Shown: positions 1 through 64,000 of the stretch, piece after piece
How the letters are laid out: each line of letters opens with the position of its first letter
Numbering within the stretch: position 1 is the first letter of the stretch
NCBI GenBank assembly: GCA_963920525.1
Contig: OY986439.1
Location: forward strand, 46,226,982-46,290,981
DNA from: Dichetophora obliterata
Lineage: Eukaryota > Arthropoda > Insecta > Diptera > Sciomyzidae
Direction of reading: 5' to 3'
Length of the DNA stretch: 64,000 bases
Position numbers and translations under genes: made by a program
Notes under the pieces: generated by a model
Told to the model about the DNA's origin: nothing
The model's input: only the letters and a program-made list of their open reading frames with translations
Databases searched by the model: none

Positions 1-660
1 TCAAAAATAATTTATGGGAAAAAATTACCCAATATCTCTTTCCAATCAAAAGTTATGGCTAAAAATCTCTTTTTTCGTACCAGACTATTCATGAAACTGA
101 GTTTTGTTTTAAAATTCTCTATATAGTTAATTTAAACGTCCCTATTTATCTCTAAGAATACAGTTGTGTGTCTAGAGTAATAACAAACATTTTGGTTTAT
201 ACAAAATCTTCCTTATAGTAATCTACTTAGTTTTTTACCTCCCCACCCCCCTCCTGTTAAATTTGTGATGGCTCTATTTTTTTCTCTCTATTGTGTCACC
301 GTTGTCACTCAGTTCTTTAGCAATAGTACTAAAAATTTTGTATTTATATCACAATTTCATCGAAAAGATGACCGTGAATAGAATGCTGTAAAAGTTAATA
401 TTTTTTTTGTAATCAGTTTCAGCTATATAATAAATATAGCAATAAAATTATATAGCTGATATAGGCGATAAAATAAAACAAATGCGCATCTGTTAAGCAC
501 AATTATTTAATTGGTTTTGATCTGTGCTTTAAATTCACAGATAGATGGCGCCGCATTTGTAAGTACTGTGGGTATAAACTATACACCTTGCGGTGAATAG
601 CCGAATGATGTCTACCGCATGTTTCTTCAAATTTAACCTCACACGTTTGACTGACTCAAT
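1..660. other. AT-rich non-coding stretch
   Basis: No open frame of note and no recognised repeat. The word GATGGCGCC lies near 545, and a related AGATGGCGC word lies inside the next element near 752. I see nothing else here. Confidence 0.6.
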
Positions 661-1055
661 AGCTTCGTTTTTTTTTCATGGGAGATCAGATCATTTGTAA
701 AAAAAAACGCTGCAGATCAATTTTTCGTATGTTTTCTACTTACAAACAGATGGCGCTAGTTTCTGCTTACAAATGAACATCTGATGTTCTTATGTAGCTG
801 GCAAATAAGTTTTGCGAAATTTTTTGCGAAAATGCTATTGCTACCAAACTTTTAATATGTCAAATAATGCAGTACTGACAGTTTTTCAGTCGCAGCATCA
901 TCTAGCTGTCAATAACGCCTAAGTGTTGTCTACTTTTAAAAACATAGAATTGAATCAATTTAAATGTCCATCTCTCTTGCTGAATCTTTTGTTGTTTTTG
1001 CTTTGCTTGCAAATGCGATGATATGATCCTGATCTCCCATGAAAAAAACGCAGCT
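661..1055. mobile_element. Small non-autonomous inverted-repeat DNA element (MITE)
   Basis: The two ends are inverted copies of about 25 bp. The left end reads AGCTTCG, a T run, then CATGGGAGATCAG. The right end, read on the minus strand, gives AGCTGCG, a T run, then CATGGGAGATCAG. The element is about 395 bp with no coding capacity. TA or AAT flanks both sides, so the target duplication is ambiguous and the superfamily cannot be fixed. Confidence 0.6.
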
Positions 1056-1261
1056 AATATATATTGTATTTTAGTACAATAACTTTTAGTACAACGAATT
1101 TTTCATAAAACATCTTTAGCTAAGAATGAGAAAAAAATTATATGAAAATCAAAGTTTTTACTTTCAATGCCAATATCTCCGCTGTTTTTAATATATTTCA
1201 TTAAATTTTTTTTTTTTAAATAGTTCAATATATTTTTTAATATAATCGAAAAGGTAATTTT

Positions 1262-1440
1262 GCTAGCTCTCAGATTAAGTAAATATTTTCCCTCCTTCTT
1301 TGAATTCAATTAGCTGACCACAAGAGATGGAACCCCCAATAACCAAAATTTTCCAACACTTTTTTGGATTAAAGTATGTTCAATTACCTTTCTAACGGTA
1401 GCTGAAACTTAAAATTCTACATGTTTTTCATTATTCCAGA
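1262..1440 (-). repeat. Dispersed repeat, copy 1 (partner at 24120-24300)
   Basis: Read on the minus strand, this stretch contains TTGGGGGTTCCATCTCTTGT preceded by a 'ccgttagaaaggtaattga' stretch. The same order of words is found on the plus strand at 24165-24260. No coding potential is seen. It is a shared old repeat of unknown class. Confidence 0.5.
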
Positions 1441-1591
1441 ATTTAAAAACATTTAATCAAGAAGTGTATATTAAAATGTTTATAAAAATTACTCTCGAGT
1501 AACAACGGGTATATCAGCTAGTATTAAAATAAAAATAATTCAAATATTTTATTGTTGTGCCAGTCAGTTGGAAAAAATATGCTTATTATTG

Positions 1592-1618
1592 CAAGTTCGT
1601 TTCTTAAGTCTTTTGTTT
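1592..1618 (+). repeat. 27-bp dispersed motif, copy 1
   Basis: This is an exact match to the consensus CAAGTTCGTT, any base, CTTAAGTCTTTTGTTT. The flanks are not shared with the other seven copies. See the first finding. Confidence 0.8.
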
Positions 1619-2429
1619 ATGTCTTATGCCTTATTGTATTGCCATCGGTATTTTACATTTCCATATGCTCTTTTAATTTATGTCTGCTAAATAGTTATAA
1701 TTAGTGTACAAACACATGTTATATCATTCTTAGTTTGCCATAAAAATATATTGATGTATTTAGTGCAGATTATTGTAAGGTGTAAAAAATAGAATAAAGT
1801 CGTTGAACTGCTTCTCTAACCATCTAAATTATTTTTATAATTGCAAAATTATTTCCAGTAATACTTTTTATGGTCACAAGTTGTTTTAATTAACACCAAT
1901 CGAGTGAAACTTTCTTCAACAACACATACGTAACAGCCATTTAATGCTGCCAGGTGTGCTTAAAAAGATGTTCGTTTGCACTGATAACTTGCAGATTCAT
2001 TGTAAATGTGGATAAGTCTTATTGTGACTTTCAGTCTTAATGACAAGTCCGAACCTTAATTGCAGTTTATGCACAGTTGTTGGTAATCGTTTATGGGTAA
2101 AAGTTAACGTTTACTAGATGTGATGGGGATAAGCTTTTTTGTGCAGTATTTCTATAGTATTCTACAGTATTTCTATAGTATTCCTATAATTTTAGAAACA
2201 AATAATAATGAAAAATTTTAAGTAACTCTGAGAAAAACTTAAAGTAAGCTTATGTAGTCAATTAAAATAAGTTACGATGGTAAATAAATGTATAATTTTT
2301 TTATGTCAAAGTTGGTGTAAGATATGTAAATACCTTTCTATTATAAGGAAAGTTGGTTACTAACAAGCTTAAATATCCAATTATATTTTGCCAAAAAGTA
2401 TCTACAGAGAACCAAAATGGCTTCAAACA
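1619..2429. other. AT-rich non-coding stretch
   Basis: Nothing recognisable apart from a short local duplication of 'tatttctatagtattc' near 2147-2182. Confidence 0.5.
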
Positions 2430-2905
2430 AATTAGCTCCTCACACCTAAAGCCAACTCAAGATAGGCTGAACTCTCAACATGCAGAACAACAAGGTTTAT
2501 CTGACTGACTTTAGACCCAAAGCGATCGAGAGCAGTTCTCTCGTTGGGAAGACCAGAGGTAGCCATGGTAGTGGCCGTTACCACAAGGCACTGCTTAAAA
2601 GGCAGACATGCCTCCAGACTGGGAGTCATCACAAATGACTTCTACAGAAGCTGCAGGGACGAAGAGGAGGAAAAAACTATCTCCCACCTTCTATGTTCCT
2701 GTCCCGCGCTCTCTAGAAGGCATGAATTTCTGGGGCCAGTCTTCTTTTCTGAGCTTAACGACCTGTCAAAGACAAGCGTCAAACGTATTGTAAGCTTTAT
2801 CAAGAGCTCAATGTGATGGTTATTGGTCTAAGTGAGCCCTGCTACGTGCGTTTTGGTTTAAGCACGTAAAGCGGCTGCAATCTCAACCTAGCCTAATCTA
2901 GCTCC
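2430..2905 (+). pseudogene. 3' fragment of a Jockey/R1/I-type LINE ORF2 (post-RNase H zinc-binding tail)
   Basis: The frame from 2544 to 2816 encodes a 90-residue tail. It carries the pattern of the C-terminus of Jockey-superfamily ORF2 proteins: a TRHCLKGRHASRLG segment, then YRSC, an acidic stretch, TISH and LLCSCPAL. In this family the pattern is a C-x2-C...H-x4-C zinc-binding motif after RNase H; here the first cysteine position is tyrosine. The upstream part (2430-2540) is out of frame. A GC-richer 3' tail follows the stop to about 2905. It is 5'-truncated as dead-on-arrival LINE copies usually are, and its base use differs from the AT-rich surroundings. The exact clade is not resolved. 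Confidence 0.75.
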
Positions 2906-2910
2906 TCGCA

Positions 2911-4543
2911 CAAAAACTAAGTATAAATAATTTTTGCAAGTTCCTCTCTCTTTGGAGATACCAAGTGGCAGGATATTTTTTCCTCCATTAAGTTCAACTT
3001 GACTGAACAAACATTTCCACAAGAAACAAAACTAGGTTTTTTCAAGCAGAATAGTTTTAAATGTAAGACGTTAACACTTAGCAGCTGACTGCTAGAAGCT
3101 AATTTTATATTGCGGCACACCTTAATTAAATACTTTATTAAAAATTCTTTATTCGCCAATTCGGGCAAAAGATCAAAACGTTCACACAACCACATAAAAA
3201 AAATAAAAATCACAAACATACAATAGCAATTAACTTTACTTACTATAAAACATTTTATATTACTCGTTAAGGCAATAGAAATAAAATTTTAAATTAGCGA
3301 AAAAAAACAACTAATTCTTTAATTTAAAAATAATCGTAATCATCAAAAACAATGTGATCAGCATTGAAGAGCAACTTATATCCAGCTGCGAGCCTTTTTC
3401 ATCAAGAATTTGTTTTTCTTCTATTTTTCGCATTAAAAGCATAAGTTTATAAAAAATAATGCTATGGTTAAGAACACGATTTTCAGTACAAGTTCAACGT
3501 AAAAGGTTACGTGAATGGCAACAGTTACAAAGATAATACTCTTTGGTTAAAAAAAAAGCACATACACAAATATAATATAATAAAACCAAGAGCCAAGGTT
3601 CCGATATGATAGACAATGTAGCGATCATCACAACAATCATGATTGATTGCAAATAATGGCAAAATTTATGTTGAGAAGATCTTGTCGTGACATGAGGACG
3701 TTCGGTTATGGTAGGCAATTATTTATTGTGTGCAACTAAGACGGTAATAACGACTAAGAATAACTATAAGTTGACAAATGAATAGCTGCTGGCTGATATG
3801 AGTAGATATGTTTAGAACATTTCGTGTATATATATATATATGTGTGTTTATGTGTTTAGAACTCCATTAAATTTCACAAATAATTTTTGTATCATTTTTT
3901 TGCAGATTGTTTAGATTTATTGCAAGCTTACTTTTTTCCTTTAACTATCAAGCAGCTTTTGATGCCATTAAAGATCATCCTTGATTCGATTAATCGAAAC
4001 ATAACGCTTAGTTTGAAAACTCAACAAAATTAATCACCATAATAAGATTAACCAAGGTTATATCTAAAATTATGCATATAAATATTAAGCTGGTTCTATT
4101 TAACAGTTATCGAAGTCAATACGCAGTAATTGGCGGCATTTTATAAATGTTTGTTTCTAACTAAAAACAAAACAAAAATTATTGAATATCATTACATTGA
4201 TTTTAACTAAAACCTACTCGTTCATAAAAAACGAACATGAATGCTTTTGACTTAAGAGACCTTACCGATCTTTGATCACTCACCAGGCGGATCTTTAATT
4301 AAAGCATTATGTTCCATACACTGTAAAATATTAAAGAAGGTGTACATTAATTTTGAAATATTTGGAGTTTTCTTTTTTTAAATTGAAGGCAGCATTTTTT
4401 CATTAGAATATGCATAATATAAGAGAGTTATATTATATATAATTATTTATGCATATATTAAGGTTACCCTCCATTACAAAAGTTTTATTTTTGTTAATTT
4501 CATAGGCTAAAAGTATTCGATTTGATATAAAACTAAAATCTAT
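2911..4543. other. Non-coding stretch, small TA microsatellite
   Basis: No gene or recognised element. A short (TA)n tract followed by TG-rich sequence sits at about 3829-3856. Short open frames on the minus strand (2917-3219, 3494-3718) show no family resemblance. Confidence 0.5.
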
Positions 4544-4711
4544 AACAAGTGTCAAATCATATAAGACTTAAACAGAGGGTTGGTTACAGCTTAATCAAGA
4601 CTACTGAAGAGCAGGGGTGCTCCCTTTGAAACAGTCTTTCTAGTCTGCTGTGTAATTGACTCTATACAGAGTTGTAGTTGTTGCCTTCTTCAAACTTACT
4701 TGATCTAAATA
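4544..4711. repeat. Dispersed repeat, copy 1 (second copy at 34113-35393)
   Basis: This stretch shares the word order ACAAGTGTCAAAT, CAGCTTAAT, CAAGACTACT, AGTCTGCTGTGT, GACTCTATAC, AGAGTT and ACCTTCTT-like with 34113-34243 plus 35354-35393. It is older than the SINE that follows it and, in the second copy, older than the hAT-like insertion. Class unknown. Confidence 0.65.
4698..4711. repeat. Left target-site duplication of SINE copy 1
   Basis: ACTTGATCTAAATA here is repeated exactly at 5041-5054, on the other side of the SINE. A 14-bp duplication fits LINE-mediated retroposition. Confidence 0.85.
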
Positions 4712-4968
4712 AAATAAATTGACCAGGTACACCCTAGAAAGGACTTCGATCGAGGTTTCATTGATTAATTGTGTTGTGCGTGTTATTAAATGTTTGAACA
4801 CAAATGATAGAGAACTGGACCTACAAGTTTAATGCCGACTCCGAACGGTTTATGTTCTCAAGAAGCTTTACATGGCAGTTTTTACTCTCAGAGATTTGCA
4901 TTGTCTGCAGAGAGGTGACGACCGAACAGAAAAATTTACTCAATTGAAATAACATTCTGTCTGAGCAG

Positions 4969-4979
4969 GGAATTGAACC
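4969..4979 (-). promoter_or_regulatory. Pol III B box of SINE copy 1
   Basis: The minus strand reads GGTTCAATTCC, close to the tRNA B-box consensus GGTTCGANTCC. Confidence 0.7.
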
Positions 4980-5020
4980 CGGGCTTCCGCGGATCCTTAT
5001 CTTAGCAGCCACGCACTCTA

Positions 5021-5032
5021 CCCACTAAGCTA
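5021..5032 (-). promoter_or_regulatory. Pol III A box of SINE copy 1
   Basis: The minus strand reads TAGCTTAGTGGG, matching the tRNA A-box consensus TRGCNNAGYNGG. Confidence 0.7.
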
Positions 5033-5054
5033 CGGCCGCCACTTGATCTAAATA

Positions 5055-5446
5055 GCTCACAATAACAATCATGTATTCATGTAAAATCATACGTATTTTG
5101 CTTCATTGTTAATAAATAACATAATAATTTTTCACTACTTCTCAAATAGCTTATGTAGAACATTACACTGAAGATTTAAAGAAGATAAATTTATCTTTGG
5201 GAATTGTGAATTTAATTTAGTAATTTATAAAAATTAATGTTCGATTTTTACACTTAAAATATAATGTTTTTTTTAAACTATATTTTTTCAAAACTTTAAC
5301 TGTTCAAAAATTTAATTTTTTTTAGTTTACTTTTTCTTCTTCAATAAATTGATAAAATTGTTATTCAATATTATAAATAATATATTTTTAAATATTTTAA
5401 ATAACTATATGATTAATTTTTTACTAAAATTTTTTTTTTAATTTTT
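5055..5446. other. Very AT-rich spacer
   Basis: No feature seen beyond T and A runs. Confidence 0.5.
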
Positions 5447-5450
5447 TTAA

Positions 5451-6127
5451 CCCTTTGATGACCGATTTTGCTTATAAACAACATTGTACTTAAAAACTTC
5501 TAAGTGCCGTTATTTTCATTTTTTACCAGTGTTTTTATGTATTTTTACAGTTCGCTTATTCCTTCCGCTTTAACCCCATCATGCCCGATATTGCCTACAG
5601 GCAACATTGTATTAGGCTTCTAAGTTCCGTTATTTTCATATTTTTCATTAGTGATTTAAGCTTACATTTATTTGTTGTATTGAAAGCTTTGCACGTGTCT
5701 ATTCAGTAGCCGTTCTTCATAGAGTAAAATGGTCGAAATCAAGATCTTTTCGCAAAATAAGCGTTTATACAAAAAGTGCATATCATTAAAATAATTGTTT
5801 AAAGCTTTGCACGTGTCTATTCAGTAGCCGTTCTTCGTAGAGTAAAATGGTCGAAATCAAGATCGTGATCTTTTTGTAAAAAGGCGTTTATACAAAAAGT
5901 GCATATCATTAAAATAGTTGTTTAGTTGTAAAACTTAGTGCAAAATATTAATAAATAAAGGTGGTAGAGTATACACACAAAAAAAAATCATGAGAATAGA
6001 GTTTAGTTTATCCAATAACTGCCCAACGTACCAAATAAGCTACACCCTGTAACTAACGAACCCGGTCACCAAGAACTTTAAAATTGTTGTTAGTTAATAT
6101 TTAAGTAAAGACCAGCGCATATCTGGG
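5451..6127. mobile_element. Possible piggyBac-like non-autonomous element
   Basis: The interval is flanked by TTAA on both sides (5447-5450 and 6128-6131). It begins CCCTTTGATGACCG and ends ATCTGGG, so the termini read CCC...GGG next to TTAA, as in piggyBac elements. The start is partly duplicated inside: a second TTAACCCCATCATGCCCGAT begins near 5573. The rest of the inverted-repeat match is weak, and no transposase frame remains. The interior carries a 118-bp direct duplication (5683-5920). Confidence 0.4.
5683..5920. repeat. 118-bp tandem duplication
   Basis: The segment starting AAAGCTTTGCACGTGTCTAT at 5683 recurs at 5801 with few changes and a small insertion (a repeated 'gatc' stretch). 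Both copies end with a 'gtgcatatcattaaaata' stretch. Confidence 0.8.
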
Positions 6128-6131
6128 TTAA

Positions 6132-7740
6132 AGCAAAAAATTTTATTAAAACTGAAATAATTTTATAAGTAAATAAAGTTTTAAATATTTTACTTGTGAC
6201 TTACTTACACATAATTCAACATACTTATAAGTTTAGTGAAATACTTTGACATGCAAAAAAATTCTTAAATAGAATAGATACAAAAGAATAACAACTACTT
6301 TGAAAATAAAAATATGGGGTATTCCACTTAAAAGAGGAAAAGCTATAGCTAAATTTGTATACTTTACAAATCTGTGAAAAAAAACTTTGAAAATTCGCCA
6401 AAAAATCATATTTTGTATAAGACAAATGTTGATTACGTGTGCAACACTGTCAGGCATTCTATCAACTGTAAGACCTTGGAACGCGTCTTTTATAGAAAGC
6501 TTGAAAAAAATAATTTCTTATATAGAAATAAAGCTAAAAGGTGTGTACATTTTTGTTTCTATCTTCTTTGAACAGATACAAGTCACATGTCCCAGTAATC
6601 ACGCAAAAATAGTAAAGGCGTCATATTATGCTTTTGAGACTGTTTTTTTGAGTAGTCACCGTGACTACTGGGACACATTTGGTGAAAAGCCTGATTTTAT
6701 TTCAATGCCGTTGTTTATAGCTTAATTTACTTTCTGATAAAACTCAAAAAAAAGTTAAAGCTTCTTTATGTCTTTATGCTTACACATTTATAAGGGGCAT
6801 CCCCTTAGCATTGGTTCAATATAAAAAAATATAAACAATAAATCGTAGCATCGTATATTTTGAAAAATATTTTATTGATACAAGAAACAAAGTTAAACCA
6901 CTATGATGTGTACTTAAGTGACAGTCACAGTGAACAGGAATTGAATGTTTAACCTTAAGATAAGGTTGGGCCAAGTATAACGCAAAAGCCAACTCAAGTA
7001 CTGCAATTTAATCTTAAGGAGTCTTCTAAAAAGAAGGTCTCAAAATGAAAAGGAGGTAGACGAAGAAAAAAATTGTTTTCAAGATCGACTTCGGGCAATG
7101 AAGCAGAGTTTTTCGGCACATACGAGACGGGTGAGTTTTATGTCCTATTAAAAAAATTTGAGAGGGCGAATTGTACCAATTTGGAGAAAAGTTAACATTT
7201 TTTTTAAATAATTGAGTTAGATTTAATTTTTTTTTCGTAGCTTCTGATTTCTGTTTTATGTTTTATAAAAAAATAAATAAATAACTACATCAATTAGGTT
7301 CACGCAATAACAAAACTGATTAAAATATTTTATTATGTCAACATAGTTTTTAATTGACCTGCAAGTCACAAAGACCTGTCCCAGTAGTCACAATTTGTAA
7401 TATTTTCTCATTACTCTACAAAGATAAACATACTAACATTTAAATGGAAGCGTTTAGTTTATGTTGTACAACACAGAAGAAGCTGACTTGAATATTTAAA
7501 TGGTTTCATTGTCAGTAGTAGTCATTGATTCAAATTATATTAATACCAAACATAGAAACTGTTAAGCTTTTTAAGGAATTTTGCACATTAGTTATTTATA
7601 TCTGTTTTAAAATATATTTCACTGATCTATAAGTTATAATGGCATCGTTATAGCTCATAAATAACTTTTTTTAACTTTTGGAAAGCCGAGAGTCAGCTGT
7701 TTTTGATTGATATAACACTGTTGTCATTCACAAACGAGAA
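6132..7740. other. Non-coding stretch with TGTCCCAGTAGTCAC words
   Basis: No recognised gene. A 112-codon open frame at 6387-6725 has no family resemblance that I can name. A perfect palindrome (AGTAGTCAC, C, GTGACTACT) lies at 6651-6669. The word TGTCCCAGTARTCAC occurs three times: near 6590, across 6656-6673 in inverse orientation, and near 7378. Confidence 0.45.
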
Positions 7741-7902
7741 CAGCTGATTCAGTGAAGAACGATAACGTACCTGCAGTATGAAGTTGACTTTGTGTAGGAA
7801 ATTAAATCCAAACGATACGAAAACATTAAACGATTAGTAAGTAAATTCGTTGTGAAAATTTTGAAGATGGAAATTTCTACAAAAAATTTATTTAAATAAT
7901 TT

Positions 7903-8700
7903 ATGTGTATATTTTCAGCACAAACAAAAATAACGACCGAAAAATTTGGAGTGCAAGTGCTGAAAATGGAAAAAAAATCAGAGCTAAAAAAGGCACTCCA
8001 GTTTTTGGTACCTGCAGAACAAAAGTTGATGGAGCAACGGAGCTCCATTTCTGTAAAAATTAATTCTTACGGTTCGCCAGAAGAAGTTCTTTGAAGTGGA
8101 GAGGTTTGTTTATATTTTTTTTTATCAAAACAGCAAATCCATTTTAAACATTCCAGCCTTAACTTACTCTGGATTATTAACGTATAAGAACAGCTGTAAA
8201 TAAAACTCACAATTAAAAGGAAACTTTCAAATATCGTCAGGATGCACCAGTGTTTCGTCACTTCTGTATAAAATTGGGCTATTACAAGCAGCCATCCCAA
8301 AGACAAGGTAATGCAGAACTGAGAGTTGACTTCTACAAATAAAATTTATAATCCTAAGCAGAAAAAAACAGCAGAATAGTCAAAACAGCCAGAAAAAGCA
8401 GCACCGAAGAAGGCATAACCAGCACCACCCAAGCGTCCAAAGGCAGAAGAATCATAAAAACTATCTGATAAGGATATAGATTTTTGCACCATTTACTTGC
8501 TGTTTTTGTCTGAAGAACTGACCCCCAAAAACTCCATCGACAGCAACAAATGTGGCCGGCCTGTTCACTTGAAGTGCGCCAACATGGGAAAGCGATCGTA
8601 TTTCACATGCAAAATTGCGTCACCGATTTTAATGAAGATGAAGAAAATTTTTTAAAAAATATCACATCCATTCAGTGGGTATTTTTTTAGTCTAAGAGGC
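7903..8700 (+). pseudogene. Decayed ORF ending in a PHD-like zinc finger; mobile origin suspected
   Basis: The frame from 7903 to 8094 encodes a lysine- and glutamate-rich stretch (ELKKALQFLVPAEQKLMEQR) and then stops. Downstream frames include an alanine/lysine/proline-rich linker around 8380-8450. They then give DFCTIYLLFL, SIDSNKCGRPVHLKCANM, SYFTCK and, after a one-base shift, CVTDFNEDEENF. The order C-x2-(C lost), (C lost)-x2-C-x4-H-x2-C, C-x2-C resembles a PHD-type C4HC3 finger with two cysteine positions mutated (Y and S). Several stops and frameshifts make this a relic. I do not recognise the parent; a transposon or LINE ORF1 with a PHD finger and a retrocopied host gene are both possible. 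Confidence 0.35.
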
Positions 8701-8899
8701 GTCATTAAAACTTTTTTTGCCCCTTGAAGCCTTCTGAATAAATGAAACCTTTACTTATTATAAAATAGTAGGTGTTTTAATTCGTATTTTCAGACTTTTA
8801 TTGGGATTTTCGGATGGTTAGCAACCCAGCCACTTTTTCGGAAGAGCCAAAAATCACGTCTTTTTAAAAATGGCCACAGGGAGTTAAATTTTAATCAAA

Positions 8900-8940
8900 A
8901 CGCTAATCTGTCTGCATAAAAATTACAGACAGATTAGCGT
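8900..8940. repeat. Perfect 15-bp stem hairpin
   Basis: ACGCTAATCTGTCTG at 8900-8914 is followed, after an 11-base loop, by its exact reverse complement at 8926-8940. No T run or gene context suggests a terminator. It may be the remnant of a palindromic element. Confidence 0.8.
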
Positions 8941-9025
8941 CTTTTATCTTGGATTAATCGATATCTTCATTCTGTGAAAAGTTAGAGCTCAAAAAAATAA
9001 TCCGGTTCACAATCCAGCTCCTTCC

Positions 9026-9058
9026 CCTATATATAATATAAAATATTTATATAGGGGA
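9026..9058. repeat. Short AT-rich hairpin with CCCC/GGGG ends
   Basis: CCCCTATATA is followed by an AT loop and TATATAGGGG. The inverted arms are 10 bp. Confidence 0.6.
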
Positions 9059-9059
9059 A

Positions 9060-11265
9060 CTATATTAATAAAAAATAGTTTTTCAATTATTAAAAAACAA
9101 ACCTATGCTTTAATTGAAATCCTATGACTAGTTGCTGCACTGATTTTATTTTATGTAGCATAGTTTGTACAAAACTATTTAAAATATTGTACTATTGTCG
9201 TATTTTTCGAAACTTGTGATGCCCAACACAAACTCAGCAGGAAGCATTTGCACTCATGAAGAATATAAAAGTCACTCCCACAAACTATTTAATGGAAAAT
9301 AAAATTTAATAGCTGCTTTTACAGCTTTCAGTTTAGTCGTTTAGTTACAAAAACCATTTATTACTATGAATGCAGAAATCATTGATGCATAAATAATTTC
9401 AACTAATTATTTTGTATTGCATATTATTTTTTTACAACCAAAGAAAATCATTAAATAGTTTTTTTCGGTGTACGAATGCAAATTCATCGTGATGCACACG
9501 ACACAAAAGTGCAGAATATCATCAAGAAGAACCGCCCCGACCACCTCCATAAGACCGCCTGCAACAACTGTTGTTCTGTTGTAGTTGTTGTATTGAATCT
9601 CTAACTGTCAGCACTAATTCTAATGCCATAGACCAACCGTACATTCGAGACAACTAGGAGGAAAAACGTACACGACGATCATGATACCCCAAGATAGCCT
9701 TGTTCAAAGGCACTTCAACTAATAAAAGAGTCGCTGCAGACCCAAGCCACTTAGAAGCTGCTGTTGCATCAGTGTCCCAGACCATGGCATCGAAAATACA
9801 TCATAAGCTCCAACAAATTCTTTTATTAATTTTTAAATAAAATAACGCATTAAGCTTAACTACAAACAAATGCATAAGTTAACAACTGCAGCAACTTTAA
9901 CAACTAAACTAAAAAAAATTTAGTTAAAATCATGGCAACTAAAGCCAAGTCCACGTTTTAAAAAATAAACAAAAAACAAAACACAATTTAATTGTAAAAC
10001 ATCATCACCGCTGCGTCGATGTTGCCGGAGTTGCATTTGGAATTGTTCTGGCATGTGGTTTATCTTGAAATAATTTATATCCAAGCATGCATTGACATTG
10101 ACCAGACGACAACGCGCAAAGAATTAAGATTAATGTAGCTGATATTGTTAAAGGAGGCAGTCAAATCGTGGTATAGAACAGTGCATGCAGGCGGCTGGTT
10201 ACAAAAGTTTTACTATTAAAACTTGAAAATTTGTTAAAAAAACATTTTTTTCTAAAGTTTTAAGAATTACTTTGACATGAAGGAGAAAAATAGCAAATTT
10301 TTCCTTTTAGGTTATATTAATTGTTTGGCCTTTATTGTTCTAGTTCAGAAGAATTTTACAAAAAACTTTTTCTTCTGAATCACAACCAAACTTCAAAATC
10401 AGCTCTGCTTATTTAAGATTGCAATAAATGTCTTCTTAATTATTTGTTTTCCCCTCCTGTTGGCCTTATGAATAATTTACTTCACATGTTAACAAAACGC
10501 TCGCATACTAAATATTATTCAACACTTCTGATTTGTAGCTCTTGAACATGATCGCTGAGTGAATTGTTTTTCATTAAGAACAAATATTAGCATAAAACAC
10601 GTTAATCGGACGATATGATTTTTATCGCTATAATTGCTTAATTGAGTTTCTAAACACTAGCATTCAGCATGGAACATGAGTTTATTAACATGTGTGATGG
10701 GGAGAATAAAAAATATACTGTTGTCTAGCTTAGTAGATAATATTGTGAAGTGTGTCGACAAAAGAACAGTTCAATGACAGCCAATAAAAGCGAAAGTTTT
10801 CCGCATTAGCTATAATACATGAGAGTACAATAAACAGTTAAGAGTTTAATACCTGGTTTTCACTATGTCAGTTTTATGACCACAAAAACTAAATTACATA
10901 AAATAACATCTAAATAAAACTATTATAAATTTGCCTTCACACCGCAAATCAATAAATAATTCACTTGGTTTTACATGCCAACATTGTCAAAGATAGAAAA
11001 AACGCCAAGGTGTTGTTATTTGTTATTAGATTTACAAAAACTGACTAGTGAAAATCAAGCATTTTTTATTACTTATTATTATTATTAAAGCTATACATTA
11101 GTACACTTAGAACTATGTTCTCTTATAATACAAAATAATATCATTGATTGAGTAAAGTAAAAATGTGTTTTCCTTGAAAAATCGCCTTTCTACAAATATA
11201 ATCCAATTTTGCCTTTTAAAGCCATTTTTCTGGATTCTAAAGGAATCGAATATTTTTAAAATACA
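9060..11265. other. Non-coding stretch
   Basis: No supported gene. The segment 9470-9790 is noticeably less AT-rich than its surroundings but has stops in all frames and no recognised motif. The rest is AT-rich spacer. Confidence 0.45.
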
Positions 11266-11543
11266 AAGATTGTTATAGAAAAAAAATGAATAAACTGGCC
11301 ATTTCAGCCCTTGGAAGGACTTTGACCTAGCTTCTATTGATCAATTGTGTTTGGCGTGTATTAAATGTTTGATCACAAATGACCGAGAACTGGACCTACG
11401 TGTTTTATGCCGACTCCGAACGGCTTATGTTCTCAAGAAGTTTTACATGGCAATTTTTACTCTCAGAGATTTTCATTGTCTGCAGAGAGGTGACGACCGA
11501 ACAGAAAAATTAATTCAATTGAAAAAACTTTTCTGTCTGAGCT

Positions 11544-11554
11544 GGAATTGAACC
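11544..11554 (-). promoter_or_regulatory. Pol III B box of SINE copy 2
   Basis: The minus strand reads GGTTCAATTCC, identical to the box in copy 1. Confidence 0.7.
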
Positions 11555-11594
11555 CGAGCTACCGTGCTCTTTAGCTTAGGAACCACGCACTCTA

Positions 11595-11606
11595 CCCACT
11601 AGGCTA
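11595..11606 (-). promoter_or_regulatory. Pol III A box of SINE copy 2
   Basis: The minus strand reads TAGCCTAGTGGG, one base different from copy 1. Confidence 0.7.
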
Positions 11607-11626
11607 CGGTTGCCAAGATTGTTATA

Positions 11627-13860
11627 TCTTTATTAAATGCGCATACAAATTGAAACATTCAATATTATTTGTTTATTAATTACTAGTTTGAAGAAATTCA
11701 AAGTTCGAGAAATTTGCAATCGCGCGCCCCGACAGAGGAAAATTACGAAGCCGTCAAAGACTCTTTCTACGCTAGTCTTGAGGACGTATACTATCACCTT
11801 CCGGTCGATGACGTGAAAATAGCCCACGGCGCACAGTACTTTGTCTCATAGGAATAAATCAAGATTTTTGTTGTGGCAGATCCTAACAAAATTGGTACCG
11901 TTTTTTTGGAAATACTTCCACTAAGAAGAATCCAAATTTTTTTGCCAATTGAACAATTTTTGTAGACTCTACAGCTCCTTAAAGTCAACCATTTTTATGC
12001 ATTTTGATTGTTGTGGCATATTTGATTTTGGACATCCTGCAAAGAAAAAATTGCTGTAAACGCAATTTTTGCCCGATTCTTTTGTTTTTTGATTTTATTT
12101 CAAGATTAATATTGTAAAACTAAATCAATTTTAATATATTTTAAATTAAGCTAAAACTAAAAATATGAAAATTGCCCAAAAATAAAATTTTTTTTTAAAT
12201 ATTTTTCAAAAATTTGCAATTTTATATGTTGTTAATTTGCAATTTTTATAATATGTTTAAAATTTAGCTCAAAATAAAAAAAATTAAAATACGCCAAAAA
12301 ATACATTTTTTTGTAAATATTTTTCAAAAATTTCCAATTTTTGAGAGCAAATTAAAAAAAAAAACAACGAAAAACATCTCTTTTATTTTCAAATATATTG
12401 TTATTTATGTATTTTTCTTTCAAAATTCCAAAACATATTAACCTTTTTTATCCGACTTTTAGAGTTATCGTATTTTGAAAAATGGTCAAAAAATCATATT
12501 TTCCTCTAATAAACGTAGCATGTAGTGAGGAGTTTACTCCTTTGAAATGTAAACAAACATATTTATGGGTGACTAATTTCGAAAATGACCTAAGTCCATT
12601 TTTTTTAATAATCGTTTTCATTAGGCAAAAACTAGTATGTTTATTTCTATTAAATCATTAAATGTTTACTTTTAAAAAAATTAAGACTTAGATCATTTTT
12701 AAAGTAATCTGTATGAATTGTACTCTACGCTCAAAAGTAAGACGTATCAGTTTGCAGAAAATTGTTTTTTTAAGAGGTTCTTTAAATAGTGATTTTAACT
12801 TATTATGTTTGTTAAAGTAATTGGAGTATGAAAATCTATTGTAAAAGTTGTAAAAGTAAAAGTAATTGGAGTATGAATTCTTTTGTAATTGTTTGTTAAA
12901 ATGCTGCTATTAAATACAGGTTAAAAATAAATAATGACTATTTATGTTAAAATGTAGGGCATTCTCATGCTTACTAATGCCAACATATTTGTTTTTACCG
13001 TATTTTTCTCAGCGAAAACATTACAAAGATTTTTAATTTAAAATGCCAATAATTATAACTTATAACGATTTATTTAATTGTTGGACTTCTGCCGCTCCAC
13101 GCGATAAATATTTGTTTTTTAAGTCATTTGTTAAAGATAAAATTTGTAAAATCCTATACAGTGAAGAAATAATTGATGAAAATATACGAGGAAAAGCTCA
13201 CGGGAAAATACAAATAGAGATCTGATGACATACCTGCTGATTTCATCATATCCTTTGTTATCACCTCAAAGAAAAATCAAATACAAGAACAAGTTATATG
13301 AGGAATATACGTATATGCTTTATTATATTGAAACGGAAAGAACCGAGGATACTTAGGTTTATATTACTTAAATACCTATTTTTTGGCATATATTTTTTTA
13401 TTTTGTTTTTAATTTTTATTCTTTTAATCAATTAAACAAAACATATTTAATTTAATAATACAAAGTGAATTTAGAATTACAAAAAAATTTTTTTTTTTGC
13501 AAAAACATATTTTTTTACATTAAAAGTAACATTTTCGTGAAAAAAGTGCATATCAAACTATAAGCATATCTTTTTTTAAAAAAAAAATAAAATTTTCAGT
13601 TTTAACAAGTTCAGACCTTAAACTTTTCAAAAATATATTTTTATTTTTTTTTTTTAAAAAAGTTTTTATAATTTTAATATTTAATTGAAAATAGGGAAAT
13701 TTCATTTTTTTTAATTTTTAAACCTCATTTATGGCGTAAATACTTGATGTACATAAAATCTGATTCAATTTTTGAAATCAGCAGCCCTAAAATAATAAAC
13801 ATGCCAAATTTCGTAAAGATCGAACAACTCCTTGTATTTATTCCTCACTTTTGTATGGGC
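11627..13860. other. AT-rich spacer with a local duplication
   Basis: A segment of about 85 bp at 12143-12226 is repeated at 12257-12341 (period about 114), ending in 'aatatttttcaaaaattt'. A shorter duplication around TAATTGGAGTATGAA lies at 12819 and 12864. A 60-codon frame at 13043-13225 has no recognised homology. No gene is supported. Confidence 0.5.
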
Positions 13861-13861
13861 T

Positions 13862-14560
13862 CAAAGTACTGTGCGGCGAGTTTAATGCGAAAGTCGGAAG
13901 GGAAGGCATCTTTGACCGCACTGTCGGTCAGTTCAGTCTTCATGAGACCTCCACGAATAACGGTCTATGACTGATAAACTTCGCCGCGGCACGAAACATG
14001 GTAGTTCGTAGCACCAGATTTAAATACCTCGACATACACAAAACCACCTGGCTGTCCCCGGATCAAAAAACGCGAAACCACATTGATCACGTTGTAATCG
14101 ACGGAATACACGCCTCTAGTGTTATGGATGTGCATACATTTCGGGTGGTCAACATTGACTCCAACCGCTATCTTGTTGCAGCCAAGATCCGCATGCGATT
14201 GTGCAATGCGAAAAAAATACGCACAGGAATGCAACGAAAGTTATATGTCGCTGCAATAACAGCGGACTGCCGAGACCTACTCCGATCAACTCTCGGTTAT
14301 GCTCAAGAAACCAACCCCTGAACCCGACAACACCGACGGACCTTGTGCGCTCAAATCCCACTCCATGCGCACTGCCGCTGAGGAAGTCCTTGATTTCCAG
14401 CGCCCGCAACCTCGGAACCAATGGTACGATCAGGAGTATCGCTTCGTGACAGCAGTAAAAGACGCCGCATACAGAAAAACGCTACAGTCAGCTGTAACGC
14501 GAGCCGTGCGAGAAAATTCAGAAGAACTGGAGGTGTACCAGGGCTAGAAGGATGCACGAA
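13862..14560 (+). pseudogene. LINE endonuclease domain, broken
   Basis: The translated frames show LCGEFNAKVGREG near 13868; the usual catalytic motif is GDFN, so Asp is changed to Glu. Next come HKTTWLSPDQKTRNHIDHVV (14038-14100), then IDGIHASSVMDVHTFRVVN and DSNRYLVAAKIR (14155-14190). In apurinic-like LINE endonucleases the DH/SDH-type residues near the C-terminus complete the active site; here the motif reads DSNRYL. Frame changes occur near 13970 and again after 14300, where a GC-rich linker (NQWYD near 14420, KDAAYRKTLQSAVTRAVREN near 14459-14518) follows. A stop at 14545 (TAG) breaks the linker. The protein is not functional. Confidence 0.75.
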
Positions 14561-14654
14561 AATTTTATCAACAGGTTAAACGTCTAACCCACGGTTTCAA
14601 GCTAGGAGCATCCACTTGTAGAGATGAAAATGGAGATCTGGATACGGATACGCA

Positions 14655-15440
14655 GTGTGGTTGAGATTTTGGAGACAGTACTTCTCCAATCTATTTACTA
14701 GCGACAAACCCATCAATTCCGCCCATGAAGAACACTGTGCAGCACCACCAAACAACGAGTGGCAGCATCACAACCTAGTCAAAAAGAGGTTCGAGCTGGT
14801 ATCCAGCGACTCAAAAACAATAAGACAGCGGGTGCTGACAATAGACCAGATTTTTACACTTCGACAAATCCTGGAAAAAAAAACCCACGAAAACCAAATT
14901 GACACCCATCATCTCTTTGTCGATTATAAAGCTGCGTTCGATAGCCCGAGAAGGGATTGCCTTTACGCAACAATGTCTGAGTTCGGTATACCTGCAAAGT
15001 TGGAAGTTAGTAAGACTTTGCAGTATGACGTTGAGCAACACATACAGCTCCTTCAAGGTAGGAAATTACCTCTCCGAAACCTTTAATACCGAAAAAGGTT
15101 TCAGACAAGGCGATCCGTTATCTTGCGATCTCTTCAACATCATCATGGTGGGGGGGGGGGATCGTACGAAAGGCCGGTGTGTATCGTAATGGCACCATTT
15201 TCTGGAAAGGTATCCAGCTCCCTTGACATTGAGATTGTTCGCAGAACCAAGAGAGGTGTCACCGCTGCTTTCACCGCTATCGAAAAGGAATCAGCCAAAG
15301 TGGGTTTGACGATAAGCGAGGGCAAAACAAAGTATATGCTGTCTACAAGCAGGGGTGCATGGCTTCTAGACTCCCACGTTTCATCCGGCAGCTATAACTT
15401 CTTCGCAGTAGTCAAGAAGCTTATATAACTTGGCACCGCC
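14655..15440 (+). pseudogene. LINE reverse transcriptase domain, internally deleted
   Basis: The frame 14655-15086 contains IDQIFTLRQILEKK followed by HHLFVDYKAAFDSPRRDCLY (first palm aspartate region) and EFGIPAKL. The sequence joins the end of the linker directly to IDQIFTLRQ, so the fingers part of RT is deleted. A second frame continues with FNTEKGFRQGDPLSCDLFNI (15079-15140). It then reaches a G run (15149-15158) and RRTKRGVTAAFTAIEKES (15240-15290), then EGKTKYMLST. The YADD box expected just before the RRTKRG segment is missing. The matching minus-strand copy at 59484-60268 keeps regions lost here. Enzymatic activity is excluded. Confidence 0.75.
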
Positions 15441-15508
15441 GTAAACAATAACAATGATGTCAGTCTGGAGATAAAGCGAAGAGCAACAATTGCTAATAGG
15501 TGCTACTA

Positions 15509-16167
15509 CCCAGCAAAAAATGTGCTTCCAAAAGAAGGTAAAGTGGAAGGGAAAGTCTTGAACTCCATCCCTTCCACTTTCATACGCAGAAGGTATTCTT
15601 TTAACATATGCATGTCATTGGGAGGAATGCTTTTCTTAGTCTTCTCTAGAAGTGCTTCCAGAATTTTTTCAATGAAAGATTTCTTTGAGCCCTTAAATGA
15701 AAGGATTCTAGTAGGTGTTTTAGAGGAGAACTTTAAGTAGGCATTCCATGGAATGAAATGGTTTTTGTGGTTAGGGTGGCTTAAAAAATTCCACGGAGAA
15801 TATCCTTTTTCCCGATTTTCTCGCGATTTTAGTGTTGGATATGAGAAGTGTTTGGGTTTTGTTGGGGGTTTAAAGAAAAATCTACGTAAAATATCCCTTT
15901 TCCCAATTTTCACGGTATATTGGTGTTTGAAGTAGGAAGTGGTTGCGTTTTATTGGAGGTTTGAAAAATCCCTCGGAAAATAAAAAAATGCATCAAAAAA
16001 TAATTGAATTTAAATGCTATTTGAATGTCTTTGAGAAGTGGTTTATGAGAATTATCGAAAGCACTTCTTGATAAGGCTTAGAAGAAGCAAAATTGGATCT
16101 ATAGAATGTCTTCTGGAAGCAGTGTCCCTAAGAATGCATGTCATATCTGTAACAAAATTTTTCTGGG
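15509..16167. mobile_element. TA-flanked inverted-repeat element nested in the LINE
   Basis: The LINE reading is interrupted within codons for a 'CYY' segment and resumes at 16168 with the continuing C-terminal domain. The insert starts CCCAGCAAAAA and ends TTTTTCTGGG, and it is flanked by TA on both sides (15507-15508 and 16168-16169). This fits a Tc1/mariner-superfamily or other TA-target element of 659 bp. The minus strand has a 135-codon open frame (15506-15913) that runs past one end of the insert, so I do not treat it as a gene. The interior contains short related blocks ending in 'atatccctttttccc'. Confidence 0.7.
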
Positions 16168-16340
16168 TATGGGTTCAGTAAGCAACTTAGTTCCAGAGCC
16201 CTCTCTCGATCGACAAAACTAGCACTCTTCAAGACGCTCATTCTGCCTGTGTTTCTTTATAGCGCTGAAGCATTGATAGCTTCGCAAACTGACGCAGCTG
16301 CTCTTGGTTGTTTGAGAGAAAAATCGTCTAGAATCGGTCA
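16168..16340 (+). pseudogene. LINE C-terminal fragment after the nested insertion
   Basis: Frames here give SKQLSSRALSRSTKLALFKT, LILPVFLYSAEALIAS and TDAAALG, the usual C-terminal continuation of this LINE family. The homology fades around 16340. The copy then ends or is truncated. Confidence 0.7.
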
Positions 16341-17300
16341 CACAATATAGTTAGATGGTTTTATTTTTGAATTTGCAATTAATGTTGCTTTTGGAGAGAA
16401 AATTATTTATTAGGCTCTTGCACTTAATAGTAAATTCCTGAAAGATTTTTTGTGTTACCGAAAAACAAGTTGTCATCAGAGTTTAAAATGCAATATCTGA
16501 ATAAGTGCAATTGAGAATTGTATACAGACGTAGAATACCTTGCATTTTATCGTATTAAAGAAATATTTGATAACGTCTTGTGTCCATTTACTTCTAACAG
16601 GATAAATATTTTTTATTTTTACTTCAATGTAAGAAATTAAGAACTGTCGTTGATGAATTAAAAATAAAAGTAAAAAATATTGTTATTGGTTTTTGAAGGC
16701 TTTTTTTACATCCAAATGTCTGTGAGTTTTTTTCTTAAATGCTACAGTTTTTTAAAAAAGAACTTTCTCATGGTTTTTGTAATCTTTGATATTGTGTTTT
16801 CAAAAAAAATGGACGACTCAATTATGCCAAACGTTTGAGCCTTTCGGAAAAGGGTATTCAGATCAAATGCTTTTTACAGTAGATAAGTGTGCGAAATTTT
16901 TGGGAACTAAATTAAGTTTTTTACACTCTTAAGGATGTGTTCATACCAATCCCATTAGCAGATATGAATTTGAACTGCATAATATAGCGTTATACTGGAA
17001 AATTTTTAGGCGTCATCAATTTTTTTCGGCCGCTTTCTTACTTTCTTTATTTCTTTATTTCTTACTTTACTATTTTTGCAAGCAAAAATTCTCGGACTAA
17101 AAATTTTAATTTCTTGAAATTGTAAACATTTTCTTTTTTAAGTATTTTTTTAAAAGTAAACAAAACTTTCGTTTAAATATTTGCACAAAAAACCAAAAAT
17201 ATAAAAATTCAAGTAAATCGGTCATAATATTTCCCATTAAACAATGCGCTATAAATATTTTACGAATATTATGACAAACATTTTAACTTTTAAGGTACAA
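16341..17300. other. Non-coding AT-rich stretch
   Basis: Nothing recognised on either strand. Confidence 0.5.
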
Positions 17301-17304
17301 CACC

Positions 17305-17331
17305 CAAGTTATTATGTTAAGTCTTTTGTTT
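17305..17331 (+). repeat. 27-bp dispersed motif, copy 2
   Basis: CAAGTT and TTAAGTCTTTTGTTT are kept at the standard spacing. Four mismatches fall in the central CGTTnC part. Confidence 0.6.
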
Positions 17332-17344
17332 CGTAACCTACTGA

Positions 17345-18400
17345 AGGAGTGTGTGTGTGTGTGTATGTATTATGAACAATCACATTAAAGGTAGAAGTTT
17401 TAATTTACTTAATCTGCAATTAAAATGGCTAATTAAAATTTTCCTGCCCATCTTCACACATCATTCGCTTGGATTCCGAGTAACTAGGCCGCATAAAAAA
17501 CATAATACTTCATTGTTAAAATTTTCTCATTGTAAAAAAAAATGAAGAAAGCAATAATAAAACATGAACATAACACGAGACGCACTGGCACAGTGACACA
17601 ATAATGATGATGGGAAAAAATACAAAATGGGAATTAGTGCAATTATTTTTTTGTTTTTTGAGCATGTAAACAATAAAAAACTTGTGGAAGCTTTTTATAT
17701 GCCTAACAACGAAATTGTGTTCAATTTTTTCTAGCACCAGAACCAGGAAGAGATTTCTTTAAGCTGTTACTGTAACTGAAATGTTGAAATTGTAGAAAAA
17801 TGTTTCATAGGATTTAAGATTTTTTGACATGATTTTATGTGTTTATGTTTTTTTCCATTTTTTTTTTTTTTGTAAGCCCTTTTATTTTAATTGAAGGCGC
17901 GATTTCTAATACGCACATTTATTGTATTCCCTGCGAAATTATTTTTTGCACGTTAAAACATGTTCATATCTGCATCACGATGCAAAAAAAAACTACTTCG
18001 ATTGCGCATCTGTGAAGCGAGTGAAGTCGAACGAAGTCAGCGGTAGCGTCAACAACGTGGTTGATGTAATATTGTGCTCGTAGTAAAAGTCCGTTGTTCT
18101 ACGAATTAACTTGCCAAAATTTTCTTTAAAAAGCCAGAGTAACTTTATTTTAATTTTCAAAATGAACTTTTGGCAATAAAAGTATTTTTTCGAAAAAGTT
18201 TTTATAAAAAAAAGCTATGAATAGCATTTATGTTTAGTATAAATGTAAACCAACATTTGTAATAACAATTAGTGTTCTTATTTTATTATTTTCTGACTAT
18301 GTTTCTAAAACCGTTATATATTGGGCCTTATTTAGACATGGTGGTCCTAATATGGCAAAAATCAGACTTTTTTAAAACCTTCTGAGCTGGATATATTTTT
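17345..18400. other. Non-coding stretch, short TG microsatellite
   Basis: A short (GT)n tract lies at 17350-17363. No gene is supported. Confidence 0.5.
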
Positions 18401-18409
18401 TACTTTTTC

Positions 18410-19780
18410 ATGCTTTTTTCGAATCATAATGATCTTCTAGAGTATATTTTTGTTGAAGTCTTTCTCAGTTCAGGGAACTTACTTATTGGCTGTGTATATA
18501 TGGCTCCAAACGTTGCTGATTTTGCACTTATTAGGGATCTGTTGGAAGATTTAACCCCTCAATTTACAGATGTTGTACTTTGTGGAGACTTTAATCTGAA
18601 CTTACTAAACAACGGAAATAAGTCCTTCATAGATATGGCTGAACAATTCAACCTAAAATTTGCGAATCACCAATACCCAACACATTTTAGGCCCAACTCC
18701 CGTCCATCTCTTTTAGATCTGTTCTTGATTTCCCATGCAAACTTAATACTACACTACGACCAATTGTCTGTACCCGCCTTCTCTCACTATGACTTAATTT
18801 TTCTCTCAATAGACGTAACACCAGCTATTAGTAACGAAGCTTGTTTCAATTATCCTGAGTTTTCGAAAATTCACCTATATCACTTGTTCTTCGAGTGTCA
18901 TAATATTGATTGGTCTGCAATTTATGCAACAAATGATACAAATATACAAGTTGAACTTTTTAATAACAACATCAATACCTTATTTAGTAACCATGTCCCG
19001 CTTAAGCAAAATAAAACAAAACCATCTAAACACCCTTGGTTTACTCAAGAGGTTAAGCTTCTCATTGACAAGCGGGACACTTTATACAGAAGATTTAAAC
19101 GCTATAAATGTTCAAGTATATATTCAGAGTTTAAACGTGTGCGTAATGCTGTCACCACCGTCATATGCAGAAATAAAAAATCTTTCTATGAAAGTAAATT
19201 TGCTAGTAGTCGCTCGAGTTCATCATTTTGGAAAAACATTCGCCAAACCGGGCTATCCAAAGACTCGCAATCCATTCCAGAGAATATAAACCTTGACGAT
19301 TTAAACAGTAAATTTGTGCAACCAACTTGTTCTTTAAATTCAGTTAACTTATCTGTTTCCGGAAGATCTTCAGGAAACGATTTCGCAATCTCTTGTATAG
19401 ATGCCGTAAATGTAGGCGAAGCAATACTAAAAATAAAATCTAATGCCGTAGGATCAGATGGCATACATCCAACTTTCATTAAAATAATTCTTCCAGCAAT
19501 ACTTGGACATGTCACATACATATTTAACACAATAATAAAAACATCACAATTTCCATTTTTATGGAAAATTTCAAAAATCTTACCTTTACCTAAATCATCA
19601 TCTCAAAGCAACACAGAATATCGACCAATAGCCATTCTTCCCTTTTTAAGCAAAGCCTTTGAAATTATCATCAGCAAACAATTGAAAATATACTTAAATA
19701 ACAACAAGCTCATCACCAATCCTGTTTTCGAGCGAAACACAGTTGCACGACAGCGCTTCTTAAAGTATGCGAAGATATAA
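18410..19780 (+). pseudogene. LINE ORF2, first part: endonuclease and RT fingers
   Basis: This 456-codon frame carries the C-terminal half of an apurinic-like endonuclease: LCGDFNLNLL (residues about 58-66), RPSLLDLFLIS (98-108) and the SHYDLI motif (125-130, standing for the usual SDH). A basic linker follows (KTKPSKHPWF near 200). The RT N-terminus follows with SNAVGSDGIHPTFIKIILPA and YRPIAILPFLSKAFE. The start used is the first ATG after the apparent 5' truncation and is not the native start. After ITNPVF the frame is shifted, so the last roughly 16 residues are spurious. The true continuation is in the frame that begins at 19732. The catalytic motifs of the endonuclease look intact, but its N-terminus is missing. 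Confidence 0.85.
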
Positions 19781-20901
19781 GGTCTGGCTTGGATAAGGAT
19801 ATGCTGGGTTTGATGGTTTTCTTAGATTTCTCGAAAGCATTTGACTGTATCAACCATAGCCTTCTCGTACAAAAACTTAGATCTCAGTTCTTTTTTCATG
19901 GCTCGCTGTGTAAACTTATGACTTCGTACCTTAGTGATCGTAAACAATTCGTATATCTTAACAATAAATGTTCGTCAAGTCTGAATGTTTTGTCCGGTGT
20001 TCCTCAAGGCTCAGTGTTAGGTCCTCTGTTATTTTCTACGTTTATTAATGATATCGTTGATTGTCTCTCTACATGTGAGCATCATATATATGCTGATGAT
20101 ATCCAACTATATAAGCTCTTTCCTAAATCAGCTAAAAACTCAGCCGCAAATGAAGTTAATTTAGTTTTGAACAGAATTTTTGAATGGTCAACAGAAAATG
20201 GGCTATGCCTCAATCCAATCAAAACTAAAGCTATGTTTATAGATAGGCACAAAATCTTTGAGGAACGCCCTCAACTCTTTCTTAATAACTCATCCATTGA
20301 ATATGTCGAAATCTTTAAAAACCTTGGAGTATATATAAATAATAAATTTACGTGGAACACTCACATTAACCGAGTAGTTGGGAAGGTATATGGTGCTTTG
20401 CGTGGTCTGAGCCCAACGTCTAAATATTTGTCAATCGAAGTAAAGCTTAGACTCGTGAAGTCCTTCATTTTACCAATAATTATGTATAGCTGTGAGCTTT
20501 TTTCGAATATGGACCAGGAGTCAAACCGGAAACTAACTGTAGCCTACAATAGTTGTGCGAGATTCATTTTCAATATCAACAGACAAACTCACATCTCCAC
20601 CTTTACCATTAAAATTACTGGTTGCTCGATAAACGAGTTTTTGGATTATCGTACCATATTAATGCTCTATAATTTAATAAAAACTAAGGAACCAAATTAT
20701 CTATTTGAAATAATAAGATTTGCGAGGACGCAAAGAACTGCGCAACTCATCGTACCGTCACATAAATATTTAACCACTTCCCGACATTTTTTTGTTCATG
20801 CGATAAATTTGTGGAACACGCTTCCCACTTATTTAAAACGGCTTGATAACGCAAACACTTTCAAACATAAACTTTTTCAACACTTTACTAATTCTCAATA
20901 A
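19732..20901 (+). pseudogene. LINE ORF2, second part: RT palm and C-terminal domain
   Basis: The frame opens at 19732 (AKHSCTTALLKVCEDIRSGL), just after the frameshift; its first ATG is at 19789. Counting from that ATG, it holds FLDFSKAFD (11-19), SGVPQGSVLG (69-78) and the YADD active-site box (101-104). It then has GLCLNPIKTKAMF and the thumb, and a C-terminal domain ending in INLWNTLPTYLKRLDN...FKHKLF, which is common in CR1/Jockey-group elements. All catalytic aspartates of the RT are present, and no further stop occurs before 20901. The shift at 19731 is the only visible lesion in the RT. Confidence 0.85.
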
Positions 20902-21178
20902 CTTTTTCTTTCTTTTCCAACTGCAATTTTCTTCAAACTTTCTCTGAATCTTCATGTCTAATTAAGTTTCAAGAGTAAACTTAGCTTAAGTCAATGTTCA
21001 AGTCATTTATAATTAATTAAGTTTTTTTATGTTTAACTCACCTTAATTCTAAAATCATTATTGTATTTATCATTATCACTCAATTTCAAAGTTAATTCAA
21101 TGGTTGTACAACTTAAAAAAGAGAAATCTTATTTGTACAATGTATACCTATCTAAATAAAATAAATAAATAAATAAAT
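20902..21178 (+). other. LINE 3' UTR and AATAAA-type tail
   Basis: This non-coding sequence runs from the ORF2 stop to a tail of AATAAATAAATAAATAAAT at about 21160-21178, which marks the 3' end of the retrotransposon. Confidence 0.75.
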
Positions 21179-21179
21179 G

Positions 21180-21640
21180 ATTTATTTTAATGTTTTTGAA
21201 AAAAGAATTGAACAAACAAAAATACAAAATTTCAAAAAAAAGTTTAAAAAAACCCGTTTCTCTTCTGTCTGGTAAAAACCGTTAGGTTGGACTTATTTGG
21301 GTAAGTTACCTTATATAAAAAAAAATTTTAAAAAAAATTTTATAATCTTTGCTTTTCAGTATAAATTCCTTTATTAAAAATTAACTTTAGTAATTTTGAA
21401 CGATTTATAAAAAATTGAATAAGCAGAACAACAAAATATCTCTTATAACAAATTATTTCTGCGCATTAAAAATATTTTGATTATAGCTTTTATAAGCAGC
21501 AATAAGCAATTGATGATGATGATCATTTTGCAACTTTAATGCATTTTTTAAATAAAATTAAAAATGTCTTAATAAATGCGGATTTTTATTAGTTGATGAT
21601 TTACGTTACAGAATGAATAAAGATCTCAGAGCTATTTCTA
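21180..21640. other. AT-rich spacer
   Basis: No feature seen. Confidence 0.5.
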
Positions 21641-21647
21641 AGTGGGC

Positions 21648-22469
21648 ACACCCAAAAAAAAGCTTCGTACTATGTACAAAACAATTATTATATTCTACAA
21701 AGCCCTTTGTTCTTTTCAGTCTACGAACGACTTTGTGAATAATACAAATGACCGTTTGTACATTGTTCAAAGAAATAATTTGTATATTTCGCAAACGCAT
21801 TCGTTTCATCTACAAAGAAAATTATTAAATATTACGAATGTCTTTGTATATTTTACAAACGCATTCGTTTCATCTACAAAAGAAAATTATTAAATATTAC
21901 GAATGCCTTTGTACATTTTACAAACGCATTCGTTTCATCTACAAAGAAAATTATTAAATATTACGAATGCCTTTGTATATTTTGCAAACGCATTCGTTTC
22001 ATCTACAAAAGGAAATTATTAAATATTACGAATGCCTTTGTATATTTTACAAACGCATTCGTTTCATCTACAAAAGGAAATTATTAAATATTACGAATGC
22101 CTTTGTACAATATAAGAATGCGTTTGTAGAATTTACGAATCTGTTTGTATATTGCACGAACATATTCGTAATATTAACAAATCTTCATTTGTTTACAGAA
22201 CAAATAAGTTCATGCAATATACAGACGCGTTCGTAAATATAACACGAATGCATTTTATGTTATATTGTAGAAAGGCATTTTTAATATTAAATAATTTCTT
22301 TTGGTACATGAAACGAATGCGTTTGTAAGATATACTATTTTTTCCTTTGTATAATGTACAAACGGTCATTTGTATTATTCACAAAGTCGTTCGTAGGCTG
22401 AAAAGAACAAAGGGCTTTGTAGGACATAATAATTGTTTTGTACATAGTACGAAGCTTTTTTTTGGGTGT
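21648..22469. mobile_element. Foldback-type element with long inverted repeats and internal tandem repeats
   Basis: The left end ACACCCAAAAAAAAGCTTCG is matched by its reverse complement at 22469. The arms stay similar for well over 100 bp (shared words ACAAAGCCCTTTGTTCTTTT, ACGAACGACTTTGTGAATAA and AATGACCGTTTGTACATT), and traces extend to about 230 bp. The left half contains five copies of a roughly 64-bp unit (21790-22105) with the words TTACGAATGCCTTTGTA, ACAAACGCATTCGTTTCATC and AAATTATTAAATA. No transposase frame is present. A convincing target duplication is not visible. A related end lies at 23373-23384. Confidence 0.8.
21790..22105. repeat. Tandem repeat of about 64 bp, five units
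   Basis: Each unit runs CGCATTCGTTTCATCTACAA, AAATTATTAAATATTACGAA, TGCCTTTGTATATTTTACAA. The open frames across it are a by-product of the repeat. Confidence 0.8.
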
Positions 22470-22559
22470 AGGCGTTTTTTTAGAAATTTTATGTGGCTTA
22501 TCATGTTTTTGCAATAAGCCCTTCATATAAAACAGCAATAAAATTTGAAGCTACAAATT

Positions 22560-22880
22560 CAATCTAAAAATATTCTTACCTTATCAGTCAGGTAACCGCG
22601 GCTAATAGCAACAGGAAAAAATCTTGAGTTGAAGAATATAACGCGCTTATATTGTTAGTTTATATAAATTTTATTTGTTTTGGCACCGTGCATACAAAAA
22701 TTTTACACAAAACACAATTTCTGTATAAATATACTTTTGATTAGACTTATAATTTTCAGATTGAGTTGATTCAAAAATTCTTATGAACTGTTGCACAGTG
22801 GTTTCCTTTTACATAAAAGGGTGACAAAAACATTCCCAATCGAGATATTGACATGAAATTTTGTGTACGCACTTTTGGAA
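22560..22880. other. Non-coding spacer
   Basis: No recognised feature. Confidence 0.5.
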
Positions 22881-22894
22881 AGATAAGTTAATTA

Positions 22895-23090
22895 TTCTGT
22901 GAAAATGGGCGTGGTCGGACCGGAAGTCCACCTCCCATACAAAGTCAAAGGTTTTTTATTATTTTTCCCATTGGTATGAAAGCGATTTTGCTGAATTTTC
23001 GGTTGAAGTGTTTTTTTATGGTACTCGTACAAATTTTAAAAAATGGGCATGGTCGAAACAGAACAACGCCCACCTCCCATACAAAGTAAT
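22895..23090. repeat. Helitron-like modules, about 140-bp period (set 1)
   Basis: AAAATGGGCGTGGTCGGAC and CCACCTCCCATACAAAGT at 22899-22944 are repeated as AAAATGGGCATGGTCGAAAC and CCACCTCCCATACAAAGT at 23039-23087. The same modules recur near 27450-28150 and 46376-46640, with relatives at 52540-53350. The GGGCGTGG-rich texture matches the non-coding part of the Helitron at 61659-62865. Confidence 0.55.
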
Positions 23091-23094
23091 GGAC

Positions 23095-23384
23095 AAAATA
23101 CTTGAAAATAGAATCAGCTTTGTTCATATATACGAACGCTGCTGCCACCTCTTTGTATATTATCAAACAATGTTCGTTTATTTCACAAATTTATATATTA
23201 TAGATTTTTACAAAGGAGCGTTTGTAGAATGTACAAAGTTACGAATTCAAAAAATTTTTTTCATGCTGCCAACACTACAAACGTTTGTACTATGTACAAA
23301 ACATTTGTACATTCTACGAATAGACTCCGTTTGTATTTCTACAAAGATTTTATTCGTAATTTTATCCTAAATATTTTTTGGGTG
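23095..23384. mobile_element. Decayed relative of the foldback element
   Basis: The right end TTTTTTGGGTG at 23373-23384 and the interior words ACAAACGTTTGTACTATGTA, TTTGTACATTCTACGAA and TTTGTATTTCTACAAAG match the foldback element at 21648-22469. The left end is lost against Helitron-like sequence. Confidence 0.55.
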
Positions 23385-23399
23385 CATGTGATAATGATC

Positions 23400-24100
23400 T
23401 TTGAATGAAAGCTTTAAAATCATATATTCTCTCAATTTCTAAGGATACGATTGACTATCTTCAAATTCCACCGATATTTTTAAACGATGATATGTTCCAA
23501 ATGGTTGTTAAGGTTAAGAACTGAAGATTGTATGTCAAGTCTAAGCTCTCCAGTATAGTCAGATATTAATAGTTGTTAAACACGTTTACTTGTAATTCCT
23601 CACAATTTGTTCCCAATGAAACCAAAAAAATAATTGTTGTTTAATTGATAGTCCCTCTTTTTATTTATTCTGAACTAGTTAAGAGTTATCTTGACTCACA
23701 ATCTAAGCATAAAAAATTTAATGATGTGACAAGATATGTGTTTGGATTGAGACGCTTTGAGCTCCTCGTTTCCGTAAGAGGCAAAGAAATTTAAGGATGC
23801 AGCATTATTTACTACTTAAACGCAAGGAATTGTTTATATTTGCGTAAAATAATATACCATAAAACACTAGTTTATTAAATAACACATCTATATTAAATAA
23901 CGTTTTAGTGTTTCTAATCAAACTGCCAACCCAATAATACAGCAAATCCATTTTCAACGTACCAGAAAAATAAAAATTGCGGAATGACCATATCTGATTT
24001 GAGGCAAATGCATGGAGAATCACTGACGGAAATAAAAAAACTCAATTTGAAAGAAAAAAGTTTGGCCTTTTTTTTGTCGAAGTTACACCCGCATAAAAAT
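23400..24100. other. Non-coding spacer
   Basis: No supported gene or element. Confidence 0.5.
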
Positions 24101-24119
24101 CGACAAAAATTTCGAAAAT

Positions 24120-24300
24120 CAATTTTTACGAAAATTCATGTCTTAAACACTTCTTAACTGAATTACCGTTGGAAAGGCAACTAAGCAGATCTTAATCTCA
24201 AAATAATTTTGGGAAGTTTTTGTGGTTGGGGGTTCCATCCCTTGTGGTAAGGTAATTGATTTCGAAGAAGGAGTTCGAAGAACACCATTTAATGTATTTA
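24120..24300 (+). repeat. Dispersed repeat, copy 2 (partner at 1262-1440)
   Basis: TTGGGGGTTCCATCCCTTGT at about 24225 and the upstream 'accgttggaaaggcaacta' stretch match the minus strand of 1262-1440. Confidence 0.5.
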
Positions 24301-24308
24301 ATAATTTC

Positions 24309-24905
24309 GACGTATTTCACTTAATTTTAATTTGAATCTCGTGGTGACATTTGTTCCACCACTTTACCGAACATTTTTGAACAAAATTTTTTTTTAAGAT
24401 CTATAGCTAAGAATAAAAAGTTAATCAATATATGCACTCAATTTCATGTTGATAACTCTTGAACCATTAGGATTTTTATTTTGGTTTCTTCAGCAAAGTT
24501 GTTCCTATTATTCTGGCAAACAACTTTGCTGAACAATTAAATATTCAAAAATCGCTTCCAGTGGGTCTTATCGAGTGAATCTTACAAAAAGTCTAGCTTA
24601 AAGTCAGCATAGTTTGCAACGAAAAATTAGATCAACATAGCGTATGAGTAACATTAATTGCTTTGGAGCGTTAAAAACGGCAAGTCATATGTGGCTTGTC
24701 AAAGGTGTAAAGACAATTTCAAGCGATTTTTTCATATATATTTTATATTCATATATAATTCTAAATGGTTCACGAGTTATCACTATAAAAATAAATGTAT
24801 ATTTTGACTAATTTTAAAAAAAATCTGCTTTTAAGTCTTCGGTAAAGTGGCAAAACGGATGTCACCACGAAATTTCCCCTATTAAAATTAAGTGATAAAC
24901 GTTAA
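24309..24905. mobile_element. Inverted-repeat (foldback-like) element
   Basis: The left arm words ACTTAATTTTAAT, TCTCGTGGTGACATTTGTTC, CCACTTTACCGAA and GATAACTCTTGAACCATT (24317-24470) recur in inverse orientation at the right (24740-24900: GATAACTCGTGAACCATT, CCACTTTACCGAA, TTTCGTGGTGACATCCGTTT, ACTTAATTTTAAT). The arms are at least 45 bp of good match and about 150 bp with gaps. No coding frame is seen. The outer ends are not sharply defined. Confidence 0.55.
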
Positions 24906-24952
24906 AATTTTTAAATTCCAAATTTTTGTGCCGCACAGTGTAATTATTCTTT

Positions 24953-25135
24953 TAAGAGTCAAACTTAAGACACTCATTTAATACCCTTTTAAGACGAAAG
25001 TAATGGACTCTTTAAAGACTCATAAGTAAGACTCTTTTAGAGCTCATACAAATTATTATTTGAAAAGTCTTTAGACTCATATTAAAGACTCTTTGAAGTC
25101 TCAGAAAAAAATACTCTTTTAAAACACAAGTTTTA
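24953..25135. repeat. Degenerate AGACTC/AAGACTCTTTTAA array
   Basis: The words GACTC, AAGACTC and CTTTTAAGA recur roughly every 20-30 bases, for example AAGACACTCATTTAATACCC, GACTCTTTAAAGACTCATAA and TAAAGACTCTTTGAAGTCTC. This is an irregular low-order repeat. Confidence 0.6.
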
Positions 25136-25442
25136 GGCTTTGATCTGATGTTAATAAAATCCCAGCAAACATTTTTTGAAGCTTAAAACATAGGTAATAA
25201 AATATTCAAATATATATGACAATTAAAAGCAGATCCAATATCTTTTATCTGCATTATATTTGTGTTCTTAAAAAATATTTTATTTTTTAAATAACTTTTT
25301 GTATAAAATTGTTCAAATATTTCTTAATAGCTGAAATAAATTATTTAATACCCTAAAATTCTCCATTGTAAATTTAAATTAATTTGAATTCATTTATAAT
25401 AAATAACTTTATTTAACTATTATGTTGTGGTTTCGTGGTGAA

Positions 25443-25469
25443 TAACAAAAGACTTAAGAACCAAACTTC
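25443..25469 (-). repeat. 27-bp dispersed motif, copy 3
   Basis: On the minus strand CTTAAGTCTTTTGTT is kept exactly. Four mismatches occur, at positions 1, 7, 9 and 27. Confidence 0.65.
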
Positions 25470-26478
25470 TTCAATAAAGAATTTATATTCAAAACTAATA
25501 TATATGATAATGCCATGTAAACCCATGTAAATGTTATTTTCAAATTACCTTTTAAATTCATTTTTGCTCAAATGTTTCCGAAAAGCTTCTTAAATAAATT
25601 GTTTAATACCATTAAAATAGCCATGAATACTATTTGCCTTTAACATTGACATATCCGGCATTGGAAGATTTTCGACATGATAATTTTTTTTTAATTTTTT
25701 CTAAAGCCATCGCACAAAAATTGATTGTTGTATTTATGTTCAATATTTTGATTAATTGCGGTTACATAGCTTAACACGTTCCAATGCGCATGCACAAAGA
25801 ATGGCAACATTAAGCGGATTTTTAATAGATCTTAAAAACTAATCTCTAAAGATTTCCGTTTCAATAAGCCACAATAAAAAAAAATTAACATGATGTAGCT
25901 ACAATTGGTAAGAATTGTTATACAAGATATCTTTAAAAGATCAACATATGATTAATTACCAGTAACAACATTGTGGATATGTTGAAAATAAAACCCAACA
26001 ACAACTTTGGCACTCCTCACAAATATTTTAGACCTACCGTGAAGGCGAGGGTGGGGAAGGCAAACTAATCCTAACAATGAAGCGTGCTTCAGCTTGGGCA
26101 TTATTTTGGTTATTAGTTGTTGGCCACAGCACCCACCAAAAGCAAAACAAAAATCAGAATGTTTGGGTTAAGATTTGAGTAAACTTATCGAATTTAAAGT
26201 TCGTTTTGCCTAAAACATATATTAACAACACATATTACCTTAGTGTGGTTGGTCTACAAAACTAAGGTCTTCATGCCTTAATTCTTGATCATGGCTTATG
26301 CAAAAAAAAAATATAATTTTTGTTCTAATCATAATGAATCAGGAAATAGTTAAAAAATGTTACAGAATAACAATGATATGCAGCATATTTGGCTTAAGCA
26401 CTTTTTAAATCATTATTACTATTTGTTCAGCATTCTTATCCAATTAAATTGTCAGCTCAAAAAACACTTCGCCGATGA

Positions 26479-26505
26479 AAACAAAAGACTTAAGTAACGA
26501 ACTTG
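26479..26505 (-). repeat. 27-bp dispersed motif, copy 4
   Basis: This is an exact match to the consensus on the minus strand. Confidence 0.8.
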
Positions 26506-27429
26506 GTTGATTAACTAAGCGCAACTACATGAATAAGCGTTTTTTAATTATTCGAAATTGATGCCATCTATAGAATTTAAACAATCATTAATTTATATAA
26601 AGAGCTTTTGTATTTTCTTTCATACACCCACGAAAAATCAGTTATTATAGATGAATTTTAATTATATAGGATAATGTGTGGGTTTTTATTAAGTGTCGAC
26701 AGTTTGTTTGAATATAATTTGATTAAGAGTCTCAAATTAAATTTTGACAACTTGTAATTTATTAATGCTTCACGTCATTAGTGATATTCTTTTTATTTGT
26801 TTTTTATTGGTGGGTTTACATTGCAGAGCCACAATATTTGAAAAATTTCTGATTATCAATGTCAATGTCCAAATGATGAGCACCGCAGTGCAGAGAACAT
26901 GAACATGGTAGAATTAAATATTTCTTACCCATTTTTGTTGAACTTTGTTAATTCTTTTTTCTCTTTCATAGCAATCAAACGGAACAAGCTGCTGGTCAAC
27001 TAAACACTGATGTCAAGCTATTAGAATTGTCAACAACAGTCGATATGTAATTTTTAATTGACTTAATAGCGATGACATTAAAAAATAATTTATTGGCTTC
27101 GCATCTGTTTTGACTAACACTAACAATAATCACGTTCAATTAGTGTTCAATGCTTAGTTTTGGCAAAAAATTATCATTGTTTTTGACATAATGCTTCATT
27201 GATGAGGATTTATATTTATGTAAAAAAGCAAACATTTTTGTGGCATTCATGTTTGATTTAAATATCAATTATAAGAAAATATTCAAATTTCAATAAATAT
27301 ATCTTACTACTTACTCTATATATATATCTTATAAAAATGGATCGCGATTTGTTCGGATGCTTAAAACTTGGAAACGAATGGACCAAGTTGGATACTTCCT
27401 TCTACGAGTTTGTTTTTAATTGCTACGCT

Positions 27430-28195
27430 AAGGTTAAGGAAAAAATAAAATGTTGCCACACCTCCCCTTTAACCGCCCACAAATCAATAAAAATACTATA
27501 TTTAAGACGGTTTTGGTCGTATTAAACCAAAATTTGGTTCGTATGATAACTGTCGGTAACTATACTAAAAATAGGCCCCACAATAGGTACGCCTATTTTC
27601 AAAAAAGATCAAATGACTTCGAAACTACCGGTCCGATTGAGCTCAAATTTTGGCAATGGATTTATTTCCAGTGCGAGATGGTTTCAGAAAAAAAATTGCC
27701 ACACCCTTTTTTACCGCCCACAATTATATAAAAAATTTGCGATATCAAATAGCTTTGGAGTTATAGGTCGCACAGCTTCGGTATTCGACCACAATTTACA
27801 CGTGCCGTTTCACTGATGACATTTTATAAGAGTTGGACAAGGGGAGTAGCATCTCCCATACAACACAAATTTGCGATATTGAATAGCTTTGGAGTTATAG
27901 GTTACACATCGTCAGAATTCAGTATTAGACCTAAATTTACAAATACAGTTTTGTTGATTTCATTTTATGAGCGTTGGACAAGGGACGTGGTCCGTCCCAT
28001 ACAACCCAAACTTGCGATATCGGATTGCTTTGGAGTTATATGTCGCACAGCTTCCGAATTCAGAATTCGACTTCAATTTACAAATACATTTATACTGATA
28101 CCATTTTTGGGGGTTTTTCAAGAGAGCGTTGCACCTCCTATATATCCCAAATTTTTGCTTTTAGTTAGAGTTATTTATGATTTTATGTTAAGTCA
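27430..28195. repeat. Helitron-like modules (set 2) with 134-141 bp tandem units
   Basis: The words TTGCGATAT, TAGCTTTGGAGTTATAGGT and CCCATACAA recur from 27734, 27868 and 28009, giving periods of 134 and 141. The left part (27450-27510 and 27695-27735) is the reverse complement of ATTGATTTGTGGGCGGTAAA and AGGGTGTGGCAA found at 52853 and 53243. The open frames here come from the repeat and carry no protein family signal. Confidence 0.6.
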
Positions 28196-28204
28196 GTAGT
28201 CATA

Positions 28205-28275
28205 GGATGATGTACTATCTGTAAGGGCTAAGCCCAGTAGATGTAAATGAATAGAATAAAATTTATAAAATAAAA
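28205..28275 (+). repeat. 3' tail of a retroposon (GGGCTAAGCCCAGTAGATG type)
   Basis: TACTATCTGTAAGGGCTAAG, CCCAGTAGATG and an AATAAAAT-rich tail end here. The same 3' end occurs on the minus strand at 51751-51812 and on the plus strand at 52038-52092. Confidence 0.6.
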
Positions 28276-28319
28276 TAATAATGATTAACATGGCAGTTAG
28301 GCACGTATACTGTGGTTAG

Positions 28320-28655
28320 CCATTAGCCTTCAAACCTAATCTTGCGATTCTTACAAATGCAGAAAAGCAGCAGCTCGGGTGAACAGTAGAGAGTTTTAAA
28401 GCAGCCATAAGTCTCCAAACCTAATCTTGCAATTCAAACAAAGGCAGAGGTACAGCAGCGCAGACGGAAAGCAGAGAGTTTTAAAGCAGTCATAAGCCTT
28501 CAAACCGAATCTTACGATTCTAACAAAGACAGAGGCTCAACAGAGCGAACGGGCAGCCGACCTAAGCCTTCAAACCGAATCTTGCAAATTAAACAAAGTG
28601 AGAGATGCTGCAGCGTGGACGAACAGCAGAGAGTTTAAAACAGCCATTGCCCAAA
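28320..28655 (+). repeat. Tandem repeat, four units of about 70-86 bp
   Basis: Units begin at about 28324, 28410, 28495 and 28565 with AGCCTTCAAACCTAATCTTG-like sequence. They continue with CAAAGGCAGAG- and GAGAGTTTTAAAGCAGCCAT-like words. The third unit lacks the GAGAGTTTTAAAGCAG part. Confidence 0.8.
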
Positions 28656-28659
28656 ACTC

Positions 28660-30460
28660 AATAGTGCGTTGATCGAACTTTGGTCTGCGTTGTAAAAACT
28701 TTACGGTACAAGTGTCAAAACGGGCGACCTCAAACTTTGCAAAACTTAATTGCAAACTTATTGCATTGAAAGATCTGACCTCTGCCATTTCGGTGATGCC
28801 AATAAAAGCAGCTATTCAAAAAATCCCACAAAACTACCCTTTATCCCAAATCATGCATTTTTTAATTTATGCGGATTTAATTTTAATAAATCAATGAAAA
28901 ATTAATAATTATTGTAATAAAATCCTTAAACGACCTACTTTAAAAAGTTAAGATATTATTTTAATGTACGTTTATTATAATAGGGGTCTTCTTGCAAAGT
29001 GGCAATATTATAATTTGAGCAATAAGTCCTTTTTATCAGGCAGGGTATAACAGTCTTTAAAGTTGATTGTGCATTTGCAGCATATATGTCAGCTGCAATA
29101 TATTATCATAAGCTGCATATGTTGTCAGTAAGTATTTAAATTTTCATTTCCAAAATGATTTCTGAAATTTTGTTACTCCTAAAGGTTTGCCAACTCGTTT
29201 GCTCACCTAAATCAAATAGCAAATATATATCGTTTGTGCAAAGGCTTCTCCATTCAAATTTAAAAAGCTGATAAACTTATACTTTTTATACTATTTATAA
29301 TAGTATTGCCCATTTGCTTGAATCCCCATAATATGTGAAATAATTATAGGTATTCACTATCCAGTGCACTTGGTTGTGCTATGGAGCACGAGCAAAATAT
29401 TCATGCTTTTGTGCACTTAACACGAGCAAAATATACACATAAGAGACACATTTCTGTTTTCCATAAATGCACAGCGTCGACTCTGGTGCATAAGCAGGTT
29501 TCGTGCATGTGCTTATTTGATACGTGAAAATGGAAAAAAAAACAAAAATATTTAAATGCACCAAGAAATAGATCATTGATGAAATTTATTTACTGCAGCC
29601 TGAGGTTTTTATGGTATGGTTGATATTTTTATGGTCTATTGGTAATTATCAGTTTATCAAGTTTTTCATATGTATTTGTTAGAAATGTGTTACATGATAT
29701 CTCGAGTGCAGCAATTTTCACAAAATTGTCCACTCTTTTTCTTGGCATATCTACCTTTAACCCACAAAATAACACTTTGTTTATGTTTGAATCAGTTGAT
29801 TTTTCTGCTGTGCCCCTTCTGGGGGTCCCCATACAAAAAACACAAAAAAATAGAGACAAAAATGTCTATTATAGTTCATATCAAAAAATTTATGACCCTT
29901 AGGCAGGGTTAAATGTATGATCTGGTCCTATTAATTAAACTCCGTCTGTCACTCTTCTGGGGGTCTTCATAGAAAAAATACACAAAAATAGAAAATATCA
30001 TTGTTCGTGTACACAAAAACGTGACGAATGAGACAGTTTTTGTCTCCAAGACTCGACATTTTTTTACTACACTCGAAAATTTTTACTCTCAATTAATTTT
30101 TCGGAATGTTCATATTTAGTTTATGGAATATTTTCTTTTCATTCGCGACACCTGATTCTGTCAAATAAGACATACTTCAATAAATTTCTCAATCAAAAGT
30201 TTGGTGTTCACGAAAACCTAACTGCACAACTACAAGTCCTTAACTGCACTGGCAAGTGCACTGAATCGTAAATATCCCTATATTGTTATATATGTATATA
30301 AGAGATGCAGTGAGTGAGCTTACTTTACAAAGTAAAAATCAATCTGTTATTTATAATATTATTTTATATCTATATTATATTATTTACAATATATATATAA
30401 ATTTTAAAAGGATATATAATTAAATTATATTAAAGTTTTTTCTAAATGACCTTGTTATTT
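28660..30460. other. Non-coding spacer
   Basis: A related pair of segments around CTTCTGGGGGTCCCCATA (29817) and CTTCTGGGGGTCTTCATA (29953) is spaced about 136 bp apart, close to the Helitron-like module period. Otherwise nothing is recognised. Confidence 0.45.
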
Positions 30461-30468
30461 ATTATGTT

Positions 30469-30563
30469 GATTTTATATGATTTAAATACAAATTCTAAAT
30501 GTTTGATAGTTTAAATCATACTTGATTTTAAATACAAATTCTAGTTGTTTGATAGTTTAAAAT
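30469..30563. repeat. Tandem duplication of about 50 bp
   Basis: TTAAATACAAATTCTAAATG, TTTGATAGTTTAAA at 30481 recurs at 30528 as TTAAATACAAATTCTAGTTG, TTTGATAGTTTAAA. Confidence 0.7.
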
Positions 30564-30624
30564 TGTTTAATGAGCTTAAGGTCAAAGTTAAAACAATTAA
30601 TTGTTTTAACGAATCTTTCCAAAG

Positions 30625-30652
30625 AAACAACAACAATAACAACAACAACGTT
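30625..30652. repeat. Short (AAC)n microsatellite
   Basis: Interrupted AAC repeats of about 28 bases. Confidence 0.7.
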
Positions 30653-30689
30653 TTTTCAATATGAAAAGGAAAAAATTACTAGCTGCTTT

Positions 30690-30890
30690 TATTGCAATTT
30701 CGACCATGCTAAAGGCTTCATCAGAAATCTTTGTGATACCCGTGCAAGCGCGCACTAGCGCACTGCACCACAGAGGCGATGAAATTTTTTTTTCTCTGCC
30801 TAGCAAAAGCAGAGGTTCAGCAGAGAAAGTCAGTCGTATGCAGGCTTAAAACCAAATTCGCAAAATTCTCACAAAGGTAGATACGTACTC
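30690..30890. repeat. Diverged relative of the 28320-28655 tandem unit
   Basis: AGGCTTAAAACCAAATTCGC, AAAATTCTCACAAAGG and GCAGAGGTTCAGCAGAG resemble the unit words AGCCTTCAAACCGAATCTTG, AATTAAACAAAG and GCAGAGGTACAGCAG. This is a single copy, and moderate evidence only. Confidence 0.4.
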
Positions 30891-30899
30891 AAAATTATT

Positions 30900-33800
30900 T
30901 GACCGTGTGCAATGAGTATCGTGACTCTGGTCAGTTGAGCTTTCCTACAAGAAATACTATAGTAACTGACTCAAATGTGGCTATTTCTTACTTGCCAGTG
31001 AGAACCAAATGTGAATTATAGGAAGCCACCGGTGATGGTTATACAAATAAATGCCTGGTCACTTTTTAGTTGTTGCTGGTCTCATTAGTCTCATACGTTT
31101 TGTGTGTTTTATTTGTCTCTGTTGTTGTTGCTTAATAGCTGCATATATTCTTAGCTTATATGAAACACGATTATTTAATATTAAATATGTTTACTTGATT
31201 TTAGATATTTGTATAGTTTAATGTTTTTATTTTAATATACTTTAAGTAAATACAAAATATATTAGAAAAATAGAATGTGGTTTTAAATAATAATATTTTA
31301 ATGTTAATATGTAAATAATAATTTGTAACGTCACGTTACAAAATATTTCCTTAATTTGCTTAATTTTTTTTCAAATAAAAGACTGGGTCTGTTCAAGTTT
31401 TGACTCATTCATTTTTTCAAATCAATTTAAGACTCTGATCCAGAAAACCAATATCAATAAAGTCAGTATCTTCGTCAGTATCGAAATTTAAAATAATCTT
31501 CTACTCAAAATAAAAAATCATATTTTTTAATTATATATTTATTTTTTTATTACTTTAAATATATTATATAAAATCATGTAATAAAATTATTTTACATATT
31601 ATAAAAAATAATACAAAATATAATATGATATCAAATAAATATTTAATTTAAATTTTGTGACACCCTATGTTGTATTAGAAGTAATGCAAAATATTGCAAA
31701 ACCCATAAAAATATATGCAAAAATATTAAAAAATAACATGATAGAGCTAATTGATTACCTTGGCACAATTGATCTTAGGAACTCAAGTTCGTTGCTGAAG
31801 TCTTTTGTTTATTTGCTTAAATGTGCATAAAATGTCACAATTTGAATCGCATAGAAGGCAAGTGTTTGCAACAAAATAGCCAATTAAGATTGATGTTGAA
31901 CATTTAAGGGAAATCAAATTGATTTAGTATGAATAAAATAATTTAATGGCAAAAAATAATATAATAACCAGGAAGTCGCACGCACACTTTATAATCACAA
32001 TTATTCCCACAACAAACGGAGCTGCAGAAACATTGTAAATATTGAAGAAAAAAAAAACATCAAACTTAAAGTAATGACAACAACTTAATCGCAACTGATC
32101 GATTTCTCCAAGGTTTGCTGCTGCTTCTGTCAACTCAGTTATTTTCTTTGCTGAACTAGTAAGCAAAGCAAAGAGAAGCAAACTGCTGCATCCTCTATGA
32201 GTAAATCAGGAAATACTTGGGTAACGCACTTAACAACAACATAATAACTAGTAGTATAAGAAATCAATAGCTAAAGAAAAATTTAAAAAAAACCAAGCTT
32301 AACAAGTGGAAAACTATTAAACAAAGTTACAACAGCTGCAAAGCAAAAACAGTAAGAAATATAAAATTAGCTGTTGTCAATAAGCTGATGATGTAGAAAG
32401 TTAGCAAATCTTACTTGTTGCAATGTTGCATCTTTTTGCTGCTTTGTTGTTAAGCGGATTATGTTATAGCAACTAGAAAAAACAAATTTAAAGAAATAAT
32501 ATAAAAATTATGGCACAATAGCTTAACCAAGTCATTATATTGCAACTGAACTTGATCAATTATTTTTGAATTACTTGCTGGAAATGAAAAACTTTCACTA
32601 TATTTCAAATCAAATAAAGTAATAAAGACTACAGATTGAGGAATTTAAATGATTATTAAAATTAGTATATCTCCGAAAGTTTATCTAAACTTCAAAATTT
32701 TGCATCAAAAAACGTTAAATTATTTCTTAACTCTTCATTTCGTCATATCACGAAGCGCATTAAAAAGTTTAAAAATACCACTAGGAACCAGCCGACCCAC
32801 ACATACTAGCACTTTTCAATAAAAAACAAAACATTTTAAAGCACTTATGTATTTATTGCACCCAACAACGCTTTTTGTATTGGTTAACATTAAAGCTTCT
32901 TGCCTAAACTGTCGTCTGCTTGCTTACAATTTCCCATACAGAGGAGCAACGAACTCTTCATTCATCCATTGCTTAAACCGATGAGGCAGCAGCAATAATT
33001 TTATAAGAAAATCTCACCCTATCACGTTTTTCCACGACTCATCAGCAAAAAAAAAACAACAAATACAAAATACAAATACCGACAAAAAATGTCAAACAGC
33101 TGATGAAATGGCACAGTGAGTAAGACAATACTACTACTTGGAATTGTGAACATAAATTTAGCAAAACAGCAACAACAAATAAACAAGAACAACAATAAAA
33201 AAATAAAGCTATGATGACATTTTACGTTTATTTAAGTATCTGTTAAATTTGAAGGCAAATTGATGTGCTTCTTTATTACTAAAGTGGTCTATTAAATATT
33301 GACTTTTGTCTAATATTTGACTAAATTCTTTTTATAGAAAAAAAAAATTTCAAAAATTAAACGAATTAAGATTAATATGGTTTTAAGATGCTTTTTATGG
33401 CTATGAAATTTGCAACACTTATTGATAAATTGTTGGTATTTATTTGCTTGTACAGTTTTTTCTCTATCCTTTAACGCTCTGTTCAAGTCAATTTCGTTGT
33501 TTGGCTAAAAATGTTGTATATCTTTAAAGATCATGTGAGCTTAATGTTTTACTTTAATTGGTTTGTTAAAAAAAAAACTAAGTTGACTTTTAATTGATTC
33601 ATTTATAGCGGCAAACTTTGTGAAAATAACCATGTTGCTAAAATGTACATTTTTGGACTTGAGAGAGTCCAATTCACGTTTACAGACAAAAATTTAATTT
33701 ATCATTGTTTAATTTAATTTAACAATTTTTAATTTTCTCTAAATTTCGAAAATTCGATTAACGAATTCTAATGGCTTAAATACAAATATATTATGCGTGT

Positions 33801-34110
33801 ATCGGTGTTTTGAGTTTACTCAGTTTTTACTCAGTTTTTGAAATTACTCAGTTCACGTCTGAGTTATTTAAACGTAGGTTTTAATTTCACGACATTAATT
33901 GGCGATTTTGTAAAAAGATCAATTCTGTCTAAAATAGAGCATTTTTCCAAAATATGTATGTTTTCACTAATTTTCACGCTATTTCAGCGTGTTGTCGCTC
34001 AGAGAGTCCTAAAAACGCTTCAGCAGCGATATTTTATTGGAGTGGGTGTTACGCTTGACCCAAAATAAGAACCTTTGGTTTAGCGTCATATGATTTCGAA
34101 GAGTTTATTC
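30900..34110. other. Host-like non-coding sequence with motif copy 5
   Basis: No transposon or gene is recognised. A short ACTCAGTTTTT repeat sits at 33815-33855. The 27-bp motif is at 31784. Confidence 0.4.
31784..31810 (+). repeat. 27-bp dispersed motif, copy 5
   Basis: One mismatch to the consensus, at position 14. Confidence 0.75.
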
Positions 34111-34442
34111 GAACAAGTGTCAAATTATATAAAACATAAACAGTATATTTGTCACAGCTTAATTACTCAAGACTACTAAAGATGGAAAGAGTAGCGCCTT
34201 CCGAAACAAGTCTGACTAGTCTGCTGTGTGATTGACTCTATACCTGTGTTGCCATAACACGGGATTTAACCCACATTTCGGGTTTTTTAAACCTCAATAG
34301 GGCTTGCGGGATTTTAAGCCTAAAAACGGGATTTTCACTCAAAGTCGGTTTTCTTACTTGTTTCTATTATCAAAAATGTTTTATGCAACCCTGTTTAAAA
34401 TTTAACAGGAAAGTGTCATTGTGAATTATTTAAAGAGAAAAG

Positions 34443-34845
34443 GCCCGTTCATATTGATCAAATCGCTCATATAATGATTTGACAAACGATTTGACCAACA
34501 GAAATTTATATGGATTTGATGGCGATTTGACCAATGTGAACACTCGTCAAATTCTGTAGAACGATTTTGTTAGTAGAAAAAAGTTTTTAACCTGAAAACA
34601 TCGTGGCACAGGGATTTCATCACGTGTGACGAGAATTGTTTGATGATATCGTTTCAATGATACTTGAACACCGCGTAACCTTTAATCTTATGTATCGTCG
34701 CAAACAACTGTCAAATGATATCGCGATGTGCTTACTTCAGCGTTCAATAAAAATTAAATTTGACGAAAAATTTGATGAGTGTGAACACTTTTGTGGACAA
34801 CCGATTTGAAAAATGATTTGACGAAAATTTGAAATGTGAACAGGC
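34443..34845. mobile_element. Possible small inverted-repeat element nested in the hAT-like element
   Basis: The left end GCCCGTTCATATT is matched at the right by AATGTGAACAGGC (reverse complement GCCTGTTCACATT). AATCG/CGATTTGAC words occur throughout. No clean target duplication is seen. Confidence 0.4.
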
Positions 34846-35020
34846 TAAAAGAAAAATGAGCTAAAAAAATTTGAAAAATAACACTGTTCCTTTAGGGCAA
34901 CGATTTATGCAAACGGAACCAATAGCGATAGTTGCGCACCGCCAAAAAGCTTGGAACTGAGCAGAATTTTTCCTAGAAAAATGTCTCCAAATTCCTGAGT
35001 ATAAAGACTGACTGGTTTCA

Positions 35021-35150
35021 GTGACAGGCGTGAGACATACGGCCATGTGGAAGGCTTGTGACTGCACTTTCACGTACGGATTGAGTGAAGTGCAGCATCA
35101 TCATAAAACTGAGAAACATACTAAAAATCTTAGAGTTTTTCGCACAACAC
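35021..35150 (+). pseudogene. Relic of a zinc-finger segment (hAT/ZBED-like)
   Basis: One frame gives WKACDCTFTYGLSEVQHHHK followed by TEKHTKN. The layout of cysteine, phenylalanine, a SEVQ-H segment and K-TEKH resembles the BED-like finger in proteins related to hAT transposases. Parts of the motif are lost, and stops lie just upstream and downstream. Its position inside a hAT-type element supports the reading. No catalytic domain remains. Confidence 0.4.
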
Positions 35151-35399
35151 CTTCCACATCTACATTTTTACATATACAACTAATAAAAAACTTATATTTT
35201 TTAAGAAAAATATAAATTTTTTGTGAATTGTTCTTTGAAAACAAGCTTTTTTAGATTTTTTCCGGGATTTTATTTTTAAAGCGAGATAAACAAGACGCTT
35301 TAAGTAGAGAAAGCGATTTTTGGAGCTGGGCCTCTGGCAACACTACTCAATACAGAGTTTCTTGTTGTTGTTACCTTCTTTAAAACTTACTTGAGAGAC

Positions 35400-36395
35400 T
35401 TAACGCATTTCTAGAGTTCTTTATAAGCGGAGACAATATTGAAAGAGATCATTTTAGAAGAAAATTTCTTAAAGAGAGTGACAGAGCAACAGTTGTAGAT
35501 TAAAGTTTTTACGCATTTCTAGTGTTAAATATTTTGAATTTGGCTTTCTGAAATAAAACTAAATTAAATGTATTTAATCTGTTACCAGCAATAATTGCTG
35601 TAAATTTACCAACATCAATTCACCATTGGCAAAAACTACTAAATATATGTCTCTGCATAGTTTGTAGTAAAATTTTATGAATATTTGTGTATTCAAAGGT
35701 AAAGTATTCAACATTTTAATTGATTCATTATTTATTAGATATAAAATTATGAATAATTATATAACTTTGTTCTACGGCCAACTCAACATTAAAAAAAAAT
35801 TATTTTATTAATGATTTTGTTTCTTAGTTCTGAAAGCAATCGATAACTTTTTTCATAGTTTGCCGAGAATAATTATGTCCTGAGTATATTTATCGTTTGT
35901 AGTCGGCAAATACCAGTTTTCGATTTTTTGTTCAAACATTTAATAACACGCAACAAGCACAGTTAATCATAAGAAACTCAGTTAAAGTTCTTTGAAATGC
36001 TAAAAATACCAATATTATGTTTCAATAAAAAATTCTTTATTTCAAGAGAAAAACTAATTTGAAAAGTATTAGGAGATGTCGAATTGATAAAATTAGCGAA
36101 TAACCCGAAATTATTGCTTTTAAACAAAACAGTAGTCGAAAAATAATTTCAAAACCGATTTCTCGAATAACCTGAAACCGTTTTGGAAAACTCTTATTGC
36201 CAATTAAAATATACACTATTTTAGTCATTTACACTATTTTAGGTTCCAGGAAATCGTTGAATTTAGTATTAAAGCAAGAATTTCAATACTGTTTTCTTAT
36301 AAAATTAAAAAGTATTGAAGTTTTTGATATTTATAAAACCTTAATATATTTTTTATTACAAACTTAACAAGCCAAAAAAAATTAAAAGGTGCACT
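35400..36395. other. Non-coding spacer
   Basis: No feature recognised. Confidence 0.5.
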
Positions 36396-36397
36396 TT

Positions 36398-36760
36398 GCT
36401 TGCGCTGTGTCCTCTTTCCATCTAAAAATGTTCAAGCCGTTTCTGGATCACTCGTTATAAAGCCTTTCACAAAATATAAAAATGTGCACGAGCATTGTAG
36501 AAGCCATGTTTTGAGTCGGTGGCACATAGGACCAGCAGAAGCAGCTCACGAATTAATGGCCGAACTGCTACTTGAGCTGCCTGGTCACAAGAAATTACTG
36601 CAACACAATTGAAAGGTTTTTTCTTCGATTATTTCGGTTATAGTTTTTAGAGGATCTCACGACTTGCTGGTTCGTGGAAAAGATCAATCCTCCAATCGTC
36701 CAGTTGATTGTGACCAACATTACCTCTTGAATATGGGAAGGTGTCGCTGTTCATACCATA
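36398..36760 (+). pseudogene. hAT-type transposase N-terminal fragment (TTF-type zinc finger)
   Basis: The frame 36400-36612 reads CVLFPSKNVQ, then GSLVIKPFTKYKNVHEHCRS, HVLSRWH and AAHELM. This is the layout of the TTF-type finger in hAT-like transposases related to the 52-kDa PKR-inhibitor repressor family: C-x-LF, a G-L-x2-PFTxxK segment, then H-x5-H-x-type spacing ending in a conserved H. Just downstream another frame gives VIVFRGSHDLLVRGKDQ, resembling the later 'I-x-L-RGH-D' segment. The catalytic domain is missing and stops interrupt the fragment. No terminal repeats were found around it. Confidence 0.5.
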
Positions 36761-36769
36761 TCTCGATTC

Positions 36770-39280
36770 ATTAAAAAAGTCCATATCGTCCTTACAAAAG
36801 CGTTTTTATGCCTTTGAAGAGTACACAGAAATTTGGTGCAGGAGAAAAAAGAGAAGCTAAATGATGAAATTTTAAACAGCTTTGCTTAAGATTCGCGCCA
36901 ATGAATACTAATTTTTGCGTTCGTTACATCGCGTTGAATTCAAAAAAATTTCGAATTTAATTTTATATTTCTCTCAAGTCAATATTTATAAAATTTAATT
37001 TTATTTATCAGCTACATGAAACAACAATTGGCCAGCCCCCTCGCCCCTGAGTAAAATCGTTACTACACCCATGTGTATGCAAGCACAACAATAACAAAAA
37101 CTTATTCTGTTGAACTCTAATTCTTTTTTACTAACACATAAGTTAATTGTTAAATTCAGAATACACTTAAAACTTCTAGTTTGACGTAAACGTTTAAACC
37201 GTTGATATATGTACCTATACATTTTTTCTCCTCTTAACTGAGTTTTCTTGCTTCGCTTGCCTTTTATCTACAAATGATTTGGTTTTAATCTTTATTTAAA
37301 TTCAATTTCAATTACTGACTTATGAAGTAATAAAAGTTATGTAATCAAAATTTGTTTTGTTTTTTCTCTAATAGTATCATAAAAAATCGTGCTGGAATGA
37401 TATTTTCAAGTATTTGAAATTGAAAGTATTTTAACTGTTGATATGCTGCTGTCTTAAAATGCTTCAAGTGCGTACGTTGCTATTTTTCACACTCAAATAT
37501 GAATGCTTTTTGCGTGTCTAAAGAAATATTATGCATTTTTATGCGGAAAACTATAAACAACACAGCAGTTATAAGGTGAAAATTCAGGTCAAGAGATGGT
37601 TTTACTATTTTTACTCCATCTGTTTATGATAGCCAGGCATCAATTCAATTATATTGTTTCACTAACACTGAAAAACTAAATGAATCAGAAGAACAAAAGA
37701 AAAAAATACTGTAAATTTCTATATGAAACTTCAGCTGCAGTTTGTCGAACTATGACGCTGCATAATGTTGCGTTTTTGCTTAGCCAGGCGGTTGAAATTT
37801 TTTTGGTTTCTTTTTAATACTTTTTCTAAAAAAGCGCTAAAAATATAGACACTAGTACTAAGCGATTATACTAATATAACGAAAAAGTAGAAGAGAAGAA
37901 GCGACTTATAGCTAACAACAATTTTTGTTGCAGAGGTTTTGTTCAAATAACTTTTGAGGCGTAACAACAACGTAATGGTTTTTAATTCAATTCCTGCTTG
38001 GATAACGCTGTTCGGTGGTGGTACGCTTGGGAAAATTTTTGCAGTTACATCACAGTTGCTTTTTTATGCAGTTTGTAAATTGCTTCATTTACGAATTTCA
38101 GTTAAAATGTAAATTTATTTTAAGCGCAAAAGTGTCATCAACTACTTTTTAATTAAAAGAAAATTAAATGTTGTGTAAAAAAATCAATTAACTTTTGCTT
38201 TATTTAGTCGTTTGACTATTTAATTAATAATCATCATGGCTTTTTGTATATTTAAAAAGCTTGATTACTTCATGAGCACGCGAAAACAAAAGACTTAAGA
38301 AACGAACTTTTCTTCTTGCTCATAATTTCGAAAAGCAAAACTTCAGTATTTTAGTTAAACGATCGACACGAATTGCAGCGACAGCAACATGTGGCAAGTA
38401 TGCAGTAGCAATAACAACAACAAAACAAAAGCAACAACAACAGCAGCGACAATAATGTCACAATAATCTTTTTCAATTCTACTCAAAAATTGGTCACAGT
38501 CATAGCAACAAATAGCTTAAGCCTAAATAACAACAATTTAAGCAACAACTACAACAACACTTCACAAGAAAAATTGCAACAACGTTGCATATAAATGACT
38601 TATACACATAGAGATATGCACACAATGCTTACTTGACGCTAATGCAATTTTTCATATTTGAAGAGCCCACAATGTCAAATAATTTATTCACTGAATTAGC
38701 AACAACAACAGATTTGAAATCGCTACCTTGAATTAATTCTAGTTTCTGGTGGTTTCTTGCCAGTGACTGTTGTGTTTTGTTTTTGATGTGGCATTTTCGA
38801 AGGGTGCATTAAGAGTTTACTTTACTTTCAGTTGGCAATTCAAGTTTTCAGTTTTTTTTTTAAAATGTATATAATAACAACAAAAGCTTCGATCATAATC
38901 AGTAAGCTTAAAGTCGTATTTCAACTTTATTTAGGTAGCAAAATACCCGTTAACAGAAAAAAGTTAAACCAAATCCCTTCAACAGTTGTCATATTTAAGA
39001 CTTGCGTGACACTTTTTGACACTAACTACCTGAACAAAAAAAAAGTCCTAACAAAATCACAATCACAATCAAAACTTTGCTGTGTCAGCACGTGACTTAT
39101 GAGTCACGATAGAGTAGCTATGCAAAGCCAAAATAGTGGGCTTATATTCTCCAAGTTTTTCTATAAAATATTTTTTCAACGAGCTGCAAGTATTTGTTTC
39201 AGAATTTTTCAATATATCAACTATTGTAAATGCAATTATTCTCTGCTACAAAAGTACAAAAATATACCCTATACTTTAAT
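36770..39280. other. Host-like non-coding sequence with motif copy 6
   Basis: No gene is recognised. Interrupted CAA/CAG repeats lie at about 38407-38455. The 27-bp motif is at 38284. Confidence 0.4.
38284..38310 (-). repeat. 27-bp dispersed motif, copy 6
   Basis: One mismatch to the consensus, at position 1, read on the minus strand. Confidence 0.75.
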
Positions 39281-39287
39281 ATGTATA

Positions 39288-39574
39288 TTAGGGTGGGGCG
39301 ATTTGAACATCTTAATGGGCTCTTCGCGTTTCTGATTCTAGGGATTGTACTGAGCAAAAAAGTCCACTAGACCATACGTCTACGGTGAAAATTGATCTTC
39401 CAGATTTTGACTTGCAGTTTTTTTAAGACAAAAATCTTACTAAGACAAATAAGATACTAAGACAAAAATCTCAATGGTTTGGCTGTTATAAGCCAAAATT
39501 TAAAAAAAAACGTGGCAAAAGTCACGAAGCGCCCATTGACACTTTTTTCCTTCCATACTAATCGCCCCACTCTA
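39288..39574. mobile_element. Small inverted-repeat element with TTAGGGTGGGGCGATT ends
   Basis: The left end is TTAGGGTGGGGCGATT. The right end, read on the minus strand, is TTAGAGTGGGGCGATT. ATGTATA flanks both sides (39281-39287 and 39575-39581), a likely 7-bp target duplication overlapping the last A of the element. No coding capacity; superfamily uncertain. Confidence 0.7.
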
Positions 39575-39589
39575 ATGTATAAAAATGAA

Positions 39590-40690
39590 CTGAAAGTATT
39601 TTCAATTCAACTATTTTGCGTTTTGCTCCATGGTACCCATAATTTTCTTGTGTCTTTTGTTGCAGTTTTGATAACTTAAACATAGCTATGATTTCCTTAT
39701 CTGTTCATGTTTTTGCTGTTGAAATCAATGTGATCATAAAAATGTTCATATCAATTGATCAGTAGATAAGAATTGCATGTTACTAATGTAGATTGGTATC
39801 TAATGGTGTTTTTTTTTGGGTTAAGTTTTTTTATGCAACTACATTTTGCGAGCAATCGAAATCTTTAATCGTGTTTTAATATCTAATCGTATCTTTTCAA
39901 AACAAAGCTGAAAAATACAGCCAACAGCAACAAATTTAAAACCAGGGGAAAAACAACATTTCCGTCATTTCTCTGCACGCACGAGCGCAACATCAAAGTT
40001 TTTCTTATTGAGATTTTAAAAATTTCAAGTCATAGCCATCAAAGAGTTTTTATAACTTTCTATCAATGAAGCTAAAACCCATTTTTAGTTTTATAAAATA
40101 TTTTGGTATAAAGCTCTTATAGAGCTTTAAATAAACATGAGCTAAAAACTTAAAATGTTGCAGAGATAAAACTCGAGCGAGTCTTTTTTTATGTCACTTC
40201 ATTAGTTATTTTATATTGCCAAAATAATTATTACTTAATATTTTTCAACAACAGTACGTAATTTTTGTGAAACATATAACTCCTTGCTTATAGTTCACAA
40301 AAGTTTGATCAGCTAAGAGCATTTCTTAACTTTCCTATGGTTTTTATGCCAAATCTCAAAAAATAATTGCACTTTGATGTTTCCCGCCATGGCCTGGTTG
40401 AACACAATTAAAATTAGCTTCGGCAGATGAACAACTCATCTATTGACATGCTTTGCCAATAATATCGAAGTGCTTCATCGCGTGTCGCAGTGTAGGTGAG
40501 TAAACAGAAATTAATTGAGTTGTTCAACTGTCGTGTTATCTTATTGCTTATGAAATGCAATTAATTCCCGTGATGCTGTAACACGAAAAATTCGCATGAA
40601 TATCAAACAAAACTAATTTCGAAATGCAAAATTTTTAGTTATTTGCTTAACATTGAGTTGGTCAGAAGAGGGTCGCCACAAAAATTTGAA
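39590..40690. other. Non-coding spacer
   Basis: No supported feature. A splice-donor-like GTAG|GTGAGT lies near 40494 but has no exon to support it. Confidence 0.45.
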
Positions 40691-40694
40691 CTCA

Positions 40695-41520
40695 TGAGTT
40701 TAAGTTAAGGTTTTACATAAAGTATTAATTTAGCTTTTTGTTGAATTTTTAAGATTGATTTTAAGTTTAAATTTAAGTTAAGGTTTATGTTTAAATAAAG
40801 TTAAGGTTAAGGGGGCATCCATTAATCACGTGAGGCGTTTAGGGCGACGGGGAGTTAAACTGAATATCACTCACTCTCACGTGGGGGAGAGGGGGTTCTC
40901 GTAAAGATGACGTAGTTTTTTATCCGCAAGAAACAGTGTAGAGTTATCAGATAACTGGTTAAACTGAATAAAACGTGTTTCTCCACTAAAATATGACTAA
41001 ATTTTACAGAATAATATATGTATTTAATATTTATATTAATAAATCCAATACAATGAAGCATATATTAACATATTTACACTGAAAACACGAATTTTGAACA
41101 ACCTCACGTGTGATTAGAGGGAGGAGGGGTCGATCCAAATCTCACAATATCTCACTAGGGGGCAATGGGTGGGTCAAAAAATCCCAAAAATCACCTCACG
41201 TAATTAATGGACGAGCCCTAATGTCAACTTTTTAGTTTAAGCTAAAGTTTAAAAATAAATTTAAATTTAAGTTCAGGGGTATGTTTAAACTAAAGTTTGA
41301 GTTTTAGTTAAGGTTTAAGTGTAGGTTTAAGTTCAAGATTTATATAAGGATTAAATTTAAATTTAAGTTTAAGTTCACGTTTAAATTTTAATTTAAGTTT
41401 AAGTTAATATAAAGTTAAAGTTTATGTTTTAGCTTAAGTTTAAGTTTTGGTTTCAGTTAAGTTCAACTTTGAATTCTTGATTAATTTACTTGAATTAAAA
41501 TTTTGATATAAGTTAGGTTT
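40695..41520. repeat. Degenerate TTTAAGTTAAGG-type array, left part
   Basis: Short words TTTAAGTT, AAGGTTTAAG and AAGTTTAAGTT recur irregularly at 40695-40810 and 41222-41520. A MITE interrupts the array at 40811-41218. A second stretch of the same array lies right of the LTR element (45184-45400, 45910-46005), so the LTR element appears to have inserted into one array. Confidence 0.7.
40811..41218. mobile_element. Harbinger-like MITE
   Basis: The ends are inverted: left GGGGGCATCCATTAATCACG followed by TGAGG; right (minus strand) GGGCTCGTCCATTAATTACG followed by TGAGG. TAA flanks both sides (40808-40810 and 41219-41221). A 3-bp TWA target and GGG-starting ends are the pattern of PIF/Harbinger elements. 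The element is 408 bp and non-coding. Confidence 0.7.
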
Positions 41521-41897
41521 AACTTGTAACGGGGATCCCCATTACAAGTTTGCACCCCGCACACTACGCCACTGCCTTACTACACCACTGTGCGCTTAAC
41601 TCAGCCAACAGCCATACCTACACACACACGCACACATACAGCCAGCACATTCAACGTAGCCAACAGCCGAGTCTACATAAACCACACGCAACGTTATAAT
41701 TCCCAGAAGGTTAATGGCAGCATACGGATAAATAGAGCGCATTGTGACAGACTTCGGCACGGCTCGAGAGCGTAGTGCTTTGTACCGTCGCTTACTTGTT
41801 GAAAACGAGAACAAGTTTGTTGTTTCGAAACGAGCTATCGCAAGGTGGCTCGTATTAATAAATTTAGTTTTTTTTTTTTTTATTTTATTAAGTATTT

Positions 41898-42070
41898 AGC
41901 GACTCATTACGTTTGCTTCGGCATATCGGGAGTCTCGTCTTTTTCTTTCTTATTTAGCGACTCATTACGTTTGCTTCGGCATATCGGGAGTCTCGTCTGT
42001 TTTTTTATTTCTTTCGTATTAAGTAGTTAGTGACTCATCACGTTTGCTTCGGCATATCGGGAGTCTCGAG
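41898..42070 (+). repeat. Three tandem units inside the LTR
   Basis: GCGACTCATTACGTTTGCTT, CGGCATATCGGGAGTCTCG begins at 41898, 41955 and 42029, giving spacings of 57 and 74. The linkers between units are T-rich. Confidence 0.8.
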
Positions 42071-42216
42071 GAATTCTAGTATTTTTATTGTTAAAACGTA
42101 TACCAAGGCGCTTCATGCCATATTTGTAAAGATATATACCTTAGTATGCAAATTGTATACAATAATACGAACTATTAAGTCACGCAGCATAGTCGGGTCT
42201 TGCCGAAGTCAGTCAC

Positions 42217-42420
42217 ACCGAACATCACCGAACATCACCGAACATCACCGAACTTCAGCGAACACCGAACATCACCGAACTTCAGCGAACACCGAACATC
42301 ACCGAACAGCACCGAACCTCAGCGAACACCGAACATCACCGAACATCACCGAACTTCAGCGAACACCGAACATCACCGAACATCACCGAACTTCGCCGAA
42401 TACCGAATATCATCGAACCA
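42217..42420 (+). repeat. CACCGAACATCA minisatellite inside the LTR
   Basis: There are more than fifteen short units of ACCGAACATC or GCGAACTTCA type. Open frames over it give repetitive HRTSPN-like products and are not genes. Confidence 0.85.
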
Positions 42421-42635
42421 GCGTCGGCAGACTCACCCACAACTGTATATTTATCATATTTCTAAAATATTGTGTATTGTAAGAAAGACTTGATTTAACA
42501 ATAAAATAGAAAATATCTTCTGAGCACGAAAATCACCAAGTCTACTTATTTATTTTGGACAAAAGTTTGAGGGTCTTTTGTTTGACCCTGGAACCGCTGA
42601 GCATACCTCAGCCTGTGAACAAAACCCCCTTACAA

Positions 42636-43511
42636 ATGGCGCCCGAGCAGGGACCTGCTTCCAAAGACGGCAGTGGAAACGAAGACGAAGCAGGTGCAAT
42701 ACACAATAAAAATAATAATATGGACAAACATTTAACATCGGACTCACTCGGCTGGATATATTTACTTAAAAAGGAGCGGCTCATTAATGAGTGCCGCAAG
42801 ATCGGGTTACCGATTGATGGCTGCACTGTAGAGGATTTACGAAGGCAATTAAGCCACTTCGTCAAAACCAAACGAAGTAGAGCATCAACCGAAAATATAT
42901 TTCGAGCCCTGGAAGCCGAAGTTGAAGCAGAAGAAAAAGTGCCCATCTGCAACGACACAGCCACAATAACAACCGGAAGCGACAACACCCATATGCAGTC
43001 AACAACACTTTTGGTACCTGAGTACCAACGAGTTAGTCACCACCAGAGTTCGGACACCGAAGTAATGAATACAGTACGTCGATGGAACATCCACTACGAG
43101 GGTGGCGAAAACCTGTTTGAATTCATCGAGCGAATTGAGGAGCTAGCCGAATGCTACCACTTGGACCGCGATAAATTGTTACCCACATTACTGGAGATAC
43201 TACAGGGTAGGGCTCTACAGTGGTATCGTGTTAAACGACCAACAATCACCACATGGGCCACGTTTCGTGCAGAAGCCGAAAGGTTTTTTCTGCCGAAGCG
43301 ATTCTTGAGTCACCTGGAAGAAGCGATTTATCATCGTAAACAGATGCAAAGGGAAAAGGCAAAAGACTACATATTATGTATGCAAACCCTCATACGCCAA
43401 CATCCTCGGCTTAAAATGCTAGACCACACGGATCGGATTTATGACGGGCTACGAGTAGAATACAAGCTCTACGCCAGACGAAGTGATTTTAGTACGCTCG
43501 ACGAGGTGTAA
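42636..43511 (+). pseudogene. gag: Gag of the gypsy-type element, C-terminally broken
   Basis: The frame is open from 42555, but sequence before 42636 belongs to the LTR. The first plausible start is the ATG at 42636 that overlaps the primer site; the alternative is 42720. Residues about 147-270 carry the Ty3/gypsy capsid-like Gag fold pattern: RRWNIHYEGGENLFEFIERI, KLLPTLLEILQGRALQWYR, TWATFRAEAERFF and REKAKDYILCMQTLIRQHP. The frame stops at 43511 right after STLDEV, and the zinc-knuckle sequence resumes in another frame without its first cysteine pair. A deletion or frameshift has therefore joined Gag to the knuckle region. Gag would assemble the virus-like particle in the cytoplasm; this copy is defective. 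Confidence 0.75.
42637..42654 (+). promoter_or_regulatory. Primer-binding site, Lys-tRNA type
   Basis: TGGCGCCCGAGCAGGGAC lies two bases after the LTR end. It is complementary to the 3' end expected of a lysine tRNA (TGGCGCCCGA core). It supports the 5' LTR boundary and plus-strand orientation. Confidence 0.8.
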
Positions 43512-44745
43512 AAAACGGGGTCACCGGCGCTATGATTGCCGAAGTCGAGCACGAAAATTTTGCTCACGATGCGGGCAAGACGATACCTTATCCCGCGATT
43601 GTCACTGTTTTAACCCACTCTCGTCCACCCCCGGCCCCTCAGAAAGTACAACCGACGGCCGTTACTATATCACTGTGAAGGTCAAGGGTCGATCCATAAA
43701 AGCTTTGATTGACACCGGATCTACATTATCATATGTCGACGATGGCATCAAACAGTTCCTGATCAAACAAAATATTCAACCCCGACCACAAAACAGGAGA
43801 ATCCAGCTAGCAGAGAATTCGACAGTCGATTGCGAGGACACATACCCCATCTACGTGGACTATGGACAGAAGCCAGTGTTTATCTTAGTCTCCCCGTTAT
43901 CATCGCTAGCAGAGCCAATGATCTTAGGCATGGATTTCTTGCGTCGTAGAGGCATAAAACTAACGATGGATGGACGAGAGTTAAGCCCGAAGATCAACGA
44001 CCAAACGGCGAAGATTTCAACTCTACACTCGATCGTCAGACGGGAAAACTTAACACCCGAACAAAACCAACACCTGGCCGATTTTTTGGACAAGCAAAAC
44101 TTACGATTCGCTACTATCACAGGAACATGCAACATCACCGAACATTCAATTATACTTCGGCATAATCAACCGATTAAGCAGCGGTACTACCCCCGCAACC
44201 CGGCTATGCAGAGTATATTGAATCAAGAAATCGATGAGCTACTCGCGATGGATCGCATCGAAGCGTCAAAAAGCCCATATAGCTCCCCTGTCGTTTTAGT
44301 TCGGAAAAAGCAAGGTTCGTGGCGAATGTGCATAGACTATCGCCAGTTGAATGCGGCAACCGAGCCCGATGCTTACCCGCTGCCCCAGATCAACGCAATT
44401 CTAGACCAACTCAAAGAGGCAAAATATATCTCCTCAATAGACTTGAAAAATGGATATTGGCAAATCCCAGTGGAGCAGAAATCACGAGCATGCACCGCGT
44501 TCACCGTCCCGGGCCGAGGCCTTTTCCAGTGGAGAGTCATGCCCTTTGGCTTACATTCGGCGCCCGCCACATTCCAGCGCGCACTCGACAGCATCATCGG
44601 ACCCGAACTCCACCCGAAGGTATTTGCGTACCTCGATGATATCATCATCCTAGGCACATCATTTGACGACCACATGGAAAACTTGAAGTTCGACTTTAAT
44701 TTAACCCACTTTGTACCAGACTACATAAATGTGTTAATATCTTAA
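43483..44745 (+). pseudogene. pol: Pol of the gypsy-type element: zinc knuckle, protease, truncated reverse transcriptase
   Basis: This 420-codon frame contains, in order, a zinc-knuckle remnant (CKKRGHRRYDC, then CSRCGQDDTLSRDC at about 27-40), an aspartic protease with LIDTGS (75-80) and ILGMDFL, and an RT. The RT has SPYSSPVVLVRKKQGSWRMC, DYRQLNAATEPDAYPLP, SSIDLKNGYWQIPVEQK (first catalytic Asp), MPFGLHSAPATFQRALD and the YLDD box (383-386). Homology ends at about 44692, where unrelated sequence adds about 18 codons before a stop. The RT thumb, RNase H, integrase and any env are absent. It overlaps the Gag frame by about 30 bases. The sequence is GC-richer than its surroundings and has no internal stop before the truncation, so the copy is fairly young. 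Confidence 0.85.
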
Positions 44746-44823
44746 TGAAATTTTCAGGACTAGTTAGAAATAGGCTAAAAATAATTTTTGGATATTTTTT
44801 ACCTGTGATTACCTGTGTAAACT

Positions 44824-44845
44824 GCTGGTCGAGATCTCGACCAGC
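44824..44845. repeat. Perfect 22-bp palindrome
   Basis: GCTGGTCGAGA followed immediately by TCTCGACCAGC forms a perfect inverted repeat with no loop. Confidence 0.85.
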
Positions 44846-45158
44846 CATGTTCGAAGCTGCCTGGCGATCAGCAAGAGTAGCTGTAATAACTAGTTTGTAT
44901 ATATTGAAATATATTTGAACTGTTAGCTATATAAAAACCCTTTTATTTTTTTCTATGCAAGTAGTTACAATTATTTTAACAATAGGCTATTTTTATTCTA
45001 TTTTTGTGTCCTCCCAGGTGGAACTTTAAAAAGGGGAGGGGGTGGTAAAAAACTTTAGGTCGGAAAGCCAATACGCTAAACTTAATTATATATTAAAAAA
45101 AAATTTAATTCCATCACCTAATATTTTTAATTATTAAATGAAAAACAGAAAAAGTTTG

Positions 45159-45176
45159 TGGTCGCGATCTCGACCA
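45159..45176. repeat. Related imperfect palindrome
   Basis: TGGTCGCGATCTCGACCA is the core of the 44824 palindrome with one base changed, 335 bp downstream. Confidence 0.75.
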
Positions 45177-45183
45177 CTGGTAG

Positions 45184-46005
45184 AAAATGAGTTAAGGTTG
45201 TCTTAAGGTTTAAGAAGTTAAAGTCTTAATTTGAATGTAATCTTAAGTAAGATTTGTAGTTAAAATTTAAGTTTAAGTTTAAATTTCAGTACAAGAATAA
45301 GTTTGTGATTAATTTAAACATAAGTTTAAGTTTGAGTATAAGTTTAATTCTACGTAAAAGTTTTAGAGTAATACTACGTTTACGTATGAGATTAAGACAA
45401 ACAAGATAAAGAAAATCCCCTTTTGTAATCTACATTGTTTACACTAGTGAGAAAGAGATTAATTTTGAAATTTCGTTGCTTCGTTTTGTTCTGCTTTGTT
45501 TTAGGTTAGGGCTATGTTATGGTGGAGGTCAAATTCACGCCATTAATTGTTTTTCTTCCAATGTAAGTGGGAACTTTGAGAGAGTGGGGTTAAAGCAGGT
45601 TGCGTTGTGAATTTATTCACAACATATGTGTTTTAGCATGAAAACACGTGACCGGGGTCACCACCACAACATAGCCCTTATAGACCTTCAATAAGTCAGT
45701 TTTTTTTATTCCCACTTGCAGTGTTGCAGTTTTTAAGAAATTCCCAATATTTACAGAATTGCAAACTTTTTTAAGAAGTAAGCAAGAAGATTTATTATTA
45801 TTCTACATCAGAATGAGGTTAACTTTTCTAGAGCTAGTCTAATAAAATTCAACAAGATCTAGGAGTTAATCTCGTCGAGGGCCTTAACCTCGTTTTAATC
45901 TCTATATGTAAACGTAGTATAAGATTAAGACTAAGATTAAGATTAAATCAAAGTAATTAAAATTTAATTTTATTTTAATTTCAAGTTTAAGTAGGCCCAA
46001 GTAAA
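45184..46005. repeat. Degenerate TTAAGT-type array, right part, with a MITE inside
   Basis: AAGTTTAAGTTTAAATTT, TTAAGTTTGAG and similar words occur at 45184-45400. TTAAGACTAAGATTAAGATT and AAGTTTAAGT follow at 45910-46005. The interval 45508-45678 is a separate inverted-repeat element. Confidence 0.6.
45508..45678. mobile_element. Very short inverted-repeat element
   Basis: The left end is AGGGCTATGTTATGGTGG. The right end, read on the minus strand, is AGGGCTATGTTGTGGTGG, one mismatch in 18. The interior is non-coding and 171 bp in total. The target duplication is unclear. Confidence 0.65.
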
Positions 46006-46009
46006 GGTT

Positions 46010-48120
46010 ATCTCATTAAAAATGCTCTACGTTTTCTACATCATATAGACATTAGCTCATTCGAAGTTTATTGATACACCCGCTTTCTGCTTTGGAATTT
46101 TTGAATTTTGTCACGTTTGTGGCGTGGCAGGTATAGAAAAGTATAAGTTTATTTGAATTAAATTTTAAGGGGCGATAGACTGTTATACAAAATGAAAAAA
46201 TCTAAAATCTTTAGTGCATATTTAAAAAAGTGGCAGTGCAGAGAAATAAATTACGTTTTTGTTATTTTTCGAATATGTGTTTTAAAACTGAAACATGGGA
46301 ATATACACAAAAAATAACACTTCATTCACAATTATTTAAAATATTATAAGTAAAAAATGGTTTTGCTACCATTTAAATTGGTAACGAATGTTGGTTTAAA
46401 TTAAACCTTATAGTACTTGTACGATAAATAGAAAATAGAAGTGATCGGACTAGAACTACGCCTTCATTCCATATAAAGTGAAAGGGTTACTTTTTTCCAC
46501 ATTTTTTCCTTTTTAATGAAGCGCTTTCACTGAAATTAAAATTGCTGTTCTACTTTATAGTACATACTTATACGATGCATAGAAAATGGGCGTGTTCAGA
46601 CCAGATTTACGTCACTTTTCATACATAGTGAAAAATGATTCCAAGCGTTTCGCTTCACAAAAAAATGCTTATCTTGATCAGTTTATAAGAACCCCACCAT
46701 TTTTTTAGTAAAAATTTAAAAAATATTTTAAGATCTACAATTTTTTGATGCGTATTTGTGATTTTTTAAGAATTTTCCCATATTTTTTAAATTAATTGGA
46801 AAAACAGCAAAAACAAAGGCGAGAGGTTTGTAGGTTGGTTGGGTACCTTTAGCTTCTTAGATCATACCTTGGTGCAGAATGAATATTTTGCGGATGTAAA
46901 TACGCCGTTAGAAAAAGACCTAAATTTCTTTAACTTTGGCAAAAAAATTTTGGGATTTGTTGAAAAAAAAAATTGGTGTCATTTTTCTAAAAGGATTTCA
47001 TTAGCATACAACGACTCCTTCTAATTGCCATGCAAATTTCGTACACAAAGAATGGTAGGTGGGCGTGGCAATATTTTTAATTCACACATACATTTAATAT
47101 TTTAGTGAGTTATTTAAACTTTAGCATAAAAGCCTGTCTTATGACAGGTCCTGCGCACACTTCATTTTTCATGCCTTTTGTCGAAAGAACTTTTTTCTCT
47201 TTGTAAAGCTTAATTTTTTATTCACTCGATTTTTGCAAAATACAAATGTACCACTTTAAATAACACTTTACGTATTGAAGCGGTGTTGAAAAATTAGTTC
47301 AAGTGTAAAAGTGCAAAAAGTCGAGTTTATATATAATTCATACACAACTTTACAAACTGGCCTTGCAACCTTCATATACGTAGCAACTCAGGTGTGTTTC
47401 GCGGCTGATACAATTATATTTTTGGCACAATCGACTCGAATCGACTCAAAAGTATTTAATTAAATTCGTCATAACTTTTTTATAAAAGGATGAAAAAAAG
47501 AGATATGTTAGATCAAAAACGTACTATTGTAAAAACCCAATATTGTCACTGATAAGTATCAAATATATTTTCTGTGCTTACTTTCAGGCTGAACATTTTT
47601 GAATACAGTGTCTTGTAAAATTACTTTAGTGTCAAAAAATAATTACAATTCGAGAAATACTGTGTGCATAGCAGCATGCTTGCCTTTTATGTGTTGAGAT
47701 GTGCATACTTTCAGGCTGAACAGTTTCAGAGATATTGGACACGGAGCAGAGTGCTTGTCTTTTATATATGAAGATAACTTAAATACGAAAAAAATTAGTG
47801 TTGTAAATTTTTGTTTTATATTGGAGGTAGGCGTGGTTGTGGCCGGATTTACAAATATTTTCTTCTGTAATCTTATATAGCCGATTGCAATTTATATAAC
47901 AAATTTTATTGGTAAAGAGCCTGTCCAACCTTATGTGCAGACCGTGCAAGGCACGGGGGCGTGAACTCGGAAGGGGCGCGATAGGAAATTTTATTTAAAA
48001 ATATTAGAGCTGTTTGCGAAAATTTTATAAAAATTTTGCCTTAAAAGTTTCTAAAACCATGGAAGGTAATGCTCTTCAGTATTTAAAAAACAAAAAATTC
48101 GACTGCAGAAAAGGATCAAC
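46010..48120. other. Non-coding stretch with Helitron-like modules (set 3)
   Basis: Two units spaced 147 bp apart lie at 46376-46640. They share TAGTACTTGTACGATAAATA, GAAAAT or GGGCGTG, then TACG, and CCATATAAAGTGAAA-type words. GGTGGGCGTGGCAATATTTT occurs at 47053. No gene is recognised. Confidence 0.45.
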
Positions 48121-48124
48121 GCAA

Positions 48125-48865
48125 ACAAGGAAGCCGCGTTACTATTGCTTGAGAAGATACTTTCATTTTCCGGGAATCTAAAAAAATCCGCATACATCTA
48201 CAAATAAAGTACGAAAGGCTATCTATGGCGAAAATTAAGCATCACCACCCCACGGAAGAAGCCTCTATTATCTGAATGCAACCGTAGGAAGAGGCTTGAG
48301 TTCGCTAAAAAGTATCGTCATTGGGGAACAAAAGAGTTGAAGAAAGTATTGTTTTCAAACGAAACTAAAATAAATAGAGTGTCACCCGATGGAAAAAATA
48401 TGTCCGCCGCCCAAGTATACTCGAGCTACACTGAAGCATGGAGGAGGAAGCATTATGCTTTGGGGTGCTATGTCATGGCCTGGTGTCGGCCCACTACAAA
48501 ATATTGAGGGGCTTATGAACTGGTATATATGAACTGAATATATTGAAATTCTGGACAATGTGATGCTGCCTTATTTGGATGAAAATATGCATATTTCAGC
48601 AGGAAAATGACCCCAAGCACACTGCTCTGCTGGTCAAGCAGTAGTTTTGAGATAGTCAAGTTACTGTTTTGGACTGGCCATCTTGCAGTCCTGAAAGAAG
48701 TGAGCTTGCTCAAGATAGGCAACTTTGAAAAGCTGTACGATGAAACAAAAAAGTTTGGGAAGAGCTTCCTAACAGTGTTTTTGAAAATTTAGTAGAGTCT
48801 CTGCCTTGTACTGGTTAACAATTTGTTTATTTGCCAGAATAGGGCTGTAAGGCTACAAGTTTGAG
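48125..48865 (+). pseudogene. Tc1/mariner-superfamily transposase, dead copy
   Basis: Two alternating frames give a Tc1-type transposase. They read KPLLSECNRRKRLEFAKKY, HWGTKELKKVLFSNETKIN, then after a frame change ATLKHGGGSIMLWGAMSW, GVGPLQNIEGLMNWYI, EYIEILDNVMLPYLDENM, NDPKHTALLVKQ and VLDWPSCSPE. In the family the first catalytic aspartate lies in FSDE and the second in QQDNDPKH; here they read FSNE (Asp to Asn) and QQENDPKH (Asp to Glu). There are also several stops and at least two frameshifts. The N-terminal DNA-binding part is poorly preserved before 48200. No terminal inverted repeats were identified. It would have cut and pasted its own element at TA sites. Confidence 0.75.
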
Positions 48866-48869
48866 AATT

Positions 48870-50930
48870 TTATTAAAACCATGCACCCTATGAAATGACG
48901 TCATCAAATTAATAAAGCATTCAAAACTTTGAATATACTTAAACACGGCAGTGGAGATATTTTAAATTTGGTCTAGTTGAAGATAATTTCTTACTAGTTT
49001 TAATTTGTAGGTAATGTTTGTTGCGACTTGTCCAAACTAAATTGAGTCAACTTCTTGTACTAACAAGCCATAAAAATGCGTCTTTTACCTACTAAATAAA
49101 TTCAAGCGCTCAACCTATACGCATAAATTTTAATTAAGCTAATAGTATTAATAAATTTTTATTGCACCCAATTAAATGCACGACTCGGCATGCTTCACAC
49201 CAAAGGCGCCAACAACACTAATTGACCAAATTTATTTAAACATGAAGACAAGAACCACGCATGGAGTTGACAAAAAAAAATATAAACAAACGCTAAGAAT
49301 ATTGTGAAAACTAGTTGGTGCGGAGGCCACTAAGATGATGCTTAAGTTAAATTATGTACTTACTTGGCTTGAATAATAACATAAACAACATGCTGCAGCA
49401 CGTGACAACGTTAAACATAGAGGCAACAGCAGGCAATCGGAGTTGATTTAACTAAATATTAAAAAATTATATTAATCATTAACTTGTAGCCTGTCAAATT
49501 CATGAATGTGTCAGGTTAGCGTGTGAAAATGCGAAACGAGCTCTGGTCAAAATATTGACGATCTTGAAAACAAGTTTTCGCGCTTAAAACGGCTTCAATG
49601 AAAATTTTAAGCTTTGAAAAAGTTACTATAAATTATCTACTAAGCATTAAACTTTTCGTTATAATTATTATGTATTAAGTATCTAGTATAAAGTATAAAA
49701 TAATAATTATTAGGTATTGAGTATAAATTATTGTGTATTGAGAAGTAAGCAATCTTATTAGTCTGATTTTCAACATCTTTAAACCTTGCTTGAGCCATAT
49801 ATTATTTCTAGCACAGTGTTTTAAGCTAGCTGTTACCATGCTTAGAATTAAGATTTCACTTGCATTTTTAAAGCTTTTGTATGATTAATAAATTATACGT
49901 CTAGCTGCTCTAAAAATGTTTTACTTCTTTATTTTATTATTTTGCCAGTTACTTAAATTTCAATCGAAAAATACTAGTTCATACGAATAAACTTTACGAA
50001 ACGATTTGTTACAAATTAAGTCAGTTTCTTTTGAGACTGTCATGGCTTGCAACCATAAAACTACGACACTTAGACTTTATCCGGAAGTGTAACCTTTTTT
50101 GCTGCTTTTCATTATTTCAAACCTAAGCAAAGCCTATATAAAACAAAGCATTGACAATGAACTTCAACAGCATTAATGAAAATTATCCCTTACCCTTGTC
50201 ACTTTAACACAATCTTGCTTATACAAGGTAGCAATATTTATTTAACAGACTTAAAGCTTAATTTTAGTACAAAAATTAATCATTTCATTGTCTTGTTTAG
50301 TATAAAATATTGCAACTTTTTGTTCTCATGGTGCTGCTGCCAATTTTTTGGGAAATAATTTGCATGCCACACCGTACAACATTACATTTCTATCATCGTC
50401 TATATAGTTATATATATAAAGTCAATACAATGGAGTTGCATTTTTTGATTGTATTTTATTCTAACAACTTGTTTATCTTGAAATATATAATTTATTTCAA
50501 TGCTGGATTTGACTTTGACCGCATGACATCGCATCGCTATAAAGTCAATACTACTTTAGTCAAGTAGACGCATTAAGCAAAATCATTGATGTACACACGT
50601 CTGTTGTATTTACCACATTGAATGAGAAAATCTTATTTAAAGCGTTCACATGAATCTCTAGAAGTGCAGCATTCTTTCATATATAATATAATATGACTAT
50701 ATAAAATGAGATCAGTAAGCATGCAGTTTAATTAATTCATTATATATTTATTTTAAAATTAAAAAAACTTAGATCTGCATTTAAAAGTAACGTAGCAAAG
50801 GTTTTTATTGGTGAAAAATTCATTTAAACAACACGTATCGATGTTGTAAAACTTATAAATACATTTTTAACTGATTTCTATAATTTTTTTGTAAGTTTTT
50901 AGCAAGTCCATTTGTTGCACTTTAACATAA
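48870..50930. other. Host-like non-coding sequence
   Basis: No recognised gene or repeat. Only AT-rich spacer with short meaningless frames. Confidence 0.45.
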
Positions 50931-51231
50931 GGGGTATTCAAACTGACTTGGGTAGTTGGGTATTGGTAGATTGAGCAGTTTTGATAATTGCGAGCACCCT
51001 AAATTGTAATTGAGTACTTTGTAAAATAGTTTTGAGCAGTGCCGCATGTTTGTTTGATCTCCTCGGCTTATGTGGCTGATGAGAGATGAGTGACAGCTGG
51101 AAGAGGGTTGCCATCGAATTACTTTTTGTCATTTTATGTGCGTAAAAATTCAGGCCATTAATTTGGCGTAAGCAAAGTTATCTCATATACGAGTAATTTT
51201 TAACGTGAACTTCGCAGCATTTTATAATTTA

Positions 51232-51290
51232 CTAGCAACCTCGGGCAGACGTTGTCCTGCCACAGACCGCCTTACTGCCATATAAGAATT
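51232..51290 (-). mobile_element. Helitron-type 3' terminus
   Basis: On the minus strand the sequence GGCAGGACAACGTCTGCC (short hairpin) is followed by CGAGGTTG, then CTAG and T. This fits the Helitron rule of a hairpin upstream of CTRR, with insertion before T. The GTGGGCGG-type modules to the right (52540-53350) are probably the body of this element, split by the mariner-type insertion. Confidence 0.5.
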
Positions 51291-51750
51291 TTCATGCAAA
51301 TCGGAAAAAAACTTTTTTATATACAGTGATGTGCAAATAAATAGGGACACTTGTATTTTTATATTTAAACCTGCATGTATTATATACAAGGTTCCCCCGA
51401 TATAGCATTAATTCCTCGGTTGTTAATTCCCCATAACAATATGAGTAAAAAAATTTAAAGGATGATGGTCACCCCCTCCTCCCTCTGGCAGCTAGAGAGA
51501 AAAAACTGGAAAATATGTGTCATTACCTTTTACTCCATATTTAATGTATCTTTTATCCAATTTCCAAAGTTTATAACTTGTTGAGAAGTTTATCAAATTA
51601 ATATTAAGTTGTTTATAAAACATTTTTCATAAAGTCACATTTAAGAAAGTTATGAGCAACTAAATTCTAAAAAAATTTTGAATTCAACTTTGATAATAAA
51701 TTTCTCGAATATTAAATAAAATTTTTTAATATTTTTATGACTTAAATTTT

Positions 51751-51812
51751 TTATTTATTTCATTGTATCATCTACTGGTCTATGCCCGTACAGATTACAT
51801 ATAGTAGCTTAC
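51751..51812 (-). repeat. Retroposon 3' tail inside the mariner-type element
   Basis: Read on the minus strand: ACTATATGTAATCTGTACGG, GCATAGACCAGTAGATGAT and an A-rich tail. It is the same 3' end as at 28205 and 52038. Confidence 0.6.
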
Positions 51813-52037
51813 ATACTAGGTTAGTTAAAAAATAAGATTACATCTCTTTTAATGATAATTTTGCTTGAACTTAAATCTATGTGACTACCGAGAATATTAC
51901 AGTAATGAAGACAACGTGTTAACGGATCGCTATTTCCGTAGTTTGTTCTGTGAGATTGAACATAGAACGGATATTGGTCTCTTAGTGACCTTGCGGGAGC
52001 ATGGAATGGAATTAAGGCAAGAAGATCAGAGCAATCG

Positions 52038-52092
52038 ATTCTATTATCTGGGCATAGCCCAGTAGATGATAAAATAAAATAAATAAATAAAT
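52038..52092 (+). repeat. Second retroposon 3' tail, opposite orientation
   Basis: GGGCATAGCCCAGTAGATGA, then TAAAATAAAATAAATAAATA. The upstream 66-codon frame (51865-52065) may be residual LINE C-terminus, but I cannot place it. Confidence 0.55.
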
Positions 52093-52539
52093 TTTTTTAA
52101 TAATAAAGTTTTCTATTGACTTTGTTTTTGATCTTGCCATAATGCTTGAGTACTCACTCAATGCAAGCACAACTTCTTTTTTATTTTAAATTACCACACG
52201 TAAAACAGTAAACTTTTAGTGTGGTACGATTAGAAAACAGTTTTTGTATCATTGGTTTGAAAGTCATGTAGTCTTTATTTTCTAGATGCGTTTTACTTTG
52301 GAGATCGGTTAAGAGATAAATAAAATAAGAGATAATTAATCAATTTTTCACTTTATAGCTCCGAAGAGGGGAAGGGTTGAGCCTCATCTATAAAGTTTTA
52401 TACTCGCCTAATCAAGGAGAATCACCACCTGAGGGAATTATTGCTATATCAGGGGCACCTTGTTTATAATTCATGCAGCTTTAAATATAAAAATACAAGT
52501 GACCCTATTTATTTGCACATCACTGTATCTGAACTGGCA

Positions 52540-53350
52540 TAAATGAAGTGCGACCACACATATTTTTAGTTCAGTTTCCGAAACCATCAAATCCATCCGA
52601 AATATAGCATTTTTATTGATTTGAAGAAAAAAATAGGGTATGGAAAAAATGTTCCCTAAAACACCAATACTCGAAAAAATCAACTGCCAAAATTGCAGCT
52701 CAATTTAGCTTATACCTGGTGCACTTTACTTTGCTGCACGCTTATCCTCTGAAAATGGGTTCGACCACGCCCATTTTTAGTAAAGTAGCCGCCAGTAACC
52801 ATATGAACTAAATTACTAAATTTTAGTCCAATACGACCCAAACCGTCTGAAATATAGCATTTTTATTGATTTGTGGGCGGTAAAAGAGGGTGTGGTATAT
52901 TTTTTTCACTAACCGAGATATTAATCTTAATAACAGATATTGCAAATTTGGTGGCCTTAGGTGTTACCGTTCCTGACACCTTTAGGGATACCGCACTAAC
53001 GATTTTATGTGTATAGAAATGCGGTAAAAGTAGGCGTGGCAACATTTATATATATAGTGACCACTACTTGGTCTCATAGCACAAAGTTTCACTATAAAAA
53101 CATGCACAACTTGGGAATTATGATTTCTGAAAAAAAGGCGTATTTACAGTTTGGCCACGCCCGATTTTGGTTGAGTTGCCGAGAGTAACCATACGAAATA
53201 AATTAAAAAATTTTAGTCCAATACAACTGAATTCGTCTAAAATATAGCATTTTTATTGATTTGTGGGCGGTAATAGGGGGTGTGGCAATTTTTTTTATTA
53301 TTATTTAAGGTATTAGCCTTAGCAACAAAATATTGTAAATTTGATGCCCT
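52540..53350. repeat. Helitron-like modules (set 4)
   Basis: TATAGCATTTTTATTGATTT begins at 52603, 52853 and 53243. The last two are followed by GTGGGCGGTAAAAGAGGGTG-type sequence. CGACCACGCCC and GCCACGCCC words precede them. Confidence 0.65.
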
Positions 53351-53649
53351 TAGGCCAATTATTGCCTATTTTTAAAAGGTGGTAACACATGGAAAACGAA
53401 TTCAACTTGGCAAGAAATTAATCTACCCAAACAAGTCAGGGGGTCAGCTTGAGTAGATTGGTGAATGGGAAGATTACAAAAACAATATGCACGGCATTTG
53501 CCAATCTATCCAACTACCCAAGTCAGTGTGAATACCCCCATGTTTATCAGTGTGAAGGTCGTTTGCTTGCCTCGCTATTTAAAATAAAAAGTTTTTTAAT
53601 GTCTACACCATTTCCAATTGTAATTAAGAAATATCTTGCGAAATTTAGG

Positions 53650-54475
53650 AAAAAATTTAATTGAAGTTTAGAATAGATTAGTTGAATTTCAGAAATTTTG
53701 TTTTAAATTTAGAAAGAATCAATTGAAATTCAGAAAAGACCAATTTAAATTCAGAAAATGATACATTAACATTTAGAAAAGATCAATTGAAGTTTGCAAC
53801 TTCATTTGAAATTCGGAATATGTCAGTTCAAATTCGGAAATTCTATTTTAAATTTAGAAAAGATTAATTAAAATTCAAATATTCCATTTGAAATTAAGAG
53901 CAGATCAATTTATATTTAGAAAAGGCAAATTCAAATTTAGAAAAGATCAATTCAATTTCAGAATAGATCAATTTAAATTCCGAAATTCCATTTTAAATTT
54001 AGAAAATATCAATTGAAATTCAAAAATTGCATTTAAAAATTCAGAGTAGATTAGTTGAAATTGAGAAGTTTATAAAAGCTCATTCGGAATTGAGAAATGA
54101 TCAATCGACATGATTTCGATTTGGAATTCGGAATATGTCAGTTCAAATTCAGAAATTCTATTTTAAATTTTAAAAAATAAATCAATTTAAATTCAGTAAA
54201 AAATAAACTTAAACTCATTCGAGATCAATTAAATTTCATAATACTTCCATTAAAATTTAAAACAGGTCAATTGGAATTCAGAAAAGACCAGTTGAAATTC
54301 GGATGAAATCAATTGAAATTCAGAATAAATAAATTAAAATTCGGAAAAGATAACTTGAAATTCAGAAAATATCAATTGAAATTTAGATAAGAACAATCTT
54401 TATTCAGAATCCTATTTCAAATTCAAAATAGACTAATAGAAAATCAGAAAAAAACAATTAAAGTTCAGAAAAGGG
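53650..54475. repeat. Degenerate minisatellite of about 23 bp
   Basis: AGAAAAGATCAATTGAAATTC-like units recur over about 800 bp with many substitutions. Examples are GAAAAGACCAATTTAAATTC, GAAAAGATCAATTGAAGTT and GAAAAGATAACTTGAAATTC. No coding meaning. Confidence 0.8.
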
Positions 54476-54788
54476 GTCAGGGTCTTGCTGTAAATTTCCG
54501 TAGATTTTTGTTAGAGTGTAGGCAGGGGTCAAAATTGTACCTACATGTCTCACTTCCTGTAGTTAAGTTCGTTTTAGCCAAAGACGCATGATAGGGGGGT
54601 GCTTATTAAAAAATAAAACACCATTTTTTTCAAAGGTCTATTGTAGGTACATAATTAAAAAAATTATAATGCCCATACCTGTACCTTCCGCAAAAAACTT
54701 CATTGACATAAGACCATGTTTATGTATTGTATTATTACTATAATAATGATTATGATGAAAATTTTCAAAAAATTCATTATAAATTTAG

Positions 54789-56102
54789 CAGGGACCAAAA
54801 ATAACAGTTATTTCCGAAATTTCTATTCAAAAAGTCAAATGGAAAGAGTAAGTCTATTCGATATTTGAATATAAAAATGTGATGCTTGTTAGCTAAGGAA
54901 TAATAATCTTTAATGATTTAAATTTTTCTGATTTTTTTTAAAAAAGTCAATAAATAATCATTATTTTTTGACCAATTTTATTTCGATCAAAAATTAAAAT
55001 GATAAAATTATTTGACTTTTATTTTTTTGATCAAAAATATAAGTTAAAATTTTACTTTTATTTTTCGGTCCAAAATATAAGTTAAAATTTTACTTTTATT
55101 TTTTCGATCAATATAACTGTACTTTTATTTTTTCGATCAAAAGTAAAAGTCATATTTCAATTCTTGTATCATCTGCTTGTACCCACTGTCTCAGTCGTTT
55201 GCGAAATGAATGAAAACACAAAGTGCAATGATAAGCAAATAGGCGATGTCATTTAAACGATGTGCAACGATATGAAGATCGATAGTAAGGTTTTTTTTTT
55301 CTTTGCAAAAATGTTACGAACATTTGTAAAAGAATAATTATTATTAAATTATATGATAAATTTAATTATATACATAAATATAATTAATTAATAATTAATT
55401 TTAACTCATATTTTTGACCAAAAAAAATAAAAGTCAAATTTTAACTTTTATATTTGATCAAAAAATAAAAGTCAAATTTTAACTTTTATTTTTTTGATCA
55501 AAAATATAAGATAAAATTAATTATTAATTAATTATAATTTTGTATATAATTAAATTTATCACATTATTTAATAATTATCGAAATAAATTGGTCAAAAAAT
55601 AACGATTATTAATAGACTTTTTTAAAAAAATCAGAAAAATTGAAATCATTAAAGATTATTATTCCTTAGCTAATAAGCATCACATTGCTATATTCAAATT
55701 AATTAATAATTAATAAAATAATAATTAAATTAAATTTTTATTGGTAAGGATAAAAAAAATTAATTCTTATTTCAATAGAACAGTCATTAAGCAGAATATT
55801 GATTTTTTTATATCGAAAAAATATAAGTAAAATATTAACTTTTATTATTGTTCGAAAAAATTAAAGTAAAATTTTAAAAGTTATATATGATCGAAAAAAC
55901 AAAAGTCAAATTTTAACTTTTATTTTCTATCAAAAAAATAAAAGTAAAATTTTAACTAATATTTTGGACCGAAAAAATAAAAGTCAAGTTTTAACTTTTA
56001 TTTTTGATCAAAAAAAATTATTTTTGATCAAAATAAAATCGGTCAAAAAATAACGATTATTTATTGACTTTATGGAAAAAATCATAACTGTTACGGTCCC
56101 TG
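54789..56102. mobile_element. hAT-type non-autonomous element, palindrome-rich
   Basis: The ends are inverted: left CAGGGACCAAAAATAACAGT; right (minus strand) CAGGGACCGTAACAGTTATG. The 8-bp flanks AAATTTAG (54781-54788) and GAATTTAG (56103-56110) match at seven positions. Ends starting CAGGG and an 8-bp duplication are hallmarks of hAT. Inside, a roughly 110-bp arm at 54878-54995 is repeated inverted at 55566-55692 (TTAGCTAAGGAATAATAATC shared). The core consists of repeated TTTTTGATCAAAAA palindromes separated by ATAAAAGTCAAATTTTAACT words. No transposase. Confidence 0.8.
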
Positions 56103-56941
56103 GAATTTAGCTATTCAACTTTTTATAGCAACAATTTTGATCACATCGAAGTTTGTAATAAAAAACATCCAAAATATGGACAAAATTTTTCAATATCTAT
56201 ACCAAAATCATTCGTGGTGTCCGAATGTCAAATTGCAGCAAGTCAACAGAGTTTGATACAATTGCCAGTAGGTCAGACTATAATTTGTCTACAACAAACA
56301 GTTGTAAAACAAATTAAACGCCAGTTAACAAAATCGACACACATCACATTCACTTCTTGTGCTCAATCATGTGTTTGATCTCACAGTTTCTAAAACGTGT
56401 AGAGTCCAAGAAACTTCAATTTCGATCAGTTTACTCTCAAGCTTCATGGGGGTTATTTTAGTGTATCGATAGCAAAATCAAGTGCAGAAGCAGAGTAACT
56501 GCCGGCTGGAGGCAACAAATGAATAATTTCGCTCCTGTGTTTTCTGATATTTTTTTCTAAATTGTTTCCCGCGGTCATGCTTAACAACATGGCCAAGTGG
56601 CCGCTAAAGGAAAACTCGCTCGCTCCACACAGTTGTCAGTGACTGAAACAATTTGATTACCTGTTTGCGACTAAACTGAAAGTGGCATTAAAGACGCATG
56701 CAAATAAATAATACATAAAAAATTTAAAAAAAAGTACTAAAAAATCTGTGCATTTGGCATTGCGCAAACGCTTAGCATTCATTGTTTTATGGTTTTCGAT
56801 ATATGAACATAGCTGTAATTATATTCGAGTCAACTTGAACTGCAGCAACATTCAAATAGTGCTTTTTAATGAATTAAGCGATATTTTGACGGCTACTCGG
56901 TTAATCAATTCAAAGGAACAGAACTGATGGTGTTACGGTTT

Positions 56942-56968
56942 CAAGTTTGTCGCTTAAGTCTTTCGTTT
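56942..56968 (+). repeat. 27-bp dispersed motif, copy 7
   Basis: Three mismatches to the consensus, at positions 7, 10 and 23. Confidence 0.7.
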
Positions 56969-56994
56969 TATATTTACTAAATAAGTTTATTTCA

Positions 56995-57021
56995 ACTGTT
57001 CGTTGCTTTAGTCTTTTGTTT
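56995..57021 (+). repeat. 27-bp dispersed motif, copy 8
   Basis: Four mismatches (positions 1-3 and 15). It lies 53 bases after copy 7 in the same orientation, the only close pair. Confidence 0.65.
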
Positions 57022-59109
57022 TCTATGAATAGTTTTTATATTTAAGGAAGATTGAATGTATTGAATTGAGATTTTGTTACATTATTAGCTTTTCTTCAGA
57101 TGTTCTTTATACTTACTGCTGTTGTCTTAACTATTTCTTTATTTCTGTAGTAATATATTTTTTAATTTTTTATTCTAGTATTCTTAACGAACAAAGCAGT
57201 ATTTTATTTATTACCTTTTTTATTGCTTTTTCAGAGGTTTTTAAGCAATTTTTCGTTTTTAAATAATTCATTATTTAAAAAAATAACTTCCACAAACAGA
57301 CAACAGCATTTAAATTTAATTAATAAAGTTGTTGCAGGTTGTTCAACAAAACTACAGATTGCAACAGGATCTTAACGCAAAAGAGAATGGCAAAAGCCGC
57401 CAACCCAAAAAGAATAACTGTTAAATACCTTGGCTATGCACAGTGCCGCAACATCTAAAATATCAAGCAAATATAATAGATCTAATTTGTAAATATAATT
57501 ATTTATGTACACTGCAATAAATATCTTAATGTTACCTTAATAGTATTGAGTATTGCTCTTTTTATAAAACTTTACTGTTTTTCAAAAAGCATTTTGCTTT
57601 TTAAAAAAGTTATAAGAAAACAAAATTGCTTATGTGTCAGTTTTGTCCACTGTTAACTAAATATTTCACAAATTTTCCAGTTTGCAGCAGCAATCATCTG
57701 CAGACAAGAATACATTGCCGCGAATATAAGCAAGACTTTTCTACTTTAGCTCCTCGCGCTATGAAAAGTCTTTATAGCGTCCATCGTCACATTAATATGC
57801 ATGACCACAAACAAAAACAGCTATTTTCAATGCTTTTTGTAATTGGTAATCAACTTTGGTTGCGCTCACTCGTCGGATCTTGTCGACCAGCTGTTGCAAA
57901 CCGTTTGTCTGCTTGCTGTCTAGCCAGTCGTCTTTGTTTATTTTTAATGATTAGTCTTCCTCAGTCATGAAGTACTGACTAGAAAATATCTGCATGATAG
58001 TCCATGTATATATATGTACATATTTTCAGATATATTGCCATTTTTATTTTAAATTCTCAAGGAATAGGATAAAAGAATGTTGGAAAAAAAAATTCGCATC
58101 TTTGGTTATTTAAAGAGGTTAAGGAATTTTTTCTTACCTAGTTTCTAAAAAAAACTTCGTTTATGCTTTTAAAATAGCACAAGAAGCGAATTTTTTAATT
58201 TCTTTAAGCCAAACTGTTGCACAGTTTGAGCACACAACAGCACAGATACCAATTTTTTTTAATTAAAATCAATGGTTATTTCGTTAATAATTTTCATATA
58301 TATCAATTCTAAAAAAAGTATCCTTGGCACAACGCAGCACATTTCGAGCACATCACGGCACAATTATCATATTTAAAAAAAAAATATATGTAAAAAAAAC
58401 ATTTCTAAAAACTTTAAAAGTCTTCGAAAATGAAATCATCTCTAAATGTGCCAATACAAAATAACAACTGATTAAAACTGGACTAGTTCTTTATAAAAAG
58501 TTTCAAAGAAAGACCTTTGTGATTACGTTACAGATGACTCCTGGATCTAGAAGATTATATTTAAACTTTTTCAATCGAGAATATATATAGTTCAGAATTT
58601 TCAGTTATGTAATTCCCAATATTTTTTACGAAACATTTTTGGGACTACTTTTTGAGACTTTACGATTCGAAAATTTTGGTAAAAAACTTATCGTCATAAT
58701 CCACAAAAATCGATTTGGCCATCATGTCCTTGCCCGGGTACGAACTGAGATGGGGTTCAAATATGGTCAAGCAAATATTTTTGCTCATTCAAGGCTGGGA
58801 CAAAAATAGAAAGGTATATATTTCATCAATTTCAAATGCTGAAAACTTTTTCGTAAAAAAGCTTTGTTTTAACAAAAACGAGTTGCTGCATTTATATGCC
58901 CCCTTAAGTACTGGCACTAAATTAAATAACAAATTACCCAAAAAAAAACAACCTTCTATATCAAAAATGAGTTCAAGAGTATTATAAGCAGACCTTTGGA
59001 CTCATTTTCGAAAATGAATTACATACACATTTTGTTATTTTCTTAATTTATTTTTCTGTTTCCTCTGCTTCTTCTGGTTGCGACAAATGTCTCTTAACAG
59101 ATCATCTAG

Positions 59110-60620
59110 TTTTTTACCACTTGTTTCAGTGCTCGAGCCTTACCATCACCTCATAGAAACGTTTGTCGTTCTCTTCAGATTTGAATGGTGATTGTTGACA
59201 AAATTTTTCTGCGTGGGAATACAATGAATTTTTTAGCAACAACCGTATGTCAGTCTTGGCCTCATCTAAGAATGTCCGCCAGCCATTTGTCTCTCGCTTG
59301 CTGGCGCCAGTTGGAAATTCCAAGCTTCGTGAGGTTGTCTGGAGTCATGTACAGTTCATCAGTTCACCGTATTCGGTACTCGCCATTGACACAGATTGGA
59401 TCGTTAATGATCCGTTCACGAAGAATATTTCTTTCGAAGGCTCCTAAAACCTTTTCATCTGAACTGCTCAGCGTAAAGGTTTGTTAGGTATAAAGTGGGA
59501 CGAACATGATGAGCGATACGTAGAGCGCAATTTTCGTTCTTCGAGAGAATGCTCTGTTTCTCAATTGCCTACTGAGCCTAAAATGACACCTGTTGGCAAG
59601 ATTTATTCTTCTTTTGATCTTAATGCTGATGTCGTTGGTTGAGTTTATGCTGGATCCCAGATAGACGAAGTCCTTCACAACCTCAAAGAAGGTATTATCA
59701 ACTGTAACGTGGGTTCCAAGACGCTGGAACTGTTTTTTTGTTGACACCAAGTATTTCGTCTTATCTGCATTTATGTCCAATGATATCGATGTCATCAGCA
59801 TACGCAAGCAGCATTACACTCTAGTAGAATATTGTACCACACGTCTCAGATCAGCAGCTGAGATTTTAGCTGCATTGCTGGTGTTGCTCAGTGTCATCCT
59901 GCAAAGTCATATTAGTTTTGCAGGAATACCAAATTCAGACATGATGGAGTATAGGTGACTCCTCATTGGGCTGTCGAAGGCGGCTTTGTAGTCGACAAAA
60001 ATATGGCGGCTTGTTTTTCTTGGGTCTTTTCCAAGATTTGTCGTAGCGTGAAGATCTGGTCGATGGTGGACTTTTCAGGTCTGAAGGCATACTGATAAGG
60101 TCCAATCAGTTGGTTTACAATGGGCTTCAATCTTGCACATAAAATGCTCGACAGGACCTTATATGTGATATTAACAAGGATTATCCCTCGGTAATTGGCA
60201 CAAATTGTGGGATCGCCTTTCTTGTACATAGTGGGATCTTGGGCAGAGCACAGTGAGATTCCAATCATTCGGATAGAGCATAGAAGCTCGTGAATGCATT
60301 TAAATAGAGCTTCGGTTCCATTCTTACACAGCTCAGCAAGTAAGCCATCAGTTCATCCGGCTTTGTTATTTTTGAGCCGAGCTGAGGAATCACGAGGGAC
60401 CACCGAGCCGAGGAACCACGACTCTGTCATCTGTAATTGGTGTTTCCTGGATATCATCTCTATCAGCGGGATTGTTGTCAGCGTCGCCATTTAAAAGCTT
60501 AGAGAAGTGTTCCTCCATGACGTCAGTGTACTCTATATATCTGTCACTAGATTCCCGTTTTCATCCTTGCAGGAAGAGGCCCCGGTTTTAAAACCATCAG
60601 CAAGGGGTTATATTATATTA
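59110..60620 (-). pseudogene. LINE RT and C-terminal domain, minus strand
   Basis: Minus-strand frames give DGFKTGASSCKDENGNLVTD (near 60590-60540), GDPTICANYRGIILVNITYK, VLSSILCARLKPIVNQLIGP and YQYAFRPEKSTIDQIFTLRQ (60214-60060). They continue with VDYKAAFDSP-like palm sequence after a shift. Then comes a frame at 59807-59484 with INADKTKYLVST, FEVVKDFVYLGSSINSTND and IKRRINLANRCHFRLSRQLR. The C-terminal tail is degraded (RDKWLADILR-like near 59250). The stretch 59815-59960 is internally rearranged, and a clear YADD box was not found. Dead copy. Confidence 0.75.
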
Positions 60621-60639
60621 TATTACTAGCTGAACCCGG

Positions 60640-61643
60640 TGTGCTTCGCTACCCCCCTCACGCTGTTGCACTTGTTATCATCCGCTTGTCCCATGAAATA
60701 AATTTGTAAAAACTTAGGATCTTCATCTGGAATTGGCAATATTGAACCCATTCGGTGATAAATTTGGCCTTGAACTCTAAATGTTGGCATGAAGTTGTCT
60801 CGAACCACTTTAGTCGCACCAAACGATGTCATTTGAAAACACGAATTGTATTTCTGTATGTTGCTTAAGAAATGTTGGGAATCCGCTGTTGTTCCTATGA
60901 AGTGGAATATTATTATTTTGAATAATAATCATTTTATTTTTTCCTCTTCTTCCTTTGTTGATGCCTTAGGGGCAAATTATTTATTTGTTCTTACCTGAAA
61001 CTAACGATAGTAGTGGTTCTGGTGGTGGTAGCAGTTCGGGTAAAGCAATTTTACCATTTGCGCAGCACATTCCAGGTGCTTCATTTTTATATTTCTAGGC
61101 ATTGTAGTATTGGCAAACTTTATTACTTGGTGTAATGGCAACTAACTCATCTTCACTGCAATCAATTTCTGATGTGTAGTGGAATGCAATCAGCTGATAT
61201 GATTCAGGGCTTCGACGATGCTGTGCTCTTCGACTACGATCTTGTAGACGGTGTGCCTCACGTTGCTCTGGTGTCTCGACAGCTCTTGATAAAGAGGATA
61301 GCGATCGGTCACTTCGCATGCGTGTTTGACGTTGAGTAGAAGTATCGGAAGCCTTTGATGTCAAGGCTCGAGAGCGGTCGCTTCGTAACCGTGTTTCACG
61401 CTGAACAGATGTCTCCGAAGCCCTTGATGTTGAGGTTCGAGATCGCTGAATCTCTAAGCGTGTTTCGCGCTGAACAGCAAAATATGGCGATTTAAATAAA
61501 CACGCCCCTTTGTCCAATGAAAACTTTAAAAAGCCTATTATTCTTTCCAGAGTCACAGTAACATGCTGTGAAAATTTCAGGAAGATCGGTCCAAGGGTTT
61601 GGCCTCCTATAATGCACAAACAAACAGACAGACAGACATTCAT
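60640..61643 (-). pseudogene. N-terminal fragment of a Helitron/Helentron protein
   Basis: The frame from 61643 to 61095 encodes a 23-residue repeat series (SETSVQRETRLRSDRSRALT and two to three relatives). It then has FHYTSEIDCSEDEL and NKVCQYYNA, and stops. Past the stop (TAG), the same frame reads KYKNEAPGMCCANGKIALPE, LLPPPEPLLSLVS. Across a 100-bp GT-AG intron it continues GTTADSQHFLSNIQKYNSCF, QMTSFGATKVV, FMPTFRVQGQIYHRMGSILP and DPKFLQIYFMG. This order is that of the region just before the Rep domain in insect Helitron proteins. The fragment then runs directly into the 3' terminal sequence. It lacks all catalytic parts. Confidence 0.75.
60895..60994 (-). other. Apparent spliceosomal intron in the Helitron ORF
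   Basis: On the minus strand the donor is TTTCAG|GTAAGAAC and the acceptor CTTCATAG|GAACAAC. Removing the 100 bases joins the LSLVS and GTTADS segments in frame, as in intronless relatives of the protein. Confidence 0.7.
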
Positions 61644-61658
61644 TTATACATATATAGA

Positions 61659-62278
61659 TTGAAAGCAGATTAATTATAATTAAAGTAAAATGGGGCGAAA
61701 AAGGGGGATTTGGTAATAAAAAAATCTATGGCTACCTTACCTGCAGATAAAAAGTATATAAAACTTTAGGTAAATACATATTACAGAAAAAGTATTTTGT
61801 ATAGCAAACATTGTTAGTGGTATAAGTATCTGAATTAAAAAAAGGGGGCGGTGAAGTGGGCGTGGTTCATAGTAATATGGCGACGTTAACAGTATTAAGA
61901 GTAATATACTACCAAATAAAAAATAATCCGTTGGAAGGAACAAATTTGTGCAGAGAAGAAAAACTTAAAAACTTAAATTTGGCGTGATAAGGGGCGTGAA
62001 AGGGGGCGTGGCATAAGAAATGTGTATTTCTACCTCGCCTGGAGTATAATGTGTATACAATTTGAAATAAATCTGTTAAAAACTATATGGGAGCAATTAC
62101 GTAATTTTAAAAAAGTGGGCGTAAAAGTGGGCGTGGTCGAAAAAAGTACCCTATTAATCATGCCAGAGTCCCAGTTAAATGCTGTGAAAATTTCAGGAAG
62201 ATCGGTCCAGAGGTTTGATCTCCTATAAGGTACAAACAAACAAATAAACAAACACACATTCCATTTTATATATATAGA
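61659..62278 (-). repeat. Helitron unit A (5' end and GTGGGCGTGG body)
   Basis: It starts TCTATATATATAAAATGG at 62278 on the minus strand and runs to the start of unit C. The segment GAAAGCAGATTAATTATAAT at its plus-strand left edge (61661) recurs at 62281. Confidence 0.75.
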
Positions 62279-62865
62279 TTGAAAGCAGATTAATTATAAT
62301 TAAAGTAAAATGGGGCGAAAAAGGGGGATTTGGTAATAAAAAAATCTATGGCTACCTTACCTGCAGATAAAAAGTATATAAAACTTTAGGTAAAACTTTA
62401 GGTTTAGTAAGTATCTGAATTAAAAAAAAGAGGGCGGTGAAGTGAGCGTGGTTCATAGTAATATGGCGACGTTAACAGTATTAAGAGCAATATACTACCA
62501 AATAAAAAATAATCCGTTGGAAGGAACAAATTTGTACAGAGAACAAAAAGTTTAAAACTTAGATTTGGCATGAAAATGGGAGTGAAAGGGGGCGTGGCGT
62601 AAGGAATGTTTATTTCTACCTCGCCTGGAGTATAATGTGTATACAATTTAAAGTAAATCTGTTAAAAACTATATGGGAGCAATTACATAATTTTAAAAAA
62701 GTGGGCGTAAAAGTGGGCGTGGTCGAAAAAAGTACCCTATTAATCATGCCAGAGTCCCAGTTAAATGCTGTGAAAATTTCAGGAAGATCGGTCCAGAGGT
62801 TTGGTCTCCTATAAGGTACAAACAAACAAATAAACAAACACACATTCAATTTTATATATATAAGA
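62279..62865 (-). repeat. Helitron unit B (second tandem copy)
   Basis: Near-identical to unit A. It lacks about 40 bp around 62395 and joins the LINE at 62866. Confidence 0.75.
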
Positions 62866-63595
62866 TATTTTCTAAAAATTTTCGGCCTTTTTTCCGGGCG
62901 CCATACATATCAATCTTCTCATGCTCGCGTTTTTCTGCCTCTTTTTTCCGCCTGAAAATACGTCTCTCTTCCCTCCTCTTCTCTTTGTATCGCTCCTTAG
63001 CAGCGCGCGTTACAACGGACTACAGGGTGTCTTTGTAGGCGGCGTCTTTCTCTGCAGTGGCGTCGCGACACTCCTAGTCGTACCACTGGTTTCGACGAGG
63101 GCGGTGGTAGCCAATCACCTCTTCAGCAGCCACACGCATGCAGTCTGAAATGTGTGTCCACTGCGCGCATATATCATCGATTGGAGGAGTGCTTTGAAGC
63201 AGGAGTGGAAGTCGAGTGGCGAAAGCTTCGGCTGTCTGTTTCGAGCAGCTTGTCGACGTCTAGCTTTTTCTGTGTTGGGTTGCGTGCATTCTTAGCTGCG
63301 CACAGACGTGTACGGATCTTGGCGCCGACCAGAAAGTGATCCGATTCAATGTTTGCAATACACTGGAAAAGTTCCTTCCGTCGATCAAAGCGTGATCAAT
63401 TTTGTTTCTGGTTTTTTTGATCAGGGGACCTCCAGGTGGCTTTATGAATATTGAGATGCTTGAATCTAGTTCTACTTACGACCATGTTTCGTGCTTTTTT
63501 TACGTCGTGACGGGGGCAGCGCTCGTAAGCATTTTCAAGGCGCTCATAGAAAGTTTCTTTGGTCTCATCGTTTTATTAAATAGAATCATTTAATA
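62866..63595 (-). pseudogene. LINE endonuclease C-terminus and linker, minus strand
   Basis: On the minus strand the order is IKKTRNKIDHALIDGRN (near 63420-63370), IESDHFLVGAKIRTRLC (63350-63300; the SDH endonuclease motif is intact), and AAEEVIGYHRPRRNQWYD (near 63130-63080). A basic linker follows (AAKERYKEKRREERRIFRRK, 63000-62940), ending KKGRKFLENI at 62868. Stops and shifts interrupt it, for example TAG after NQWYD. It matches the plus-strand copy at 14000-14560. Confidence 0.75.
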
Positions 63596-63599
63596 CAAC

Positions 63600-64000
63600 A
63601 AAATTAAACCCTTACTGACTACTTTATGGGACATGTATAAAAACTTGCGAATATAGTTGCATCAAAAAAGCTTACTTTTTTTTGTTTAAACAAAGCTTTT
63701 ATACGAACGTTTTTTATTTATGGAGTTTATTTGAATCCTTGGGGTTGGGTTAAACAGTTTAACGAAGTTGTTTTCCAAATAATTGTTAATGTTCCACCTG
63801 AAGACATGAAGACACTAAGGCCATTAAAAAATAAGTTATTAAAAAGAATCCTGTATAAACATATATTTGACCTTAAACTTTAAATTTCTCGAAAAGAGGC
63901 CCAAGGATTGAAAAACGACTAACGCTGTCCTTGAATTATGTTTACTTGATATGTCCCAAGTTTGTTTGCAAAAACTAAGTAACCGATTTATGAACAGTTT
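63600..64000. other. AT-rich spacer
   Basis: Nothing recognised up to the end of the window. Confidence 0.5.

What the first reader, a model, noticed from the sequence alone, without database searches (positions are those of the whole stretch)
1592..57021. A 27-bp motif repeated eight times with fixed spacing across the host sequence
The consensus is CAAGTTCGTT, one free base, CTTAAGTCTTTTGTTT. Copies start at 1592(+), 17305(+), 25443(-), 26479(-), 31784(+), 38284(-), 56942(+) and 56995(+), with 0, 4, 4, 0, 1, 1, 3 and 4 mismatches over 26 defined positions. No copy has an insertion or deletion, and the bases on either side are not shared. None lies in an element I could assign to a transposon. 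Transposon debris would carry shared flanks and indels. The pattern instead suggests selection on a long protein-binding site, as for multi-zinc-finger architectural proteins, or a composite enhancer site. Inference: it may mark one regulatory or topological domain. I do not recognise it.
Basis: seen in the sequence. Interest (0 to 1): 0.88.

Follow-up and report, generated by a model that had tools for sequence, protein, structure and literature searches.

The report
Clustered 30-bp regulatory motif in flies
An unusually long, rigid DNA word of about 30 letters is repeated well over a thousand times in this fly's genome, in tight groups near certain genes and without any jumping gene around it, which makes it a likely landing site for one unidentified gene-controlling protein.

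Summary
All eight copies are there with the stated strands and mismatches; shuffled sequence gives none. The host is an unnamed fly (1.31 Gb; window = contig C6:46,226,982-46,290,981). Genome-wide there are 1,357 copies with up to 3 mismatches, against 1 for the reversed motif. Copies share no flanks beyond 2-3 edge bases. With a spacer of 0-20 allowed, all 100 listed of 194 have exactly one base, never C. Degeneracy is position-specific, with coupled positions. Copies form homotypic pairs about 50 bp apart and, on the arm mapped, groups of 2-12 over 2-850 kb, sparse in C1:60-170 Mb where the same left 12-mer in other contexts is common. Repeat coverage is roughly halved within 600 bp. Four copies sit in and just upstream of one gene's coding intron (the cuticle lectin schlaff); others lie beside a wingless-type and a Serrate-type exon. 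This fits a recognition site for one long-footprint, probably multi-zinc-finger, protein acting in cis-regulatory domains. It does not fit a transposon. I know of no described motif that matches, and four searches for printed pieces found none. The protein, orthologous sites and function are untested.

The parts
1592..1618 (+). motif copy, 0 mismatches (spacer T)
   Evidence: genome place C6:46228573; a dispersed repeat ends ~60 bp upstream
17305..17331 (+). motif copy, 4 mismatches, right half 15 of 16
25443..25469 (-). motif copy, 4 mismatches, right half 15 of 16
26479..26505 (-). motif copy, 0 mismatches (spacer A)
   Evidence: genome place C6:46253460
31784..31810 (+). motif copy, 1 mismatch (spacer G)
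38284..38310 (-). motif copy, 1 mismatch (spacer T)
56942..56968 (+). motif copy, 3 mismatches; first of a tandem pair with 53 bp start-to-start
   Evidence: similar pair spacing elsewhere
56995..57021 (+). motif copy, 4 mismatches; second of the tandem pair

Best explanation
The 27-bp motif, really about 30 bp (consensus A-D-CAAGTTYGTTDCTTAAGTCTTTTGTTT-T, D = not C), is the DNA recognition site of a single sequence-specific protein with a very long footprint, most likely a protein with eight to ten tandem C2H2 zinc fingers. Shown: the site exists at more than a thousand places in this genome without shared flanks, is rigid, has position-specific degeneracy, and is grouped in pairs and in gene-region clusters. 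Inferred: that a protein binds it, that the protein is of the zinc-finger type, and that several sites in one regulatory region (introns and upstream DNA of one gene or a few neighbours) recruit it together to activate or silence those genes. Weaker inference: the gene set leans towards epidermal, cuticle and signalling genes (schlaff, cuticle-protein genes, a wingless-type and a Serrate-type gene) rather than neuronal receptor genes.
For: Number: 1,357 copies with up to 3 mismatches (682 + 675) against 1 for the reversed motif in 1.31 Gb. Specificity: the right 16-mer alone (first base of the 27-mer set to not-G) occurs 759 times against 16 for the reversed control; in the 100 listed the left half is never random (position 4 G100, 5 T99, 6 T97; lowest score 5.4 bits by a matrix made from the same 100). 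The left 12-mer is not itself special (563 against 756 reversed), but its first 100 occurrences split cleanly into 35 with the motif's right half (up to 3 of 16 mismatches) and 65 others (one at 5, the rest at 8 or more). Rigidity: with a spacer of 0-20 allowed there are 194 matches against 0 reversed; 100 of the 100 listed have spacer 1 and none has C there. Protein-like degeneracy: pos 1 C82, 2 A74/G21, 7 C52/T47, 8 G86, 10 T68/G17/C10, 11 T49/G47; positions 7-10 and 10-11 are coupled (0 of 500 shuffles each, 55 position pairs examined). The right half is nearly invariant except position 23 (T26/C7/A2 of 35). No shared flanks: of 1,294 alignments over the central motif among 56 loci, 1,206 are under 40 bp and 10 are 50 bp or more (76-90% identity); the two longest, 93 and 83 bp, join two loci that each hold a motif pair. 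Clusters: adjacent exact copies within 100 kb, 16 against 0.8 expected, the largest of 2,000 randomisations being 5; on C1, gaps up to 20 kb, 28 against 0.9. Internal control: C1:60-170 Mb (range chosen after looking) holds 1 of 35 motif copies but 35 of 65 non-motif occurrences of the same left 12-mer, and 7 of 100 right-half copies. Pairs: 17 of 56 exact-centred 3-kb loci hold further copies with up to 6 mismatches, the reversed motif none up to 6; 8 of 13 pairs at 28-150 bp lie at 45-72 bp (p 0.003, range chosen after looking; 7 of 12, p 0.008, without one 7-mismatch partner); a genome scan allowing 37-67 bp gives 14 matches against 3 reversed, 10 of them motif pairs at 45-62 bp (one is shared with the 13). 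Neighbours are on the same strand in 36 of 74 cases. Repeat coverage is 0.122 within 600 bp and 0.218 at 900-1,500 bp (Wilcoxon 3e-5, n=56). Gene context: four copies, on both strands, in and just upstream of the 27-kb coding intron of schlaff.
Against: No binding protein was identified, no binding or expression data were available, and no related species could be searched, so conservation at orthologous sites is untested. The near-exactness of 100-odd copies is more than a binding site strictly needs. Gene association rests on few cases: cuticle genes 4 of 60 loci within 100 kb against 0.78 expected (p 0.005; three families times three distances tried). Two of the largest epidermal clusters have no exact copy (Osiris genes C1:288.5-290.05 Mb; the large cuticle-protein cluster C4:176.8-177.3 Mb), and one copy lies beside an MCM8 exon, which fits no such theme. 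The null for gene association uses circular shifts and does not model gene density. The non-motif left-half control is rich in repeat-family copies, which may favour gene-poor DNA for their own reasons. Listings stop at 100 places, so the spacer, base and C1 results rest on the first 100 of 194, 759 and 563.
Confidence: 0.7

Rival explanations
1. An architectural (insulator-type) site: a long zinc-finger protein of the Su(Hw)/CTCF/Pita class binds it and organises loops or borders, so that clusters mark topological domains.
For: Long rigid motif, more than a thousand copies genome-wide, clustered in domains. Printed precedent for a fly zinc-finger architectural protein with 'highly specific long motifs' (PMC11229372, three passages and the start of the abstract seen).
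Against: Sites occur in homotypic groups inside a single gene (schlaff) and in pairs ~50 bp apart, not as isolated border or housekeeping-promoter sites. The consensus differs from the Su(Hw), CTCF and Pita sites as I recall them; no motif library was at hand.
Confidence: 0.17
2. Relic or still active part of a mobile element: the 27-30 bp are the end or a short internal piece of a repeat family that spread.
For: High copy number and near-exact copies. One apparent ~700-bp tandem duplication (L004) carries two copies with the same variant. A repeat family shares the first 12 bp with the motif.
Against: Flanks are not shared among 56 exact-centred loci; the few alignments of 50 bp or more are explained by motif pairs or by weak 77-90% extensions of 50-65 bp. 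DNA next to the motif is poorer in repeats than DNA 1 kb away. Copies are sparse in C1:60-170 Mb whereas non-motif left-half matches are not. No indels in the eight window copies; degeneracy is position-specific. The repeat family sharing 12 bp has an unrelated right half.
Confidence: 0.06
3. A promoter or processing signal for many small RNA genes (as in snRNA-type or nematode piRNA-type loci), one transcript per copy.
For: Many short fixed signals in clusters recall nematode 21U-RNA loci (recalled, not tested).
Against: No strongly conserved column beyond 2-3 bp on either side within the 14 upstream and 13 downstream columns printed for 64 aligned copies, only a slight G+C excess at columns 33-35, so no fixed start or terminator nearby. 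No Rfam match in the window. Homotypic pairs ~50 bp apart are unexpected for transcription starts.
Confidence: 0.04
4. A chromosome-pairing, replication or meiotic site rather than a gene-regulatory one.
For: Domain-wise clustering and strand indifference.
Against: Copies are on all five large contigs (C1, C2, C3, C4, C6) rather than on one chromosome, and groups differ widely in number; nothing here links them to replication or meiosis.
Confidence: 0.05

Closest known systems
RE1/NRSE, the 21-bp site of vertebrate REST/NRSF
   Same: Long bipartite site made of two half sites, read by one multi-zinc-finger protein, more than a thousand genomic copies near a class of genes (half sites and spacing from passages of PMC9903721; the rest recalled).
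   Different: Sequence unrelated (from recall). REST half sites are 2 bp apart and also work at 8-9 bp (PMC9903721); here only a 1-base spacer is seen (100 of the 100 listed). Homotypic clustering and ~50-bp pairs are marked here. No binder known, and the sites avoid rhodopsin-like receptor genes (0 of 60 loci within 500 kb, 3.2 expected).
Drosophila zinc-finger architectural proteins with long motifs (Su(Hw), CTCF, Pita, Mzfp1)
   Same: Long, highly specific motifs in regulatory DNA (Mzfp1: PMC11229372, passages seen; others recalled).
   Different: Those sites mark promoters or borders, usually singly (recalled; for Mzfp1 the title and a section heading of PMC11229372 say housekeeping promoters); this site is grouped inside genes. 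Their consensus sequences, as I recall them, do not match.
Subterminal binding-site arrays of transposons and solo terminal repeats
   Same: Short exact repeats at high copy number.
   Different: No element body and no shared flank.

Membership tests
Recognition site of a long multi-zinc-finger protein | fixed length and register, no indels | tested here: met
   spacer 1 in 100 of 100 listed of 194; no indel in the eight window copies
Recognition site of a long multi-zinc-finger protein | position-specific degeneracy independent of flanks | tested here: met
Recognition site of a long multi-zinc-finger protein | a protein that binds it | not testable with these tools
   no binding data, no candidate protein assigned
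Transposon end or repeat family | homology extending beyond the motif between copies | tested here: not met
Insulator/architectural site (CP190-type) | location at domain borders or housekeeping promoters | not testable with these tools
   no Hi-C or ChIP data; a homotypic group within schlaff speaks against it as the main use
Homotypic enhancer/silencer site cluster | several copies within one gene's regulatory region, either strand | tested here: met
   schlaff: C2:200298497(+), 200312803(-), 200324834(+, one mismatch), 200325832(+); pairs. Regulatory activity itself not tested
RE1 (REST) site | REST half-site sequences at 2-bp (or 8-9 bp) spacing | tested here: not met
   spacing is 1 bp in all 100 listed; the sequence comparison with RE1 is from recall
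Regulator of cuticle/epidermal genes | enrichment of sites near such genes | tested here: inconclusive
   4 of 60 loci within 100 kb of PF00379 genes vs 0.78 expected, p 0.005; GPCR 0 of 60 vs 0.98; homeobox 2 of 60 vs 1.27; Osiris and the largest cuticle cluster have no exact copy

The most novel reading that the evidence does not exclude
The site is the genomic signature of a fly 'master' regulator not described before: one long-footprint zinc-finger protein that reads a ~30-bp rigid word, binds in pairs about 50 bp (five helical turns) apart, and gathers at tens of gene domains to switch epidermal/cuticle and signalling genes as a set, an insect counterpart in logic, not in sequence, of vertebrate REST. 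The word-to-domain grouping would make its target domains readable directly from sequence.
Probability: 0.2. Interest if true: 0.82.

Novelty: new member of a known kind. Interest (0 to 1): 0.64.

Why it matters
Few invertebrate regulatory sites that I know of are so long and so specific that most functional copies could be found by plain sequence search. If bound by one protein, this site gives a near-complete, testable list of its target domains in one step, and a case for studying why some binding words carry far more information than recognition needs and how they multiply without transposition.

Tried and rejected
Transposon or satellite origin: rejected by flank comparison. Protein-coding repeat: the reverse complement reads as an open peptide, but two of the most variable positions (7 and 10) are first codon positions in that frame, while third positions 5, 14, 17 and 20 are fixed or nearly so. 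Structured RNA: no Rfam match in the window at gathering threshold. Viral or bacterial origin: 0 exact matches in viral contigs; one 20-position match in a bacterial MAG, about what I reckon chance gives in 257 Gb. Homeobox-gene association: weak (2 of 60 within 100 kb, expected 1.27; 7 of 60 within 500 kb, expected 3.7, p 0.07). Generic cuticle-gene marker: weakened by the Osiris and large cuticle clusters without exact copies. Zona-pellucida genes: only 4 exons found, one 29 kb from an exact copy (C4:186.57 Mb) and one ~165 kb from a seven-copy group (C2:233.07 Mb); too few to test. Shared spacer base between neighbours, as a sign of local duplication: 20 of 34 pairs, 15.9 expected, p 0.11. 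Co-occurring short words near copies: modest homeodomain-like ATTAA enrichment (167 against 117), uncorrected, not pursued. TFIIIC B-box resemblance of GTTCGTTNC: noted from recall, one key base differs, not tested. Printed motif strings: searches (20 of 31 papers listed) returned only papers that I judged unrelated from titles and abstract starts. Topic searches (no paper; 10 of 186 listed; 3 papers) named no such motif in what was shown; the library lacks most subscription journals. Rows dropped before counts: the family tests used exact copies and genes on C1-C4 only (94 of at least 104 exact copies) and, for cuticle and GPCR genes, lists thinned within dense clusters, and the lengths of C4 (and of C2 and C3) were approximate. 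The last genome search slot (CBM_14, PF01607) did not complete.
Full report
WHAT WAS CHECKED. The window is 64 kb of a eukaryotic genome: G000:C6:46,226,982-46,290,981, 1,312,693,994 bases in 76 contigs. It is a fly. The gene just left of the window (L038:1196-2125) has named relatives only in Diptera among the 120 rows listed, the best being Teleopsis dalmanni at 39%, and a schlaff-type lectin exon is 97% identical to a Teleopsis protein. The species itself is not named. Nine of the longer reading frames of the window were scanned: five are retrotransposon parts, one gave a weak match below its cut-off, three gave nothing. I recognised no host exon in the window.

THE OBSERVATION. All eight copies are present as listed. 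At up to 3 mismatches there are five, none being expected from shuffled sequence. Information per column is high from positions 1 to 27; outside, three upstream columns stand out in the eight copies, of which the two within the printed range are flat in 64 exact copies. Comparison of 600 bp on each side of every copy with the window finds nothing shared between copies except the motif (alignments of at most 35 bp), besides a few ordinary repeats.

GENOME-WIDE NUMBER. With up to 3 mismatches the genome has 682 + 675 copies; the pattern read backwards has 0 + 1. At least 104 are exact: the first 100 listed reach C6:56.7 Mb, and four more of the spacer-T class lie beyond. The average is about one per Mb, so 64 kb should hold 0.07; this window holds five. 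In 283 kb of fetched loci, mostly around exact copies, copies of 4, 5 and 6 mismatches also exceed the reversed control (3, 3, 3 against 0, 0, 0), so the true total is above 1,357, perhaps near 2,000 (inference).

WHAT THE SITE LOOKS LIKE. The right half CTTAAGTCTTTTGTTT occurs 759 times against 16 for its reverse (first base of the 27-mer set to not-G). In the first 100 the left half is C82, A74/G21, A85, G100, T99, T97, C52/T47, G86, T89, T68/G17/C10, then T49/G47 at position 11; none scores below 5.4 bits by the matrix made from these same 100. Positions 7-10 and 10-11 are coupled (0 of 500 shuffles each; 55 position pairs examined). The left 12-mer occurs 563 times and its reverse 756 times, so by itself it is not enriched; but its first 100 occurrences split into 35 whose right half is the motif's (up to 3 of 16 mismatches) and 65 others (one at 5 mismatches, the rest at 8 or more). 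The right half of those 35 is nearly invariant apart from position 23 (T26, C7, A2). Allowing a spacer of 0-20 bases gives 194 matches against 0 reversed, and all 100 listed have a spacer of exactly one base, never C; C at the spacer occurs in 1 of 100 right-half matches. From 64 exact copies the site extends by A at the second base upstream (44 of 64), not-C at the first (C in 3 of 64), and T directly downstream (36 of 64). The site is one rigid unit of about 30 bp.

NOT A MOBILE ELEMENT. Among 56 exact-centred 3-kb loci, 1,206 of 1,294 alignments over the central motif are shorter than 40 bp. Ten are 50 bp or longer at 76-90% identity; the two longest (93 and 83 bp) align loci that each hold a motif pair. 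Seven of eight window copies have no repeat-like flank; the copy at 1592 lies about 60 bp from a dispersed repeat. Coverage by sequence that recurs in the other fetched loci or the window is 0.122 within 600 bp and 0.218 at 900-1,500 bp (difference 0.095, 95% interval 0.055-0.136, Wilcoxon p 3e-5, n = 56). One locus (L004) appears to have two copies multiplied by a ~700-bp tandem duplication; this is the only case I noticed.

GROUPING. For 94 exact copies on C1-C4, neighbours within 100 kb number 16 against 0.8 expected, and within 500 kb 32 against 4.2 (2,000 randomisations, maxima 5 and 12). On C1 up to 214 Mb, the 100 right-half matches fall into 26 groups at 500-kb linkage, 8 of them single copies; the largest have 12 copies in 226 kb (12.61-12.84 Mb) and 12 in 764 kb (177.1-177.8 Mb), the latter followed by groups of 8 and 2, 22 copies over 3 Mb in all; another has 4 in 38 kb. 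Gaps up to 20 kb number 28 against 0.9 expected. Neighbours use the same strand 36 of 74 times. An internal control is the 65 other occurrences of the same left 12-mer: 35 of 65 lie in C1:60-170 Mb, but only 1 of 35 motif copies (Fisher p 6e-8) and 7 of the 100 right-half copies. The range was chosen after looking, and many of those controls belong to a repeat family, so the control is not neutral. At short range, 17 of 56 loci hold a second copy with up to 6 mismatches; of 13 pairs 28-150 bp apart, 8 are at 45-72 bp (p 0.003, range chosen after looking), or 7 of 12 (p 0.008) without one partner of 7 mismatches. A separate scan for tandem cores 37-67 bp apart gave 14 matches (reversed 3). In 10 of them the second core has the motif's left half, at 45, 47, 48, 48, 51, 53, 53, 55, 58 and 62 bp (read by eye; one is also among the 13). 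The window's own pair is 53 bp apart. The 10 kb on either side of the window hold no copy with up to 7 mismatches.

GENES BESIDE IT. The clearest case is schlaff, a putative C-type lectin of the fly epidermal barrier (PMC6440989, listing and abstract start seen). The exon with the start codon (ATG at C2:200,298,862) and the next coding exon (from C2:200,326,168) are separated by a 27-kb intron; relatives named schlaff or slf are 77% and 72% identical. One exact copy lies about 340 bp before the start codon (+), probably in an intron of the leader since that exon begins at a splice acceptor. Three lie in the 27-kb intron: one mid-intron (-), and two at 1.3 kb (+, one mismatch) and 309 bp (+) before the next exon. 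Other exact copies lie within about 1 kb of a Wnt exon that I read as wingless (Pfam wnt), a Delta/Jagged-type EGF exon that I read as Serrate, an MCM8 exon, and a short secreted-looking glycine-rich frame. Positional tests on 60 motif loci: cuticle-protein genes (PF00379) within 100 kb of 4, expected 0.78, p 0.005; rhodopsin-like receptors (PF00001) of 0, expected 0.98, and within 500 kb of 0, expected 3.2 (p 0.04 for so few); homeobox genes of 2, expected 1.27. Against a general cuticle role, the Osiris cluster and the largest cuticle-protein cluster contain no exact copy.

MECHANISM. The properties together (rigid 30-bp unit, position-specific degeneracy, no flanks, either strand, homotypic grouping around genes, fewer repeats nearby) are those of a binding site read by one protein along its whole length. 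Tandem C2H2 fingers read about three bases each, so eight to ten would cover it (established knowledge, not tested). The grouping inside and just ahead of a single gene points to enhancer or silencer use. Whether the protein activates, represses or organises chromatin is unknown.

COMPARISON. In logic it resembles the RE1 site of REST. That site is 21 bp, two half sites 2 bp apart, and also acts at 8-9 bp (PMC9903721, passages seen), whereas here only 1 bp is seen. Fly architectural zinc-finger proteins also have long motifs (PMC11229372, three passages seen). I recalled no described motif of this sequence, and four searches for printed pieces of it found only papers that looked unrelated. No motif database and no related genome could be searched.

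Noticed in passing
C1, for example 4863667/4865462, 13363307/13366273, 26671350/26674575: A repeat family whose copies often come as opposite-facing pairs 1.7-3.3 kb apart reads CAAGTTCGTTGCATCRRTYAAAATCAA and so shares 12 bp with the motif, with an unrelated right half. Coincidence or an old link is undecided.
   Followed up: partly
window 25284-25366 and 25537-25624: Two 83-88-bp stretches, 72% alike in direct orientation, lie on either side of the motif copy at 25443; the region is A+T-rich and this may be chance or an old local duplication.
   Followed up: no
window 21648-22469: Foldback-like element: 174-bp inverted arms (91%) enclosing about five 65-bp tandem units.
   Followed up: no
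window 18386-20901, 42510-44745, 13971-16347, 59910-60352, 63077-63572: Broken retrotransposons: a LINE endonuclease/RT, an LTR-type gag-protease-RT, and RT fragments; the 13971-16347 and 63077-63572 pieces were judged by eye and by a shared 82-bp match.
   Followed up: partly
window 42216-42418: Array of about 20 units of a 10-bp word (CACCGAACAT) shortly ahead of the gag frame of the LTR-type element.
   Followed up: no
window 53640-54473: Long AT-rich array with a 21-bp period.
   Followed up: no
window 61837-62722: 300-bp block repeated after 586 bp at 94% identity.
   Followed up: no
G000 contig C5: No exact motif copy in a listing that runs past it, and no homeobox, cuticle-protein or GPCR row listed on this contig; perhaps a gene-poor or sex-limited chromosome.
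   Followed up: no
L038:1196-2125 (C6:46218177-46219106): Unnamed protein conserved across Diptera about 8 kb left of the window; nearest host gene to this motif cluster that I recognised.
   Followed up: partly
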